The position numbers and the translations under genes were made by a program. From the NCBI RefSeq assembly GCF_008119665.1, contig NZ_CP043046.1:558001-622000 (forward strand): a DNA stretch of 64,000 bases, read 5' to 3'. A model generated the notes under the pieces. The model had not been told where the DNA came from. It was given only the letters and a program-made list of their open reading frames with translations, and did not search any database. This document shows, piece by piece, positions 1 through 64,000 of this stretch. The DNA is from Pigmentiphaga aceris. GTDB taxonomy: Bacteria > Pseudomonadota > Gammaproteobacteria > Burkholderiales > Burkholderiaceae_B. Within the stretch, counting starts at the first letter, position 1. Each line of letters starts with the position of its first letter.

Positions 1-223
1 GGACTTGAGCGCGAGGGCGCGCTGCGAGAATTGAACGTTCACGGCGGGATCTTTGGCGCAAGAAGGGGAGCCAATAAAGATACGCCTTGTGATGGGAATC
101 GTCCATCTCGCACCAAGGTGGGTGCCACGTTGTGACGAAAACGATGTTTCGGTGAACAAGGGCTGAAGGAACGATGTTTCAGGGCACGGTGCTTCAGTAC
201 GCAGCGCCTCGGTCCGCAAGGCC
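1..223. other. Non-coding stretch at window edge
   Basis: No convincing gene was found between the window edge and the stop codon of the ABC permease. A 10-base direct repeat, acgatgtttc, occurs at 141-150 and again at 171-180, exactly 30 bases apart. The substrate-binding protein expected for the importer is not here; it may lie to the left of the window or elsewhere. Confidence 0.4.
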
Positions 224-1222
224 TCAATCGCGTGCGCTGTCGTGCCAGCGTTTCAGCACCAGTCGGCCGATGAGCGTCATCACGGCAAACAGCACCACGC
301 CGCTTGCGGTGATCAGCAGCAAGGCTGCAAACAGGCGCGGAATGTTCAACTGCAAGCCGGCTTGCAGAATCTGATAGGCCAGCCCGCCCTGCGTGCCGCC
401 CGTGCCGGCGACGAATTCCGCCACGACGGCACCGATCAATGCCAGCCCCGTAGCGATCCGCAGACCGCTGAAAAACGCTGGCAAGGCCGACGGCACCCGC
501 AGCCGCCACAAGGTCTGCCAGCGCGATGCATGATGCAGCGCGAACAGGTCGCGCAAACCGGGATCGATGCTGCGCAGGCCGAACACCGTGTTGCTGATGA
601 TCGGGAACAGCGCCACGATGGTGGCGCACAAGGTCAGCGCGATCAGACTGTTGTCGACCCAGATGACGATCAGCGGCGCAATCGCCACGATGGGCGTGAC
701 CTGCAACAGCACGGCGTAGGGAAACAGACTGAGTTCGATCAGGCGGCTTTGCACGAACAGGAACGCCAGCGCCACGCCAAGCACGGTGGCCGTCAGCAGC
801 GCCAGCGCGGTGATGCCCAGCGTGAACCACAGCGACGCGGACAGCAGCGCCCAGTCGGCCAGCAAGGTGGTCCAGATCACGCTGGGTGCCGGCACTAGAA
901 AGACAGGCACCTTGAACACGCGCACTGCGCCTTCCCACAGCAGCAGAAGTGCGATGGCGACGACCAGCGGTGCGACGATGGCGGGCCAGAGGGCGGCCTC
1001 GCGCCGGGATGAGGTGTCCGGCTTTGATCCGGGGATTACTTGCGGTGTGATGTTGGTCTTGCTGTGCGGATGCGTGCCAGTTTTTGCTTGGTTGCCGGTT
1101 ACGCGCGGGCCTTCAACCCCAGCAGCGTTGCCAGTCATCGTTTCCCGCGTGGCGTAACCATCGGTCGATGGATTTGATGTACCACCCGGCCGCTTGTCTG
1201 ACGTCCCATGCGACGCGCTCAT
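224..1222 (-). CDS. ABC transporter permease, SsuC/TauC/ThiX-like family
   Basis: Inner-membrane permease of an ABC importer (332 aa). About six hydrophobic segments follow a long polar N-terminal tail of roughly 75 residues. The cytoplasmic coupling loop is recognisable as SRWQTLWRLRVPSALP, which matches the EAA-loop consensus of nitrate/sulfonate/taurine-type permeases. Its ATG overlaps the stop of the ATPase gene by 4 bases (ATGA), so the two are translationally coupled. The tail is longer than usual, and a start further in (at MTGNAAG) is possible. The family is clear, but the substrate (sulfonate, thiamine precursor, nitrate or other) cannot be read from the sequence, and no periplasmic binding protein is adjacent. 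Confidence 0.85.
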   Translation of the reverse strand: MSASHGTSDKRPGGTSNPSTDGYATRETMTGNAAGVEGPRVTGNQAKTGTHPHSKTNITPQVIPGSKPDTSSRREAALWPAIVAPLVVAIALLLLWEGAVRVFKVPVFLVPAPSVIWTTLLADWALLSASLWFTLGITALALLTATVLGVALAFLFVQSRLIELSLFPYAVLLQVTPIVAIAPLIVIWVDNSLIALTLCATIVALFPIISNTVFGLRSIDPGLRDLFALHHASRWQTLWRLRVPSALPAFFSGLRIATGLALIGAVVAEFVAGTGGTQGGLAYQILQAGLQLNIPRLFAALLLITASGVVLFAVMTLIGRLVLKRWHDSARD

Positions 1223-1977
1223 GCTGTCGCCTCGCTGGCGTTCAGCAGCGCCGTATGCAACTGCATCGCCAACGCACCGTACTGGGCCGACTGTCGAAAC
1301 GCCGCGTCTCGCACGGGGGCGTCGATGCGTATCTCGTCCACGATGCGGCCTGGGCGCGGGCTCATTACCGCGACACGATCGGACAGATAGGCGGCTTCGA
1401 ACACATTGTGGGTGACAAAAACCACGCTCAGTCCTTGCGCGCGCACCAGCGCCAGCAGTTCGTCATCCAATCGCTGACGGGTAATGTCGTCCAGTGCACC
1501 GAAGGGTTCGTCCATCAACAGCAAGCTGGGTTGCGTAACCAGCGCTCGCGCAATCGACACGCGCATCTTCATGCCGCCCGACAGTTCACGCGGATACGCC
1601 TTCGCAAAGTCGGACAGACCGACGCGGGCCAGGGCGTCGTCCACGCTGGCAGCACGGTCGCGGGCGGGTACGTTGTCCAGCACCAGGGGCAGCGCCACGT
1701 TGGCGGCTACGGTGGTCCAGGGCATCAGTGTGGCTTCCTGGAACACAAAGGACAGGCGGGCCGAGGGATCACGCAGGATTTCCCCATCGCTGGGCGCATC
1801 CAGGCCCGCAAACAGGCGCAGCAAACTGCTCTTGCCGCAGCCCGATGGGCCGAGCAAAGTCAGGATTTCGCCTGCGTGCAGGGTCAGGTCGATGTCCGAC
1901 AGCGCCACCACGCCGCGATCGAAACGGCGCGCCACATGACGCGCCTGCAACATCGCGGGGCGGGTACCGTCCGTCAT
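1219..1977 (-). CDS. ABC transporter ATP-binding protein, SsuB/TauB/ThiZ-like
   Basis: ATPase subunit that pairs with the downstream permease. It has Walker A (GPSGCGKSS), a Q-loop in SFVFQEATLMPW, the signature LSGGMKMRVSIARAL, Walker B with catalytic Glu (LLLMDEPFGALDD) and the switch His in VTHNV. The ATG at 1977 (MTDGTRPAML) is chosen because it gives 252 aa, typical for the family, and starts 4 bases after the ttcA stop. A longer reading would overlap ttcA. It probably shares a transcript with ttcA, folB and the upstream reductase, though a functional link to those genes is not evident. Confidence 0.88.
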   Translation of the reverse strand: MTDGTRPAMLQARHVARRFDRGVVALSDIDLTLHAGEILTLLGPSGCGKSSLLRLFAGLDAPSDGEILRDPSARLSFVFQEATLMPWTTVAANVALPLVLDNVPARDRAASVDDALARVGLSDFAKAYPRELSGGMKMRVSIARALVTQPSLLLMDEPFGALDDITRQRLDDELLALVRAQGLSVVFVTHNVFEAAYLSDRVAVMSPRPGRIVDEIRIDAPVRDAAFRQSAQYGALAMQLHTALLNASEATA

Positions 1978-1981
1978 CAGG

Positions 1982-3013
1982 TCAGCGGGAAACCAGACGC
2001 GTGAAGCGGATGGGCTGCGGGCCGTCGGCGGGCGTCGAGCCACAGTCGTCGGCCGCGCCCGCTTTTTCCGGCTCGTTCGGGTTCACCGGGTCCACCTGGT
2101 CGAAGGCCATGTCGCCTTCCGGGTCGGGCGTGCCGGTGGGGCGCAGGTTCACGAAGTCGAACAGGTCACGATCCATAAGGTGCGAGGGCGCAACCCGCGA
2201 CATGGCGTTGAAGATGTTCTCCACGCGCCCCGGGAATTTGGCTTCCCACTCGTCGATCAGCTTGCCCACTTCCTGGCGCTTCAGGTTTTCCTGCGAGCCG
2301 CACAGGTTGCACGGAATGATCGGGAACTGCTTCCAGTTCGAATACGCGATCAGGTCTTCTTCCTTGGCATAGGCCAGCGGGCGAATCACGGTGTGACGCC
2401 CATCGTCCGACACCAGTTTTGCCGGCATGCCCTTCATGGTGCCGCCGTAGAACAGGTTCAGGAAGAAGGTAGCCAGAATGTCGTCGCGATGGTGGCCCAG
2501 CGCAATCTTGGTCGCGCCCAGTTCGCCCGCCACGCGATACAGAATGCCGCGACGCAGCCGCGAGCACAGCGAACAGGTGGTTTTACCCGGCTCGATCACA
2601 CGCGTGACGATGGAATAGGTGTCCTGCGTTTCGATGTGGAACGGCACACCGATGCGGGTCAGGTATTCCGGCAGCACGTGTTCCGGGAAGCCCGGCTGCT
2701 TCTGGTCCAGGTTGACGGCAATGATCTCGAAGTTGATCGGCGCGCGCTGGCGCAGCTTCAACAACAGGTCCAGCATGCCGTAGGAGTCCTTGCCCCCCGA
2801 CAGGCAGACCATCACCTTGTCGCCTTCCTCGATCATGTTGAAGTCGGTCACCGCGCGGCCCATTTCGCGCATCAGGCGGCGATCTAGCTTGTTGCGCTCG
2901 CGGGCGATTTTCAGGTCGGCTTGGTTGGCGAAGGTGACGGGCGCGTCGCCCGGTGCCGCGATGGTATCCAGGTCGGTGTCGACGTGGGCGTCCAGATGTT
3001 CGACGAAGTTCAT
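1982..3013 (-). CDS. ttcA: tRNA 2-thiocytidine(32) synthetase TtcA
   Basis: Cytoplasmic tRNA-thiolating enzyme that makes 2-thiocytidine at position 32 of certain tRNAs, using ATP and an Fe-S cluster. The PP-loop SGGKDS lies near residue 70, and two cysteine pairs typical of TtcA are visible ([12 protein letters not shown] and PCNLCGSQ). At 343 aa it is slightly longer than E. coli TtcA, because of a ~45-residue N-terminal extension and a Pro/Glu-rich C-terminal tail. Its start overlaps the folB stop by 4 bases (ATGA). Confidence 0.95.
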
Positions 3014-3381
3014 GCCGTCACCTCGCGGGTGGCCGTCACTTCAATACCGACTGCCGCGCAGTCCGCAAAGGCCAGCGGCTTGCCGATGCGCAGGCGCAGT
3101 GCCATGACGTCGGGGAAGTCGGCCAGCAGGCGGGCCTGCAACTGGTCGCACAGGGTTTCGAGCAAGTCCACATGGGCGCGCGTGCACTCGTCGATGATCG
3201 CTTCGCGCAGGCGTCGGTAGTCGAGCACCTCGTGGATGTCGTCGACCTTGCGCGACGTGTGGATCTTGACATCGAATTCGGCATCGATGTGCAGCGGCTG
3301 GCGTGCACCGCGCTCGTGGTCAAGAATGCCGATCTGGCTGTCGACTGCCAGACGCGAGAAGAAGATGCGGCGAGTTTGCAT
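3010..3381 (-). CDS. folB: Dihydroneopterin aldolase
   Basis: Folate biosynthesis enzyme converting 7,8-dihydroneopterin to 6-hydroxymethyl-dihydropterin and glycolaldehyde. The 123-aa chain is family-sized and keeps the active-site Glu region (GILDHERGA), the DYRRL segment, the [12 protein letters not shown] helix and the C-terminal lysine segment ([10 protein letters not shown]). It begins 4 bases after the stop of the SDR gene and overlaps ttcA by 4 bases, so the three form one operon. Confidence 0.93.
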
Positions 3382-3385
3382 GGGG

Positions 3386-4195
3386 TCAGGAATCAGTAGG
3401 CCGGGGCGCGCCGTCGGCAGGGTTCATCATGCTGAAGTCACGGGCAAAACCCATCAGGTGTTGCCCGCCATCGACCAGCAGCGTGGTGCCGGTCATCGCA
3501 GGGTTGGTGGCGGCGAACAGCACGGCCTGGGCAATGTCTTCCGGGCGGCTTGCCTGGCCCAGCGGGGCCAGCTTGTGCGCGTTGGCAAAACCTTCCGGCG
3601 TCTGCAGGTGGCTGATCAGCGTCAGGCCAGGGGCCACGCCCAGCACCCGCACGGTGGGTGCCAGCGCCTGCGCCAGCATGGTGGTGGCGGCTTCCAGCGC
3701 AGCCTTGGTCAGGCTGTAGGACAGGAAGTCGGGATTGTAATTCCACAGTTTCTGGTCGAGCAGATTGACGACCACGCCGCGTGCGGTGGGGCTTTCTGCC
3801 TGCAAGCGCGCAGCCAGGTCGCGAGCCAGCACGATCGGGGCAACCAGGTTTGCGCCCAGGTGGCGTTGCAGGTTGGCACCGCAGAAACTGCCTGCGTCGT
3901 CGTATTCGAAACGCGAGGCGTTGTTGATCACGGCATCGACCCGGCCCAGGCCGTCGGCCACCCGCGCCAGCAAGCCGTTCACGGCAGCTTCGTCGTCCAG
4001 GTCGCAGGCCAGGGTGATGGCATCGACGCCGAATTGGCGCACCTGGGCGGCAGTGTCTTCAGCGTCGTCGGCCGAGGTCGCGTAATGCACGGCCACGTTC
4101 CAGCCCTGACGGGCGAAGGCCAGCGCGATGTCGCGGCCGATGCGGCGCGCAGCGCCGGTGACCAGCACGGTCTTGCGCAGGGGAGTGTCGCTCAT
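3386..4195 (-). CDS. Short-chain dehydrogenase, FolM/pteridine-reductase-like
   Basis: NADPH-dependent SDR of 269 aa. The cofactor motif near the N-terminus reads TGAARRIG, the TGxxxRxG form that separates pteridine reductases and FolM from ordinary TGxxxGxG SDRs. The active-site Tyr and Lys are in YSLTKAALE. Only 4 bases separate it from folB, so a role reducing dihydromonapterin or dihydrofolate is likely. That role is inferred from motif and context and has not been proved. It heads the minus-strand operon and is divergent from the methyltransferase gene. Confidence 0.85.
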   Translation of the reverse strand: MSDTPLRKTVLVTGAARRIGRDIALAFARQGWNVAVHYATSADDAEDTAAQVRQFGVDAITLACDLDDEAAVNGLLARVADGLGRVDAVINNASRFEYDDAGSFCGANLQRHLGANLVAPIVLARDLAARLQAESPTARGVVVNLLDQKLWNYNPDFLSYSLTKAALEAATTMLAQALAPTVRVLGVAPGLTLISHLQTPEGFANAHKLAPLGQASRPEDIAQAVLFAATNPAMTGTTLLVDGGQHLMGFARDFSMMNPADGAPRPTDS

Positions 4196-4394
4196 GGAGG
4201 GGGATAAACCGAAAGGCGTGGGCGCAAGTGTACCAATGGGGCTGTGCGCGATGGTTGTAGGAACACGGCGCGAGGGGGGCGGGACGGGTCTGCCAGACGG
4301 CTGGACGTGAAGGGGGCTCGCACCCTGTCACGCCAGGGCAACCGGTAAACATGGTGTTTAACCCGCCAGCCCGTCGGCATGGGAAAATCCCCGC

Positions 4395-5561
4395 ATGACG
4401 ACGCTCCCTGACCTCGATTCCGCCTCCCAGGCGCAAGCCAACCTCGTGTCCGACGCACTGCGCGCCCATATTGCGCAGGCCGGTGGCTGGGTTCCCTTTG
4501 ACGACTGGATGGGGCAGGCGCTGTACGCCCCGGGGCTGGGGTATTACGCCGCCGGGTCCGCCAAATTGGCGGTCGGTGGCCAGACGGCCAGCGGCGACTT
4601 CGTCACCGCCCCTGAACTCACGCCCTTGTTTGCAAAAACCATTGCATTCCAGGTGGCGCAGGTGCTGCAAGCGATTCACAGCGTGGATGTGCTGGAATTC
4701 GGCGCGGGCAGCGGCGCGCTGGCCGAGGGTGTGCTGGAAGAACTGGCAACGCTGGGTATTCCGGCGCGCTATCAGATCATCGAAGTATCGGCCGACTTGC
4801 GGGCGCGGCAGCAGGCAAGGCTGGCTCGATTCGGCGAGCATGTGCACTGGCTGGACCAACTGCCCCTGCACTTCGAAGGCGTGGTGTTGGCCAACGAAGT
4901 GCTGGACGCCATGCCGGTGCAGGCTTTTGCGTGGACCGAAGACGGCACCCTGGCTGAACGCGGCGTGTCGGTTTCCGAGCAGGGTGCGTTTGTGTGGGCC
5001 GAGCGGCCCGCAGGCATGGTGCTGGAACACGAGATGTCCCGCCGCATGCCGCCAATGCCCGGTTATCACTCGGAAATCAATCTGCAAGGCGAGGCCTGGG
5101 TGCGGGCGATGGGCGGCTGGTTGCTGCGCGGTGCCGCGTTCCTGATCGACTACGGTTTTCCCCGTGCGGAGTTCTATCACCCGCAACGCGCAGCAGGCAC
5201 CTTGATGTGCCACTTCCGCCATCACAGCCACGCCGATCCGTTCTGGGCACCGGGCGTGCAGGACATTACCGCGCACGTGGATTTCACCGCGATGGCAGAT
5301 GCCGCGCTGGAAGGCGGGCTGGACGTGCTGGGTTACACCTCGCAGGCGCGTTTCTTGATGAACAGTGGCCTGATGCAGTTGCTGGGGCACCTGGACCCGT
5401 CCGATGCCCAAGCCTACGCGCGGGCTATTGCACCGGTGCAGAAGCTCTTGTCAGAGGCCGAGATGGGCGAACTGTTCAAGGTGCTGGCCGTGGGACGAGG
5501 TATTGACCAGCCGCTGACCGGTTTTTCTCGTAGCGACCGGCGCGAGACGCTGGGGGATTGA
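4395..5561 (+). CDS. SAM-dependent methyltransferase, MidA/NDUFAF7-like (COG1565)
   Basis: Class I methyltransferase of 388 aa. The SAM-binding glycine motif is visible as VLEFGAGSGALAE, followed by an acidic strand (YQIIEVSADLRARQQARL) and LANEVLDAMPVQAF, typical of COG1565. Eukaryotic relatives methylate an arginine of a complex I subunit; the bacterial substrate is not established. The ATG at 4395 is the first in-frame start and gives normal family length. The 199-base divergent spacer contains an imperfect dyad, ggtaaac / gtttaacc, at 4344-4362 that could be an operator. Confidence 0.85.
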   Translation: MTTLPDLDSASQAQANLVSDALRAHIAQAGGWVPFDDWMGQALYAPGLGYYAAGSAKLAVGGQTASGDFVTAPELTPLFAKTIAFQVAQVLQAIHSVDVLEFGAGSGALAEGVLEELATLGIPARYQIIEVSADLRARQQARLARFGEHVHWLDQLPLHFEGVVLANEVLDAMPVQAFAWTEDGTLAERGVSVSEQGAFVWAERPAGMVLEHEMSRRMPPMPGYHSEINLQGEAWVRAMGGWLLRGAAFLIDYGFPRAEFYHPQRAAGTLMCHFRHHSHADPFWAPGVQDITAHVDFTAMADAALEGGLDVLGYTSQARFLMNSGLMQLLGHLDPSDAQAYARAIAPVQKLLSEAEMGELFKVLAVGRGIDQPLTGFSRSDRRETLGD

Positions 5562-5744
5562 TCGGTGTGGAGTGAGGCCCACGCCGGATGGCAGCGGGAC
5601 ATGGGTTCGGTTGCGGGTAAGCGTCCGGGATGTGAATTCGCAGTAGGTGCGGGCGATCAGTACGGACAATATGCGCGGGCAATAAGACAGTACGCCGCGC
5701 AAGCCGCCGGGCACTGAAAATTCAGACCCGGCAGCCGCTTGCTT

Positions 5745-6971
5745 TTACCCTGCAGCAAGCGCTGCGCGTCTTGCAGCGCGCACTGCGTCCTTGATCCCGC
5801 GTGGTTCGCCTGCATGGGCTTTGGCAATCGCGCCGGCATCCACCGCCAGCACGGTGTTCAACGCCGTCTGCCATGCATGCTGATCGACTGTCGTGCGCAG
5901 CGCAGCAGCTTGCAGCAGCGCACTCAGGCGTTCCGGTTTGCGCAGACCATCGGTGCGCTCGATCACATCCAGGGCGGCATCAGGATCACGTGCTGCATCG
6001 CTATCCAGCGAGCGCGCCAGCAGCAATTGCAGCAAGCGCGCCGCGTCGCGTGCCTCGGACGGCACCCGCCAGCGCTCGGCCAGCGACTCGGCTTGCGGCG
6101 ACGCTGCGCACAACAAGGCATAGCGGGACATCAAGGGCAGATCGGCTGCCGCCGCGGCATCCAGGCTGGCAATGACCTCGTCGGTCAGCTCCAGCGCGGG
6201 GGCGACGTGCGACAGCGCATGGGTGTCGCGCAATACCGCCAGCATTCTTGACGGCGTGTCTTGCATCAATCCGCGTGACATTTCGCGCCAGACCCGTTCG
6301 GGCACCAGTGCATCGGCTTCGCCTTCGGCCACCATCTGCTGGCACAGCACCAGCGTGTCGTCGGCCACGGTGAAGTCAGCAAAGCGGGCAGCAAAGCGCG
6401 CCAGACGCAGGATGCGCACGGGGTCTTCGGCAAAGGCTTCGCCCACATGGCGGAAGCGTCGCGCCGCCAGGTCTGCCTGGCCGTCGAAGGGGTCGACCAG
6501 CTTGCCGTCTTTCCCGCGCGCCATGGCGTTGATGCGCAGGTCGCGGCGGCTCAGGTCTTCTTCCAGCGTGACCTCGGGGCCGGCATAGAAGGTGAAACCG
6601 CGATAGCCGCGCCCGGACTTGCGCTCGGTGCGCGCCAGCGCGTATTCCTCTTTGGTGCGGGGATGCAGGAAGACCGGGAAATCGCCGCCCACCGGGATGA
6701 ACTTGCGCCTGGTCATGTCCTCGGGCGAGGTGCCCACAATCACCCAGTCCCGGTCGCCTGCTGGCAGGCCCAGCAGCTCGTCGCGCACTGCACCGCCCAC
6801 CACGTAGACAGACAGGCCGTCGGTGGCGGGGTCGGCTGATGGAAAACCGTGGCTTGTGTCCGACGCCGGGTTGTCGATCCGGGCGGGTTGCAAAGGTGCT
6901 GAATCGACTGCGGTGTCGTTCACAGCCGCAGGTACGGAGCCAACCGGGTCAAGCGAATCACGAGACGCCAT
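5745..6971 (-). CDS. cca: CCA tRNA nucleotidyltransferase
   Basis: Adds or repairs the 3' CCA end of tRNAs. The class II nucleotidyltransferase head is clear: [22 protein letters not shown] and [10 protein letters not shown]. The first ~50 residues are a polar extension ahead of the catalytic core. The C-terminal half lacks a recognisable HD phosphohydrolase motif where E. coli Cca has one, so this appears to be a nucleotidyltransferase without the phosphatase module. Its ATG overlaps the TGA of the next gene upstream by one base (TGATG). Confidence 0.93.
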
Positions 6972-7957
6972 CAGTGCGTCCTGTTATGCCGGTCTTTCGT
7001 GCGGCGTAGTCCGTCGTAGCGCGTGCGCGCGTGCTGTCCCGACAGATAACCCGGCGCAATGGTTTCCAGCGGCGTGGGCGTCACGCCCAGTTCCGGCGGT
7101 TGCAGATCGGTATGCACCGAGTCCACCGCCAGACTGTCCAGGTTGTCGCGGCTCAGCAGCGGGTCGCCTGGCAGCATCTCGAAAAACGTGGCTTGCAGAT
7201 GGCCGATGCTCATCGGCAGCGGCAGCACCGTGCGTTCGTTGCCGCTCCAGCGCGCTGCCAGCGACACCAGGTCGCCCAGCGTGTAGATCTGCGGGCCGAC
7301 CAGGGTGTAGGTGTGGCCGATGCTGCGCGGCTCGTCCAGGGCGTGAACGATGGCCTGCACCACATCACCCACGTATACCGGTTGCATGCGTGCACCGCTG
7401 CCCGCCACCGGCAGCACCGGGAACCAGCGCGCCAGGAACGCAAACTTGTTCATGAACTGGTCTTCCGGGCCAAAAACTACTGATGGTCGGAAGATCGTCA
7501 ATTCACCCTGGGGCCAACCAGCAAACACCGCCTTGACAGTTTTTTCGCCGTCGGCCCGCGAGCGCAGGTACATGCTGGGTGCTGCACTGTCTGCGCCCAG
7601 GGCGCTCATGTGGATCAGGCGGCGCACGCCATTGCGCTGGCAGGCCTTGGCCACCCGTTCGGGCAAGGTGACGTGGTTGGTGGCGAAGGCCTTGCCGTAA
7701 GGCGTGCCCCGGTCGCTGTGCAACACGCCGATCAGATTGACCACCGCATCGACGTCGCGCATCTGGGCGTCGAGGTCGGCGTCGTCGTGCACGTTTGCTT
7801 CCACCACCTCGACGGTGGGCAACATGATCAGGTCACGCGCACTGTTACGGCGGCGGGTCGGCACCCGGACCGATCTGCCTTGGGTGACCAGGCGGGCCAC
7901 CAGATGCTGGCCAATGAAGCCTGAACCACCGAGAACCAGTACGCGTACATGTTGCAT
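6971..7957 (-). CDS. NAD(P)-binding SDR, complex I NDUFA9-like subfamily
   Basis: Atypical extended SDR/epimerase-like protein of 328 aa with the Rossmann motif [10 protein letters not shown] at its start. Motifs typical of the NDUFA9-like subfamily follow ([13 protein letters not shown] segment read here as [12 protein letters not shown], then [13 protein letters not shown] and YVGDVVQAI). The classical YxxxK pair is not evident, so it is probably a nucleotide-binding protein with an unassigned role. The ATG at 7957 is preferred over a TTG six codons upstream because it begins immediately before the Rossmann strand. Translationally coupled to cca. Confidence 0.82.
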
Positions 7958-8065
7958 ATGTCGAAGCGCTCGCAAAGGGGGAGGGGCATAGGGGGAAGGG
8001 CATCACGTAAAAGAAACTGCACGCCCGTATTAACCCTTGATCTTACTCCCGCGAGGCGATTCGCA

Positions 8066-10033
8066 TTACGGAATGGCTGTCTGCTCTACCAGTTGCGGCG
8101 CGACCGTACCCAGGCGTTGTTTCAAGGATTGCGGCTCGCCGCTGAACAGCGCGGCGTAGTACGTGGCGTTGGACAGCACCTTTTTCACGTAGTCGCGGGT
8201 TTCGTTGAACGGAATGGTTTCGGCGAAGATCGCGCCTTCCACCGGGCCGCTGAGCGTGCCGCGCCAGGTGTGCGGGCGACGCGGGCCGGCGTTGTATCCC
8301 GCCGAGGCCAGCAAGGGCGAATTGTTCAGGTCTTCCAGCACGATGCGCAGGTAGTTGGTGCCCAGGGTCAGGTTGGTGTCCAGATCGTTGACGCTGCTGG
8401 CGCTGTAACCCTGCATGCCGATCTTGCGCGCCACCCAGGTGGCGGTGGCGGGCATCAGCTGCATCAGGCCGGACGCGCCTGCGGTGGACTTGGCATTGGT
8501 GATGAAGCGCGATTCCTGGCGGATCAAGCCATAGACCCAGGTGGGGTCGATGCCGACTTCACGCGCCTTGGCCACCAGTTCGTCATGGAAGGGCGACACG
8601 AAACGCAGGTCGAAGTTGTGTTCGTCGCGGGTGCGGTCGGCGGTGTTGACGGCACGATCCAGCACTTCGCGCTGATAAGCCAGTTCCGATGCGGCAATCA
8701 GTTCGCGGTCTTTCATCTTGCTGATGGCGAAATTCCACTCGCGCACCGCCTCGGTACGCCAGCCGATGTCGAACAGCGCAAGCGCGCGCGCGAGGCCCTC
8801 GTTGCGCGCGGCGCGGCGGCGTTCGGCATCCGTGGGGGCAGCAGCGCGGGGCGGAATGACCACGGGCTGACCAAGTTCTTCCAGCGCCAACTGACCGTAG
8901 AAAGTGAAGTTGCCCGCGATTTTCTGCATGGCGGCATTTGCACCGGCCACATCGCCCAGTGCACCCTGACCGCGTGCGCGCCAGTAGGCCCAGGCATCGT
9001 CTTCATGCATGGACGGCGGCATCTGGTCGATGACCGCCACCACACGCGCCCAGTCGATTGGCGTTTCGCGCAGCGCCATGCGTACGCGCCAGGCCTGACC
9101 GGTTTCGCTCAGCGCAGCACCATCGGCTTCGCGATACCACTGCTTGGCGGCAGGGTCGAGACGCAGGGCGGCAATATAGGCAAACTGGCTGCGGATCCAC
9201 TTCAGGTCCACGGCGGGCAGGCGGCTGCCCCAATTGCGTTCCACGTAGGTGTAGCCCGTGGCCAGGTCGCCCGAGCGCGCCAGGCGGCCCAGCGCCAGCA
9301 CCACCAGTTCGCGGTCGATGGGCGTGCTGATGCTGGGATTGTTCCGCGTCAGCCACACCATCGGATTTTCCAGCATGGCCTTGAAGCTGATACGGCGCGG
9401 CGCGTCGAACACGTATTCCGCCATGCGCCGCGTGTTGTTCAGTTCATTGTCCCGAACGCTGCTTTCGACCATGTCGCGCAGTTGCGGAGCCAAGTCTTCC
9501 CAGCGCAGCGCGCCGTCGTTGACCAGCTGGGTATACAGCGTCCAGCACGCTTCGCCCGGCGAGAAGGTAGCAATGGCCTTCTGGGCAACATATTCGCGGT
9601 GCAGGTGATGCGCGCGCAAGATCGCACAGTCAATTTGCGCAGTGCTGGTGGCCGTGCGTTCCAGCGCAATGACGGTGGAATAATCGCCACGGCGATCCGC
9701 AGCCAGAATCCAGTCGCCACGCAGCCTTTCCGCCAGGTAAGTGGCGGGGTAACGTTCCATGAATGCACGCAGGTCGCCTTCCGGTGGTGGCACCCGCATA
9801 TCGTTCAACTGCTGGTTCAATAACCAGTACTGCGGGTACGCTTCCAGCACATGGCCGCTGGCCTGGGGAATGAAATTGCGCAGATCTGCCCAGCGGCCCG
9901 TACGCACCGCGTCGCGCGCCGACAGGATGACCGAGTCGGGCGGTGGCGGCGGCGCAGCCGAGACGCTGCAGGCGATGCCCAGCAGGGTAGTGGCGGCGAG
10001 GAGCTTCGTGCGGGACAGTGCGCGATGAATCAT
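8066..10033 (-). CDS. slt: Soluble lytic murein transglycosylase
   Basis: Periplasmic peptidoglycan-cleaving enzyme. The ATG at 10033 is chosen because it starts a good signal peptide (MIHRALSRTKLLAATTLLG, then a cleavage region before APPPPP) and gives 655 aa, close to E. coli Slt. A superhelical U-domain makes up most of the protein. The C-terminal SLT domain has the catalytic Glu in GLIRQESRF (near residue 505), then GLMQLMPATA and SAGYNAGP. Longer upstream readings would overlap the divergent cyclo-ligase gene and look non-coding. Confidence 0.93.
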   Translation of the reverse strand: MIHRALSRTKLLAATTLLGIACSVSAAPPPPPDSVILSARDAVRTGRWADLRNFIPQASGHVLEAYPQYWLLNQQLNDMRVPPPEGDLRAFMERYPATYLAERLRGDWILAADRRGDYSTVIALERTATSTAQIDCAILRAHHLHREYVAQKAIATFSPGEACWTLYTQLVNDGALRWEDLAPQLRDMVESSVRDNELNNTRRMAEYVFDAPRRISFKAMLENPMVWLTRNNPSISTPIDRELVVLALGRLARSGDLATGYTYVERNWGSRLPAVDLKWIRSQFAYIAALRLDPAAKQWYREADGAALSETGQAWRVRMALRETPIDWARVVAVIDQMPPSMHEDDAWAYWRARGQGALGDVAGANAAMQKIAGNFTFYGQLALEELGQPVVIPPRAAAPTDAERRRAARNEGLARALALFDIGWRTEAVREWNFAISKMKDRELIAASELAYQREVLDRAVNTADRTRDEHNFDLRFVSPFHDELVAKAREVGIDPTWVYGLIRQESRFITNAKSTAGASGLMQLMPATATWVARKIGMQGYSASSVNDLDTNLTLGTNYLRIVLEDLNNSPLLASAGYNAGPRRPHTWRGTLSGPVEGAIFAETIPFNETRDYVKKVLSNATYYAALFSGEPQSLKQRLGTVAPQLVEQTAIP

Positions 10034-10053
10034 GCGGATAACGACACGAAAAA

Positions 10054-10764
10054 ATGGATCATTCAAAGATGGAAGCAAGGATAGCATCGGGTCATTCGGC
10101 GACCGGCACGGGCGCAGCGGCAAATGCCGGGTCTGACGACAAGGGCGTGGCCGATGTCGGCACTGCAGCGGCCTTGCGGCCGCAGTTGCGGGCGGCGCGG
10201 ACGGCCATGTCGGAAGATCAGCGCGCCCAGGCCAATGATCGGATCGCCGACTACCTGGATGACTGGGCCGTTCAAGGCTTGACCCGTCCCATGCGCAAGG
10301 GTTCCGCACAACGTGTATTGGCCGCCTTCTGGCCGCTTGGACCGGAACCCGATCTGCGCGACTGGCTGATGCGCCAATCTGCCGACCCGGAATTGATGCT
10401 GGCCTTGCCCGTGGTGGTCGAACGCGATGCCCCACTGGTGTTCAAGCGCTGGTGGCCGGGTGCGCCGATGCGTGACGGTGCCTACGGCATTGCCGAGCCC
10501 GATCATGACCAGATTGTGACGCCCGACGTCATGCTGCTGCCTGCGCTGGGCTTCACAGCACAGGCCGATCGTATTGGCTACGGCGGCGGCTATTACGATC
10601 GCACGCTGGCAGGTTTCGATGTGGCCGGGCGCAAGGTGCAAACGATTGCCGTGGCCTACGCATGCGGATTGTTGGCCGAGGGCACCCATGTGCCGGCACC
10701 CCACGATCGGCGGGTGGACGCCGTGCTCAGCGAAACGGGGTGGACACCAAAAATGCCGGTGTGA
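10054..10764 (+). CDS. ygfA: 5-formyltetrahydrofolate cyclo-ligase
   Basis: ATP-dependent conversion of 5-formyl-THF to 5,10-methenyl-THF, which keeps the one-carbon pool active. The diagnostic motif RIGYGGGYYDRTLA is near the C-terminus, and LRPQLRAARTAMS marks the conserved N-terminal helix. The ~40 residues before that helix are low-complexity (Ala/Gly/Asp) and not typical. Starts at 10054 (MDHSKMEA) or 10069 (MEARIAS) are both possible. Divergent from slt with a 20-base gap between start codons, so the promoters must overlap the coding ends. Confidence 0.9.
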   Translation: MDHSKMEARIASGHSATGTGAAANAGSDDKGVADVGTAAALRPQLRAARTAMSEDQRAQANDRIADYLDDWAVQGLTRPMRKGSAQRVLAAFWPLGPEPDLRDWLMRQSADPELMLALPVVVERDAPLVFKRWWPGAPMRDGAYGIAEPDHDQIVTPDVMLLPALGFTAQADRIGYGGGYYDRTLAGFDVAGRKVQTIAVAYACGLLAEGTHVPAPHDRRVDAVLSETGWTPKMPV

Positions 10765-10899
10765 CGGGCGATGCAGACTGCCCCAGCGGCCTGCTGCAAG
10801 CCAGCTTTCAGCACACTGTAAAGAGGTAAAAAGCCTGGTTCAGTGGTAGCCTGCTTCCCGGTTTTTATTGCGCCAATGTATTCGCAGGAGAGGTTGAAC

Positions 10900-11583
10900 A
10901 TGCAAGATGTGGAACGTTTTATTGCCGGATTCGAGCGCTTCCGGCGTCAACACTTCGACGAAGCCCCTGATAGCTGGCAAGACCTGGTCGCCGAGCAGCG
11001 TCCGCGTACGCTGCTGATCGGCTGTAGCGATTCGCGGGTCGACCCGGCGCTATTGCTGGGCAGCGATCCCGGCGAAATCTTCACGGTGCGCAACGTGGCC
11101 AATCTGGTGCCGCGTAACGAGAACACCATCGGCAATCACGGTGTGTCCGCCGCAATCCAGTTTGCCGTCGATTCCCTGTTGGTGGAACGTGTCATCGTGC
11201 TTGGCCACAGTTCATGCGGTGGTATCGGCGCATTGATCTCGCAGCACTTGCCGCAGGAAGGCGAGTACGACTTCATCGGCCGCTGGGTCAGCATCGCCGA
11301 GCCGGCACGCCTGCGTGTCATGCGCGAAATGCCCGATGCAAGCCTGGCTGCTCGCCGGCGCGCCTGCGAGATGGCGTCCATTCTGGTGTCGCTGAAGAAC
11401 CTGATGAGCTTCCCGTGGGTGCAGCGTCGCGTCGAAGCTGGGGAACTTACCCTGCACGGCTGGTATTTCGACATGAAGGCGGGTGCGCTGCTGGCGTATT
11501 CGCGCGAAACCGATACGTTCGAGCCTTTGGGTGAGCCGCGGTCGGACATGCAAGACCCGACTCCCGGTACCGAGACTTCCTGA
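10900..11583 (+). CDS. can: Beta-class carbonic anhydrase
   Basis: Zinc enzyme interconverting CO2 and bicarbonate in the cytoplasm. The zinc ligands and dyad are visible: CSDSR (Cys and Asp) and HSSC (His and Cys), with the conserved RNVANLVP segment between them. The ATG at 10900 is preceded by ggagagg at a good distance and gives 227 aa. A longer GTG-started reading from 10843 has no ribosome binding site. Followed by a strong terminator. Confidence 0.93.
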   Translation: MQDVERFIAGFERFRRQHFDEAPDSWQDLVAEQRPRTLLIGCSDSRVDPALLLGSDPGEIFTVRNVANLVPRNENTIGNHGVSAAIQFAVDSLLVERVIVLGHSSCGGIGALISQHLPQEGEYDFIGRWVSIAEPARLRVMREMPDASLAARRRACEMASILVSLKNLMSFPWVQRRVEAGELTLHGWYFDMKAGALLAYSRETDTFEPLGEPRSDMQDPTPGTETS

Positions 11584-11669
11584 GGTCTTGCACGCTGTGT
11601 CGGTCGACCGCCATCCCGGAGGAACGTGAATCCGGGGGGGCTGAGCGACGAGTCATCTGCCAAAAAAAA

Positions 11670-11700
11670 CAGGGGGAGCTTGCTTGGCAAGCTCCCCCTG
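11670..11700. terminator. Bidirectional intrinsic terminator after can
   Basis: A perfect 14-bp stem (cagggggagcttgc / gcaagctccccctg) with a 3-base loop, an A-run to the left and a T-run to the right, so it can work in both directions. Its core GGGAGCTTGC/GCAAGCTCCC is shared with the terminator at 22803-22833 at the other end of the accessory cassette. Confidence 0.9.
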
Positions 11701-11993
11701 TTTTTATTGTCTGTGTCGTCATGCGATTCTGGTTGTTAACCATAGCCTGACAATAATATTTCTTTCATCCGCCTGAATTTCCCGCTTGGGGAATTTTCTG
11801 TTCCCGAATACTCTGTTACCAAACGTATTGGCAGCTCAATTACGGGTTGCGCCAGTAATCGCTTTGTTTATGCCTGTTTCGCGGTAATCCGATGGTTTCG
11901 GCGTCTGCCAAGGGCTTGCGTTCGATTCCGTCGCCCGCTGACGGCATATCGACCCATTCCCTTTCCGCTCCCTTCCTGGGCATAAAAACAGCC
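11701..11993 (+). promoter_or_regulatory. AT-rich leader and probable promoter of the first DUF4347 gene
   Basis: The region is clearly richer in A+T than its surroundings. A weak sigma70-like pair is TTGTTA at 11733-11738 and TAATAT at 11754-11759, with a short 15-base spacer. An imperfect inverted repeat (aatttccc / ggggaatt) lies around 11776-11797. No gene was recognised here. The long leader suggests regulated expression of the downstream surface protein. Confidence 0.35.
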
Positions 11994-14900
11994 ATGTCAG
12001 AAACCATTGTCTCTACATCGGGTACCAAAGCCCGGGAAATCGTTTTCATCGACAGCCGGGTCAAGGATCCGCAAACCTTGCTTGCAGGCTTGGCCGAAGG
12101 CGTTGAAGTCGTCTACCTGAATGCCCAGGCCGATGGTCTGGCTCAGATGGCCGAGGCCTTGGGCGAGTCGGGTGAATACGCTGCCGTACATGTGTTTGCC
12201 CACGGCGATAACGGGCGCATGTTGCTGGGCAACACCCTCGTGGATGAGGGCGCGTTGGCTGGCCACGCAGACACGTTGGCGGCGTTGGGACGCGGCCTGA
12301 CCGAAGACGGTGACCTACTGCTGTTTGTCTGCGATCTGGGCAGCGGGGAGGTTGGTGCACGGTTCGTCGCGAGCCTGGCTGCGCTGACGGGTGCCGATGT
12401 GGCCGCCAGCGATGACCGCACCGGTGCGGGCGGTGATTGGGACCTGGAGGTCACCCAGGGCAGCATCGACAGTGGCGGGGTGTTGTCGGCGGAGGCTTTG
12501 GCTGCCTACCAGTACAGCCTGGCGATACCGACTGCGACCATCGTGGTCAGCAACCCAGCGATGAAGATCGGTTCCACTTCGCTGGTGACCATTACCTTCA
12601 GTGAAGCGGTGATCGGGCTTGACCACAGCGCCTTCACCGTGGCCGGCGGGACCTTGAACACCGTCAGCAGCTCAGATGGCGGCATCACCTGGACCACGAC
12701 TTTTACGCCGACTTCGGGCATTACCAGCAGCAGCAACGTCATCACCCTGGACAATACCCTGGTCACCAGCGTATCGACCGGCACGGCGGGTGTTGGCAGC
12801 ACCCCGTCCAACAGCTACGCAGTCGATACCCAGCGGCCGACGGTCACCATCGTCGTGGCGAACGACCGTCTGGGCATTGGCAGCAGCTCGCAGGTAACCT
12901 TCACCTTCAGTGAGGCGGTGACCGGTTTCACCACTCTCGACCTTACCTCCTCCACTGGCATTGTGCACACGCTGACCACCAGCGATGGCATCACCTGGAC
13001 CGCAACCCTGATACCGTTGTCAAATTCGACGAGCCTCAGCAACGTCATTTCCCTGGACGGTGCAGGCGTGGCCGATGTGGCGGGCAACATGGGTAGCGGT
13101 TCACCGATTTCAAACAACTACATTGTTGATACGGTTGCCCCGACCGCCACCATTACCCTGGACAACTCGGCCTTGAAGGCGGGCGACACGTCCTTGGTGA
13201 CGATTGCCTTCAGCGAAGCGGTCACGGGGTTCAGCAATGCCAGTCTGACCGTCGCCAACGGCAGCTTGGGCACCGTCAGCAGCGCAAATGGCGGCGTCAC
13301 CTGGACAGCGGTCTACACGCCGGACGCGGGCATCACCAGCAACACCGGTGTCATCGGTCTGACCAATGCCGGTGTGACGGATCAAGTGGGCAACGTCATC
13401 ACCGGCACCGTCAACTCGGACAACATCACCGTGAACACCGTGCGGCCCACCGCCACGATTGCGATGTCCGACACCGCCGTGGTCGAAGGCGACTTGCCGG
13501 TGGTGACGATCACCTTCAGCGAAGCCGTCACGGGCTTTGCCAATGACGACCTGACAACGCCCAGCGGCACGCTCAGCGCTGTCAGCAGCGCCGATGGCGG
13601 CATTACCTGGACGGCCACCTTCACCCCGAATGGCAATGTGGGCGCGCTGAACAATGCCATTGTTCTGAACATGGCGGGCGTGACCAATGCAAGTGGCAAT
13701 ACGGGCACCGGCACGGTAGCGTCCAGCAATTACTCGGTGGATACCGTCGTGCCCACGCCGCCGACCGCCCCGACCGGACCTGCGATCGATGTCGATGGTG
13801 CACAGGTCAGCACCGGTACGGCCCCTGACGGATCCATCGTGACCACCATCGCGCCGGTGACACCCCGCACGAACGATCCTGCATCCGGCAACGTCAAACA
13901 GGCCGAGGTGCCCGTGGTCACCACAGCCGACGGGCAGGTCATTCTGCAGGTCAGCGTACCGGTGGGCGTGGGTGTGCAGGTTCAAGGCAACGCCAATGCG
14001 TCCACGGGCGATGCCGCCTTGGCGGAATTGGTCAATCGCATTCGTGATTCCAGCAGCAATCCCGACCTGTTGGGCAGCGGCCAATCGTTTGTCGGTGCGC
14101 TTGGGGCGAACACACCACTTACGGTCCGCACCATCACGGGTAGCACCGCCGCCGGGTTCGATCCGGCAGTACCGCTGGTCATCAGCGGCAATACCACCGG
14201 TCAACAAGCCATTGTTCTGGACACCCGTTCTTTGCCGACGGGCAGTATCGTCAGGATGGACAACGTCAACTTTGCCGCGGTGGTGGGAACCGCCCACCTG
14301 GTCGGTGGCGCTGGATCCAACGTGGTGTTCGCGGACGATGCCGAGCAGTTCATGGTGTTGGGTGCCGGTGACGACGTGATCCACGGCGGCGGTGGCAATG
14401 ACACCGTCGGCAGCTTGCGCGGCAAGGATCAGATCTTCGGCGATGCGGGCGACGATGTGGTCTATGGCGGGGCCGACGACGACACGTTGAGCGGCGGTAC
14501 CGGCAACGACCGGCTCAATGGCGGCTTCGGACTGGACACCGCCTTGCAAAGCGGCACGCTGGCGGACTACGCCGTGACACGTGACGGCAATACGGTGGTG
14601 TTGACGCATCGCAGCTCAGGCGAAATCGATCGTCTGCTGGACGTGGAGGTCGTTCAATTCGACAGCGGTCGCAATCTGGTGATCGCACACGAAGCCAGTG
14701 ATGTGGCGATGCTGACCGCGCTGCATCCGACTGCGCAACTGATCGAGTTGAACCTGACGCGCGCCGTAAGGGGCACCGATGGCAACGATGTGGTCACGCC
14801 GACCCTGGGTATTGGACTGAACATCGATCTGGGTGCAGGGCTGGACGTGGTCCGGCTGGCCGGTGGTCGCGCCAGTGTTCACCTGGAGGTCGAGGCAGGC

Positions 14901-15362
14901 CACCTGGTTGAACTGACGCGCCTGGAAGACGGCGCGATGCTGTCGTTCAGAAATACCGAGCTGCTGGCCTTTGCCAATGGCGATGTCACCGTGTTGGCGC
15001 AGACCAAGGATCAAGCGGTATTGGGGCGTGCCTACGAGTTGCTGCTGAATCGCAACGTCGATGTGGACGGTTTTCAGTTCTGGGCGAGTGGACTGGCTGC
15101 CGGGGCGAGCCTGCAAAGCGTGTTGACCGAGATCACCACGTCGCGTGAAGCAGCCAGCATCTTTTCGCTGTCGGACAGCGCGTTCCTGGATCAGCTGTAC
15201 CTGCGCGGCTTCGATCGCGCTGCGGATGCAAGCGGCAAGGCCTACTGGTTGGATGCGTTGGCCAGAGGTGAAAGCCGCGCCAAGGTGCTGGAAGGTTTCG
15301 CCGGGTCGAACGAGGCAATTGCATTGATCGGCAGCACGGTGGACGTGACCGTGATGACCTGA
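11994..15362 (+). CDS. Giant secreted protein: DUF4347, 4 Ig-like repeats, RTX, DUF4214
   Basis: Predicted type I secretion substrate or surface adhesin of 1122 aa with no N-terminal signal peptide. Order of parts: DUF4347 (about residues 15-175, with REIVFIDSRVKD and HVFAHG); four Ig-like repeats of ~102 aa (bases 12528-13751, each with a TSLVTITFSEAV-type strand and GGITWTATFTP); a linker; RTX-type calcium-binding repeats (GAGDDVIHGGGGNDT, GGTGNDRLNGG); and a DUF4214 domain ending in VDVTVMT. The ATG at 11994 is chosen because MSETIVS aligns with the start of the paralogue. No type I exporter genes are in the window. A surface or adhesion role is inferred from architecture. Confidence 0.82.
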   Translation: MSETIVSTSGTKAREIVFIDSRVKDPQTLLAGLAEGVEVVYLNAQADGLAQMAEALGESGEYAAVHVFAHGDNGRMLLGNTLVDEGALAGHADTLAALGRGLTEDGDLLLFVCDLGSGEVGARFVASLAALTGADVAASDDRTGAGGDWDLEVTQGSIDSGGVLSAEALAAYQYSLAIPTATIVVSNPAMKIGSTSLVTITFSEAVIGLDHSAFTVAGGTLNTVSSSDGGITWTTTFTPTSGITSSSNVITLDNTLVTSVSTGTAGVGSTPSNSYAVDTQRPTVTIVVANDRLGIGSSSQVTFTFSEAVTGFTTLDLTSSTGIVHTLTTSDGITWTATLIPLSNSTSLSNVISLDGAGVADVAGNMGSGSPISNNYIVDTVAPTATITLDNSALKAGDTSLVTIAFSEAVTGFSNASLTVANGSLGTVSSANGGVTWTAVYTPDAGITSNTGVIGLTNAGVTDQVGNVITGTVNSDNITVNTVRPTATIAMSDTAVVEGDLPVVTITFSEAVTGFANDDLTTPSGTLSAVSSADGGITWTATFTPNGNVGALNNAIVLNMAGVTNASGNTGTGTVASSNYSVDTVVPTPPTAPTGPAIDVDGAQVSTGTAPDGSIVTTIAPVTPRTNDPASGNVKQAEVPVVTTADGQVILQVSVPVGVGVQVQGNANASTGDAALAELVNRIRDSSSNPDLLGSGQSFVGALGANTPLTVRTITGSTAAGFDPAVPLVISGNTTGQQAIVLDTRSLPTGSIVRMDNVNFAAVVGTAHLVGGAGSNVVFADDAEQFMVLGAGDDVIHGGGGNDTVGSLRGKDQIFGDAGDDVVYGGADDDTLSGGTGNDRLNGGFGLDTALQSGTLADYAVTRDGNTVVLTHRSSGEIDRLLDVEVVQFDSGRNLVIAHEASDVAMLTALHPTAQLIELNLTRAVRGTDGNDVVTPTLGIGLNIDLGAGLDVVRLAGGRASVHLEVEAGHLVELTRLEDGAMLSFRNTELLAFANGDVTVLAQTKDQAVLGRAYELLLNRNVDVDGFQFWASGLAAGASLQSVLTEITTSREAASIFSLSDSAFLDQLYLRGFDRAADASGKAYWLDALARGESRAKVLEGFAGSNEAIALIGSTVDVTVMT
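12528..13751 (+). repeat. Ig-like repeat array, 4 units
   Basis: Four coding repeats begin at about 12528, 12837, 13140 and 13446 (309, 303, 306 and 306 bases), in total exactly 4 x 306 bases. Units 3 and 4 closely match units 8 and 9 of the array in the second DUF4347 gene. Confidence 0.85.
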
Positions 15363-15427
15363 GTTTGAGGGGCGCGTCGATACCCGGCTGCTGGCAATCC
15401 TTGATTGCCGAAGCTTGAGGATTTTTC

Positions 15428-15454
15428 CGTCGACCGCCACCCTGGCGGTTGACG
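15428..15454 (+). terminator. Probable terminator hairpin after the first DUF4347 gene
   Basis: 12-bp stem (cgtcgaccgcca / tggcggttgacg) with one G-U pair and a CCC loop, 66 bases after the stop codon. Only a short pyrimidine stretch (tctttc) follows, so termination may be incomplete. Confidence 0.55.
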
Positions 15455-15650
15455 TCTTTCAGTCCTGCTGCAAACGCAGGCACCCACATCGGTCTGATGC
15501 ACTGTCAACACGAATCATTCGTTTCTTGAGCCGGTGACCCACATGCTTTGGTCATCTCGGCAGCATTCCTGTAAATGCCGATAGTTACATATTGTTTCAT
15601 TAAGTTGCGATCTGTCAGGTTAGGCCGCGCATGTGCCCATGCGTCTTCTT

Positions 15651-15676
15651 AATCAGCTGAACACGTTCAGTTGATT
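15651..15676. promoter_or_regulatory. 26-base dyad upstream of the sulfotransferase gene
   Basis: Arms aatcagctgaac and gttcagttgatt pair over 12 positions with one G-T mismatch and a two-base centre. The tight symmetry and the position 83 bases ahead of the start codon suggest a protein-binding operator rather than a terminator. The binding protein is unknown. Confidence 0.4.
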
Positions 15677-15759
15677 CAGGTTCCTCCTGGCACGTCGGTT
15701 TTTTCTGGCAACGCCCAGTCGCTTCCGTCTGCCGCTTATTCATCAGCTGTAGGCGCCGA

Positions 15760-16686
15760 ATGCTTGCCCAGTTCCATTTCATCTGCGGCCTTCCACGCTC
15801 TGGCAGCACCTTGCTGTCCGCGCTGCTTCGCCAGAACCCGCGCTTTCACGCCGGCATGAGCAGCCCAGTGGGCAACTTGCTCAACGGCATGCTGGGTCAA
15901 TTGGGTGCGGGTAGCGAGTTTGGCCCGCTGGTCACGACCGAACAACGCCGTCGCCTGGGGCGTGGCCTGTTCGACGCCTATTACGCCGACCACGCGGACA
16001 AGGCGGTCATCTTCGATACCAATCGCGGATGGAGCGGCCAGATGGCGGCCGCGCTCGATATGTTTCCGCGCGCCAAATTCATTGCCTGTGTGCGCAACGT
16101 GGCCTGGGTCATGGACAGCATCGAGCAGCGCTATCGCGCCGACCCGTATGAGATCACCAAGCTGTTCACCAACGACGCCGAGCGCAACGATGTCTACAGC
16201 CGTGTCGAGGCGCTCGCGCAGCGCAATCGCATGGTGGGCGGTCCTTGGGCTGCGTTGAAGCAGGCCTTCTACAGCAACGAAGCCGAAAACCTGCTGGTGG
16301 TCGATTACGACCTGCTGGCCCAGGCACCCGACAAGGTGCTGAAGCTGATTTATGACTTCATTGGTGAGCCCTGGTTTGAACATGACTACCAGGGTCTGAA
16401 CTACGACGAGCCGGCGTTCGACCGCAATCTGGGACTGCCCAACCTGCACAAGGTCCGCGAAAAAGTGGCACTGCAACACCGCCGCAGCGTGTTGCCGCCA
16501 GACCTGTTCGCCCAGTACAGCCAGCTGTCTTTCTGGCAGCACGGTGCCGACAGCGCCGCCCGTGTGATTGCCGTCAAACCACCCCCGGATCAACACGGCA
16601 ACGCCAACGTGGCTGCCGGCATGCCTCTGCCTTCCTCGAACACCGATTTGCACGGAACGAAACCGCCTCGCAACACGATCGGCTGA
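15760..16686 (+). CDS. Sulfotransferase family protein (PAPS-dependent)
   Basis: Predicted cytoplasmic sulfotransferase of 308 aa. The 5'-phosphosulfate loop is at the N-terminus (GLPRSGSTLLSALL) and a 3'-phosphate-binding segment follows (FIACVRNVAWVMDS). The C-terminal ~50 residues are Pro/Asn-rich and look disordered. It sits alone on the same strand between two paralogous giant secreted proteins, with 85 bases to the second. The context suggests that it modifies those proteins or a surface glycan linked to them, but no substrate can be read from the sequence. The ATG at 15760 follows taggcg. Confidence 0.82.
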   Translation: MLAQFHFICGLPRSGSTLLSALLRQNPRFHAGMSSPVGNLLNGMLGQLGAGSEFGPLVTTEQRRRLGRGLFDAYYADHADKAVIFDTNRGWSGQMAAALDMFPRAKFIACVRNVAWVMDSIEQRYRADPYEITKLFTNDAERNDVYSRVEALAQRNRMVGGPWAALKQAFYSNEAENLLVVDYDLLAQAPDKVLKLIYDFIGEPWFEHDYQGLNYDEPAFDRNLGLPNLHKVREKVALQHRRSVLPPDLFAQYSQLSFWQHGADSAARVIAVKPPPDQHGNANVAAGMPLPSSNTDLHGTKPPRNTIG

Positions 16687-16771
16687 GCGTTGTCCGTAAC
16701 GCCTGCTGTTTGTTCTCCGGTTTCGTATCAATCGCGTCCTCACCTCACTGCTTAGGGCAGGAAAGACCGCC

Positions 16772-19700
16772 ATGTCAGAACTCAACATCGTCCCCCAGGG
16801 TGTTCCCGCCCGCGAGATCGTTTTCATCGACAGCCGCGTCAAAGACGCCGATGTCTTGCTTCAGGGCCTGGCCCCTGGCGTGGAAGTCGTCTATATCGAT
16901 GCGCAGACCAACGGGCTGGCCCAGATGGCAGCCGTGCTGGGCGAGTCGGGCCAATATTCCGCTGTCCACGTGTTCGGGCACGGCGATGAAGGGCAGCTGT
17001 GGCTGGGCGATACCTTCCTGGACGGCAATTCCTTGTCGGGGCAGGAAGCTACGCTGGCCGCGTTGGGGCGCGGCATTACCGAGGATGGCGACCTGCTGAT
17101 CTACGCCTGTGACCTGGGTGAAGGGGAGGTCGGTGCACAGTTCGTGGCGACGCTTGCGCAGTTGACGGGTGCCGATGTCGCCGCCAGCAATGACCGCACG
17201 GGTGCGGGTGGCGACTGGAATCTGGAGATCACCAGCGGCACGGTGGAAAGCGTAGGCGTGCTGTCGCAGCAGGCGATGGATGCCTATGCCTGGAGCCTGG
17301 CAACGATCACGGTGACATCCAATGCCAGTACAGGGGCGGGGTCATTGCGTGCAGCGCTGGCGAATGCCCAGAACGGCGATATCGTGACGTTCGCCAGTGG
17401 CATGACGGTCTCCTTGGATGCGCAGTTGGTGGTCAACAAGAACATCACCATCGATGGCGACCTGAACAATGACGGCATCGCGGATGTCACGCTGGATGGT
17501 CAGTACCAAACCAGCGTCATTCAGGTCACGTCGGGGACAACCACCACCTTTGATGGCGTGATCATTACAAAGGGCCGGGTCAGTACGGCAGGGGCCAACA
17601 GCGGTTCTGTGATCAATGCAGCTGATGCATTGGGTGCAGGCATCAGCAACGCGGGTAACCTGACTTTGCTCAATACCACGGTGACGGCCAATGCTGCGGC
17701 AGGCGGTGGTGGTGGTGGCGGTGTGCTGTCGCCGAACATCGGCGGTGGCGGCGGCGGTGGTGGCGGCATTGGCGGCCAGAACGGTGCTGCCGGGGGTGGG
17801 GCAGGTAGCTATAGCCCGTCATCCCCATCGACCAATACCGGGGGTAATGGTGCGGCGTTCAGCCCCATCTATTTCGGTGGCCGTGGCGGTAATGCCAGTG
17901 GCGGCGGTGCGGGTGGCGTGGGCACGCCTTATGGCTACACCAACGGTGGTGCAGGTGGCACCGCGACGTCTGCCGGAATCACCATTGGTGGCGGCGGTGG
18001 CGGTGCAGGCTTCGACGCCAACGGCGGTCGTGGTGGCGCAGCGGCAGGCGGTATTTTCAACGGCAGCACTGGCACCCTGTCGATCATCGGTACGTCGAAC
18101 ATCACCGGCAATATCGGTGCAGGGGGCGGTGGCGGCGGTGGCGGTTCCATTGGGGGCAACGGTGGCGTGGGCGTTGGCGGCATCTGGAACCAGGGCACGC
18201 TCAATATCACGGCGGCGAACAATGCGGCCATGAACAACAAGGGTGTCAGTGGTGTGGGTGGCCAGTCGACCAGCGGTGGTACGACCGGCATATCGCCAAC
18301 GGCGAGCGACAACATCCGCAACGATGGCACGCAAAACACCAGCTACGTGGCTGACACCACGGCACCCACGATCTCAAGCATCGTGATTGCCAATACCTCG
18401 CTGACAGCGGGCAATACGTCTCTCGTCACCTTCACCTTCGACGAGAAGGTGTTCGGCCTGGATATTTCCGAGATCACCGTGCCCAACGGCACGCTGACCA
18501 ATCTGACGACCGCCGACAACGTGACATGGACTGCCACGCTGACGGCAGCCGCCAACGCCACATCTGCCAGCAACGCCATCAGCTTGTCTGGCTCGGCAGT
18601 ACAGGATTCCGCCGGCAACATCGGAACCGGCACCAAAAGCTCCAACAACTACGCGGTGGATACGGTTGGTCCGACGGCGACCATCACGATGGCAGACACC
18701 GCGCTTACCACCGGCGAAACCTCGTTGGTCACCTTCACGTTCAATGAAGCGGTAACCGGTTTCACCAATGCAGACTTGACGATACCTACCGGTACCTTGA
18801 GCGTAGTCAGCAGCAGCGATGGCGGGCTGACATGGACGGCCATCTACACGCCGAACGCCAATGTTTCCAGCAACACTAACCTGATCACGCTGAACAATGC
18901 GGGCGTGACAGACCAGCTTGGCAACGCGGGGACCGGTTCGACCAATTCGCCCAATTTCACCATCAACACCGTGCAGACGACTGCAACGGTAGTGGTGGCG
19001 TCCAATGCGCTGAAAATTGGCAGTGATTCATTGGTCACCTTCACGTTCAGCGAAGCGGTGACCGGGCTCACCAATGCCGCGCTGACCGTTCCGAATGGCA
19101 CGTTGACACCTGTCAGCAGCACGGACGGCGGCATCACCTGGACGGCAACGCTTACCCCCACGGCGGGTGTCACCAGTGCCACCAATGTCATCGCCATAGA
19201 CATGGCCGCCGCGACCGCAGGGGCCAGCAACCCGGGCAGCGGGAGCACGCCGTCCAACAATTACACCGTTGACACCGAGCGTCCGACCGCGACCATCGTC
19301 GTGGCGAACAATGCCTTGAAAGCAGGTGAGACCTCGTTGGTGACGTTCACCTTCAACGAAGCGGTGACCGGTTTCACCAATGCGGACCTGACGCTGGCTG
19401 GCGGCATGCTGAGTGCGGTGTCGAGTGCCGACGGGGGCACGACCTGGACGGCAACCTTCACGCCGTCGGCCGACACGACCAGTACCGGCAATGTCATTAC
19501 CTTGAACAACACGGGTGTCGCCGACCTTGCAGGCAACGCTGGTACCAGCACAAAAGACTCCAACAGTTTCGCCATCGATACCGCTCGCCCCACGGCGAAC
19601 ATCACGATGTCAGACTCGGCCCTGGTGGTGGGTGAAACCTCCTTGGTCACCTTCACGTTCAGCGAAGTGGTCACGGGGTTCACCAATGCTGCGTTGACGG

Positions 19701-22700
19701 TACCCAATGGCACCCTGAGCACGGTCAGCAGCGCGGACGGCGGGCTTACCTGGACGGCAACCTACACGCCAACTGCCAATGTTGCCAACGGCACAAACGT
19801 GATCGCTCTGAACACGGCCAGCGTGACAGATGCGGCGGGCAACACCGGGCTGGGGTCAAGCAACTCACCCAATTTCACGATCAACACCGTGCAGGCGACG
19901 GCCACGGTGGTGTTGGGGAACAGTGCGCTGAAAGTGGGCGACACTTCACTGGTCACGGTCACGTTCAGCGAGGCGGTGACCGGTTTCACCAATGCGGCGT
20001 TGACCGTTCCGAGTGGCACGCTGAGTACGGTCAGCAGCGCAGACGGTGGCATTACCTGGACGGCCACGTTTACGCCCGCAGCAGGCATCAGCAACGCTGC
20101 CAATGCCATTGTCGTGGACATGACTGCGGTGACCGCGGTGTCGGGTAACCCCAGCGTAGGTACGGCGAGTTCCAGCAACTACGCCGTCGATACCTTGCGT
20201 CCGACCGCGACCATTGGCGTGGACAAGTCCACGCTGAAGGCGGGAGACACCGCGTTGGTGACGATCACCTTCAGCGAAGCGGTCAATAATTTCACCAATG
20301 CCGATCTGAACGTTGCCAGCGGCACGCTGAGTGCAGTCAGCAGCGTTGACGGCGGCATCACCTGGACGGCAACGCTTACGCCGTCGGCAGGCACGACAGC
20401 CTCGGGCAACGTCATCACCTTGAGCAACAGCGGCGTGACCGATCTGGCGGGCAACGCAGGTTCTGGTTTAACGCCATCAAGCAGCTACCTGGTGGACACG
20501 GCGGCCCCGACCGCGACCATCACCGTGGCCAACCTGGCCTTGAAGGCGGGCGACACGTCCTTGGTGACGATTGCCTTCAGCGAAGCGGTGACCGGGTTCA
20601 GCAATGCCAGCCTGACCGTCCCCAATGGCACCTTGAGCACGATCAGCAGCGCAGACGGCGGCATGACCTGGACAGCCATCTACACGCCGACTGCGGGCGT
20701 AATCAGCAATGCCGGTGCCATCGGTCTGACCAATGCCGGGGTTACCGATGTGGCAGGCAATGTCGTGACCGGTACGGCCAATTCGGCCAACATCACCATC
20801 AACACCGTGCGGCCCACTGCCACGATTGTGATGTCCGACACCGCCGTGGTCGAGGGCGACTTGCCCGTGGTGACCATCACCTTCAGCGAAGCCGTCACGG
20901 GCTTTGCCAATGACGATCTGACGACGCCCGGCGGCACGCTCAGCGCCGTCACCAGTACCGATGGCGGTGTTACCTGGACAGCCACCTTCACCCCCAACAG
21001 CAATGTGGGCACGCAAAACAATGCCATTGCCCTGAATATGGCGGGTGTGACCAACGCAAGTGGCAACACGGGCGCGGGCACGGCAACGTCCGGCAGTTAT
21101 TCGGTGGACACCGTGGTGCCCACCCCGCCTTCCACCGGCCCGACAACCCCGACCGGACCTGCAACCGGCGTTGACGGTGCACAGGTCAGCACGGGAACGG
21201 CCCCCGATGGATCTACCGTGACCACCATCGCGCCAGTCACGGCAGACCGTGTGGACGACCCCACGTCTGTGAATGCTCAATTGGCCGATGTGCCCTTGGT
21301 CAGAGGCAGCAACGGGGAAGTCATTTTGCAAGTCAGCGTACCGGTGGGCGTGGGCTTGCAGGTTCAAGGCAACGCCAATGCGTCCACGGGCGATGCTGCC
21401 TTGGCGGAATTGGTCAATCGCATCCGTGATTCCAGCAGCAATCCCGACCTGCTGGGCAGCGGTCAATCGTTTGTCGGTGGCTTGGGCGCAAACACGCCGC
21501 TTACGGTGCGCACCATCACGGGCAGCACTGCCGCTGGGTTCGACCCTGCCGTGCCGCTGGTCATCAGCGGCAATACCACCGGTCAACAAGCCATTGTTCT
21601 GGACACCCGTTCTTTGCCGACGGGCAGCATCGTCAGGATGGACAACGTCAACTTTGCTGCGGTGGTGGGGGCGGCTCACCTGATCGGCGGTGCCGGGTCC
21701 AATGTGGTTTTCGCCGACGATGCCGTCCAGTTCATCGTGCTGGGTGCTGATGACGACGTGATTCACGGCGGCGGTGCCAACGACACCGTCGGCAGCTTGC
21801 GCGGCAAGGATCAGACCTTTGGCGACGCGGGCGACGATGTGGTGTATGGCGGCACCGACAACGACACGCTCAGCGGCGGTACCGGCAACGACCGGCTCAA
21901 TGGCGGCTTCGGCCTGGACACTGCCTTGCAAAGCGGCACGCTGGCCGACTACGTCGTAACGCGTGACGGCAATACGGTGGTGCTGACACATCGCACCTCG
22001 GGCGAAATCGATCGTCTGCTGGATGTGGAAGTGGTCAGTTTCGACAGCGGCCCTGGTCTGGTGATTGCACACGAAGCCAGCGACGTGGCGATGCTGACCG
22101 CGCTGCATCCGACTGCGCAATTGATCGAATTGAACCTGACGCGTGCGGTAACGGGCGCAGAGGGCAACGATGTGGTCACGCCGACGATGGGTATCGGGCT
22201 GAACATCGATCTGGGTGCAGGCCAGGACGTGGTCAGGCTGGCTGGTGGTCGCGCCAGCGTTCACCTGGACGTCGAGGCAGACCGCCTGGTTGAACTGACG
22301 CGACTGGAAGACGGTGCGATGCTGTCATTCAGGAACACCGAGCTGCTGGCCTTTGCCAACGGTGACGTAACGGTGCTGGCGCAGACCAAGGAACAGGCGA
22401 TTGTCGGACGTTCTTACGAACTGATCCTGGATCGGAACGTGGACGTCGAAGGCTTCCAATTCTGGGCAGGCATGCTGCAAGCCGGGGCAAGTCTGCAAAC
22501 GGTAATGGGGCACATCGTGCGTGCGCCGGAATCCAGCGGCGTGATGGCGCTGTCGGACAGTGCGTTCCTGGATCAGTTGTACCTGCGCGGCTTCGATCGT
22601 GCTGCAGATGCAAGTGGCAAGGCTTACTGGATGGACGCGTTGGCCCGAGGCGAAAGCCGCGCCAAGGTGCTGGAAAGTTTCGCCGGGTCGAACGAGGCGA

Positions 22701-22744
22701 TTGCACTGATCGGCAGCACGGTGGATGTGAGTTTGATGACTTGA
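16772..22744 (+). CDS. Giant secreted protein: DUF4347, Gly-rich domain, 9 Ig-like repeats, RTX, DUF4214
   Basis: 1990-aa paralogue of the first DUF4347 protein. Order of parts: DUF4347 (about residues 10-170, REIVFIDSRVKD, HVFGHG, DLLIYACDLGEGEVG); a beta-helix-like stretch (ASTGAGSLRAALANAQNGD, typical of pectin-lyase-fold surface proteins); a Gly/Asn-rich segment (bases ~17698-18240, runs of up to nine Gly); nine Ig-like repeats (18365-21118); RTX calcium-binding repeats (GGTGNDRLNGG); and DUF4214 ending in VDVSLMT. There is no Sec signal, so type I secretion through a C-terminal signal is inferred. The ATG at 16772 follows aggaaag. A convergent terminator follows the stop codon. Confidence 0.83.
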   Translation: MSELNIVPQGVPAREIVFIDSRVKDADVLLQGLAPGVEVVYIDAQTNGLAQMAAVLGESGQYSAVHVFGHGDEGQLWLGDTFLDGNSLSGQEATLAALGRGITEDGDLLIYACDLGEGEVGAQFVATLAQLTGADVAASNDRTGAGGDWNLEITSGTVESVGVLSQQAMDAYAWSLATITVTSNASTGAGSLRAALANAQNGDIVTFASGMTVSLDAQLVVNKNITIDGDLNNDGIADVTLDGQYQTSVIQVTSGTTTTFDGVIITKGRVSTAGANSGSVINAADALGAGISNAGNLTLLNTTVTANAAAGGGGGGGVLSPNIGGGGGGGGGIGGQNGAAGGGAGSYSPSSPSTNTGGNGAAFSPIYFGGRGGNASGGGAGGVGTPYGYTNGGAGGTATSAGITIGGGGGGAGFDANGGRGGAAAGGIFNGSTGTLSIIGTSNITGNIGAGGGGGGGGSIGGNGGVGVGGIWNQGTLNITAANNAAMNNKGVSGVGGQSTSGGTTGISPTASDNIRNDGTQNTSYVADTTAPTISSIVIANTSLTAGNTSLVTFTFDEKVFGLDISEITVPNGTLTNLTTADNVTWTATLTAAANATSASNAISLSGSAVQDSAGNIGTGTKSSNNYAVDTVGPTATITMADTALTTGETSLVTFTFNEAVTGFTNADLTIPTGTLSVVSSSDGGLTWTAIYTPNANVSSNTNLITLNNAGVTDQLGNAGTGSTNSPNFTINTVQTTATVVVASNALKIGSDSLVTFTFSEAVTGLTNAALTVPNGTLTPVSSTDGGITWTATLTPTAGVTSATNVIAIDMAAATAGASNPGSGSTPSNNYTVDTERPTATIVVANNALKAGETSLVTFTFNEAVTGFTNADLTLAGGMLSAVSSADGGTTWTATFTPSADTTSTGNVITLNNTGVADLAGNAGTSTKDSNSFAIDTARPTANITMSDSALVVGETSLVTFTFSEVVTGFTNAALTVPNGTLSTVSSADGGLTWTATYTPTANVANGTNVIALNTASVTDAAGNTGLGSSNSPNFTINTVQATATVVLGNSALKVGDTSLVTVTFSEAVTGFTNAALTVPSGTLSTVSSADGGITWTATFTPAAGISNAANAIVVDMTAVTAVSGNPSVGTASSSNYAVDTLRPTATIGVDKSTLKAGDTALVTITFSEAVNNFTNADLNVASGTLSAVSSVDGGITWTATLTPSAGTTASGNVITLSNSGVTDLAGNAGSGLTPSSSYLVDTAAPTATITVANLALKAGDTSLVTIAFSEAVTGFSNASLTVPNGTLSTISSADGGMTWTAIYTPTAGVISNAGAIGLTNAGVTDVAGNVVTGTANSANITINTVRPTATIVMSDTAVVEGDLPVVTITFSEAVTGFANDDLTTPGGTLSAVTSTDGGVTWTATFTPNSNVGTQNNAIALNMAGVTNASGNTGAGTATSGSYSVDTVVPTPPSTGPTTPTGPATGVDGAQVSTGTAPDGSTVTTIAPVTADRVDDPTSVNAQLADVPLVRGSNGEVILQVSVPVGVGLQVQGNANASTGDAALAELVNRIRDSSSNPDLLGSGQSFVGGLGANTPLTVRTITGSTAAGFDPAVPLVISGNTTGQQAIVLDTRSLPTGSIVRMDNVNFAAVVGAAHLIGGAGSNVVFADDAVQFIVLGADDDVIHGGGANDTVGSLRGKDQTFGDAGDDVVYGGTDNDTLSGGTGNDRLNGGFGLDTALQSGTLADYVVTRDGNTVVLTHRTSGEIDRLLDVEVVSFDSGPGLVIAHEASDVAMLTALHPTAQLIELNLTRAVTGAEGNDVVTPTMGIGLNIDLGAGQDVVRLAGGRASVHLDVEADRLVELTRLEDGAMLSFRNTELLAFANGDVTVLAQTKEQAIVGRSYELILDRNVDVEGFQFWAGMLQAGASLQTVMGHIVRAPESSGVMALSDSAFLDQLYLRGFDRAADASGKAYWMDALARGESRAKVLESFAGSNEAIALIGSTVDVSLMT
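18365..21118 (+). repeat. Ig-like repeat array, 9 units of 102 codons
   Basis: Nine Ig-like units occupy exactly 2754 bases (9 x 306). Each runs from PTATI-type residues to a VDTVR-type end and carries SLVTFTFSEAVTGF and DGGITWTATFTP-like strands. Units are diverged in sequence but strictly equal in total length. Confidence 0.88.
20510..22744 (+). repeat. 3' block nearly identical to 13140-15362 of the paralogue
   Basis: From the last two Ig-like units to the stop codon, this gene matches the 3' part of the first DUF4347 gene at DNA level, including long runs without a difference around 21360-21640 versus 13980-14260. The 5' DUF4347 parts are much more diverged. A ~12-base length difference lies in the Pro/Thr linker. 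Confidence 0.85.
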
Positions 22745-22802
22745 GGGTGATGGCCTGATGCGCTAACTGATGCGCTCAGCCTGACACGCTGTCATCACAA
22801 AA

Positions 22803-22833
22803 AAACGGGAGCTTGCAACGCAAGCTCCCGTTT
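22803..22833. terminator. Bidirectional terminator between the second DUF4347 gene and metF
   Basis: Stem cgggagcttgc / gcaagctcccg with loop aac, flanked by A and T runs that extend the pairing. It serves the plus-strand giant gene and the convergent minus-strand metF operon. Confidence 0.88.
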
Positions 22834-22856
22834 CCTATTACTGGTCTTCTTTAGAC

Positions 22857-23708
22857 TCAGATATCCAGCTCACGCCACAGCCCCAGCGTAGGCTCGGACT
22901 GGTTCATGGTGTAGAAATGCAGGCCAGGTGCACCGCCATCGAGCAGCGTCTGGCACAAGCCGGCAACCACATCGTGACCAAAGGCACGGATGGACGCACG
23001 GTCGTCACCGAAGGACGCCAGTCGCAAGCGAATCCAGCGTGGGATCTCGGTGCCGCACATTTCCGAGAAGCGTGCCAACTGGCTGTAGTTGGTGATCGGC
23101 ATGATGCCGGGCACGATCGGCTGGGTGATGCCGCGTGCCAGCGCCCGGTCGGCAAAGTCGAAGTAGGCATCCGCATTGAAGAAATACTGGGTGATGGCGC
23201 TGTTGGCACCCGCCTGCATTTTTTCAACGAAGTGCTTCAGGTCTTCGTCGGGGCTGCGGGCCTGCGGATGGCTTTCCGGGTAGGCAGCAACTTCGATGTG
23301 GAACCAGTCGCCCGTTTCGGCGCGAATGAAGCTCACCAGTTCACTTGCGTAACGCAAGTCGCCCATCGGCCCCATGCCCGAGGGCATGTCACCACGCAAG
23401 GCCACCACACGGCGCACGCCAAGCTCGCGGTATTGCGCAAGCAAGTCTCGCAGTTCGGCACGGGTGGCACCGATGCAGGACAGGTGCGGTGCGGCGTCGT
23501 AGCCCTGTGCACGCAATGCCTGTACTGCTGCCAAGGTGCCGGCGCGGGTAGAGCCGCCAGCACCGAAGGTGACGCTGACGTAGCGCGGCGACAGTTCGTT
23601 CAGAGCGGTTGCGGCTTGCAGCATGCGTTCGCTGCTGGCCTCGTCGCGCGCGGGGAAAAATTCCAGGCTGAAGACGGGCTCGGGGGAGTGCAAATGCGGT
23701 TGTGTCAC
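22857..23708 (-). CDS. metF: 5,10-methylenetetrahydrofolate reductase
   Basis: FAD enzyme reducing methylene-THF to methyl-THF for methionine synthesis. Family signatures are FSLEFFPARDE, VSVTFGAGGSTR, VVALRGDMP, NSAITQYFFNADAY and the C-terminal GLHFYTMNQ. The GTG at 23708 (MTQPHLHS) is chosen over a TTG six codons upstream: it has a TGAGG ribosome binding site, gives 283 aa, and avoids overlapping the preceding gene's stop. Last gene of the ahcY operon, so probably under the SAH riboswitch. Confidence 0.95.
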   Translation of the reverse strand: MTQPHLHSPEPVFSLEFFPARDEASSERMLQAATALNELSPRYVSVTFGAGGSTRAGTLAAVQALRAQGYDAAPHLSCIGATRAELRDLLAQYRELGVRRVVALRGDMPSGMGPMGDLRYASELVSFIRAETGDWFHIEVAAYPESHPQARSPDEDLKHFVEKMQAGANSAITQYFFNADAYFDFADRALARGITQPIVPGIMPITNYSQLARFSEMCGTEIPRWIRLRLASFGDDRASIRAFGHDVVAGLCQTLLDGGAPGLHFYTMNQSEPTLGLWRELDI

Positions 23709-23715
23709 GTAAGCC

Positions 23716-24054
23716 TCAGGAAACAATCTTCGACAGGAACCAGGAGATCAGGGTGTACACCAGCGCACCTGCTACGCCCCACCAGAAACCCTCGACCCGG
23801 AAGCCTTTGATGATCGAGCCGGCAAACCAGAACAACAGACCATTGAGCACCAGCACGAACAGGCCGGCGGTGAGCAAGGTGATCGGGATGGTGAGCCAGA
23901 ACAGAACCGGTTGGACGACGGCGTTCAACAGGCCCAGGATCAGTGCAGCAATCAATGCCGAGCCAAAGCTGGCCACCGAGATGCCGGGCAGGATGTACGC
24001 AACGCCCAGCAGGGCGACTGTGTTGAGCAACCAGATGAGCAGATAGGAAAACAT
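23716..24054 (-). CDS. Phage-holin-superfamily 4-TM membrane protein (YvlD-like)
   Basis: Small inner-membrane protein of 112 aa with four hydrophobic segments (from MFSYLLIWLLNTVALLGVAY to the C-terminal WWGVAGALVYTLISWFL), matching the 4-TM phage holin superfamily IV / PF04020 type. The ATG at 24054 has a GGGAG ribosome binding site 6 bases upstream. Despite the family name, nothing phage-like surrounds it. It is a regular member of the ahcY-metF operon in betaproteobacteria. Function unknown. Confidence 0.82.
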   Translation of the reverse strand: MFSYLLIWLLNTVALLGVAYILPGISVASFGSALIAALILGLLNAVVQPVLFWLTIPITLLTAGLFVLVLNGLLFWFAGSIIKGFRVEGFWWGVAGALVYTLISWFLSKIVS

Positions 24055-24106
24055 GGCGAACTCCCGGTCGAACGCCAGCCGGGGAATTCCGGCCGGCACA
24101 ATCGAT

Positions 24107-24128
24107 TCCGGCCTGTAATCAGGCCGGA
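24107..24128. other. Hairpin between ahcY and the 4-TM gene
   Basis: A perfect stem (tccggcctg / caggccgga) with a TAAT loop lies in the 153-base gap inside the operon. A second short palindrome (gctatcc-ag-ggatagc, 24180-24195) is closer to the ahcY stop. Neither has a U-run on the minus strand, so partial attenuation or 3'-end protection of the ahcY message is more likely than full termination. Confidence 0.5.
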
Positions 24129-24207
24129 TGGAACCACATTGCCAGGGCGTCATGACAAGGTCTGCCGCCCTGGTGATCAGCTATCCAGGGATAGCGATCA
24201 AGCGCTA

Positions 24208-25626
24208 TCAATAACGATAGGTTTCGGGCTTGTACGGGCCGTCGACGTTCACGTGGATGTAGTCGGCCTGGTCTTGACGCAGCACGCTCAGTTGCGCGCC
24301 CAGCTTCTTCAGGTGCAGGCGTGCCACCTTCTCGTCCAGGTGCTTCGGCAGCACATAGACCTGACCGCTGGTGTAGGCGTCGTTGCGGGTCCAGAGTTCG
24401 ATTTGCGCGATGGTCTGGTTGGCGAACGACGACGACATCACGAAGGACGGGTGGCCGGTGGCGCAACCCAGGTTCACCAGGCGGCCCTGGGCCAGCAAGA
24501 TGATGCGCTTGCCGTCCGGGAACACGATGTGGTCGACCTGCGGCTTGATTTCGTCCCAGTTGTATTGCTTCAGCGAAGCAACGTCGATTTCGTTGTCGAA
24601 GTGACCGATGTTGCAGACGATGGCCTCGTCCTTCATGGCCTTCATGTGGTCATGGGTGATGACGTGGTAGTTGCCGGTCGCGGTCACGAAGATGTCGGCC
24701 TTGTCGGCGGCATATTCCATGGTCACGACACGATAGCCTTCCATGGTGGCCTGCAGGGCGCAGATCGGATCCACTTCAGTGACCCACACTTGGGCGCGCA
24801 GTGCCGACAGCGCTTGTGCGCAGCCCTTGCCCACGTCGCCATAGCCGACGACCACGGCGGTCTTGCCGGCGATCATCACGTCGGTGGCGCGCTTGATGCC
24901 GTCAACCAGCGATTCGCGGCAGCCGTACAGGTTGTCGAACTTCGACTTGGTGACCGAGTCATTGACGTTGATGGCGGCAAAGGCCAGTTCGCCCTTCTTC
25001 GACATCTGGTACAGGCGATGCACGCCGGTGGTGGTTTCTTCGGTCACGCCCTTGATCTGCGGCAGGCGGGTCGAATACCACTTCGGGTCACGTGCCAAGG
25101 TCTTCTTGATCGACGCGAACAGTTCGGTTTCTTCTTCGCTGGTGGGGTTCTCAAGTAGCGAAGGATCGGTTTCGGCGCGGGTGCCCAGATGCAGCAGCAG
25201 GGTCGCGTCGCCGCCGTCGTCCAGGATCATGTTCGAGTAACCGCCATCGGCCCACTCGAAGATGCGGTGCGAGTAGTCCCAGTAGTCGGCCAGGCTTTCG
25301 CCCTTGACGGCGAACACGGGGGTGCCGCCTGCGGCAATGGCAGCAGCAGCGTGGTCCTGGGTCGAGAAGATGTTGCACGATGCCCAGCGCACATCGGCGC
25401 CGAGTGCCTTCAGCGTTTCGATCAGCACGGCGGTCTGGATCGTCATGTGCAGGCTGCCCGTGATGCGCGCGCCCTTCAGGGGTTGCGCAGCCGCGAATTC
25501 TTCGCGGATGGCCATCAGGCCGGGCATTTCGGTTTCGGCAATGCTGATTTCCTTGCGGCCCCAGGCGGCAAGAGACAGATCGGCGATCTTGTAGTCGGTG
25601 AAGGCTTTGTTGCTGACGTCGTTCAT
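24208..25626 (-). CDS. ahcY: Adenosylhomocysteinase
   Basis: NAD-dependent hydrolase splitting S-adenosylhomocysteine into adenosine and homocysteine. Recognisable are the N-terminal [16 protein letters not shown], the substrate segment [18 protein letters not shown], the NAD motif [15 protein letters not shown] and the C-terminal [11 protein letters not shown]. The ATG at 25626 has a GGAG ribosome binding site and gives 472 aa, usual for the bacterial enzyme with its insert. First gene of the operon, preceded by an SAH riboswitch. Confidence 0.97.
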
Positions 25627-25703
25627 GGATAGCTCCAGTGAACTGCGGCACGCGGGAAGGGAGGGAGAAAGCAGCTCACCTTCGCCTGCGGACGCAGGGG
25701 TTC

Positions 25704-25875
25704 GGTGAGCGCGGTTGCCTGACCAGCGGGCAGCCGGTCTTGAACGAGTCCTGAGCCTGGCGGGCGGGGTGCCGTGATTCGGAAAGAATCGGCACACCTG
25801 GCGGAATTGGCAAAACATGATCACAAGGATTGATCGTGTCTTGCGATTCGCGCGCCCGTCGCAGCGCTCCTCAGG
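25704..25875 (-). promoter_or_regulatory. S-adenosylhomocysteine (SAH) riboswitch
   Basis: In the ahcY leader the minus-strand RNA reads GAGGAGCGCUGCGAC, then GCCAGGCUC, then CCGCGCUCA, the conserved blocks of the SAH riboswitch in order. UCCUGAG at the 5' side pairs perfectly with CUCAGGA after the core, and GAGCGC pairs with GCGCUC at the 3' end. The P2 arm is unusually long, with GGGC/GCCC at its base and two extra hairpins (GATCA/TGATC and GTGCCGATTC/GAATCACGGCAC). SAH build-up is expected to switch on ahcY, the 4-TM gene and metF. Confidence 0.85.
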
Positions 25876-26016
25876 AGGCACGCATTGTAGCCGGGAAGTG
25901 GCAAAGGTCCATGGCGATGTGCGCAGGTGTGGTCAGGATCACTCGTCAGGATCACTCGTTGACCGGCGCAACCGCGCCGCGTCATCCCGTGGGGGACGCA
26001 TAAAAATCAGTGTGGG

Positions 26017-26076
26017 TTCAATCGAACAGTTTGTTCAAACGAACAGATTTTCAGAAAAAAATATTCAAGCGAACAG
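26017..26076. repeat. Three 13-base direct repeats TTCAANCGAACAG
   Basis: Copies at 26017-26029, 26034-26046 and 26064-26076 differ only at one base (T, A, G). Spacing is 17 and 30 bases. They lie in an A+T-rich pocket between the ahcY leader and the nitrate cluster, and the last copy covers the stop codon of the small predicted membrane protein. Confidence 0.7.
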
Positions 26077-26271
26077 GTAATAAAGAAAAACCAGAACGGC
26101 GGCGAGCAGGTGAACGCTTGCGGTCCACGGTTTATCTTCCTTCACGTCTTTTCTTGTGCGCTTTTCTTTCTCTCCACCCATTATTCGACATGCGGAAATA
26201 ATCAGGGAAAGCGTCAGGACTGCTGCGGTGATGGTAAGGAAGGCTGTTTCCAAGATCGGGCCTTGATTCAT
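26065..26271 (-). CDS. Hypothetical small two-helix membrane protein
   Basis: Possible 68-aa protein with two hydrophobic segments (AFLTITAAVLTLSLIISA and SVHLLAAVLVFLYYLFA) separated by a Lys/Glu-rich loop. It has an ATG but a weak ribosome binding site. The DNA is more A+T-rich than the neighbouring genes. No family was recognised. The topology is that of many real small proteins, but the ORF could be chance. Confidence 0.35.
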   Translation of the reverse strand: MNQGPILETAFLTITAAVLTLSLIISACRIMGGEKEKRTRKDVKEDKPWTASVHLLAAVLVFLYYLFA

Positions 26272-26527
26272 GGTGGATTTCTTCAGCTGGCGTGGCCAAA
26301 TACCGTCTGGTGAGCTTAAGGGAGCGTCGCGACTTTAGTGCGCGCACGTTTGGGTGATGTCAGGTTTTGTCAGCTATTGTTGTTTTGAATACTGCTGCTG
26401 AAATTAGTCACTGCAGAAGGCTGTTTTTGATTTTTAGAAAATAATAAAAATTTGTTATGCACGGCTGTTAATGGTGTTGCGCCCCCCTGGGCGCTTTACT
26501 AACCACCAGACCATGCCCTGCCTGAGT

Positions 26528-26559
26528 AACTAGTCCTTTTGACCATGCCAAGCCTGGTC
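26528..26559 (+). promoter_or_regulatory. Conserved motif upstream of narK1
   Basis: AACTAGTC, then CTTTTGACC, then ATGC; the same string with few changes lies before narG (29386-29407). It continues into an inverted repeat GACCA-9-TGGTC at 26541-26559. It sits about 75-105 bases before the narK1 start. A binding site for NarL or another nitrate-respiration regulator is a reasonable guess. A weak FNR-like half-site, TTGAT, is at 26427. Confidence 0.5.
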
Positions 26560-26633
26560 GTGCGGAGAATGGGCGCGCGTGGCGTACGTCCATAAGCTGC
26601 GTTCGAGGTGTCTTTGCACCGATCGAGCCAACC

Positions 26634-27944
26634 ATGTCCGCGTCCGCACCGTCCCATCCAACGTCACGCACCGCCATGTCGGTGCTGGTGTCCAGCACGT
26701 TCTCATTCACGATCTGCTTTGCCATCTGGATGATGTTCGCGGTACTGGGCATTCCGCTGAAACAACAGCTTGGCCTGTCGGAAACCCAGTTCGGCGTGCT
26801 GGCGGCCATGCCGGTGCTGACCGGTTCGCTGGTGCGCGTACCGCTGGGCATCTGGACCGACCGGTTTGGCGGTCGCATTGTGTTCTTCGCGCTGATGCTG
26901 TCCACGGTGATCCCGATCTGGCTGATTTCCTACGCCACGCAGTATTGGCAGTTTCTGGTGCTGGCCCTGTTTGTCGGATTGGCCGGCGGTTCGTTCTCGG
27001 TTGGAACGCCTTACGTTGCGCGCTGGTTTCCGGCGTCGCGCCAGGGCTTGGCAATGGGCATCTTCGGTGCAGGCAATTCGGGTTCTGCGCTGACCAAATT
27101 CATTGCACCCGGCTTGATCGCGCTGGCAGGTGGAGCCTGGACCATCGTGCCGCAGGTCTACGCGGTGGCGATGTTGGTGACGGCTTTGCTGTTCTGGGTG
27201 TTCTCGGCATCCAACCCCGCGCATCGCGTCGTCAAGGCTGGTGGCTTTGCCAGCCAGTTGGCCACCTTGCGCAACCCGCGCGTCTGGCGCTACTGCCAGT
27301 ACTACTCGGTGGTGTTCGGCGGCTACGTGGCCCTGGCCTTGTGGATGACCAAGTACTACATCGGTGAATACGGCTTCGACCTGCGCACCGCCGCCTTCCT
27401 GGCCGCCTGTTTTTCCTTGCCGGGCGGCGTGCTGCGTGCCTTGGGCGGCTGGGTGTCCGACCGTCACGGTGCCTACAAAACTACCTGGTGGGTGATGTGG
27501 GTGTGCTGGGTTGCCTTGTTCCTGCTGAGCTATCCGCAAACCAGCCTGACCGTGGCGACCGCCAACGGAGCACTGAGTTTCTCGCTTGGGTTCGGCCCTG
27601 TCACGTTCACGGTCTTGCTGTTCGTGGTGGGCATTGCCATGGCCACCGGCAAGGCCTCGGTCTTCAAGTTCATTGCCAACGAATTCCCCGACAACATCGG
27701 CGCGGTGTCCGGCGTGGTGGGTCTGGCGGGTGGCCTGGGTGGCTTCGTGCTGCCCATTCTGTTTGGCATCGCGCTCGACCTGACGGGCGTGCGCACCAGC
27801 TGCTTCATGTTGCTGTACGGCGCGGTCTGCGTGTCCCTGGTGTGGATGCACTTCGCGTTCCGCGCCGAGCGCCTGGCGGCTGACCGTGCTGCGAACGCCA
27901 GCACTACGAACGCCAGCCCCAGCCCTGTCGCCGCGCGCGCCTGA
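26634..27944 (+). CDS. narK1: Nitrate/proton symporter, NarK1 type
   Basis: Major facilitator of the nitrate/nitrite porter family with about 12 TM segments (436 aa). Family motifs include the cytoplasmic loop GIWTDRFGGR, and nitrate signature stretches GAGNSGSALTKFIAP and GVVGLAGGLGGFVLP. Type I NarK proteins usually carry out proton-coupled nitrate uptake that starts anaerobic respiration. The Ala/Ser-rich C-terminal tail is low-complexity. First gene of the nitrate cluster, 35 bases ahead of narK2. Confidence 0.92.
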   Translation: MSASAPSHPTSRTAMSVLVSSTFSFTICFAIWMMFAVLGIPLKQQLGLSETQFGVLAAMPVLTGSLVRVPLGIWTDRFGGRIVFFALMLSTVIPIWLISYATQYWQFLVLALFVGLAGGSFSVGTPYVARWFPASRQGLAMGIFGAGNSGSALTKFIAPGLIALAGGAWTIVPQVYAVAMLVTALLFWVFSASNPAHRVVKAGGFASQLATLRNPRVWRYCQYYSVVFGGYVALALWMTKYYIGEYGFDLRTAAFLAACFSLPGGVLRALGGWVSDRHGAYKTTWWVMWVCWVALFLLSYPQTSLTVATANGALSFSLGFGPVTFTVLLFVVGIAMATGKASVFKFIANEFPDNIGAVSGVVGLAGGLGGFVLPILFGIALDLTGVRTSCFMLLYGAVCVSLVWMHFAFRAERLAADRAANASTTNASPSPVAARA

Positions 27945-27979
27945 TTCCCCCTTTTTTCTCCTGCTTCGGAGCGTGTTCC

Positions 27980-29365
27980 ATGTCCAGCTATGTCCAGACC
28001 CGTTGGGAACCTGAAGACGAGGTCTTCTGGCGTACCCACGGTGCGCGGGTGGCGCAACGCAATCTGTGGATTTCGATTCCCGCCCTGATGCTGGCCTTCA
28101 GCATCTGGATGCTGTGGAGCGTGGTGGTGGTCAACCTGGGCCACGCTGGGTTCCAGCTGTCGAAGAACCAGATGTTCTGGCTGACGGCCCTGCCTGCCTT
28201 GTCGGGGGCCACCTTGCGGATCTTCTATTCCTTCCTGGTGCCGATCTTCGGCGGCAGACGCTGGACGGCAATCTCGACCGCGAGTCTGCTGGTGCCGGCC
28301 ATCGGCATGGGCTTTGCGCTGCGCGACCCAAGCACTGGCTTCCCCACTTTGCTGGCACTGGCGCTGCTGTGCGGCTTGGGCGGGGCCAACTTCAGTTCCA
28401 GCATGGCCAACATCAGCTTCTTTTTCCCGAAGTCGAAGAAGGGCGTGGCCACCGGGCTGAACGCCGGCATCGGCAATCTGGGGGTGTCGATTGCCCAGTT
28501 CGTGGTGCCGCTGATCATCTCGGTGGGCGCGCTAGGCGTGTTTGGGGGGGAGGCACAAACCTACGTCGAGGGTGGGGTGACGCGCCAGCTGTGGCTGCAG
28601 AACGCGGGCTTCATCTGGGTACCGTTCATCGTGGTCGCTTCAGTGGCAGCCTGGTTCGGCATGAACGACATCGCGGATGCCCGCGCATCGTTCTCGGAAC
28701 AGGCGGTGATCTTCACGCGCAAACACAACTGGCTGATGTGCTGGTTGTACGTCGGTACCTTCGGATCCTTCATCGGATTCTCGGCGGGCATGGCGCTGTT
28801 GACGCAGTCGCAGTTTCCGCACATCGATCCCACTGCCTACGCCTTTCTCGGCCCGCTGGTGGGGGCGCTGACGCGTCCGGTGGGCGGCTGGGTGGCGGAC
28901 AAGGCAGGCGGCGCACGCGTGACCTTGTATTGCTTTGTCGGCCTGTGCCTGGGGGTGTTGGGCGTGTTGCAGTTTCTGCCCCAGGCGGGAATCGGCGGCA
29001 GCTTCATCGGTTTCCTGGGCATGTTCATCGTGCTGTTTGCGCTGACCGGCATCGGCAACGGCGCGACCTTCCGCATGATCCCCGTGATCTTCCTGACCGA
29101 GCGTCAACGTGCGGCCCACGGCAAAGGCGAGCAGGCACAGCGTCAGGCCGTGGTGGACGCGGGCAAGGAATCTGCGGCGGTATTGGGCTTTTCGGGGGCC
29201 ATTGGCGCGTATGGCGGCTTTTTCATCCCCAAGAGCTTTGGTACCTCGATCGCCATGACCGGCAGTGTGGATGCCGCCTTGTACTGCTTCATCGGTTTCT
29301 ACCTGAGCTGCATCCTGGTCACGTGGTGGTTCTATGCGCGCAGGCACGCACCCATGCCGTGCTGA
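27980..29365 (+). CDS. narK2: Nitrate/nitrite antiporter, NarK2 type
   Basis: Second nitrate/nitrite porter (461 aa, ~12 TM). It keeps the type II nitrate signatures GLNAGIGNLGVSIAQF and GFSGAIGAYGGFFIP and the loop RPVGGWVADKAGG. Type II members exchange external nitrate for internal nitrite once reduction is under way, which fits the pairing with the symporter just upstream and the reductase just downstream. Confidence 0.93.
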   Translation: MSSYVQTRWEPEDEVFWRTHGARVAQRNLWISIPALMLAFSIWMLWSVVVVNLGHAGFQLSKNQMFWLTALPALSGATLRIFYSFLVPIFGGRRWTAISTASLLVPAIGMGFALRDPSTGFPTLLALALLCGLGGANFSSSMANISFFFPKSKKGVATGLNAGIGNLGVSIAQFVVPLIISVGALGVFGGEAQTYVEGGVTRQLWLQNAGFIWVPFIVVASVAAWFGMNDIADARASFSEQAVIFTRKHNWLMCWLYVGTFGSFIGFSAGMALLTQSQFPHIDPTAYAFLGPLVGALTRPVGGWVADKAGGARVTLYCFVGLCLGVLGVLQFLPQAGIGGSFIGFLGMFIVLFALTGIGNGATFRMIPVIFLTERQRAAHGKGEQAQRQAVVDAGKESAAVLGFSGAIGAYGGFFIPKSFGTSIAMTGSVDAALYCFIGFYLSCILVTWWFYARRHAPMPC

Positions 29366-29385
29366 TGTGATGTTGGCCCGACAGG

Positions 29386-29407
29386 AACTAGTCACTTCGA
29401 CCTATGC
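29386..29407 (+). promoter_or_regulatory. Conserved motif upstream of narG
   Basis: AACTAGTC, then ACTTCGACC, then TATGC, closely matching the motif before narK1. The match implies that narGHJI has its own regulated promoter in the 261-base gap after narK2. An overlapping dyad, CCTA-7-TAGG, follows at 29401-29415. Confidence 0.5.
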
Positions 29408-29626
29408 GGCGTAGGCCCGATGCCGGGTCTGCACCCTACCGCCGAGGAATGGTCGGTTGCCAACCCCGGGGCATAGAGTGAATGGGTCGTCTTGCATCTC
29501 GACAGGCCTGTGCGAAGGCACGAAAAAACTGGCCTGAAAACGCCAGTTTCAAGACCTGCACTCAAGACCCGCATTCAAGACCAAAACCCCCAAGAGGCTG
29601 GCGTGTGGTCAGCCGGAGAAATGCAA

Positions 29627-32600
29627 ATGAGCCACTTTCTGGATCGCATCAAACTGCTGTCACGCACCGCATCCACCTTCTCGGACGGGCATGGCGCAGT
29701 GGTCGAAGAAGACCGTCGTTGGGAAGAGGCGTACCGAACCCGCTGGCAGCACGACAAGATCGTGCGTTCCACGCATGGCGTGAACTGCACCGGATCGTGT
29801 TCCTGGAAGGTCTACGTCAAGAGCGGCCTGATCACCTGGGAAACGCAGCAGACCGACTACCCGGCCACGCGCCCGGACCTGCCGAATCACGAACCGCGCG
29901 GTTGTCCGCGTGGTGCGTCCTACAGCTGGTACGTGTATTCCGCCCAGCGCGTGAAGTACCCGATGATTCGCGGTCGCCTGATGGAAATGTGGCGCGAGGC
30001 GCGGCTGACCATGGACCCGATTGCTGCGTGGAAATCGATCAGCGGCAATCCGGAAAAAGCACGCCGCTACAAGTCGGTGCGCGGCCTGGGTGGTTTCGTG
30101 CGAGCAGACTGGGACAGCGCGCTGGAAATGATCGCTGCCGCCAACGCCACCACCATTGAACAATACGGCCCCGACCGCATCGTTGGCTTCTCGCCAATCC
30201 CGGCCATGAGCATGGTCAGCTACGCCGCCGGCACGCGTTACCTGAGCCTGCTGGGCGGCGTCTGTCTGAGCTTCTACGACTGGTATTGCGACCTGCCGCC
30301 CGCCAGCCCGCAGATCTGGGGCGAGCAGACCGACGTGCCCGAATCGGCCGATTGGTACAACTCGAACTACCTGATCGTGTGGGGCTCGAACGTGCCCATG
30401 ACCCGCACGCCGGATGCGCACTTCTATACCGAGGTTCGCTACAAGGGCACCAAGACCGTGGCGGTGTCGAACGACTACGGCGAGATGGTGAAGTTCGGTG
30501 ATATCTGGCTGGCCCCGCGCCAGGGCACCGACGCCGCGCTGGCCATGGCCATGGGGCATGTGATCCTGACCGAGTTCCATGTGCCGGGCAAGTCCGACTA
30601 CTTCACCGGCTATCTGCGCCAGTACACCGACATGCCCATGCTGGTGATGCTGCGCGAACATGCCGGGCATGCGGGTCAATACGTGCCCGATCACTTCCTG
30701 CGTGCATCTCACATGGCGGGTGCACTGGGCGAGGCCAACAACCCGGAATGGAAGACCCTGCTGATCGACGAGACCACGCAGGAACTGGTGGTGCCGAACG
30801 GCACGGTCGGTCTGCGCTGGGGTGAAGGCAAGGTGGACGACGGCGCGCGTGTGGGGCGCTGGAACCTGGAAATGCGCGACGCGGCCAGCGGCCGTGAGGT
30901 GCTGCCCTTGCTGAGCCTGATGTCCACGCGTGACGACGTGGCCGATGTAGCCTTCCCGTACTTCGGCAGCGAGCACGATGACATGCTGCTGCGCAAGGTG
31001 CCGGTCAAGCGCATGACGCTTGCCGATGGCAGCACGGTGCTGGTGGCAACCGTCTACGACTTGCAATTGGCGAACTACGGTGTGGATGCCGGCCTGGGTG
31101 GCCCGAACGTGGCCGCAAGTTTCGACGACGAGGTGCCCTACACACCGGCCTGGCAGGAAAAGCACACCTCGGTGCCGCGCGACAAAGTCATTCAGGTGGC
31201 CCGCGAATTCGCGCAGAACGCGCACGACACCGAAGGTCGTTCGATGGTCATTGTGGGAGCTGGTCTGAACCACTGGTACCACATGGACATGACGTATCGC
31301 GGCATCATCAACATGCTGATGCTGTGCGGCTGCATCGGGAAAAGTGGCGGTGGCTGGGCGCATTACGTGGGTCAGGAAAAACTGCGCCCGCAGTTTGGCT
31401 GGGCACCGCTGGCGTTCGCCGGTGACTGGTCACGCCCGCCGCGCCAGATGAACGGCACATCCTTCTTCTATGCCCACACCAGCCAGTATCGCCACGAGAA
31501 ACTGGGGGTGGATGAGATCCTGGCCCCGACCGCCGACCGCGCACGTTACGACGGCCAGAGCATGATCGACCTGAACGCCAAGTCCGAACGCATGGGGTGG
31601 CTGCCGTCTGCCCCGCAGTTGCAGACCAACCCGCTTGATGTCGTGGCGCAGGCCGAAGCCGCCGGGCAAGACCCGGTTGCCTACGCAACGGAACGTCTGC
31701 AATCCGGTGCCTTGCAGATGAGCTGCGACGACCCGGAAAACCCGGCCAACTTCCCGCGCAACATGTTCGTGTGGCGATCCAACCTGCTGGGTTCCAGCGG
31801 CAAGGGCCACGAGTATTTCCTGAAGTATTTGCTGGGCACGCAAAACGCCTTGTTCTCGGATGAGAACGACGCCATCAAACCCAGCGAAGTGACCATGGGC
31901 GAGGCCGCCGCCGATGGCAAGCTGGACCTGCTGACGGTGCTGGACTTCCGCATGAGCACCACCTGCCTATATGGCGACATCGTGTTGCCCACGGCCACCT
32001 GGTACGAGAAGGACGACCTCAACACCTCGGACATGCATCCGTTCATTCACCCCTTGTCGGAAGCGGTGAATCCGCTGTGGGAAAGCAAGACCGACTGGGA
32101 AATCTACAAGCTGCTGGCGCAGAAATTCAGCGAGATCGGCGGTGCGCATCTGGGTACCCGCAAGGACATCGTGCTGACGCCGCTGCTGCACGACACCCCG
32201 GGTGAGTTGGGCCAAGCGTTCGACCCGAAAGACTGGAAGCATGGCGAATGCGCGTTGATCCCCGGCAAGACTGCCCCGAGCATGACGGTGGTGGAACGCA
32301 ACTACGCCGACATCTACCGCAGGTTCACGTCTGTTGGCCCGCTGCTGGACAAGCTGGGCAACGGCGGCAAGGGCATCAGCTGGAACACCGAGCATGAAGT
32401 TCACGAGATGGGCGACATCAATCGCCGCGTGACCGAGCCCGGCGTGAGTTTCGGTCGTCCGCGCCTGGACAGCGCGATCGACGCCGCCGAGATGATTCTG
32501 AACTTCGCGCCCGAGACCAACGGCCACGTATCGGTCAAGGCCTGGGACGCGCTGGGCAAGATCACCGGCCGTGACCACCGTCACCTGGCGCTGGGCCGCG

Positions 32601-33382
32601 AGCACGACAAGATCCGCTTCCGCGATGTGCAGGCACAGCCACGCAAGATCATTTCGGCCCCGACCTGGTCAGGCCTGGAAAGCGAAGAAGTCAGCTACAC
32701 CGCCGGCTACACCAACGTGCACGAGCTGATCCCGTGGCGCACGCTCACCGGCCGCCAGCAGTTCTACCAGGACCACCGCTGGATGCTGGACTTCGGTGAG
32801 GGCTCGTGTGTGTACAAGCCCGCGATCGACACGCGCACGGTGGCTCCCATGCTGGGCAAGCACAGCAATGGCGAGAAAGAGCTGGTGCTGAACTGGCTCA
32901 CGCCGCACCAGAAGTGGGGCATTCACAGCACCTATTCCGACAACCTGCGCCTGCTCACGCTCAGTCGTGGCGGCCCGCATGTGTGGATCTCGGAAGACGA
33001 GGCAAAACGCGGCGGCTTGGTCGACAACGATTGGGTAGAAGTCTTCAACACCAATGGCACGCTGACTGCGCGGCTGGTGGTCAGCCAGCGCATTCCGTCG
33101 GGCACCTGCCTGATGTATCACGCCCAGGAAAAAATCGTGAACGTGCCCGGTGCGCAGACCAGCGGCAAGCGCGGCGGTATTCACAACTCGGTGACGCGCG
33201 CGGTGCTCAAGCCCACGCACATGATCGGGGGCTATGCCCAGCAAGCCTGGGGCTTCAACTACTACGGCACCGTGGGCAGCAATCGTGATGAATTCGTGGT
33301 GCTGCGCAAGCTGAACAAGGTCGACTGGCTGGAAGGCCCGTTGCGTGAAAAAGCAGGTCAGGAACAGGAAAGCCAATCATGA
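29627..33382 (+). CDS. narG: Respiratory nitrate reductase alpha subunit
   Basis: Catalytic Mo-bisMGD subunit on the cytoplasmic face of the inner membrane, reducing nitrate to nitrite. The N-terminal FS0 cluster motif is HGVNCTGSC, completed by a Cys in RGCPRGAS. The Mo-site region YDWYCDLPPASPQIWGEQ carries the coordinating Asp. The ATG at 29627 (MSHFLDRI) has GGAGA 8 bases upstream and gives 1251 aa, close to E. coli NarG (1247). A start two codons earlier is too near the ribosome binding site. Overlaps narH by 4 bases. Confidence 0.97.
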   Translation: MSHFLDRIKLLSRTASTFSDGHGAVVEEDRRWEEAYRTRWQHDKIVRSTHGVNCTGSCSWKVYVKSGLITWETQQTDYPATRPDLPNHEPRGCPRGASYSWYVYSAQRVKYPMIRGRLMEMWREARLTMDPIAAWKSISGNPEKARRYKSVRGLGGFVRADWDSALEMIAAANATTIEQYGPDRIVGFSPIPAMSMVSYAAGTRYLSLLGGVCLSFYDWYCDLPPASPQIWGEQTDVPESADWYNSNYLIVWGSNVPMTRTPDAHFYTEVRYKGTKTVAVSNDYGEMVKFGDIWLAPRQGTDAALAMAMGHVILTEFHVPGKSDYFTGYLRQYTDMPMLVMLREHAGHAGQYVPDHFLRASHMAGALGEANNPEWKTLLIDETTQELVVPNGTVGLRWGEGKVDDGARVGRWNLEMRDAASGREVLPLLSLMSTRDDVADVAFPYFGSEHDDMLLRKVPVKRMTLADGSTVLVATVYDLQLANYGVDAGLGGPNVAASFDDEVPYTPAWQEKHTSVPRDKVIQVAREFAQNAHDTEGRSMVIVGAGLNHWYHMDMTYRGIINMLMLCGCIGKSGGGWAHYVGQEKLRPQFGWAPLAFAGDWSRPPRQMNGTSFFYAHTSQYRHEKLGVDEILAPTADRARYDGQSMIDLNAKSERMGWLPSAPQLQTNPLDVVAQAEAAGQDPVAYATERLQSGALQMSCDDPENPANFPRNMFVWRSNLLGSSGKGHEYFLKYLLGTQNALFSDENDAIKPSEVTMGEAAADGKLDLLTVLDFRMSTTCLYGDIVLPTATWYEKDDLNTSDMHPFIHPLSEAVNPLWESKTDWEIYKLLAQKFSEIGGAHLGTRKDIVLTPLLHDTPGELGQAFDPKDWKHGECALIPGKTAPSMTVVERNYADIYRRFTSVGPLLDKLGNGGKGISWNTEHEVHEMGDINRRVTEPGVSFGRPRLDSAIDAAEMILNFAPETNGHVSVKAWDALGKITGRDHRHLALGREHDKIRFRDVQAQPRKIISAPTWSGLESEEVSYTAGYTNVHELIPWRTLTGRQQFYQDHRWMLDFGEGSCVYKPAIDTRTVAPMLGKHSNGEKELVLNWLTPHQKWGIHSTYSDNLRLLTLSRGGPHVWISEDEAKRGGLVDNDWVEVFNTNGTLTARLVVSQRIPSGTCLMYHAQEKIVNVPGAQTSGKRGGIHNSVTRAVLKPTHMIGGYAQQAWGFNYYGTVGSNRDEFVVLRKLNKVDWLEGPLREKAGQEQESQS

Positions 33383-34947
33383 AAATCCGCGCCCAGATCG
33401 GCATGGTGTTGAACCTGGACAAGTGCATCGGCTGCCACACCTGTTCCGTGACCTGCAAGAACGTATGGACCAGCCGCGACGGTGTGGAATACGCCTGGTT
33501 CAACAACGTGGAAACCAAGCCCGGTATCGGCTACCCCAAGGACTGGGAAAACCAGACGCGCTGGAAGGGTGGCTGGAAGCGCCGTGCCGATGGCAAGCTG
33601 GAACCGCGCCAAGGCGGCAAGCTGCGCATCTTGGCTAACCTGTTTGCCAATCCGAACCTGCCGGCCATCGACGAATACTACGAGCCCTTCACCTTCGACT
33701 ACGAGCACTTGCAGAACGCCGCGCTGAGCGAAACGCCGCCCACGGCACGCCCGGTGTCGCTGCTGACCGGCAAGAAGATGGACAAGATCACCTGGGGCCC
33801 GAACTGGGAAGACGACCTGGGTGGCGAGTTTGCATCGCGCGGCCGTGATGCCTTGTTCGAAGGGGTGCAGAAAGAGATGTACTCGACCTTCGAGAACACC
33901 TTCATGATGTACCTGCCGCGCCTGTGTGAACACTGCCTGAACCCCAGCTGCGTAGCCAGCTGCCCGTCGGGTTCGATCTACAAGCGCGAAGACGACGGCA
34001 TCGTGCTGGTCGATCAGGACAAGTGCCGCGGTTGGCGCATGTGCATCTCGGGTTGTCCGTACAAGAAGATCTACTACAACTGGCAAAGCGGCAAGGCCGA
34101 AAAGTGCACCTTCTGCTTCCCGCGCATCGAGGCCGGCCAGCCGACCGTGTGTTCGGAAACCTGTGTGGGGCGCATCCGTTATCTGGGCGTGCTGCTGTAC
34201 GACGCCGACCGCATCGAACAGGCTGCTTCCACCGCCAACGAACAGGACTTGTACGAGCAACAGCTTGGCGTGTTCCTGGACCCGCACTCGCCCGAGGTGA
34301 TCGCCGAGGCCCGCAAACAGGGCATTCCGGAAGCCTGGCTGACGGCTGCACGCAAGTCGCCGGTCTACAAGATGGCCGTGCAGTGGAAGGTGGCCTTCCC
34401 GCTGCACCCGGAGTTCCGCACGCTGCCGATGGTCTGGTATATCCCGCCGCTGTCGCCGATCCAGTCGGCGGCCGATGCAGGCCACATGCCGCAAGCAACG
34501 GTCGGCCGTCACGGCATGATCCCCGACGTGAAAAGCCTGCGCATTCCGGTGCGTTACCTGGCGAATCTGCTGACCGCTGGCAAGGAAGCCCCCGTGGTGC
34601 TGGCGCTGGAACGCATGCTGGCCATGCGTGCCTACAAGCGTGCGCAGGTGGTGCACGGCGATGAAGACACCGAGGTGCTGGAACACGTGGGCCTGGATGC
34701 CGAGACGGTGGAGGACATGTACCGGATCATGGCGCTGGCCCAGTACGACGATCGTTTCGTGATTCCGTCCAGCCACAAGGAAATGGTCGAGAACAGTTTC
34801 CAGGACCAAGGTAGTTGCGGCTTCACCTTCGGCAATGGGTGCAGCGATGGGGTGTCGGAGGTGTCGCTCTTCGGTCGCCGCCCCAAGGGCACGGTGATTC
34901 ACGTGGACTTGCCCAAGTCACGCAAGACCCCGGCGCAGGCGGGTTGA
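33379..34947 (+). CDS. narH: Respiratory nitrate reductase beta subunit
   Basis: Iron-sulfur electron-transfer subunit (522 aa). Four cysteine groups are visible: CIGCHTCSVTC, CEHCLNPSCVASCPSG, CRGWRMCISGCPYKK (a Trp replaces one Cys, giving a 3Fe-4S cluster) and CTFCFPR with CSETCVG. It passes electrons from NarI haem to NarG. The ATGA overlap with narG couples their translation. Confidence 0.97.
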   Translation: MKIRAQIGMVLNLDKCIGCHTCSVTCKNVWTSRDGVEYAWFNNVETKPGIGYPKDWENQTRWKGGWKRRADGKLEPRQGGKLRILANLFANPNLPAIDEYYEPFTFDYEHLQNAALSETPPTARPVSLLTGKKMDKITWGPNWEDDLGGEFASRGRDALFEGVQKEMYSTFENTFMMYLPRLCEHCLNPSCVASCPSGSIYKREDDGIVLVDQDKCRGWRMCISGCPYKKIYYNWQSGKAEKCTFCFPRIEAGQPTVCSETCVGRIRYLGVLLYDADRIEQAASTANEQDLYEQQLGVFLDPHSPEVIAEARKQGIPEAWLTAARKSPVYKMAVQWKVAFPLHPEFRTLPMVWYIPPLSPIQSAADAGHMPQATVGRHGMIPDVKSLRIPVRYLANLLTAGKEAPVVLALERMLAMRAYKRAQVVHGDEDTEVLEHVGLDAETVEDMYRIMALAQYDDRFVIPSSHKEMVENSFQDQGSCGFTFGNGCSDGVSEVSLFGRRPKGTVIHVDLPKSRKTPAQAG

Positions 34948-35020
34948 TGCGCAACCGGCCGACCAGCCTGATCTGGCCGGCCAGTGATCCATCCCCGTGT
35001 TCCGTTTTCTGGAGAATTCG

Positions 35021-35683
35021 ATGTCCGCCATTCCCCCGCTTCGCTTGTATTCGCTGTTGTCCGCGCTGCTCGATTATCCCGGGCAAGAATTGCTCGACGC
35101 CATGCCCGAGCTTGATGCCCGACTACATGACCACCCCATTGCGCGTGTCACGTTGATGCCGCTGACCGAGCTGCTGGCAAGCACACCGCTGATTGCCTTG
35201 CAGGAGAACTATGTTGCGACCTTCGATCGCAACCCGGCGCATTCGCTGCACCTGTTCGAACACATTCACGGTGAAAGTCGTGACCGTGGCCAGGCCATGG
35301 TCGATCTGCTGGCCGAGTATCAACGGCATGGGCTGGAACCGCAGGGCTACCAATTGCCCGATCACGTGCCGCTGTTCCTGGAATTCCTGGGCACGCTGAG
35401 CGCCGACGAAGCAGAGAACCTGTTGGACGACGCCATTCACGTGCTGGCTGCAATCGGTTCACGCCTGGCGCGCAACGACAGCCCGTATGCATCGGTGTTC
35501 AAGGTCTTGTGCAGCCTGACCTCGGTGGAGCCGCGCGAACAGGCAGACCCGCCGGTGCGCGACATGGACGAGGCGATGGAAACCTTCGGTGTTGGCCCGG
35601 ACGGTGCCGAGCCGTTGTTGCGAACCATGCCGTCCGGCCCGCAACCGCTGCGCTTCCACCCCCGCGCCGCGACCGCCCATTGA
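35021..35683 (+). CDS. narJ: Nitrate reductase assembly chaperone
   Basis: Cytoplasmic chaperone that holds apo-NarGH for cofactor insertion and membrane attachment. It has the TorD/NarJ-type helical fold and the conserved segment SLHLFEHIHGESRDRGQAM. The ATG at 35021 has ggagaattcg just upstream and gives 220 aa. A GTG-started reading at 34997 is less likely. Confidence 0.94.
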   Translation: MSAIPPLRLYSLLSALLDYPGQELLDAMPELDARLHDHPIARVTLMPLTELLASTPLIALQENYVATFDRNPAHSLHLFEHIHGESRDRGQAMVDLLAEYQRHGLEPQGYQLPDHVPLFLEFLGTLSADEAENLLDDAIHVLAAIGSRLARNDSPYASVFKVLCSLTSVEPREQADPPVRDMDEAMETFGVGPDGAEPLLRTMPSGPQPLRFHPRAATAH

Positions 35684-35701
35684 TCCGCCGGAGGACTCGT
35701 C

Positions 35702-36385
35702 ATGCTTCATAAATTCCTGTTCGGCATCTACCCCTACATCGCCTTCGCCATCTTCCTGCTGGGCAGTCTGGTGCGCTTCGAACGCGAGCAATACACCTGG
35801 AAGAGCGACAGTTCGCAGCTGCTTCACGAAGGCAATCTGCGTCTGGGCAACATCCTGTTCCACATCGGCATCATCGGCCTGTTCTTCGGCCACCTGGTTG
35901 GCCTGCTGATGCCGGTGCTGGTGTGGGACACGCTGGGCGTGGGCCACGGTTTCAAGCAGATGGTTGCCATGTCGATGGGTGGGGTGCTGGGTGTCATCAC
36001 CCTGATCGGTTTGGTGATTTTGCTGCATCGCCGCTTCACCAATCCGCGCATTGCGGCCGTGACCCGCACGGGCGACAAGGTCTTGCTGCTGTGGCTGTTG
36101 GTGACGCTGCTGCTTGGCCTGTCGACCATCGTGCCGTCGTACAGCCACATGGACGGCGAAATGATGTTGACGCTGATGGGCTGGGCACAGCACCTGGTGA
36201 CCTTGCGCAGCAGCGCCGCCGACCTGATCGTGGACACGCCGCTGCTGTTCAAGCTGCATCTGTTCATGGGGGTCACGCTGTTTGCGATCTTCCCGTTCAC
36301 CCGCCTGGTGCACGTGTGGAGTGGGTTTGGATCGGTGTTCTATCTGGGCCGCGCCTGGCAGCTGGTACGCCCGCGTCGTCGCTGA
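35702..36385 (+). CDS. narI: Respiratory nitrate reductase gamma subunit (cytochrome b)
   Basis: Membrane di-haem cytochrome b that takes electrons from quinol (227 aa, five TM segments). Haem-ligand histidines are in FHIGIIGLFFGHLVG and, near the C-terminus, FKLHLFMG and RLVHVWSG. The start follows narJ by 18 bases with GGAGGA as ribosome binding site. Confidence 0.96.
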   Translation: MLHKFLFGIYPYIAFAIFLLGSLVRFEREQYTWKSDSSQLLHEGNLRLGNILFHIGIIGLFFGHLVGLLMPVLVWDTLGVGHGFKQMVAMSMGGVLGVITLIGLVILLHRRFTNPRIAAVTRTGDKVLLLWLLVTLLLGLSTIVPSYSHMDGEMMLTLMGWAQHLVTLRSSAADLIVDTPLLFKLHLFMGVTLFAIFPFTRLVHVWSGFGSVFYLGRAWQLVRPRRR

Positions 36386-36426
36386 TCACGGCTTCATCCC
36401 ACCGCTAAATTTTCTGGAGAAACATC

Positions 36427-37173
36427 ATGCCGGTCATCGTCAATGGCAAGGAATTCAGCGACGCGGACATGGAGGCCGAATTGCCCTCGCATCGCGACGC
36501 CCCCAACCCCATGCGGCGGGCCATGACTGCGCTGGTGTTGCGGCAGGTATTGCGTGACGAAGCCAAGCAGCTTGGACTGCCCACCGATTCCGATGAAGCG
36601 ATCATCGACGGCCTGGCGCAAGGCCAGTTGAAGGTGCCGGTGGCGACAGAGGCCGACTGCCGCCGCCACTACCAGCAACACCCCGATCACTTCACCGTGG
36701 GTGAGTTGGTCGAGGCCGATCACATTCTGTTCCAGGTGACCGAACGCGTCGATCTGGACGCCTTGCGTGCCCGTGCACAGTCGGTGCTGGATGCCGTATT
36801 GGCCGAGCCAAGCAGTTTTGCCGAGCATGCGGCGGCGTGCTCCAACTGTCCGTCTGGGGAGGTGGGCGGCAATCTGGGGCAACTGAGCAGAGGTGCCACG
36901 GTGCCGGAGTTCGAGAAGGTGGTTTTTGCGATGCCTGCGGGCACCATCTTGCCGCACTTGCTGGAGACACGCTTCGGCCTGCACATCGTGCGTGTGGCCC
37001 GTCGCGTGGACGGCAGCTTGCTGCCCTTCGAACACGTGGCCCCGTCGATTGCCGCCGCCCTGGGAGCAGCCGCCCGCGATGTCGCATGGCGGCAGTACCT
37101 GAGCGTGTTGGTGGGGCGCGCGAAGATCGAAGGGATCGAACTCGAAGGTGCCGACAGTCCGTTGGTGCAATAG
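36427..37173 (+). CDS. Parvulin-type peptidyl-prolyl isomerase of the nar operon
   Basis: PpiC/NifM-like protein of 248 aa without a signal peptide, so cytoplasmic. The rotamase domain is central (EADHILFQVTE, then GGNLGQLSRGATVPEFEKVVF and TRFGLHIVRVARR). The N-terminal helical part and the short insert AACSNCPSGEVGGN are typical of nar-linked parvulins. The position between narI and moaA, with a GGAGAA ribosome binding site, suggests a folding aid for nitrate reductase; this is inferred from context. Confidence 0.88.
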   Translation: MPVIVNGKEFSDADMEAELPSHRDAPNPMRRAMTALVLRQVLRDEAKQLGLPTDSDEAIIDGLAQGQLKVPVATEADCRRHYQQHPDHFTVGELVEADHILFQVTERVDLDALRARAQSVLDAVLAEPSSFAEHAAACSNCPSGEVGGNLGQLSRGATVPEFEKVVFAMPAGTILPHLLETRFGLHIVRVARRVDGSLLPFEHVAPSIAAALGAAARDVAWRQYLSVLVGRAKIEGIELEGADSPLVQ

Positions 37174-37185
37174 GCGGAGCCGCAC

Positions 37186-38283
37186 ATGCTGCCTTCTGCC
37201 GAGCCTGCTATCCCGGTGCCGTCCGCCGCGAGCGTGTCCCCCGCGTTGTCTGCCACTACGTTGTCGACGCGGCCTGCTTCGTCACCCATTGGCCTGATCG
37301 ATGGCTTCGGCCGTCGCATCGACTATCTGCGCGTGTCGGTCACTGACCGCTGCGACCTGCGCTGCACCTACTGCCTGCCCAAGGGATTCAAGGGTTTCGA
37401 AGAGCCTGCGAACTGGTTGAGCCTGGCGGAAATGCAGCGTCTGGTTGGCTTGTTCGTTGAGCTTGGGGTGCACAAGGTGCGCCTGACCGGTGGTGAACCG
37501 TTGCTGCGGCGGGGCATCGGCGAACTGGCTGCGGGCATTGCTGCGTTGCCCGGTCTGAAAGACCTGTCGGTATCCACCAACGGCACCCGTTTGACGCATC
37601 ACGCCACGGCCTTGCGCCAAGCGGGCGTGACGCGCCTGAATGTCAGCCTGGACACCTTGGACCCCGCCTGTTTTGCGCGCATCACCGGGCGGGATTGTCT
37701 GTCCGATGTGTTGTCGGGTCTGGCGGCGGCGCAGGCGGCGGGGTTCGATCCGATCAAGCTGAATATGGTGATGCAGGGGGCGGTGAACGATGCTGATGTC
37801 GAGCGCATGGTGGCATTCTCGATCGAGCATGGTTTTGTGTTGCGTTTGATCGAGGCGATGCCGATGGGGGATACCGGGCGGTCGGTGATGCCGGTGGATG
37901 CCAGTGCCTTGGGGATTCGACTGGCGGCGCGTTTTGGGCTGGTACCGGCGATTGAGCGGGGCGGGGGCGGGCCGGCGCGTTATTGGCGTGCTGCCAGTGC
38001 GGATGCGTCGGTGCGGGGGGGCATGAGTCTGGGGGTGATTACGCCGATGTCTCAGCATTTCTGTGCATCGTGCAATCGGGTGCGTTTGGGGGTGGATGGG
38101 ACCTTGTATTTGTGTCTGGGGCAGGAGGATAAGGTCGACTTGGGGCGGCAGTTGCGGGATGGGGCGAGTGATGCTCAGCTACGGTCGGCGATTGTGGCGG
38201 CGATGGCGATGAAGCCTGAGCGGCATGTGTTCGATTCGAGGCCGGGGCAGGTGGTTCGGTTCATGTCGCAGACTGGGGGGTGA
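37186..38283 (+). CDS. moaA: GTP 3',8-cyclase MoaA
   Basis: Radical-SAM enzyme for the first step of molybdopterin synthesis, which supplies NarG's cofactor. The SAM cluster motif is CDLRCTYC and the C-terminal substrate-side cluster motif is CASCNRVRLGVDGTLYLC. The first ~35 residues (Ala/Ser/Pro-rich) are an extension before GFGRRIDYLRVSVTDRC. The 3' third has abnormal codon use: in the last 120 codons I count 11 ending in C and 3 in A, whereas C-ending codons dominate earlier. This G+T bias runs toward the repeat that follows the gene. Confidence 0.95.
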   Translation: MLPSAEPAIPVPSAASVSPALSATTLSTRPASSPIGLIDGFGRRIDYLRVSVTDRCDLRCTYCLPKGFKGFEEPANWLSLAEMQRLVGLFVELGVHKVRLTGGEPLLRRGIGELAAGIAALPGLKDLSVSTNGTRLTHHATALRQAGVTRLNVSLDTLDPACFARITGRDCLSDVLSGLAAAQAAGFDPIKLNMVMQGAVNDADVERMVAFSIEHGFVLRLIEAMPMGDTGRSVMPVDASALGIRLAARFGLVPAIERGGGGPARYWRAASADASVRGGMSLGVITPMSQHFCASCNRVRLGVDGTLYLCLGQEDKVDLGRQLRDGASDAQLRSAIVAAMAMKPERHVFDSRPGQVVRFMSQTGG

Positions 38284-38304
38284 GTTTTGCTGTGACGGTG
38301 TTTT

Positions 38305-38705
38305 TTTGTTCTTTTGCCAGTCGCGGGTGGTGGGGCCGGCTCGTCTGCCCCGCTTGACTTTGGCGTCGGGTCTCCGCCCTCCACCTTGTCCAGAAGGGCA
38401 GACAATCCGGCCCCACCACCCACGCCTTCAAAGACGTTTGGTTAAAAGCTAATCCCGCCTTTGGGCGTGCGCCATTCTCTGGCTGCCAAGTGCTGGAATC
38501 GGTTCTCGGTATTCCTGGGCCACGTTTCTTGATCGCCACGCGGCTGGCCGTGGGGACTGGCTGGCCAGGTCGCCACGAAGCGGTTTCTCCGGCTCACGAT
38601 TCGGTGGGTTCTTCAGTTGCCTTTTACGGCAGTGCCACTCAAGAATATTTGCGCGCCTGCTTGGTGGTGGGGTGACACCGAAGCGGGTGGCCGCCGCGTT
38701 ACGGC
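38305..38705 (+). repeat. Dispersed ~400-bp non-coding repeat, copy A
   Basis: Begins with gttcttttgccagtcgcggg and a 97-base palindromic head: perfect 15-bp arms gggtggtggggccgg (38325-38339) and ccggccccaccaccc (38407-38421), with an inner pairing gtctgccc/gggcagac. The tail includes cttcaaagacgtttggttaa, ggctggccaggtcgccac, ggctcacgattcggtggg and ggtggtggggtgaca. Copies B (inverted) and C share all these blocks in the same order. No consistent protein is encoded, and no transposase or target-site duplication was noticed. It lies 21 bases after moaA, so the head may also terminate its transcript. Confidence 0.8.
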
Positions 38706-38983
38706 ATGCGGAGAGCGGCAGCGACGATCGTGGTGCTGGCGGCTGATTGGCGAAAACGCTTGTGCTGCGATTGGTCAAGGCGCTTGCCATGCTCGATAGC
38801 AACGCCACCGGGGCATTGGTAGCCTGGAATGCTGAGCTGCGTACGGTGATCTTCGCGTGCTCGATCATCTTGGTCCCATCAACGGTGACGAGCTGGTTCT
38901 CGATCGGTGGCACGCCCTGGGTTGTTGGAAGTGCTTGGCATCATCGGCATGCACCACTGCTCACTACCATTCATCGCCGCCTT

Positions 38984-39062
38984 GAACGTCTTTACCGCTT
39001 CGAACGTTCATCGCTTTGAACATTCGTCATCGCTCCGAACGTTGATCAGCAGCCCGAACGTT
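38984..39062. repeat. Five spaced GAACGTT-like iterons
   Basis: GAACGTC (38984), GAACGTT (39002), GAACATT (39018), GAACGTT (39037) and GAACGTT (39056) recur every 16-19 bases between the two inverted repeat copies. No gene was recognised in 38706-39102 on either strand. Confidence 0.6.
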
Positions 39063-39102
39063 CAATGCATAGCCTTCAAAGCGCCAACCTTCAGCGCCCC
39101 GC

Positions 39103-39513
39103 CTTTTCGTCGCATTACCTGGTGCGCGGCCACCCGCTTCCGTGTCACCCCACCGCCAAGCAGGCGCGCAAATTTTCTTGCGTGGCGCTGCCCTGAAAGG
39201 CCCCTGATATACGGCCAGAACCGTGAGCCGCTGAGTCGCTTCGTGGCGACCTGGCCAGCCAGTCCCCACGGCCAGCCGGATAGCGTTTAAGCATGGTGGC
39301 CCATGCACGCCGAGAACCGTTCACAGCACCAAGCAGCCAGAGAATCAATACGCGTCCAAAGGCGGCATGCGCTTTTAACCAAACGTCTTTGAAGGCGTGG
39401 GTGGTGGGGCCGGGTCGGCTGCCCTTCTGGACAAGGTGGAGGGCGGGAGCCCCGACGCCAAAGTCCAGCGGGGCAGACGAGTCGGCCCCACCACCCGCGA
39501 CTGGCAGAAGAAC
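39103..39513 (-). repeat. Dispersed ~400-bp non-coding repeat, copy B (inverted)
   Basis: The same element as copy A on the opposite strand, so A and B face each other tail to tail across ~400 bases. The palindromic head is at its right end (gggtggtggggccgg 39399-39413; right arm 39482-39496 with one change). The tail blocks (ggtaatgcgacgaa, ggtggccgcgcaccag) match copy C further out than copy A does. The head side faces narX. Confidence 0.8.
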
Positions 39514-39595
39514 AAACCCACCGTTCCAAAAAACCAAAAAACGACGCCACAAAACCCCGCGCGCGCCATCCTAAGCACGTTTGTCTGCACGACAT

Positions 39596-39609
39596 TTGTT
39601 GTAGATCAA
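39596..39609 (+). promoter_or_regulatory. FNR-like box upstream of narX
   Basis: TTGTTGTAGATCAA differs from the FNR/ANR consensus TTGAT-N4-ATCAA at one position. It lies 85 bases before the narX start and outside the repeat. Anaerobic activation of narXL would fit. Confidence 0.6.
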
Positions 39610-39693
39610 ATCGAACCATCGTCAGGAAGCGCGGCACAGGAACACGCGGGCTACGCTGAAAAGCTCAGCAATCGCCGCGCACATACCGCCCCA

Positions 39694-41601
39694 ATGTCCA
39701 GTCAGTCAGCCCCCGACGACCAGCCACGCCTGCGCAATCGCCTGTCCACCCGCATCATCGGAGCCTCGCTCGCCGCACTGCTGATCGTCGTCAGCATGGT
39801 CTGCTGGACACTGTGGCTGTCCTGGCAACTCGAAGGCGCAGGCGCTGCGATCAACGACACAGGCAGCTTGCGCATGCGTGCCACCCGCGTGGCGGTAGCA
39901 CTCCTGCGCGGTGAAAGCGCCGACGTCGACATGACGATGCAAAACACCGTGCTGGCCCGACTGGTTGAAGGCAACCCGGCGCGGCCCCTGTTTTTGCCGA
40001 CCGACCACGACGTGCAGGTGCAAATGACAGTCGTGGCGCAATCGTGGCGAACGCAACTGCAACCTGCGCTGGTGTCAGCGCTGGCCGGAGAAGGCAACGA
40101 CATCTACCTGGACCTGCTGCCGCGGTTTGTTCATCAAGCCGATCGGCTCGTGCGGCTGATCGAACGCGACAATGCCGGCAAGACCTCCTTGCTGCGGTTC
40201 TCTCAAGGCGTACTGCTGGTCATGGCCGGGATGGGCACACTGGCCATGATTGCGTTGCTGCACCTGTGGATCATTGCCCCCGTGCTGCGGCTGCGGGACG
40301 GACAGCGGCGACTGGCTGCGCGCGAGATGGGGGCGCGGGTGCCGGTCATCGGCGGTGACGAACTCGGCAAGCTGGCAGAAGGCTTCAATCAGATGGCGGA
40401 CGAACTGGCTGCCGCCTACGCCGATCTGGAAACACGCGTCGAAGAAAAGACCGCGCAACTGGCCACCCAGAACCGCGAGCTTGCCGCCTTGTACGACATG
40501 GCGGCGTTTCTGAATCAGCCCAACGATATCGAGCAGACCTGCCACGGCTTCCTGACCCGGGTAATGGCACAGTTCGGTGCCGATGGCGGCAGTGTGCGTG
40601 CCATCGATCCGCGTGGTGAAAACCTGCACCTGGTGGTGTCGGAAGGCTTGTCGGACGAGCTGGAAGATGCCGAGCATTGCATGCCGGTGAACGCGTGTTT
40701 CTGCGGGGAAGCCACGCGCCAGGGTGTGATCGTGATCCACGATTTTCATGCTGCACCCACACGCGATTTTCGTTGTGCGCAGGAAGGTTTCGGCAGTCTG
40801 GCGGTGTTTCGCATCGTCACGCCTGACGAGGTGCTGGGTTCGTTCTCTTTGCATTTTCGCCAGCAGACCAAGCTGTCGGCCAGCCAGACGCAACTGGCCA
40901 GCACGCTTGGTCAACACCTTGGCATCGCGCTGGATAATTGCCGGCTGGGTGCGAAAGAACAGCAATTGGCGGTGGCCCAGGAACGCAATCTGGTGGCGCA
41001 GGGGTTGCACGACAGCATTGCGCAGGGGCTGAATTTCCTGAACCTTCAGGTGCAGATGCTGACAGCCGCTGCCACGCGTGGCGACTTGGCCGACATTCGT
41101 GCAACCGTGCCATTGATGGCAACCGGCGTGCGTGAAAGTTACGAGGACGTGCGTGAGTTGCTGGTGAATTTCCGCACCAGGCTTGACCATGAAGAACTGC
41201 GCTCGGCAGTCGAAGAGGCCGTCCTGCGTTTCCGTCGCCAGACTGATATCCAGGTCGATCTGGATATCGACGAAGACGGCGGCGCACCCTTGCCACCCGA
41301 CCAGCAATTGCAGGTCTTGTTCATCCTGCAAGAGGCGTTGTCGAATGTCCGCAAGCATGCGCAGGCCCAGCGGGTACACATCCAGATCGTCAACCAGCGC
41401 GACTTCTCGCTGACGGTATCCGACGATGGGCAGGGCTACGATCCCGCGGAGGTTGCCGAGCGTGGCGAGCGCCATATAGGCTTGAGCATCATGGCCGAGC
41501 GGGCGGCGCGCATCCGGGCGCAGCTGCACCTGACGGGCAAGACGGGGCATGGTGCAAGTGTGTCGCTACAGCTTGCGCGCGAGGAACGACTGTCTGCCTG
41601 A
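39694..41601 (+). CDS. narX: Nitrate/nitrite sensor histidine kinase NarX
   Basis: Inner-membrane sensor of 635 aa. A TM helix at the N-terminus is followed by a periplasmic domain starting with the nitrate-binding P-box INDTGSLRMRATRVA (residues ~52-66), a second TM helix, HAMP, a GAF-like region, and a HisKA_3 kinase with the phospho-His in GLHDSIAQGLNF (near residue 439). The ATPase part ends HIGLSIMAERA. The ATG at 39694 is chosen because longer readings run into the repeat. The first ~70 codons favour C/A endings (46 of 69 counted), mirroring the bias seen in moaA. Confidence 0.94.
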   Translation: MSSQSAPDDQPRLRNRLSTRIIGASLAALLIVVSMVCWTLWLSWQLEGAGAAINDTGSLRMRATRVAVALLRGESADVDMTMQNTVLARLVEGNPARPLFLPTDHDVQVQMTVVAQSWRTQLQPALVSALAGEGNDIYLDLLPRFVHQADRLVRLIERDNAGKTSLLRFSQGVLLVMAGMGTLAMIALLHLWIIAPVLRLRDGQRRLAAREMGARVPVIGGDELGKLAEGFNQMADELAAAYADLETRVEEKTAQLATQNRELAALYDMAAFLNQPNDIEQTCHGFLTRVMAQFGADGGSVRAIDPRGENLHLVVSEGLSDELEDAEHCMPVNACFCGEATRQGVIVIHDFHAAPTRDFRCAQEGFGSLAVFRIVTPDEVLGSFSLHFRQQTKLSASQTQLASTLGQHLGIALDNCRLGAKEQQLAVAQERNLVAQGLHDSIAQGLNFLNLQVQMLTAAATRGDLADIRATVPLMATGVRESYEDVRELLVNFRTRLDHEELRSAVEEAVLRFRRQTDIQVDLDIDEDGGAPLPPDQQLQVLFILQEALSNVRKHAQAQRVHIQIVNQRDFSLTVSDDGQGYDPAEVAERGERHIGLSIMAERAARIRAQLHLTGKTGHGASVSLQLAREERLSA

Positions 41602-41708
41602 GCTTGTCCGGGAGTCGTGTGGCTGCCGATTTCCGCAGCGCTAACACCGCGATGCACAGCACGTTCGTCGCGCAGTACCGCTGTCTTTTGAACTCATTTT
41701 TCCAACCC

Positions 41709-42392
41709 ATGACCATTCGAATCCTGCTGATCGACGACCATTCCCTGTTTCGTTCCGGTGTGCGCCTGCTGTTGCAGCGTCAGGCCGATTTCGAGGTGGT
41801 GGCCGAGGCGGCGGATGGGCTGGACGGCGTTAAACGGGCGCGTGAGCACCGCCCTGACGTGATCCTGCTCGACCTGAACATGCCGGGCTTGTCGGGGCTT
41901 GAAACCTTGAAACTGCTGACCCAGGAGCTGCCTGACAGCGCGGTGCTGATGCTGACGGTGTCGGAAGATGCCGATGACCTGGGCGACGCCTTGCGCAGCG
42001 GTGCGCGTGGCTATCTGGTGAAAAACATCGAGGCCGATGCGCTGACGAGTGCGATTCGACGCGCGGCAAGTGGTGAAGCGGTGATTGCCGACAGCATGAC
42101 GGCCAAGCTGGTGGCGCAGTTTCGCGCGCAACCTGCTCAGGCATCTGCCGCCGACACCCCGGCAGCACGTGCCCGCCTGACGGCCCGTGAGCGCGATATC
42201 GTGCAGTGCCTGGCGCGTGGCGAAAGCAACAAGGAAATCGCCCGTCATCTGGATGTCGCGGAAAGCACGGTGAAGATCCACGTGCAGAACATCTTGAAGA
42301 AGCTGAACCTGACGAGCCGTGTGCAGATTGCGGTGTATGCGGTCGAGCATGGGTTCGGCAGCGATCAAGGCGGTGATCAAGGGGGGGCTTGA
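41709..42392 (+). CDS. narL: Nitrate response regulator NarL
   Basis: Two-domain regulator of 227 aa: a receiver with acidic pair IDDH and phospho-acceptor in ILLDLNMPG, and a LuxR-type helix-turn-helix (LTARERDIVQCLARGESNKE, AESTVKIHVQNILKKL). Partner of NarX and probable activator of the nar promoters. The ATG at 41709 (MTIRILLIDDH) begins right at the receiver strand; the longer reading adds an unrelated leader. Confidence 0.94.
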   Translation: MTIRILLIDDHSLFRSGVRLLLQRQADFEVVAEAADGLDGVKRAREHRPDVILLDLNMPGLSGLETLKLLTQELPDSAVLMLTVSEDADDLGDALRSGARGYLVKNIEADALTSAIRRAASGEAVIADSMTAKLVAQFRAQPAQASAADTPAARARLTARERDIVQCLARGESNKEIARHLDVAESTVKIHVQNILKKLNLTSRVQIAVYAVEHGFGSDQGGDQGGA

Positions 42393-42593
42393 GTCAGATC
42401 TCGAAAGGTCAGACTCGAAAGTCTGGGTCTGCGCAACAATCGCAAAAACCGAACCAATGTTGGTTACGCCTCAGGGGAAGGCAAAGTATTGATGCACGAT
42501 AAAATATGTTGAGAGACGGTTTTTTTCCGTGGGCTGGATGCGACGGAAGCACCTTCTCAGCCTGACATCCTCCAGAATTTGACCTTTCACCCC

Positions 42594-43373
42594 ATGGCAA
42601 GTTTTGTGTCGCTGCCCCGCATTCTCCTGATCGACGATTCACCCGTGGACCTTCGCCTGATGGTCGAGTTTCTGCGCGGTCGTGGCTTTGTCGTGCTGAT
42701 TGCCCAGGATGGCGAGCAGGGGCTGGCGCGTGCGCATGACTTGTCGCCAGACCTGATCTTGCTGGACGTCCGCATGCCGGGTGCCGACGGATTCACCATT
42801 TGCCGCCGTCTGAAGCAAGACGAGGTCACGCGTCACGTTCCGGTGATTTTCCTGACGGGCGCAGACGAAGTCAGCGAACGGCTGGCCGGATTCGAGGCGG
42901 GTGCGGTCGATTACATCGTAAAACCCTTCTTCGAAGAAGAAGTAGTAGCGCGTATTCGCGTGCATCTGCAGCGCGGGCGTGCGCCGCTGGCCGTGGCACC
43001 GGCCTCTGACGTGGTGCCACCAGAAGCGGTATCGCGCGAAAAAGACTGGGTGCAGCAAGCCTGCTCGTTGCTCGACGAGCGTCTGAGCGATCCGCCGTCG
43101 GTATTCGATTTGGCGCGCATCGTTGGCACCAACGAGCGTCGCCTGAGTGAACTGTTCCGCGAGCAGGTGGGCAATACCGTGTTTGGCTACGTGCGTGAAC
43201 AGCGTCTGCTGCTTGCCGCCCGCTTGCTGGTGCAGACCAGTGTGCCGGTTCAGGATATGGCCGAACAGGTGGGCTACAGCACCAGCAGCAATTTCATCAC
43301 CGCTTTCCGCGCCCGTTTCGGCTGTTCGCCACGGCGCTATCGCACGGCCAACGCGACAGGGCGCGCGGCGTGA
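42594..43373 (+). CDS. Response regulator with AraC-type DNA-binding domain
   Basis: 259 aa: a receiver (LLIDDSPVDLRLM, phospho-Asp in ILLDVRMPGADGF, conserved Lys in YIVKPFF) joined to an AraC/XylS helix-turn-helix pair (FDLARIVGTNERRLSELFRE; DMAEQVGYSTSSNFITAFRA, FGCSPRRYR). The receiver-AraC combination is uncommon. It overlaps the hybrid kinase gene downstream (GTGA), so the two form a two-component pair. The target genes are unknown. The ATG at 42594 is preferred over a TTG five codons upstream. Confidence 0.88.
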   Translation: MASFVSLPRILLIDDSPVDLRLMVEFLRGRGFVVLIAQDGEQGLARAHDLSPDLILLDVRMPGADGFTICRRLKQDEVTRHVPVIFLTGADEVSERLAGFEAGAVDYIVKPFFEEEVVARIRVHLQRGRAPLAVAPASDVVPPEAVSREKDWVQQACSLLDERLSDPPSVFDLARIVGTNERRLSELFREQVGNTVFGYVREQRLLLAARLLVQTSVPVQDMAEQVGYSTSSNFITAFRARFGCSPRRYRTANATGRAA

Positions 43374-46129
43374 CGCTGACAACTGCGCTCGCCAGACGGG
43401 CGCGGTGGCAATGGGTGTTGGCGCTGGGTCTGCTGTGCTGTTGCCTGCAGGCCTTTGCGATGGTGCTTCCGGCGGGGTCCAACGCGCCGACCATGCGTGT
43501 CGGACGGATGATGGATGTTGCCGAAGACGTGCAAGGCAAGTGGTTGCTGTCAGACGCCATCGCGCACGACGCAGACTTCGCCCCGGTGGTCGCGGAAAAT
43601 TTCTCTGCCGGGTTCTCGGCCTCGGCCTGGTGGTTTCGCATCACCTTCGACAACCAGGACGACGTTCGCATACGACGCCTGTTTCGGGTGGACCCGCCAC
43701 GGCTTGAGCGTGTGACGGTGTTTGTGCCCGATGCGGCGGCCAACGATATCGACCTGCGCCGCGCAAAAGATGCGACGGCTCCCGGCTGGTGGATATTGCG
43801 CGCCGGCATGGCGGTGCCGATTCAGGAACGCGCCACTGCCGAGCGGCTGCTCAACTATCCGCTGTCATTGCCCCCGGGGCAGACCACCATCTACGTGCGG
43901 GTCGAAAGCCGCGGCATGATCACCTTGCAAGCGTCCTTGCTGGCGGTGGACCATGCCCGTGAACAAGCGCGTGCCCAAGACCTTGGCATGATGGCCATTT
44001 TCGGCGGCCTGGCCATCTTGGCGATTGCTGCGCTGCTGATTTCCGTGATGGCAGGCGAACGCATCATTGCCTATTACGGGCTGATGATCCTGTTCTATCT
44101 GCTGTATGAGATGGGCGTGCAGGGTTACGGGTCCATGCTGCTCTGGTACCGCATACCCGAGTCCAGCTTGCTGCTGTTCAATGTGATGACGCTGTTCGAA
44201 CTGGTGTTCGCCGTGGAGCTGCTCAAGCTTGCCACGCAGGCGCAGAACATTTCGCGGATGGTGGCTCGACTGCTGGATACCTGCAAGTTCATTGCAATCG
44301 GCATGATTCTCGCCGCGTTCGTGATGCCGGTTCCAACCCTGGTGTCCATGGGTTTGAACCTGGCGATGTTGTTCATCATGATCTTCGTCGGATCCCTGCT
44401 GTATCTGGCATGGCGCAAGTCCGGCGCAGCGCGCATTCTGTTGTGGTCCCTGCTGCCCGTGCTGACGATCAGTTCGGTGCGTGTGGGCGATTTCCTGAGC
44501 CTGTATTCGCTGGGCGGCTATGGCGACCTGCTGTTGCCGCTGGGGTATCTGGCGTCGATGCTGTTCCTGGCGACGCTGGTCGCCAACCGCTTGCGACTGG
44601 CCCAGGCGGCACGGCTGAGCGAACAGGCCGACAGCCTGATGCAGGCCACCTATGCCCAGGAAGCACTGGAACGCGCCATCAGCGCCCGCACCCGCGAACT
44701 GCGCGTGGCCAAGGAACGCGCGGAAAGTGCCGACATGGCCAAAGGCCATTTCCTGGCGCGCATGGGTCACGAGCTGCGCACGCCGCTGCACGCCATTCTG
44801 GGTTATGTGCAATTGCTGCGCCGCCAGCGTCGGGCCGATGTCGCCTTGCAGACGCCGCTGGCCATCATGGAAGGCAGCGGCCGTCACCTGCTTGAGCTGA
44901 TCAACGATGTGCTGGATTACTCGCGCGGTGAGCTGGCCAGCCTGGTGCTGCGGCCAACGCCTACCTACTTGTTCAGCCTGTTGCAGTCGGTGACCGATCA
45001 GCTCAGCAAGAACGACCCGTCACAGTGGGACCGCATTCGGCTGGATGTCTCGGATGATCTGCCCAGCGTGATCTGGGTCGATGGCCAGCGGTTGCGCCAG
45101 GTGCTGTTGAACCTGCTTGGCAATGCGCTGCGCCATGCTGCCGACGGCGCCGTCGATCTTCGGGTGCGGCGTGAAGATGTGGACGGCACCATGCGCCTGT
45201 ATTTCGAGGTATGCGACGAAGGCCAGGGCATTGCGCCAGAGGATCAGGAGCGGATCTTCGAGCCGTTCTCCCACGACAAGGCAAGTCCCACCGCCACCGC
45301 CGGTATCGGGCTTGGCCTGACCATCAGCCGCCAGTTGGTCCGCCTGATGCGCGGAGAACTTTCCCTGAGCAGTGTGCTGGGGGAAGGCAGCCGCTTCTAT
45401 TTCTCGATTCCTCTGGAAATCGCCAGCGAGGCCGACGTGCCGCGTGACCGCGCCACTGTTCCCTTCGGGCGTTACCTGGGACCGATGCAGCACATTCTGG
45501 TGGTTGACGACGTACTGGATAACCAGCGTTTCCTGGCCGACCTGCTGGGCGAGGCGGGCTTCGAAGTGACGCTGGCCGCCAACTGCGACGAAGCGCGTTC
45601 TGCCTTGCGTCTGGGCGGCATCGACGTGGCCTTGTTCGACCAGTTCCTGCCCGATGGCAGCGGGTGGACCTTGCTGCGTGATGCACGCCAGCTTGCGCCC
45701 GGCATGCCCGCACTGCTGGTGTCGGCCGCGCCACCCTTGCCGCCTAAGGATTGGGCGGATGACGAGAAGGGATTTGCAGCCTGCCTGCTCAAACCCATTG
45801 ACGTCGACATCTTGCTGGCGGCCTTGTCGGAAGCCCTGAACTTGTCGTGGCCGTCTGACGATGTGTCGTCGACTGCGTCCGGTCAGGAAGGTGAAGTGCA
45901 GGACGCTGCTGCTGCCCGTGCGTCTTTGTGCGCAGCGGTGGCAGACGGTGACATCTTTGCAATCGAGGCGTGGGTGGCAACGCACCTGGAAGACAGCGAC
46001 GCGTCCTTGTCAGGACTTGCCCGCGCCCTGTCGCGTGCGGTCGAGGCCATGGACTTCACCGCCATGAACGCCATCGTCAACGCCAGCACTGCCGCGCTGA
46101 ATACGCCGCCCCAGGCTTGCAGCGAATAG
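43370..46129 (+). CDS. 7TMR-DISM hybrid sensor histidine kinase
   Basis: 919-aa membrane sensor starting at a GTG that overlaps the regulator's TGA. Order of parts: signal peptide (residues 1-30), an extracellular 7TMR-DISM sensory domain that resembles a carbohydrate-binding fold, seven TM helices (~200-410), a coiled segment, HisKA with phospho-His in GHELRTPLHAILGY (near 466), HATPase (DEGQGIAPEDQERIFEPF, GIGLGLTISRQ), a receiver (HILVVDDVLDNQRFLADLL, Asp in VALFDQFLPDGSG near 756), and a C-terminal ~100-residue helical tail that is not a clear Hpt. The signal sensed is unknown. Confidence 0.9.
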   Translation: MTLTTALARRARWQWVLALGLLCCCLQAFAMVLPAGSNAPTMRVGRMMDVAEDVQGKWLLSDAIAHDADFAPVVAENFSAGFSASAWWFRITFDNQDDVRIRRLFRVDPPRLERVTVFVPDAAANDIDLRRAKDATAPGWWILRAGMAVPIQERATAERLLNYPLSLPPGQTTIYVRVESRGMITLQASLLAVDHAREQARAQDLGMMAIFGGLAILAIAALLISVMAGERIIAYYGLMILFYLLYEMGVQGYGSMLLWYRIPESSLLLFNVMTLFELVFAVELLKLATQAQNISRMVARLLDTCKFIAIGMILAAFVMPVPTLVSMGLNLAMLFIMIFVGSLLYLAWRKSGAARILLWSLLPVLTISSVRVGDFLSLYSLGGYGDLLLPLGYLASMLFLATLVANRLRLAQAARLSEQADSLMQATYAQEALERAISARTRELRVAKERAESADMAKGHFLARMGHELRTPLHAILGYVQLLRRQRRADVALQTPLAIMEGSGRHLLELINDVLDYSRGELASLVLRPTPTYLFSLLQSVTDQLSKNDPSQWDRIRLDVSDDLPSVIWVDGQRLRQVLLNLLGNALRHAADGAVDLRVRREDVDGTMRLYFEVCDEGQGIAPEDQERIFEPFSHDKASPTATAGIGLGLTISRQLVRLMRGELSLSSVLGEGSRFYFSIPLEIASEADVPRDRATVPFGRYLGPMQHILVVDDVLDNQRFLADLLGEAGFEVTLAANCDEARSALRLGGIDVALFDQFLPDGSGWTLLRDARQLAPGMPALLVSAAPPLPPKDWADDEKGFAACLLKPIDVDILLAALSEALNLSWPSDDVSSTASGQEGEVQDAAAARASLCAAVADGDIFAIEAWVATHLEDSDASLSGLARALSRAVEAMDFTAMNAIVNASTAALNTPPQACSE

Positions 46130-46167
46130 CAGCACCTGGGGTTTGAGGACTGACGCGTCAACGGCGT

Positions 46168-47505
46168 TTAATGGACGCGTTCCCCTGCCGCACGGCCGAT
46201 GCCGTAATAGCGCAGGCCGCATTCTTCCACGTAGTCCGGTTCGTACAGATTGCGGCCGTCGAAGATGGCAGGTTGCTGCAAGGTCTTGGCCAGCCAGCGG
46301 AAGTCGGGTGACTTGAACTCGCGCCATTCGGTGACGACCACCAGCACGTCTGCGCCTTCACACGCCAGATTGGCGCGCGACACGATCTCCAGCGCCGGAT
46401 CGGGGATTTCACGTCGTGCGTTACCGCTTGCCACCGGGTCGTAGGCACGTACCCGTGCGCCTGCAGCCAGCAGATCGCGGATCAAGGCCAGGCTTGGGGC
46501 TTCACGCACGTCATCGGTATTGGGTTTGAAGGCCAGGCCCCAGATGGCCACTGTGCTGCCGGCCAGGCGTGTGCCCAGATGCCGTGACACCTTGTCGAAC
46601 AGCACCCGCTTCTGTCGTTCGTTGACCGTCTGCACGCTGTTGAGCATGTCAGCCGGCACGCCGTGTTCGGTCGCCATGTGGGCAAGCGCCTGCACGTCCT
46701 TGGGGAAACACGAGCCGCCGTAGCCCGCCCCTGCGTACAGGAAATTCGGGCCGATGCGCGGGTCGGCACCCGTGCCGTGTCGCACGGCTTCGATATCGGC
46801 ACCCAGCTTTTCCGCCAGTTGCGACAGCTCGTTCATCAGCGAAATGCGGGTGGCCAGCATCGCGTTGGATGCGTATTTGGTGAATTCGGACGAACGGACG
46901 TCCATGTCGATCAGGCGGTCGCGGTTGCGGTTGTAGGGCGCATACAAGGCGCGCAACAGGCGCAGCGCCTGGCTGTCGTCGGTGCCGATGACAATGCGGT
47001 CCGGACGCTGGAAATCGTCGACCGCATTGCCTTCCTTCAGGAATTCGGGGTTCGACGCCACCGATACCTGCCAGCTTGCGCCACGGGCGCGCAGCGCGGC
47101 ACGCAAGGTGTCGAGCACCTTGTCGCAGGTGCCCACCGGCACGGTCGATTTCACGACGACGACCGTGTCGCGCTCGATGGCGTCACCGATTTCTCGGCTG
47201 GCAGCCAACACGTGCTGCAAGTCTGCCGAGCCATCTTCGCGCGGCGGGGTGCCGACGGCGATGAAGACCAGATCGGCATCCCGCACGGCAGTGGCCAGAT
47301 CGTCAGTGAAGCTCAGGCGTTCGGCCTGCAGATTGCGTGTGACCACGTCTGCCAGACCGGGTTCGTGGATGGGAATCTGACCGGCGTGCAGCATGGCCAG
47401 TTTGGCCTGGTCGCGATCGACGCAGGTGACGCGGTTGCCCACATCGGCCAGACACGCGCCGGTGACCAGGCCAACATAACCGGTACCAATGACAGCGAGA
47501 TTCAT
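46168..47505 (-). CDS. ugd: UDP-glucose 6-dehydrogenase
   Basis: Oxidises UDP-glucose to UDP-glucuronate for exopolysaccharide, capsule or LPS sugars (445 aa). It has the NAD motif VIGTGYVGLVTGACLAD, the catalytic Cys in GAGYGGSCFPKDVQAL, and WGLAFKPNTDDVREAPSL near the C-terminal domain. The ATG at 47505 overlaps the stop of lplT by 4 bases, so the two are co-transcribed. Confidence 0.96.
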   Translation of the reverse strand: MNLAVIGTGYVGLVTGACLADVGNRVTCVDRDQAKLAMLHAGQIPIHEPGLADVVTRNLQAERLSFTDDLATAVRDADLVFIAVGTPPREDGSADLQHVLAASREIGDAIERDTVVVVKSTVPVGTCDKVLDTLRAALRARGASWQVSVASNPEFLKEGNAVDDFQRPDRIVIGTDDSQALRLLRALYAPYNRNRDRLIDMDVRSSEFTKYASNAMLATRISLMNELSQLAEKLGADIEAVRHGTGADPRIGPNFLYAGAGYGGSCFPKDVQALAHMATEHGVPADMLNSVQTVNERQKRVLFDKVSRHLGTRLAGSTVAIWGLAFKPNTDDVREAPSLALIRDLLAAGARVRAYDPVASGNARREIPDPALEIVSRANLACEGADVLVVVTEWREFKSPDFRWLAKTLQQPAIFDGRNLYEPDYVEECGLRYYGIGRAAGERVH

Positions 47506-48770
47506 CGTGCGGCCTCGCTCAGTGCAGCAGCGTCGGCGCGGGCCGTCAGGCTGCGGTGGTGTTGCATGATGCCCAGCAAGGCCAGGGTGACGGTGGCGCA
47601 CAGGCCGGTGATCACCCACTCAAGCGGCAACGAGGTGCCGCGTACGCCGGCATACAAGGCAAGCATCAACATGATCGAGGCGTTCTCGCAAAAGTTTTGC
47701 ACGGCAATCGACTGGCCGGCATTCATCAGTTTGTAGCCGCGATGTTGCAGCATCGCGTTCATCGGCACGACAAAGAACCCGGCCACCGCACCGGTGGTGG
47801 CCATCAGCAGGCAGACCAGCGGAATCGACTTCAGCGGCAGCAGCATCATCACCAGCGGGCCGAACAGCAGGCCGGCGGGCAGAATGCTCAGCGCACGTTC
47901 CAGCGTGAGCATGCGGGCGGCGAAGAACGCACCGCCAGCCGCACCCAGCGCCACCATCGCAGGCAGCATGGATGCCCGGTCCAGCGTCAGGTCCAGCCCG
48001 ACTCGGCCCCAGTCGATGATGACGAACTGCAGCACGGCACCAAAGCCCCACAGCAGCCCGGTCACCATCAAGGCCACACGGGCCTGCGGATCACGCAGCA
48101 GCAGCATGAACGAGCGGCCAAAACCGCTGGCCAGTTGTCTGGGTGTTTGCGCGGCTGCATGCGGCTGTACGCCTGATTCCGGCACGAATACGTTGGTCAG
48201 GGCCGCCATGCCGTAGACCGCCAATACCGCCAAGGTGGACAGGTGCAGCGGTGCCGTACTGGCAAACACGCCGCCCAGTTGGGCCAGCAGCCCCTGGAAT
48301 TCGGCGCTGATCAGCACGCCGCCCAGTCCGGTGCCCAGAATCACGGCGGCAATCGATAAACCTTCGAACCAGGCATTGGCTGCCACCAGGCGCAAGGGCG
48401 GCAGCAATTCCAGCAGCAAACCGTATTTGGCGGGCGAGTAGGTGGCCGCACCCACGCCGATCAGGGCGTAGGCGGCGACCGGATGCAGTCCGGTCAGCAG
48501 CAGGGCACAGCCCAGCGCCTTGACGCCGTTGGTGATCATCATCACGCGGGACTTGGGCAGTCGGTCGGCGATGTGGCCGGTGGCGAACGCCAAGACGACG
48601 AACGACGCGATGAAAAAGAACTTCAGGGATGGCGTCATCCAGGCCGGGGCGGCCATTGCGTCGAGACTGGCGATGGCAATCACCAGCAAGGCGTTGTCGG
48701 CGAGTGCCGAGAAAAACTGCGCGCCCAGCAGCATCGTGACACCGCGGGGCATGGTCAGTCCGTTGGACAT
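47502..48770 (-). CDS. lplT: Lysophospholipid transporter LplT-like
   Basis: MFS protein of 422 aa with ~12 TM segments, similar to LplT, which flips lysophospholipids across the inner membrane for re-acylation. Family stretches include MLLGAQFFSALADNALLV near the start and FFVVPMNAMLQHRG. The usual partner Aas is not adjacent. The ATG at 48770 (MSNGLTMPRG) is chosen; MPRGVTML six codons later is also possible. Confidence 0.85.
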   Translation of the reverse strand: MSNGLTMPRGVTMLLGAQFFSALADNALLVIAIASLDAMAAPAWMTPSLKFFFIASFVVLAFATGHIADRLPKSRVMMITNGVKALGCALLLTGLHPVAAYALIGVGAATYSPAKYGLLLELLPPLRLVAANAWFEGLSIAAVILGTGLGGVLISAEFQGLLAQLGGVFASTAPLHLSTLAVLAVYGMAALTNVFVPESGVQPHAAAQTPRQLASGFGRSFMLLLRDPQARVALMVTGLLWGFGAVLQFVIIDWGRVGLDLTLDRASMLPAMVALGAAGGAFFAARMLTLERALSILPAGLLFGPLVMMLLPLKSIPLVCLLMATTGAVAGFFVVPMNAMLQHRGYKLMNAGQSIAVQNFCENASIMLMLALYAGVRGTSLPLEWVITGLCATVTLALLGIMQHHRSLTARADAAALSEAAR

Positions 48771-49077
48771 GGGAGCATCACGCGAAAAGAGGGGCGAGCG
48801 GCGGCCCACGCTTGCGACAAGCAAGGGCATCGAGGTCAGCCGAGCAGCATACCCGGCCCATATCGGCCATATTCGCGGCCATATTCGACGCGACGTAGCG
48901 AACGTATCGGCATGTAAATGCCAACTTCGCGTCCGTGGCGCGCAGACAATACCTGCAAGCCTTGCTGCAGCGCGCTTGCGCGGGTATCTGGCAGCGCTGC
49001 TAATATGAGGCTACCTGTCGGTTTCACAGGCAGGCGTAACAGTTTTCTTTCTCTTTGCAGCATTTGGCAGACGTCAT
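48771..49077. other. Divergent intergenic region lplT / GGDEF gene
   Basis: 307 bases with no gene recognised. It contains three closely spaced CCATAT(T)CG repeats at 48858, 48867 and 48879, and a small dyad ggcat-gtaa-atgcc at about 48909-48922. Promoters for both divergent genes must lie here. Confidence 0.45.
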
Positions 49078-50712
49078 TTGTCCACACATCCCGAATCTGT
49101 TGCCGCGCCTGCATCCGCGCCAGCCGATGCACCCTCGTTATGGGGGCGCTTGAAGCACTTCCTATGGTGGGGGCTGCTGCTGGTCATGGTGGTGCTGATG
49201 GGCCTTGCGCTGCTGGCCTTGCGCCACCAAAGCGACGAGCTGACCGGCCCGCAGCGCTACAACGACGTCTGGTACATGCACCGGACGGCCACCGAGCTGG
49301 AACGCCTGAACCTGGCGATCACGGCGGTGCGCAATGGCGTCGATGTCGAGCGCGACACCTTGTCACTGCCGCTCGAACGCATGTTGAGTGCCGTGGAAGT
49401 GGTCGACCGGGCCCCGCAGCACGCCACGGTGGTCATCGGTGAAATGCCGCAGCTGGTGTTGCAGCTGGGTGCGCTGGCCTCGGAAGTGCGGGGGTGGCTG
49501 GCCCAGGCCGGCACCGCCGATCCGATTGCGCGCATTGCCATTGCTGAAGACGTGCAGGCACGCATTCCTGCATGGCGTGAAGTCCTGCAGAACGGTGCGA
49601 TCGATGTGCAGTTCAATCTTTCTCAGCGTATTGACGGTGATCGGCGTGGCCTGTTCAGTGCACTGACGGTGGTGACCTGGGCCTTGGGCGCGTTGATGCT
49701 GTGCACAGCCGCGCTGCTGGCGCATCTGTTGTGGTCCAGGCGGCGCGCACAGCAAGTGTCGCGGGTGTTGAGCGAACTCAACCGCACGCTGGAACAACGC
49801 ATCGACGAACGCACGCTGGAACTGGGCGAACGACGCGCCTTGCTCGACTTCATTCTGGAAGCCAGCCCCAGCGACGTGGCCTTGTCCGACGCGGCAACCG
49901 GGCGTCTGCACTTTGCCAATCACCGGCTGCTGGAACGCCTGGGTTTGCCGGCGGATGTGGAATTCCTGCCCGTAGAGCACCTGTTGGCTGACCCGCTGCA
50001 AGGGTCTGAATTGGTGGCGGAACTCGACCGGCATGGCCGAATCGAGGGGCACGAAGCCCGCATGGCAGGCATTCCGCCGTACTTTGGTCTGGTGTCGGCC
50101 CGCAAGCTGGCCGTGGGTGGGGTGCCGGCCTACCTGATGTGGAGCTTCGACATTTCCGAGCGCATTGCGCTGGAATCGCGGCTGCGCGAATTGGCCAGCA
50201 CCGATGTGCTCAGCGGCCTGTTGAACCGCAGGGCGTTCCTGCAGCAATGCGCCAGCGCCTCGGCCCAGTGTCTGCGCCACAGTCGGCCCTACGCGATGCT
50301 GATGATCGACATCGATTACTTCAAACGCATCAACGACACCTACGGGCACCACGTAGGCGATGAAGTCATCCGGGCAGTTGGCGAACTCATGCACGAGCAC
50401 GCGCGTGAATCCGACATTTCCGGTCGCATGGGCGGTGAGGAATTTGCGGTGATGTTGCCGGAAACGTCCTTGGAGGACGCCATGCGGGTGGCACGCCGCC
50501 TGCATTCTGCCGTCAACGAATTGCGTCTGGAACTGAGTGAAGCCAAGGAGCTGCGCTTCACCTCGTCGATTGGCGTGGCGGATGCCAGCCTGGACGAGCG
50601 CAGTGTGGAAACGCTGTTGCAACGCGCCGACAGCGCGCTTTATCAAGCCAAGCGCAACGGACGCAACCGTATCGAGGCGGTGCCGATACAGACGCAGGAC
50701 GCCGCCAGTTGA
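49078..50712 (+). CDS. Membrane-bound diguanylate cyclase (GGDEF)
   Basis: 544-aa protein predicted to make cyclic-di-GMP. A TM helix (residues ~28-48) is followed by a periplasmic helical sensor domain, a second TM helix (~195-215), a coiled coil, a PAS-like segment, and a C-terminal GGDEF domain with active site GGEEF (near residue 451). An inhibitory I-site RESD lies five residues before it, so product feedback is likely. No EAL domain. The start appears to be a TTG (MSTHPES), as no upstream ATG fits; that choice is uncertain. Confidence 0.9.
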   Translation: MSTHPESVAAPASAPADAPSLWGRLKHFLWWGLLLVMVVLMGLALLALRHQSDELTGPQRYNDVWYMHRTATELERLNLAITAVRNGVDVERDTLSLPLERMLSAVEVVDRAPQHATVVIGEMPQLVLQLGALASEVRGWLAQAGTADPIARIAIAEDVQARIPAWREVLQNGAIDVQFNLSQRIDGDRRGLFSALTVVTWALGALMLCTAALLAHLLWSRRRAQQVSRVLSELNRTLEQRIDERTLELGERRALLDFILEASPSDVALSDAATGRLHFANHRLLERLGLPADVEFLPVEHLLADPLQGSELVAELDRHGRIEGHEARMAGIPPYFGLVSARKLAVGGVPAYLMWSFDISERIALESRLRELASTDVLSGLLNRRAFLQQCASASAQCLRHSRPYAMLMIDIDYFKRINDTYGHHVGDEVIRAVGELMHEHARESDISGRMGGEEFAVMLPETSLEDAMRVARRLHSAVNELRLELSEAKELRFTSSIGVADASLDERSVETLLQRADSALYQAKRNGRNRIEAVPIQTQDAAS

Positions 50713-50770
50713 AGGTTCAGACCACTGACGGTTCAACCCACTGAAGGTTCAATAAGGTGGGCTTGTCGCC

Positions 50771-50989
50771 TTAGCGGCTGCGCCGTGGATAACCCTCGGC
50801 GCGTATGCGTTGCCAGACGATGCGCTTCTCGTCGTCCGTCATGAATACCCAGTTGGCCACTTCCATGGCCGTGCGCCCGCAACCGCGACAGACATCGTCA
50901 AACAGCGTGGAACACACCGCCACACAGGGCGAATCGGTGACCTGCAGTGAATCTGCAGGCTGATGGCGAGAGGGCGGTGCGTCGTTCAT
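50771..50989 (-). CDS. DUF1289 family protein
   Basis: Small 72-aa protein with the DUF1289 cysteine pattern SPCVAVCSTLFDDVCRGCGRT, followed by a conserved W and a basic end (GYPRRSR). It is probably a metal-binding module; the function is unknown. The ATG at 50989 is chosen because the longer reading overlaps metK. It follows metK on the same strand. Confidence 0.88.
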   Translation of the reverse strand: MNDAPPSRHQPADSLQVTDSPCVAVCSTLFDDVCRGCGRTAMEVANWVFMTDDEKRIVWQRIRAEGYPRRSR

Positions 50990-51065
50990 GGCGGGTCTGT
51001 GCACCCTGTTGCGCCTGGGCGGCGCAAGAACGGACCGGGCGAGGCTGCCCCCGGTCCTGTTGCTT

Positions 51066-52232
51066 TTAGAGGCCAGCAGCCTTGCGCAGTTCCGCAGCGC
51101 GGTCGGTCGCTTCCCAGGTGAACTCGGGCTCCGAGCGGCCGAAGTGACCATAGGCAGCGGTCTTGGCGTAGATCGGACGCAGCAGGTCCAGCATCTTCAC
51201 GATGCCGCGCGGACGCAGGTCGAACATTTCACGGACCAGCTTGGCAATCTGCTCGTCGGGGATCAGGCCGCTGCCTTCGGTGTAGACCGTGATGTTGATC
51301 GGCTGGGCCACGCCGATGGCGTAGCTGACTTGCACCTGCGCCTGGCGGGCGAGGCCGGCTGCGACGATGTTCTTGGCCACGTAACGCGCGGCGTAGGCAG
51401 CCGAACGGTCGACCTTGGACGGGTCCTTGCCCGAGAACGCGCCGCCACCGTGCGGGCATGCGCCGCCGTAGGTGTCGACGATGATCTTGCGACCGGTCAG
51501 GCCGCAATCGCCTTGCGGGCCGCCGATGACAAAGCGGCCGGTGGGGTTGACCAGGTACTTGGTCTGCGCGGTCAGCAATTCAGCCGGAATGGCCTTCTTG
51601 ATGATTTCTTCGATGACCGCTTCGCGGATGGTCTCTTGCGAGACTTCCGGTGCGTGCTGGGTAGACAGCACCACGGTGTCGATCTCGGTCGGCTTGCCGT
51701 CGACATAACGGAAAGTGACCTGCGACTTGGCGTCCGGGCGCAGCCACGGCAGACGGCCGTCCTTGCGCAGTTCGCTCTGGCGCTGCACCAGACGGTGCGA
51801 ATACCAGATCGGGGCGGGCATCAGGTCGGGGGTTTCGTCGCAGGCGTAGCCGAACATCAGGCCCTGGTCGCCAGCGCCTTGGTTCAGGTTGTCGTCCTGG
51901 GCGCGATCCACGCCCTGGGCGATGTCGGGCGATTGCTTGTCGTAGGCGACCAGCACCGCGCAACCCTTGTAGTCGATACCGTATTCGGTATTGTCGTAGC
52001 CGATGCGCTTGATGGTGTCGCGGGCGACCTGGATGTAATCGACATTGGCGCGCGAGGTGATTTCACCTGCCAGCACGACCAGACCGGTATTGCACAGCGT
52101 TTCTGCCGCTACCCGCGAGGTGGGGTCCTGGGCCAGCAAGGCGTCCAGAATGGCGTCGGAGATTTGATCGGCAACCTTGTCGGGGTGCCCTTCGGAAACG
52201 GATTCCGAAGTGAAGAGGAAGTCATTGGCCAC
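51066..52232 (-). CDS. metK: S-adenosylmethionine synthetase
   Basis: Makes SAM from methionine and ATP. N-terminal [32 protein letters not shown], the loop [20 protein letters not shown] and the C-terminal GHFGR are all present (388 aa). The start is a GTG (VANDFLF) with AAGGA upstream. No known SAM riboswitch was recognised in its leader. Confidence 0.97.
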
Positions 52233-52628
52233 GCAAATAGTCCTTTTTTTCAGGCTACCGGCGGCACGCGCGCCGGCATGGATGCGGCGCCTCGTGGGTC
52301 TTTGGAAACTGCGGGACCCAGCGCGACGCTTTAGCGGAATTTAGAATGCGAACTGGCATTGCCGTCGCGTATCGCCCCGCAAGTTGTCGTGTTAACCCGG
52401 CGATTTGATTCATTTTAGGGGAAAATCGGCCAGGGCTGTTTGATGTCCTGCCAGAGCCTGTGGGTAATCGATATTCGACCCCATGTTGTCATGGGTCAGT
52501 CTGTCGATTAGTCCGTGGTTTGTGCCCTGTTTGTTCTGTTGTGCCGTTTTCTGTTGTGCTTTGTTCGTCCTTTTGCTGCTCCTGTTGTTCCCCGCTGTTC
52601 CCCGCTTTTCCCACCACCTTGGTACTCA
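52233..52628. other. Divergent intergenic region metK / acyltransferase gene
   Basis: 396 bases without a recognised gene. The metK side has a T-run (52243-52250). The acyltransferase side (52480-52620) is strikingly poor in A on the plus strand and rich in T and G. The same G+T bias continues into the acyltransferase gene. Confidence 0.5.
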
Positions 52629-53471
52629 ATGCTTCAGCTTTTCCGTCTGCTTGCCTATCTTCCGCTGTCCTGGCTGCAAGCCATTGGCCGCCTGCTGGGG
52701 CGTTTTACCCGCGCCCGGTCGCAGCCCTATCGCGAGCGGCTGCACGAGAACGCGTTGCAGGCGGGTTATGACGACCCTGCGCTTGAGCGCGAGGCGGCGG
52801 CGCAGGCGGGTGCCAGTGTGTTGGAACTGCCACATGTGTGGTTTCGCGGCGACCGTGCGGTGGGTGCGGTGCTGTGTGATGACTGGGCGGTGGTGGAGGC
52901 GGCGCGTGCCGAGGCGCGGGGCATTCTGTTTTTGACTCCGCACTGGGGGTGTTTTGAAGTTACGGCGCGTTATTACGCGCGTGAGGCGCCGATCACGGTG
53001 TTGTATCGACCGCCGCGCAAGCGTTGGTTGGCACCGTTGATCGAGGGGGCGCGCAGTGGTGCGAATCTGAATACTGCGCCGGCAACCTTGAAGGGGGTGC
53101 GTGAGCTGGTGCGGGCGTTGCGTCGGGGCGAGGCGGTGGGGATGTTGCCGGATCAGGTGCCGGGGGAAGGTGAGGGTGTTTGGGCACCGTTCTTTGGTCG
53201 CAGTGCGTTCACGATGACGTTGCCGGGGAAGCTGGCGGCGCAGACGGGGGCGGCGGTGATTCTGGCGGGGGCGGAGCGGCTGTCGGGGGGCAGGGGCTGG
53301 CGTTTGCATTTGTCGCGTGTGGAGGGGCCGGTGCCGGAGGATGCGGTGGCGCAGGCTACCTGGGTGAATGCGGCGATGGAGCGTATGGTGCGGCGTAATC
53401 CTGGTCAGTATCTGTGGGGCTATAACCGGTATAAGACGCCGCGTGGGGAGCATGCTGCTGCGCCTGAGTAG
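52629..53471 (+). CDS. Lysophospholipid/lipid A acyltransferase, LpxL (HtrB) family
   Basis: Inner-membrane acyltransferase of 280 aa, probably adding a secondary acyl chain to lipid A. The catalytic HxxxxE motif is HWGCFE, followed by ITVLYRPPRKRWL and the later MLPDQVPGEGEGV. The ATG at 52629 starts a hydrophobic anchor (MLQLFRLLAYLPLSWL). In the last 123 codons I count only 9 ending in C and 2 in A, a strong G/T third-position bias like that of moaA. Repeat copy C follows directly. Confidence 0.88.
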   Translation: MLQLFRLLAYLPLSWLQAIGRLLGRFTRARSQPYRERLHENALQAGYDDPALEREAAAQAGASVLELPHVWFRGDRAVGAVLCDDWAVVEAARAEARGILFLTPHWGCFEVTARYYAREAPITVLYRPPRKRWLAPLIEGARSGANLNTAPATLKGVRELVRALRRGEAVGMLPDQVPGEGEGVWAPFFGRSAFTMTLPGKLAAQTGAAVILAGAERLSGGRGWRLHLSRVEGPVPEDAVAQATWVNAAMERMVRRNPGQYLWGYNRYKTPRGEHAAAPE

Positions 53472-53501
53472 GGGTTTGTGTTTTTTTAGTCCCGGTGTGT
53501 C

Positions 53502-53912
53502 GTTCTTGAGTCAGTCGCGGGTGGTGGGGCCGGCTTGTCTGCCCCGCTGGACTTTCGCGTCGGGACTCCCGCCCTCCACCTCGTCCAGAAGGGCAGCCAA
53601 TCCGGCCCCACCACCCACGCCTTCAAAGACGTTTGGTTAAAAGCGCATGCCGCCTTTGGGCGGTTTTTGTTTTTCTGGCTGCTTGGTGCTGGAATCGGTT
53701 CTCGGCATTTGTTGGCCGCCATTCTTGATTGCTACGCGGCTGGCCTTGGGGATTGGCTGGCCAGGTCGCCACGAAGCGATCTCGCCGGCTCACGATTCGG
53801 TGGGTTCTTCAGCAGCCTTTTACGGCAATGCCACGCAAGAAAATTCGCGCTTCTGCTTGGTGGTGGGGTGACACGGACGCGGGTGGCCGCGCACCAGGTA
53901 ATGCGACGAATG
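53502..53912 (+). repeat. Dispersed ~400-bp non-coding repeat, copy C
   Basis: Same element and orientation as copy A. The palindromic head arms are at 53519-53533 and 53602-53616, followed by cttcaaagacgtttggttaa, ggctggccaggtcgccac, ggctcacgattcggtggg and ggtggtggggtgaca. It ends near ggtaatgcgacgaa. It starts 30 bases after the acyltransferase stop. The whole 53472-54181 stretch holds no convincing gene. Confidence 0.8.
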
Positions 53913-54065
53913 ATTGGGCGGCTGGTGGTCGTTGGCTGCTGTTTGTTTGTTGAAAGGCTGTCATCAGCTTGGTGATCGGCGGACGTGTACGGCCCAGACC
54001 ATGGGGACGGGAAAAAGTCATCCACAGGCGAGTATCGAATCGAGCTGTGTATAACTTGAAAGTGT

Positions 54066-54106
54066 GGGGTCGTGTATCGACTTCGCTCGGATCGATACAC
54101 GGCCCC
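54066..54106. other. Long dyad downstream of the NERD-helicase gene
   Basis: Arms ggggtcgtgtatcga (54066-54080) and tcgatacacggcccc (54092-54106) pair over 15 positions with one G-T, around an 11-base loop. There is no U-run on either side, so it may be a structured 3' end or a recombination/binding site rather than a simple terminator. Confidence 0.5.
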
Positions 54107-54181
54107 GCGACTGGTTCAAGGACGACCGCCGATATGCGTCACTGCATTGACTAAAGCGCTCCACGCCACCAAGCAGAACCC

Positions 54182-55828
54182 TTACGCCTGCGGTTCCAAC
54201 GCTGGTGTCTTCCACAGTTCATGCGCGCGGCGCGACATCACTAGTACCAGCTTCAGCATGGCGCGGGTCGCCCCGACGAACAGCTTGCGCCGCGTTTTCT
54301 CGTCGAGCGTTGAGAAGTCGATTTCGGTGAATACGATTGCTGGTGCCGACTGCCCTTTGAATCGGTACACGGATTCGATCAGCACTTCGCCTTCGGAATA
54401 TTCTGCCTGCCCGAACAGGTCATAGCTGCCGGTGAAGCCACGCAGCGGATGCGGGCCCAGGTGATCGAGATTCAGCAGGGCGGAATGTTCGCGTCCGCGG
54501 AAGCTTACGATCGCGATGTCTTCGCGTTTGAAGCCCGAGGCCAGGCAATGCGATACGGCTTTCTTGGTGTGTTCGACAAGCGAGTCCTGGTCCCCGTACA
54601 CCAGTACATCGATGTCGGCGCTGGCCACTGGACCGCGTGCGTCGATGCGTTGGTCTTCTGGCACCAGCTCTTGCAGCATGCGCACGATGTTGCGCGGGCT
54701 GCGGTAGTTGGTGTGCGCGTGCATCGTGACCCAGCCCGGTAGCGGCACTCGGGGCATTTCGTACAGGTTCTGCATGGGGTCTTCCAGCCACGTGATCCGT
54801 GCATCGGGCGTTGCATGGCGCATCACCTGATCCCGCCACGCTGCCGAGAAATCCTGTCCTTCATCGACCACGACCGTGTCAAAACGCAGTGCGTCCGGTA
54901 CCGGCATGCGACCAGCTGCGTCAATGACTGCTGCAAACGCATCGCGGCGGCCGAAGTCGGGCGTGACGCCTGACGCGCGCAGCACTTGTTCGCACAGGCT
55001 GTGGAAGGTGCACACCAGGCCGCCTTCCGGGGCAATGGCACCTACGTGGTCGGCCAAGGGGCGGTTGAAACAGACGTATAGCGGGCGTTGGCCACGCAGC
55101 AGCGCGGCGCGGTATTCGGCCAGGGCCAGTTGGGTCTTGCCCGATCCGGCAGTGCCGATCACGTGCAGACGGAACGGCTCGAATTCCAGTTGTCGTGCCC
55201 AGTGCGCCAAGCCGCCTGCAATGCGGGTGACGGCGCGTTTGGTCTGGCCGATCAACGCACCGGTGTCGGGTTGCAGCTGGATGATGTCGCGCAGGAAACG
55301 ATGCACCTGCATCGGCTCATCGGCCGGGCTGGCTGCTTTGGTGGTGGCTTCGACAATCGGCACCAGCTGGTCGCGTCGGGTCGAGTCGATCACGCGCTCG
55401 GGGGCCACGCCTGCCGCTTCGGGCTGCCGGACGGTGTAGTCGGGGCAGTACAGCAGGTATTCGACGCGAACTTCTTGCTGGTCCAGTCGTTTCATCAATC
55501 TGGCTTGCAGGCGCTGCACCGACTGGCCGATGTGCACCGCCACGTTGCGCGGACGGCCGCTGGTTTTCTTGTGCAGGCCGTCGCCGGTTTCGTCGAGAAA
55601 GCCGCTGACCTGTTCGATCAGCAAGACCTGGCCTTGCGGGCCGACCACTGCGAAATCGATGTCGCCGTAGATCGAATATCCCTGCTCGACATTGGTGAAG
55701 TGCACGGCGTGATAGACCGTGTAGTGGTCAGGCAGGCCCCGTTCAAGCAGGGCAAGCGTGTCGATCTCTCGGCGGGCGGCACCGGTCGCACCGGTTTCGC
55801 GCCAGCCGTCTGGAATGATGCGGGCCAT
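54182..55828 (-). CDS. NERD-domain UvrD/PcrA-like helicase
   Basis: 548 aa. The N-terminal ~130 residues resemble a nuclease-related NERD domain (GYSIYGDIDFAVVGPQGQ, VLLIEQVSGF). A superfamily I helicase core follows: Walker A GTAGSGKT, Walker B VVVDEGQDF, motif IV-like NYRSPRNIVRML, and the C-terminal VYRFKGQSAPAIVF and FVGATRAM. Such NERD-helicase fusions are often accessory genes, some linked to defence or DNA repair. It sits with repeat copy C between the acyltransferase gene and dapF, which are normally close neighbours, so it looks like an insertion. Confidence 0.83.
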   Translation of the reverse strand: MARIIPDGWRETGATGAARREIDTLALLERGLPDHYTVYHAVHFTNVEQGYSIYGDIDFAVVGPQGQVLLIEQVSGFLDETGDGLHKKTSGRPRNVAVHIGQSVQRLQARLMKRLDQQEVRVEYLLYCPDYTVRQPEAAGVAPERVIDSTRRDQLVPIVEATTKAASPADEPMQVHRFLRDIIQLQPDTGALIGQTKRAVTRIAGGLAHWARQLEFEPFRLHVIGTAGSGKTQLALAEYRAALLRGQRPLYVCFNRPLADHVGAIAPEGGLVCTFHSLCEQVLRASGVTPDFGRRDAFAAVIDAAGRMPVPDALRFDTVVVDEGQDFSAAWRDQVMRHATPDARITWLEDPMQNLYEMPRVPLPGWVTMHAHTNYRSPRNIVRMLQELVPEDQRIDARGPVASADIDVLVYGDQDSLVEHTKKAVSHCLASGFKREDIAIVSFRGREHSALLNLDHLGPHPLRGFTGSYDLFGQAEYSEGEVLIESVYRFKGQSAPAIVFTEIDFSTLDEKTRRKLFVGATRAMLKLVLVMSRRAHELWKTPALEPQA

Positions 55829-55946
55829 GAAAGGAAGCGAACAAAGCGCTTGAGGCTGACGATGCAGGAATCATCGCATGTCTGCGCCTTGGCCCGCGCC
55901 GGGGGCCTGTCAGGCGGCCTGGGTGCAACGATGCGATAATTCACGG

Positions 55947-56843
55947 ATGCATTGGAAATTCACCAAAATGCACGGCGCAGGCAACGACTTTGTCGTCCTG
56001 GACGGCGTGCGAGAGACCATCGCCCTGACCCCTGAGCGCGCGCGCAAGCTCGCGCATCGCCAATTTGGCGTGGGCGCAGACCAGATCCTGCTGGTGGAAC
56101 CGGCCACCCGCGCCGATGCCGATTTCCGCTATCGGATCTTCAATTCCGACGGCAGTGAAGTCGAACACTGCGGCAACGGTGCGCGCTGCTTCGTGCGCTT
56201 CGTGCGCGAACAGGGCCTGACCGATCGCAACCCGGTGCGCGCCGAAATCGCGACTGGCGTGATCACGCTCGATCTGCGTGACGACGGCAGTGTGTCGGTG
56301 GAAATGGGCAGCACCCGTTTCGACCCGGCATCGGTGCCTTTCGATGCCAGCGGGCTGACCCCGCGCATCGAAGGCGAGGCTGAACTGTGGCCGCTGGACG
56401 TGTCCGGTACCGCCACCCCTGACGATGCCAATGCCGACCCGGCGCATACCGCCTGGGTCACCGTGGTGGCGATTTCCAATCCGCACGCCGTGCAGGTGGT
56501 GGACGATGTGGACACCGCCCCGGTTGCCATCGTGGGCCCGCGTGTGGAACACCACCCGCGTTTCCCGCGTCGGGTGAATGCCGGTTTCATGCAGATCGTT
56601 GACCGACAGCAGATTCGTCTGCGGGTCTATGAGCGCGGTGCCGGTGAAACGCTGGCCTGCGGTACGGGCGCATGCGCAGCCGTCGCGGCGGGTATTCGTC
56701 GCGGTCTGCTCGACAGCCCGGTGCAGGTGCATACGCGCGGCGGCATTCTGACCATCGATTGGGACGGCGCGCAATTGCGCATGGCCGGCCCGACCCAGAC
56801 CGTCTTCGAAAGCACGGTGGATGTGGACGCGTTGATCGGCTAA
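55947..56843 (+). CDS. dapF: Diaminopimelate epimerase
   Basis: Converts LL- to meso-diaminopimelate for lysine and peptidoglycan. Two catalytic cysteines are in HCGNGARC and ACGTGACA; the N-terminus is [13 protein letters not shown]. The ATG at 55947 ([10 protein letters not shown]) gives 298 aa; the longer reading adds a non-family leader. Confidence 0.96.
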
Positions 56844-56941
56844 GCATCGCTTGCTGCCGCGCTTCGTGCGCGGCACGGCTGTGTTTGTCCGTCTTCGCGC
56901 TGTCCTCGGCTCATCGCAACATTTTTCTCTGTACAGGCATC

Positions 56942-57604
56942 ATGAACGCCCACGACGTCGCGCAATACCTGCAAGAAAATCCCGAATTCTTCGAGCGGCA
57001 CGCCGATCTTTTCGCTTCGTTGCGGGTGCCCAGCCCCCACGGTGGCAGCGCGGTGTCGCTGGCGGAACGCCAGGTCGGTGGCTTGCGTGACCGGCTGCGC
57101 GCAAGCGATGCCCGGCTCATGGAGCTGGTGCGCAATGCGCGCGAGAACGAGATCATCTCGGAAAACATGTTCTTCTGGTTGCGCGGTCTGCTGATCGAAC
57201 GCGATCCGCTGCGCCTGCCCGATATGCTGACCAAGACACTGGCCAGCAGCTTCACCGTGCCTGATGTCGCCTTGCGTCTGTGGGGCGTGGACAATGCACC
57301 CGCCGAGGCGGTCGAAAGCGGATGGGCGCAACCGGTGCCGGACGATGTGCGCAGCTTCGTCAACAGCTTGATGGCCCCGTATTGCGGCCTGAACTCAGGC
57401 TTTGCGGTGGCGGGCTGGTTGTCCGAGCACGTGCGCTCGATGGCCCTGATTCCGCTGCGGGTGGGGGTTGCGCCGCAGGCGTTTGGCCTGCTGGTGCTGG
57501 GTTCACCCGACCCGGAACGTTTCGCGCCGTCGCTGGGCACGGGTTTCCTGGCGCGTATTGGCGAGCTGTCCAGCGCCAGCCTGTCGCGCCTGCTGCCGCG
57601 CTGA
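56942..57604 (+). CDS. DUF484 family (GAF-like) protein
   Basis: 220-aa cytoplasmic protein of the DUF484 family, commonly found between dapF and xerC. Conserved features include VAQYLQENPEFFERHADLF and the GAF-like C-terminal half (FGLLVLGSPDPERF). Function unresolved. It lies 18 bases ahead of xerC. Confidence 0.9.
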   Translation: MNAHDVAQYLQENPEFFERHADLFASLRVPSPHGGSAVSLAERQVGGLRDRLRASDARLMELVRNARENEIISENMFFWLRGLLIERDPLRLPDMLTKTLASSFTVPDVALRLWGVDNAPAEAVESGWAQPVPDDVRSFVNSLMAPYCGLNSGFAVAGWLSEHVRSMALIPLRVGVAPQAFGLLVLGSPDPERFAPSLGTGFLARIGELSSASLSRLLPR

Positions 57605-57622
57605 TCGGCAGCGGGGTCCGTC

Positions 57623-58714
57623 ATGCGATCGTCCCCGCGCACGTCGAACCAGAACCTGGACCCAGACGCGCCCGACGTAGACCTGCCGCCTGCGGTGCTG
57701 ACCTGGCTGGCCGAGCTGGAAAGCGTGCGCCGTTATTCGCGCCACACGCTGGACGCTTATCGACGCGATCTGTGTCACCTGGTGTCTTGTGCCGGCAAGG
57801 TGCCTCTGGAAAGCGTGGCTGCCGCTCAAGTGCGCCGGTTTCTGGGCCAGTTGCACAGCCAGGGGCTGAGCCCGCGCAGCCTGGCCCGCATCCTTGCTGC
57901 CTGGCGGGGCTTCTACAAATGGTGGGGGCCGCAGCTTGGTCTGTCGGCCAATCCGGCAGACGGTATTCGCGCGCCGCGCGCGCCACGCAGTCTGCCCAAG
58001 GCCTTGGGGGTGGAACAGACCCAGGCCATGCTCGATCATGGCGCAGCCAAAAGCCAGGGCGGCAGTCCGACCGAGCGCTGCGACGCGGCCATGTTCGAAT
58101 TGCTGTATTCAAGCGGCTTGCGCTTGTCCGAGCTGACCGGGCTGGACCTGCGCTACAGCCGCACTGCTGAGTACGAATCCACCGGCTGGCTGGATATCGA
58201 TGAAGCCGAGGTCACGGTGCTGGGCAAGGGCGGCAAGCGCCGCACCGTGCCGGTCGGTGCCAAGGCCATTGAAGCCCTGCGGGATTGGCTGGCAGTGCGC
58301 GCAGATGTCGCGGCTCCCAATGGCGCCCCGGAAGATGCGTCTGCATTGTTCCTGGGCGAGCGCGGCAAGCGGATTGCCGCTCGTCGTGTCCAGACCCGTC
58401 TGGCTCGCTTTGGCGAAGAAGCGGGGGTTGCAACCCGGGTCCATCCCCACGTCTTGCGTCACAGTTTTGCCAGCCACGTGCTGCAATCTGCCGGTGACCT
58501 GCGTGCCGTCCAAGAGATGTTGGGACACGCCAGCATTTCCACCACCCAGATCTACACCCGCCTGGATTTCCAGCATCTGGCGGCGGCCTACGACCGTGCC
58601 CATCCGCGCGCAGCTCCCCCGCCAATCGATGTCGATACGGTTCCGGCACCAGCCGCGACTGCCGTCGATGCGCCACATGCTGGCGCAAAAACCAGGCGGC
58701 CACGCGGACGATGA
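57623..58714 (+). CDS. xerC: Tyrosine recombinase XerC
   Basis: Chromosome-dimer-resolving recombinase (363 aa). Catalytic residues: Arg in SSGLRLSEL, Lys in VLGKGGKRR, HxxR in HVLRHSFASH, His in GHASISTTQ and the nucleophile Tyr in IYTRLDF. A Pro/Ala-rich ~45-residue tail extends beyond the normal end. Its place in the dapF-DUF484-xerC row is the housekeeping one, so it is not a mobile-element integrase. Confidence 0.93.
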   Translation: MRSSPRTSNQNLDPDAPDVDLPPAVLTWLAELESVRRYSRHTLDAYRRDLCHLVSCAGKVPLESVAAAQVRRFLGQLHSQGLSPRSLARILAAWRGFYKWWGPQLGLSANPADGIRAPRAPRSLPKALGVEQTQAMLDHGAAKSQGGSPTERCDAAMFELLYSSGLRLSELTGLDLRYSRTAEYESTGWLDIDEAEVTVLGKGGKRRTVPVGAKAIEALRDWLAVRADVAAPNGAPEDASALFLGERGKRIAARRVQTRLARFGEEAGVATRVHPHVLRHSFASHVLQSAGDLRAVQEMLGHASISTTQIYTRLDFQHLAAAYDRAHPRAAPPPIDVDTVPAPAATAVDAPHAGAKTRRPRGR

Positions 58715-58940
58715 ACGGCATATGACCGTTTAACCTGCTTACATCGTGTGTCGTTTTTCCCTAAAAACACTTGATAAGCACCGATCTATCCCTAAATAGA
58801 TGTGTGCGTACCCCTGACGGTGTTACAAGAGCGGGCTGCCGCGTTTTGGTACACCGCATTGGGGTGTTTCAGGGTTTGCCGGAAGCCGGGCGCTGTGCTG
58901 TAATCCGGCGCCATTTGCGTACTCGCGCAAGGAGAAAGGC

Positions 58941-59435
58941 TTGGAAGAACAGGCTCGTACAGCTATCAGTGCCACTGGCGCGCGGATCACCGCGACGCGG
59001 GTACGCGTGCTGTCGTCCCTGCTCGCGGCCGGCAGTGCGCTGTCACACCAGGAACTGTTTGAACACATTGGTAGCCAAGGTTCGGTTGACCGGGTCACGC
59101 TGTACCGGGTGCTCGAATGGCTGGTCGAAACCGGCCTTGCGCACCGTATCGCGGGCGAAGACCGGATCTGGCGCTTCAGTGTGGCCCAGCCTGGCGAACC
59201 TGATGCACAAGGCCATTCGCACCACTCGAATGAGCCGCACGGCCATTTTCAGTGCGACGCGTGTCGTCGCATGTTTTGCATCGATGCCCCGGTTGGCATC
59301 GAACAGAATCTATCCCGTCTGCCCGAAGGTTTTGTCGGGCGAGACGTCGAATTGCTGATTCGTGGCACCTGTCCTGCCTGCGCGCGCCAAGTGCGCAAGC
59401 CGGCCCGGGTTGCGCGACGGGTCAGCGCCGCTTAA
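58941..59435 (+). CDS. Fur-family transcriptional regulator (Zur-like)
   Basis: 164-aa winged-helix metalloregulator. The DNA-binding part has DRVTLYRVLEWLVETGLAH. Metal ligands include the His-rich HSHHSNEPHGHFQCDAC and a C-terminal CPAC. The start is a TTG, supported by a strong GGAGAAAGG ribosome binding site. The COG0523 GTPase gene begins 13 bases later and points to zinc as the sensed metal, though no zinc box was identified in the promoter. Confidence 0.87.
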   Translation: MEEQARTAISATGARITATRVRVLSSLLAAGSALSHQELFEHIGSQGSVDRVTLYRVLEWLVETGLAHRIAGEDRIWRFSVAQPGEPDAQGHSHHSNEPHGHFQCDACRRMFCIDAPVGIEQNLSRLPEGFVGRDVELLIRGTCPACARQVRKPARVARRVSAA

Positions 59436-59448
59436 GGGAGTGCAGGCA

Positions 59449-60582
59449 ATGAGTGCCGCTGTAGATACGAATTCCTTGGTTCCGGTCACCGTGCTGACTG
59501 GCTTTCTGGGCGCGGGCAAGACGACGCTGCTCAATCGCATCCTGAGCGAGAACCACGGCCGTCGTGTTGCCGTGATCGAAAACGAATTCGGACCGGAGAG
59601 CATCGACAACGATCTGCTGATCCGCGAAGAAGGCGAACAGATCGTCGAAATGAACAACGGCTGCATCTGCTGCACGGTTCGTGGCGACCTGGTGCGCATC
59701 CTGCAGGAACTGAAGGCCAAGCGCAAAGCCGGCGAACTGAAGTTCGAACGTGTGGTGATCGAGACCACCGGCATGGCCAACCCGGGCCCGGTCTGCCAGA
59801 CCTTCTTCATGGATGAAGAAGTCGAGTCGTACTACATGCTGGATGCCGTCATCACCGTGGTCGATGCCAAGCACGGCATGCAGACCCTGGACGAGCAACC
59901 CGAAGCGCTGAACCAGGTCGGCTTTGCTGATCAGTTGCTGGTGTCGAAGACCGACATCGTGACCGAGCAGGAATTCCAGGCACTGCGCAGCCGTCTGGTG
60001 CACATCAACCCGCGCGCGCCGATCACCAAGGTGGACTTCGGCAAGGTCGACCTGAAGAAGGTGCTGGACCTGCGTGGCTTCAATCTGAATTCGATCCTGG
60101 ACATCGACCCGGACTTCCTGGCACCGGAACATCCGCACGCCGCCGAAGCCGGTCATGACCACGATCATGCACATGATCACGACCACGGTCACGATCACGA
60201 ACACCAGCACATCCATGCTGATGGTTCGGTGTGTACCGACCCGAGCCACAACCACGACCACGCGCATGTGCATCATCACCACGATGACGCGATCAAGGCC
60301 TTTGTCTTCAAGTCGGACAAACCCTTTGATGGCATGCGCCTGGAAGAATTCCTGGGTGGCATCGTGCAGGTATACGGCCCGGACCTGTTGCGCTACAAAG
60401 GCATCCTGTACATGAACGGTGTCAATCGTCGCATGTTGTTCCAAGGCGTGCATATGCTGATGGGTGCCGATGTGGGCAAAGCATGGCAAGCTGGTGAAAA
60501 GAAATCCAGCAAGGTGGTTTTCATCGGCCGCAACCTGCCGCAAGACGTGTTCACCAAGGGCCTGGAGCAGTGCCTGGCATAA
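59449..60582 (+). CDS. COG0523/CobW-type GTPase, probable zinc metallochaperone
   Basis: G3E-family GTPase of 377 aa: Walker A GFLGAGKTTLL, the metal-binding CxCC motif within GCICC, and GTPase motif SKTD. A histidine-rich loop (~45 residues, bases ~60153-60290, with HDHDHAHDHDHGHDHEH) precedes the C-terminal CobW domain. Paired with the Fur-family gene, it is likely a zinc-delivery protein used under zinc shortage. The ATG at 59449 follows AAGGGAG. Confidence 0.92.
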   Translation: MSAAVDTNSLVPVTVLTGFLGAGKTTLLNRILSENHGRRVAVIENEFGPESIDNDLLIREEGEQIVEMNNGCICCTVRGDLVRILQELKAKRKAGELKFERVVIETTGMANPGPVCQTFFMDEEVESYYMLDAVITVVDAKHGMQTLDEQPEALNQVGFADQLLVSKTDIVTEQEFQALRSRLVHINPRAPITKVDFGKVDLKKVLDLRGFNLNSILDIDPDFLAPEHPHAAEAGHDHDHAHDHDHGHDHEHQHIHADGSVCTDPSHNHDHAHVHHHHDDAIKAFVFKSDKPFDGMRLEEFLGGIVQVYGPDLLRYKGILYMNGVNRRMLFQGVHMLMGADVGKAWQAGEKKSSKVVFIGRNLPQDVFTKGLEQCLA

Positions 60583-60730
60583 GGTCTGCTAGAGGCGGGT
60601 GAACAAGCAGCACGGAAGTACCGCAAGGCGATATTCAGTCGAAGGTTTCCAGGCGGTATTCGACGTACTGCGCAGCAAAGATGGCAACCACCGTGGCAAG
60701 CAAAACCAAGGCAAGCACAAGGAGTACGAG

Positions 60731-61171
60731 GTGAATAGCGTTATCGCCAATGCAGCAGCAGACAATTTGCTCACAGAAGCAGAACTGTTGGCTCAGTCCG
60801 AAGCGGACTACATGAGCGAGCGCCAACTGGCGTTCTTCCGGAACCGTCTCCACGAGATCGAGCGTGAGTTGCTGTCCAATGCCGGTGAAACCACCGAGCA
60901 CCTGCGCGAAACCGCGTTCGTGCCGGACCCGGCAGACCGCGCGACCATCGAAGAAGAGCATGCGCTGGAACTGCGTACGCGTGATCGCGAACGCAAACTG
61001 CTGAAGAAAGTGCAGCAGTCCCTGGCGCGCATCGACGGTGGCGACTACGGCTGGTGTGAGGAAACCGGTGAACCCATCGGTATCCCGCGTCTGCTGGCTC
61101 GTCCGACGGCCACGCTGTCGCTCGAAGCACAGCAACGCCGCGAACTGCGTCAGAAGCTTTACGGCGACTGA
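60731..61171 (+). CDS. dksA: RNA polymerase-binding regulator DksA, Cys-poor form
   Basis: Secondary-channel regulator acting with ppGpp. The GTG at 60731 has AAGGAG six bases upstream and gives 146 aa; the longer GTG-started reading from 60599 has no family match. The coiled-coil tip segment is present. The zinc-finger region reads YGWCEETGEPIG and LSLEAQQRRE, so only one of the four zinc cysteines of E. coli DksA remains and folding should not need zinc. That fits its place after the zinc genes, although such DksA forms may be normal for betaproteobacteria. Confidence 0.93.
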   Translation: MNSVIANAAADNLLTEAELLAQSEADYMSERQLAFFRNRLHEIERELLSNAGETTEHLRETAFVPDPADRATIEEEHALELRTRDRERKLLKKVQQSLARIDGGDYGWCEETGEPIGIPRLLARPTATLSLEAQQRRELRQKLYGD

Positions 61172-61202
61172 TCGGGGCGCTGACCGCTCATGGTCGCAAT
61201 GA

Positions 61203-61233
61203 ACAAAACGGCACCTTTTTGGTGCCGTTTTGT
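61203..61233. terminator. Bidirectional terminator between dksA and ribH
   Basis: A perfect 13-bp stem (acaaaacggcacc / ggtgccgttttgt) with a TTTTT loop serves both convergent genes. Confidence 0.92.
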
Positions 61234-61236
61234 CAT

Positions 61237-61788
61237 TTAGGCTGCCAAGGGCTGCAGATGTTGTGCAGGCGTGTGCTGCACGGCGATGTCCTGCAGGCTG
61301 CGCAGTGTGCCCAGCACGGCCGTGGCCGCTTCTTCGCCCTTGTGAACGAAGTGTGCCTTGAAGAAACGTTGATGCTCTGCGTGTTCGTGGAAGTGATGCG
61401 GCGTCAGCACCACCGAGAACACCGGTACGTCGGTGGCCAGCTGCACGTCCATCAGCGCCGACACCACGGTGCTGGCGACGAAGTCGTGGCGGTAGATGCC
61501 GCCGTCGACCACAAAGCCGCATGCGACGATGGCGTCGTACTGGCCGGTGGCCGCAAGCCGCTTGGCGTGCAGCGGAATCTCGAAGGCACCCGGCACCACA
61601 AAACGGCTGACGGCATCGGCCGAGACGTGCTGGCGGGCCAGTTCGGCGACAAAGCCGGTGTGTGCCTGATCGACGATGTCGCGGTGCCAGGAAGACTGGA
61701 TGTAGGCGATGCGCGGTGCGGAAGCTTGGGAAGTGGTGTGGGAAGTGACGTGCGAAGAATGCTGCGAAGTGCGGTCAGTCTGATTCAT
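61237..61788 (-). CDS. ribH: 6,7-dimethyl-8-ribityllumazine synthase, RibH2 type
   Basis: Penultimate enzyme of riboflavin synthesis (183 aa). Signatures are IQSSWHRDIVDQAHTGF, VPGAFEIPLHAKRLA and GFVVDGGIYRHDFVA; the segment TPHHFH and the overall form resemble the second (type II, RibH2) lumazine synthases known from Brucella and relatives. The first ~25 residues are Ser/Thr/His-rich and variable. It stands alone behind an FMN riboswitch, so a second ribH may be elsewhere in the genome. Confidence 0.9.
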   Translation of the reverse strand: MNQTDRTSQHSSHVTSHTTSQASAPRIAYIQSSWHRDIVDQAHTGFVAELARQHVSADAVSRFVVPGAFEIPLHAKRLAATGQYDAIVACGFVVDGGIYRHDFVASTVVSALMDVQLATDVPVFSVVLTPHHFHEHAEHQRFFKAHFVHKGEEAATAVLGTLRSLQDIAVQHTPAQHLQPLAA

Positions 61789-61890
61789 GGAGTGCCTAGG
61801 TGTCTGTTGCCAGAACGGTTGCCAGAATCAGGGCGTGCGAATGCGCGACTACGCCTTCCGTAGGAAGGACGTGCGTGGACGAACCCGCGT

Positions 61891-62040
61891 TTCTCTCTCA
61901 TCCGGACTATGACCGTCGGCTTCGGAATCGCACCGAAATCTGCTGACCCCATCGCCTGCCTGGCCGATGGGCGCTCGCGGGCTAGACGAAAAAATCGCCA
62001 TTACCGCCGGTGGGGAATTGCACCCCGCCCTGAGAACGCG
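61891..62040 (-). promoter_or_regulatory. FMN riboswitch (RFN element)
   Basis: The minus-strand RNA carries the RFN blocks in order: CAGGGCGGGGUGCAAUUCCC, CCGGCGGU, GCCCGCGAGC, GAUUUCGGUGCGAUUCCGAA, GCCGACGGUCAUAGUC and GGAUGAGAGA. It ends about 100 bases before the ribH start and should repress ribH when FMN is abundant. Confidence 0.95.
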
Positions 62041-62181
62041 TCGCATCGCCAGATGGCGTGCGACACAGGAATTGTAGCGCCGTCACGACATGGCGTTAAA
62101 TAACCGCTCGTTGAATGTAAACAATGTCTTTTGCGGATACATACCGGTCGCCCCGTGGCTGCGGTATTTTTCTGCTTGAGT

Positions 62182-62210
62182 CTTGTCCTTGCCTACCCCT
62201 GTCCCCATCT
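62182..62210 (+). promoter_or_regulatory. Heat-shock (sigma32-type) promoter of hslVU
   Basis: CTTGTCC at 62182-62188, a 14-base spacer, then CCCCATCT at 62203-62210, matching the sigma32 consensus CTTGAAA / CCCCATNT in the -10 exactly and in the first four bases of the -35. It ends only 7 bases before the hslV ATG. Confidence 0.6.
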
Positions 62211-62217
62211 GCGAAAA

Positions 62218-62766
62218 ATGGAAAAAGAACTCCCCCAATTTCACGGCACGACCATCGTCAGCGTGCGGCGCGGCAACCGCGTCGCCATCGGTGGAGACGG
62301 CCAGGTCACGCTGGGCAACATCGTGGTCAAAGGTAGCGCGCGCAAAGTGCGGCGCTTGTACAAGGACTCCGTGCTGGCGGGCTTTGCGGGCGCGACCGCA
62401 GATGCATTCACGCTGCTGGAACGCTTCGAGGGCAAGCTGGAAAAGCATCAGGGTCACCTGCTGCGCGCTGCCGTCGAGCTGACGCGCGACTGGCGCACCG
62501 ACCGCGTGCTGCGCAGGCTCGAAGCCATGCTGATCGTCGCCGACCGCACGTCGACGCTGATCCTCACCGGCAACGGCGACGTGCTTGAGCCTGAAGACAG
62601 CCTGGCAGCCATCGGCTCTGGCGGCGCATACGCGCAGGCCGCCGCATTGGCACTGCTTCACAACACCGAGATGGCCCCGGAAGACGTGGTCAGCAAGGCA
62701 CTGGGGATCGCTGGCGACCTGTGCATCTATACCAACCAGCATCACACGATCGAGGTGCTGGAATGA
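62218..62766 (+). CDS. hslV: ATP-dependent protease peptidase subunit HslV
   Basis: Threonine peptidase of the HslUV proteasome-like protease (182 aa). The chain opens [18 protein letters not shown]; processing before the first Thr of GTTIVSV exposes the catalytic residue. The [10 protein letters not shown] segment is typical. The ATG at 62218 is preferred because longer readings lack family similarity, but it has no Shine-Dalgarno. Overlaps hslU by 4 bases. Confidence 0.95.
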
Positions 62767-64000
62767 ACATGACGCCGAGCGAAATCGTCTCCGAACTGGA
62801 CAAATACATTGTTGGCCAAGACCGCGCCAAGCGTTCGGTATCGATTGCTTTGCGCAATCGCTGGCGTCGTCAGCAGGTGGCCGAGCCCCTGCGCCACGAG
62901 ATCCACCCCAAGAACATCTTGATGATCGGACCCACCGGGGTCGGCAAGACCGAGATCGCCCGTCGCCTGGCCAAGCTGGCCGACGCGCCGTTCGTGAAGA
63001 TCGAAGCAACCAAGTTCACGGAAGTGGGTTATGTCGGCCGTGACGTCGACACCATCATTCGTGACCTGGCCGAAGTGGCCGTCAAGCAGACCCGCGAAGC
63101 CGAAATGCGCCGCGTGCGCACCCAGGCCGAAGATGCTGCCGAAGACCGCATCATCGACATTCTGGTGCCGCCTGCACGTGATGCCCACGGCAATCCGCAG
63201 CGCGATGACAGCAACGCCACGCGCCAGACTTTCCGCAAGCGTCTGCGGGAAGGCCAGCTGGACGACACCGAGATCGAGATCGATCTGGCGCAGTCCGTGC
63301 CGCAGATGGAAATCATGTCGCCGCCCGGCATGGAAGAGATGACCGAGCAGATTCGCGGCATGTTCGCGGGCATGTCTCAGGGCAAGAAGAAGACCCGCAA
63401 GCTGCGGATCAAGGAAGCCTTCAAGCTGGTGGTCGACGAAGAGGCTGCCAAGCGCGTGAACGAAGAAGAACTGCGCGCCAAGGCCATTACCAGCGTTGAG
63501 CAGAACGGTATCGTGTTCCTGGACGAGATCGACAAGATCGCGGCGCGCCAGGAAGGCAACGGCGTGGATGTGTCGCGCCAGGGTGTGCAGCGCGACCTGC
63601 TGCCGCTGGTGGAAGGCACGACCGTCAACACCAAGTACGGCCTGATCCATACCGACCACATTCTGTTCATCGCATCGGGTGCATTCCACCTGTCGCGTCC
63701 GTCGGACCTGATCCCGGAACTGCAAGGTCGTTTCCCCATTCGTGTGGAACTCGACTCGCTGAGCAGCAAGGACTTCGTGCGCATCCTGTCCGATACCGAT
63801 GCGTCGCTGATCAAGCAGTACAGCGCCTTGCTGGGTACCGAAGAGGTCGAACTGTCGTTCACCGACGACGGTATCGAGCGCTTGGCGGAACTGGCGTTCT
63901 CGGTGAACGAGTCCACTGAGAACATCGGTGCACGTCGCCTGTACACGGTGATGGAAAAGCTGCTGGAAGAGCTGTCCTTCGACGCCACGAAAAAGAGCGG
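62763..64000 (+). CDS. hslU: HslU ATPase subunit (partial, runs off window)
   Basis: AAA+ unfoldase that feeds proteins to HslV; about 412 codons are present and the 3' end is outside the window. Walker [17 protein letters not shown] (near residue 56) and Walker [13 protein letters not shown] are visible, with the pore-loop motif GYVGRDVDT. The ATG at 62763 lies within the hslV stop region (ATGA); a second ATG two codons on is also possible. Confidence 0.96.

Follow-up and report, generated by a model that had tools for sequence, protein, structure and literature searches.

Unrelated genes next to an intergenic repeat of Pigmentiphaga aceris are rich in G and T on one strand, and this locus raises the question of whether the repeat causes the bias or lands at sites that already have it. 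The window analyzed here is the whole stretch of 64,000 nucleotides from 558,001 to 622,000 on the forward strand of contig NZ_CP043046.1 (assembly GCF_008119665.1). An earlier note on this DNA had described the bias on the head side of three copies, A, B and C, and had left both answers standing.

The repeat copies and their flanks in the window

Copies A and B form one pair (38308-39513). The A-type arm, on the plus strand, has a head (38308..38460), with a hairpin at about 38322-38425 that folds as DNA at -34.9 kcal/mol (z -5.8), and a body (38470..38750). The centre of the pair (38751..39125, no strand assigned) holds GAACGTTC-type palindromes, which by eye are present in other pair centres too. 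On the minus strand follow the body (39126..39345) and the head (39360..39513, folding hairpin at about 39396-39499) of copy B, a B-type arm. Copy C (53502-53890, plus strand) is a single half: its B-type head (53502..53655, folding hairpin at about 53516-53619) and body (53671..53890) have no second arm after them. An intrinsic-terminator pattern, i.e., a GC-rich stem followed by a T-run on the strand that leaves the gene, occurs in copy C at 53649-53664, and none in the A/B stretch. Rfam covariance models gave no match up to E = 1 in positions 37000-54500.

The flank entering head A (37690..38307, plus strand) consists of the 3' third of moaA (37186..38283, plus strand; Radical_SAM PF04055, Mob_synth_C PF06463) and a short gap, with G+T at 0.64-0.71 per 100 bp from 37708. 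Only 14 of the last 120 codons of moaA end in C or A, against 88 of the 245 others (binomial P (<=14/120) = 1.7e-9). The flank entering head C (52515..53501, plus strand) spans an entire lipid A acyltransferase-type gene (52515..53471, plus strand; PF03279), where 11 of the last 123 codons do so. Read in bins from the stop backwards, GT3 in this gene is 0.94, 0.88, 0.86, 0.82 and 0.74, and the same bins in 9 congeners give 0.38-0.66. Head B is entered on the minus strand through intergenic sequence and the start of a narX-like sensor kinase gene (flank 39514..40130; gene 39694..41601, plus strand; PilJ, HAMP, GAF, HisKA_3, HATPase_c), with minus-strand G+T per 100 bp outward of 0.67, 0.64, 0.56, 0.49, 0.56 and 0.52. 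From the ATG at 39694, 46 of the first 69 narX codons end in C or A, then 62 of the next 131 and 191 of the remaining 435. The mirror image described at copy B is thus real, and weaker than the bias at A and C. Our recount returned the three codon counts of the earlier note exactly, while its remark that C-ending codons are otherwise common does not extend to the acyltransferase gene, which is short and skewed throughout (48 of the other 195 codons end in C or A).

A large family of paired repeats with a conserved hairpin

A covariance-model search of the genome found at least 87 copies of the hairpin head, in 41 tail-to-tail pairs and 5 single halves. The initial set comprised 72 heads (34 tail-to-tail pairs), and the 15 found later with the covariance model served as a held-out set. 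The elements mostly measure about 0.9-1.3 kb and consist of two inverted, non-coding arms (the absence of a coding role was judged by eye). Each arm is a unit of about 430 bp that starts with the strongly conserved head hairpin of about 104 nt. We aligned 65 of the 72 heads in 116 columns, with the hairpin in columns 6-109. In this alignment, 75 cells had changed on both sides of the hairpin, versus 25.9 in shuffles, and the covariation test gave no excess of further pair types (14 versus 15.4 in shuffles). As the copies also share subfamilies, the support for the hairpin rests on the both-sided changes and on folding: five heads folded as DNA form strong hairpins, with z from -5.5 to -10. Across copies, minor variants in the first 100 nt of the head reach 0.000-0.004 per site by class, and C->T and G->A variants reach 0.008-0.014 in the following 300 nt. 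Judging from this comparison, the head is under strong constraint.

Taken by itself, the element is similar to intergenic inverted repeats of known kinds. Like MITEs, it has terminal inverted repeats, is non-coding and is present in many copies (34 tail-to-tail pairs among the 72 heads). One element holds a transposase (PF00872), which we took as a later insertion. REP, BIME and REPIN elements with RAYT (TnpA-REP) are intergenic palindromes that form inverted pairs, are scattered in numerous copies and frequently sit at the 3' ends of genes; the repeat studied here shares all these traits. In contrast, its units of about 430 bp and its hairpin of about 104 nt far differ from the REP unit of 20-40 bp given in PMC3733652. 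We rejected membership in the REP/RAYT group, since a search for the Y1 transposase (PF01797) was positive in 5 of 14 named genomes and gave no match in this one. A bias in genes next to REP elements is not known, as far as we are aware.

The bias is genome-wide and its sign follows the head

We call entering strand the one that runs 5' to 3' into the head. Averaged over the 72 heads in 100-bp bins, its G+T stays at 0.49-0.51 at distances above 2 kb. Closer in, the bins that start at -1000, -700, -600 and -500 have 0.516, 0.555, 0.577 and 0.591, those between -400 and -100 have 0.613-0.616, and the final 100 bp reach 0.700. As controls we used 1457 windows of 600 bp, each separated from all 72 heads by over 3 kb (mean G+T 0.504, sd 0.034, range 0.395-0.623). 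Between -650 and -50, G+T exceeds 0.504 at 71 of the 72 heads and 0.55 at 63 of them. The held-out heads behave alike: 14 of 15 lie above 0.504 (mean 0.594, t-test P = 6e-7), the exception being the head at genome position 228568 (0.502). Hence, the single polarity proposed from three copies is general in this genome, with the skew on the head side nearly everywhere. GT3 is 0.78 in 59 genes adjoining heads and 0.524 in 545 control gene ends; the 173 of these that are convergent and repeat-free give 0.535, nothing comparable, and ordinary convergent gene ends were therefore rejected as the source. The amplitude of the skew correlates with head identity to copy A (rho 0.35, P = 0.003), not significantly with identity to the consensus (P = 0.08), and has no relation to element size. 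In seven cases where the skew could be followed past short genes, the outcome was mixed.

The bias is one-sided. Minor variants within the element show no strand difference (C->T 0.0099, G->A 0.0102), so the bias starts at the outer edge of the head. In the five single halves, head-side G+T is 0.61-0.66 (50-650 bp). Their tail side, taken at 480-1080 bp, has 0.50-0.56 (mean 0.533), and at this matched distance the head side itself has just 0.51-0.61. These halves may be recent truncations. A two-ended break at the pair centre was rejected, because the arms are symmetric inside and the left and right skews are uncorrelated (rho -0.08 for the 22 pairs with both genes running toward the heads; rho -0.24, P = 0.18 for all 34).

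The sign of the skew follows the head, and not gene or fork direction, and gene orientation alone was rejected on this ground. Transcription could nevertheless contribute. RNA polymerase might stall or terminate at the head, with R-loops or queues upstream, and the exposed coding strand would deaminate. The nearest outer gene indeed runs toward 60 of the 72 heads, with 58 of these genes ending 12-144 bp short of the head, and the bias is stronger there than at the 12 heads whose gene runs away (0.611 vs 0.561, P = 3e-4). An R-loop would also shield the template strand, in keeping with the lowered G->A described below. However, the 8 away heads that have no called toward-running gene within 3 kb are still biased (mean 0.571; narX, one of them, 0.538), repeat-free convergent gene ends show nothing, and the bias does not correlate with a rough proxy of expression (n = 17, rho -0.15, P = 0.56). 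The earlier note had named R-loops as one example; those from the flanking gene are thus not required, and we consider the transcriptional explanation unlikely, if worth keeping in mind. The flanks resemble the GC-skewed R-loop regions at mammalian gene ends, with a G-rich non-template strand and a coding strand that here would be single-stranded (PMC6442632). Those regions follow transcription, whereas the polarity here follows the repeat in both gene directions.

Replication offers another source of polarity, if the head hairpin on the template stopped synthesis and left a gap on its 5' side, i.e., in the entering strand. This would explain both the polarity and the lack of asymmetry inside pairs, and it draws on the strong hairpins of the five folded heads and on a skew range near the length of one Okazaki fragment. 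Yet among heads with a gene running toward them, fork-facing ones (0.621, n = 33) differ from trailing ones (0.598, n = 27; P = 0.08) by just 0.023, within the chromosome-wide strand bias, and we rejected fork direction as the cause. A block also predicts a reversed skew on the tail side of single halves, which is absent. We therefore find it improbable. Chromosome-wide replication asymmetry is weak (about 0.52 vs 0.48 at third positions); it gives the leading strand the same G+T-rich composition as the affected strand, whereas the flank skew is far stronger (0.61-0.70), kilobase-wide and hardly dependent on the fork.

Orthologues in congeners are flat

Per 150 bp from the head, GT3 of 29 flanking genes running toward heads declines as 0.82, 0.81, 0.80, 0.73, 0.67, 0.59, 0.54 and 0.51. 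Their orthologues in congeners stay at 0.47-0.50 throughout (64 gene-genome pairs), and the 18 genes with relatives at >= 55% identity give the same picture. Away-running genes with relatives are few (two genes, 3 pairs) and mixed. We looked for the repeat in 10 congeners and found no DNA match at E <= 0.001 (up to 40 candidates scored per genome) and no covariance-model match at E <= 0.001 (150 scored candidates in each). A search of 399 genomes of the order, with two candidates scored in each, brought up this genome's own matches and one 27-base match, which we took as chance; plasmids and phages gave no match. We found no clean empty site in relatives. Where the element lies at one convergent gene pair, three relatives have two small genes instead.

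The flat orthologues indicate that the repeat accompanies the change and is not drawn to sites of this kind. The codon bias is thus not seen in congeners in which no repeat was detected, and the causal option of the earlier note gains support from this, from the association itself and from the strand-symmetric interior of the element. Insertion at already skewed sites, its other option, is contradicted by the same orthologues, and convergent skew free of elements is weaker. The skew score is 0.176-0.324 in 25 of the 34 pairs; away from elements, the best values are 0.180 (2.9 kb from a head) and 0.172 in 1.17 Mb of the genome's own sequence, and no locus of other genomes exceeds 0.156 (1.30 Mb). 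We found no evidence in its favour and regard it as very improbable.

The substitution pattern

Which changes produced the skew? At twofold synonymous sites with the same base in two or more congeners, C->T is raised near heads (96/198 vs 33/160 far from them, P = 4e-8) and G->A is lowered (5/79 vs 27/90). The strand-biased mutation suggested in the earlier note fits these synonymous changes. At codon positions 1+2, C->T (112/1093 near vs 38/1003 far) is the sole class of 12 with P < 0.05. The same positions near the same stops also evolve faster in congeners (pooled C->T 1.55-fold, G->A 1.61-fold). The near/far value of C->T is 1.81 times theirs (gene-level 95% CI 0.91-2.95). Set against G->A, C->T comes to 2.00 here (CI 0.96-3.78) vs 0.96 in relatives. 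After this control, the C->T excess at amino-acid positions is suggestive, not firm, and we accordingly put less weight on a polar process and more on selection. There is no excess of amino-acid divergence near heads.

Other classes complicate the picture. Positions 1+2 show no rise of A->G (0.96-fold), and yet third positions are depleted of A and have a lowered G->A, which is not explained by deamination of one strand alone. At fourfold sites with C in three relatives, C became G in 0.51 near heads vs 0.18 far, and T in 0.16 vs 0.15. A preference for G- or C-ending codons is an unproved explanation of this shift. In 60 alignable nucleotides outside the head, minor variants are G->A at 11/233 and C->T at 0/51. 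The shift is positive in all 12 sequence contexts counted, its log odds ranging from 0.16 (5' T and 3' C) up to 1.53, and no clear context preference of a deaminase emerged among them.

Selection could act if a G+T-rich entering strand served a function, as a polar motif, as unstructured RNA or in antisense Rho loading. RNA that loads Rho is C-rich and G-poor, as is the antisense strand here, and the bias is clearest at synonymous sites, being just suggestive at amino-acid positions with relatives as control. On the other hand, no polar motif in the flanks is enriched above Markov expectation, changes away from G+T at positions 1+2 are not reduced near heads (0.069 vs 0.058), and other convergent ends lack the bias. 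This makes selection an explanation of low probability, a little below that of the replication block.

A proposed polar process at the head

Starting from the observed polarity, range and generality of the bias, the flat orthologues, the strand-symmetric interior and the C->T shift at synonymous sites, we propose that the entering strand is exposed by a polar process at the hairpin and that its cytosines are lost to deamination; we give this reading a probability of roughly 0.38. The head would be a polar site, with the process starting from its outer edge and moving solely outward. Most likely, a protein would nick the opposite strand at the hairpin, or the strands would separate there, and the opposite strand would then be removed or displaced outward and resynthesized. 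The entering strand would be left single-stranded over a few hundred bases, rarely more than 1 kb, and its exposed cytosines would deaminate, so that C is lost to T over evolutionary time; it would also become enriched in G at synonymous sites. Transcription toward the head would strengthen the effect without being needed. Repeated replication or repair from the head, as the earlier note had it, fits such a scheme, short of proof. Both enzyme families sought as candidates (PF00078, PF01797) are absent from the genome.

At resected double-strand breaks, in yeast and in kataegis, the 3'-ended strand carries C->T changes for about a kilobase, with a polarity on either side of the break. The flanks here likewise show polar C->T over about a kilobase beside a site, whereas the element interior is symmetric and the skew of single halves appears on one side. 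A hairpin that primed error-prone reverse transcription, in the manner of diversity-generating retroelements, would fit the polarity and the decay. However, the genome has no match to reverse transcriptase (PF00078) in a search that was positive in 3 of 14 named genomes, by which we rejected membership among these retroelements, and their mutagenesis is specific to A, whereas here C is hit at least as hard. Such an origin is hardly credible.

We know of no parallel for a bacterial repeat with a polar, kilobase-range composition change on one strand of adjoining genes, and searches of open-licence full texts showed no title or abstract opening that describes such a repeat-linked skew. The wider proposal, possible in our view and still doubtful, is that the head is a nicking or strand-separation site of a cellular system, and that the family acts as polar, fixed mutation sources without reverse transcriptase, rewriting on one strand the first several hundred bases of the outer gene. 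If the polar process at the head is true, the repeat would mark places where one DNA strand is repeatedly exposed, a single genome would offer at least 87 replicate sites for tracing the cause, and codon statistics near such repeats would not be neutral.

The repeat family and its head hairpin

The repeat is a non-coding element with two inverted arms, each of which begins at its outer end with a hairpin, the head. In the window, copies A and B form one pair with the arms tail to tail (38308-39513), with moaA outside A and narX outside B, and copy C is a single half (53502-53890) beside a lipid A acyltransferase-type gene. Among the matches listed for MoaA, from which the records nearest to our genome may be missing, the best were from Chitinimonas (75%) and Burkholderiales records. 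A BLAST search of 1.17 Mb from our genome found 72 heads, arranged in 34 tail-to-tail pairs and 4 single halves. A covariance model trained on 65 of them added 7 pairs and one single half, resulting in at least 87 heads in the genome (a lower bound, as the model scored 150 out of 6704 initial candidates). This genome, G000, is a single contig of 6,165,255 bases, with the window at 558001-622000. The head-to-head length is 0.9-1.3 kb in 31 of the 34 pairs and 1.8, 2.5, and 3.9 kb in the other three. There are two arm types, told apart by their inner ends: 29 pairs have one arm of each, and five were scored as two A-type arms. With genes called by our own script, the nearest genes both run toward the element in 22 pairs, one runs toward and one away in 12, and both run away in none.

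The centres of several pairs (38751-39125 in the window, among others) contain arrays of GAACGTTC-type palindromes spaced by about 20 bp, which look like iterons; in some short centres they are absent. One element (G000:2016142-2017425) has between its arms a Mutator-family transposase (PF00872) split into two reading frames, apparently a later insertion. Another pair (G000:3369418-3373281) encloses three ordinary genes, which by eye resemble a regulator, a dehydrogenase, and a transferase; its middle is neutral and its outer flanks are skewed all the same. At G000:~3200020-3200192, an 18-bp unit repeated 9.6 times abuts a head directly and includes its first bases, and several other heads are preceded by what look like degenerate extra copies of a head-edge unit of about 40 nt. 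Elsewhere in the window, reading frames overlap at 50988-52334 and 51066-52232; the long plus-strand frame has no Pfam match, and the gene is probably the overlapping minus-strand frame, as the gene caller chose.

That the head forms a hairpin is borne out by DNA folding, with z-scores of -5.5 to -10 for five heads, and by changes on both sides at 10 of the 34 base pairs. Cells changed on both sides numbered 75, against 25.9 in shuffles, but are not independent events because many copies share subfamilies. This excess vanished when the structure was slid along the sequence, and the number of further pair types was not above that of shuffles. In the 100 nt that follow the head start, minor variants are scarce, with class-wise rates of 0.000-0.004 per site; over the 300 nt after that, C→T and G→A reach 0.008-0.014 per site.

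A polar G+T bias beside the heads

The earlier note had counted few codons ending in C or A before copies A and C, and the mirror image in narX; its three counts were exact on recount. On the strand entering the head 5' to 3', the mean G+T content of the 72 heads rises from 0.50 to 0.70 across the last kilobase. Between 50 and 650 bp it averages 0.602, with 71 heads above the mean of 1457 control windows (0.504, sd 0.034). The 15 heads found later by the covariance model were used as a held-out test; they average 0.594, and 14 are above control. The exception, at G000:228568, has a value of 0.502 despite a hairpin score of 132.9 bits. In 59 genes that adjoin a head and run toward it, third-position G+T in successive 150-bp bins going upstream from the stop is 0.784, 0.784, 0.758, 0.659, 0.591, 0.547, and 0.511, compared with 0.50-0.52 in 545 control genes and at most 0.535 in 173 convergent control ends.

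The direction of the neighboring gene alters the strength of the bias, not its sign: genes pointed away from a head have the reverse shift at third positions when read on their own strand, which amounts to an unchanged direction seen from the head. Means for the 12 mixed pairs are 0.601 toward and 0.556 away (P = 0.09). Among away heads, the mean is 0.571 for the eight with no toward-running gene called within 3 kb and 0.541 for the remaining four; the away set is small, with low scores for a few gene calls, and one of the eight (3200177) adjoins a tandem repeat. Transcriptional stalling or R-loops, which we regard as a possible but rather unlikely source of the bias, would reproduce most of this anatomy but do not account for the away heads.

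The two arm types are alike at toward heads (0.606 and 0.605), and the left and right flanks of pairs are not correlated. Fork direction has an effect of 0.023, within the chromosome's own strand bias. In five single halves, the head side is biased at 50-650 bp (0.608-0.662), and the tail side at 480-1080 bp is not (0.497-0.563; matched head side 0.512-0.613). A two-sided process would put the tail below 0.5. Third-position bias is strongest in the four single halves found by BLAST (0.84-0.93 vs. a mean of 0.77, P = 0.005). Single halves may be truncations, which makes their one-sidedness suggestive rather than decisive. Copy C and the UvrD-like helicase gene beside it span 53502-55828; in nine congeners this gene lies about 8.5-14 kb from the acyltransferase gene, so the other arm of C may have been lost in a deletion. 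A block to replication at the hairpin would fit the polarity and range of the bias, but is at odds with its independence from fork direction and with the single halves, and we consider it improbable.

Within the element, C→T and G→A minor variants are about equally frequent (0.0099 and 0.0102), with no difference between strands. Outside the head, 60 nt can still be aligned, and minor variants in these comprise 11/233 G→A and 0/51 C→T; the expected C→T excess is thus not seen there, though few C are left.

Comparison with related genomes

The bias could be caused by the element or reflect a preference for such sites. The orthologue comparison proposed earlier for the acyltransferase favored the former: third-position G+T is 0.94 to 0.74 in our genome in bins where nine congeners have 0.38-0.66, with no such bias (a common 5' bin at 0.57-0.73 is outside this range). 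We compared 29 toward genes in 64 gene-genome pairs, which include distant homologues (31-50% identity). Near heads the values are 0.82 in our genome and 0.50 in relatives, and they converge past 1 kb. Restricting the comparison to relatives at ≥55% identity (18 genes, 51 pairs) gave the same outcome. Two away genes (3 pairs, 42-47% identity) gave a mixed picture.

Neither DNA searches nor the covariance model found the repeat in 10 congeners among the best candidates scored per genome. A measure of convergent skew was 0.176-0.324 in 25 of our 34 pairs; off the elements it peaked at 0.180, in a place 2.9 kb from a head, and next at 0.172. It did not exceed 0.156 in 1.30 Mb of loci from other genomes. 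The congener share of the latter is a small sample, and relatives may therefore hold other repeat families. At G000:3914990-3916351 the element lies between two convergent genes, where three congeners have two small genes, cold-shock-like and infA-like by eye.

Nature of the substitutions

We compared sites near (<600 bp) and far (>1 kb) from heads. A site served as reference if two or more of three congeners were available there and agreed. These relatives are distant (55-86% protein identity), and their agreement only approximates the ancestor because they are closer to each other than to our genome. At twofold third positions, C→T is raised near heads (96/198 vs. 33/160, P = 4e-8), G→A is lowered (5/79 vs. 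27/90), and A→G is 11/15 vs. 1/11, with few sites. At fourfold sites C mostly becomes G (0.51 near vs. 0.18 far), and C→T is not raised (0.16 vs. 0.15).

At codon positions 1 and 2, C→T is 112/1093 near (0.102) and 38/1003 far (0.038; P = 8e-9), a ratio of 2.67 over 15 genes (CI 1.71-4.00); none of the remaining 11 classes reaches significance (P = 0.051 for C→G, 0.078 for A→T, and 0.092 for G→A). This evidence is weakened by a control made afterwards, in which the congeners too had higher rates of change close to these gene ends (1.55-fold for C→T and 1.61-fold for G→A; C→T in single genomes, 1.24 to 3.35). The near/far C→T ratio of our genome is 1.81 times that of the congeners (CI 0.91-2.95), and relative to G→A it is 2.00 (CI 0.96-3.78) vs. 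0.96 in relatives (0.61-1.54). In one congener lacking the repeat (G008), C→T is 17/886 near and 5/874 far (P = 0.016; small numbers), and gene ends alone can thus mimic part of the signal. Hence, the firm evidence comes from synonymous sites, and amino-acid positions no more than suggest a strand-specific excess of C→T. Selection on the flanks, which we consider improbable, becomes harder to exclude with this weakening of the amino-acid evidence.

Possible mechanism

The process needed is set by the hairpin, acts outward only and on the entering strand, and mostly fades within 1 kb; transcription helps but is not required. We give a probability of about 0.4 to a polar process at the hairpin combined with deamination. 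Neither of the two enzyme families sought genome-wide, reverse transcriptase (PF00078) and Y1 transposase (PF01797), had a match. The strand opposite the entering one might be nicked at the head edge, then removed or displaced outward and resynthesised, a scheme that fits all these anatomical requirements. On one strand C would be lost through C→T change, after which codons ending in G or C would be preferred; protection or renewal of the other strand is suggested by the lowered G→A.
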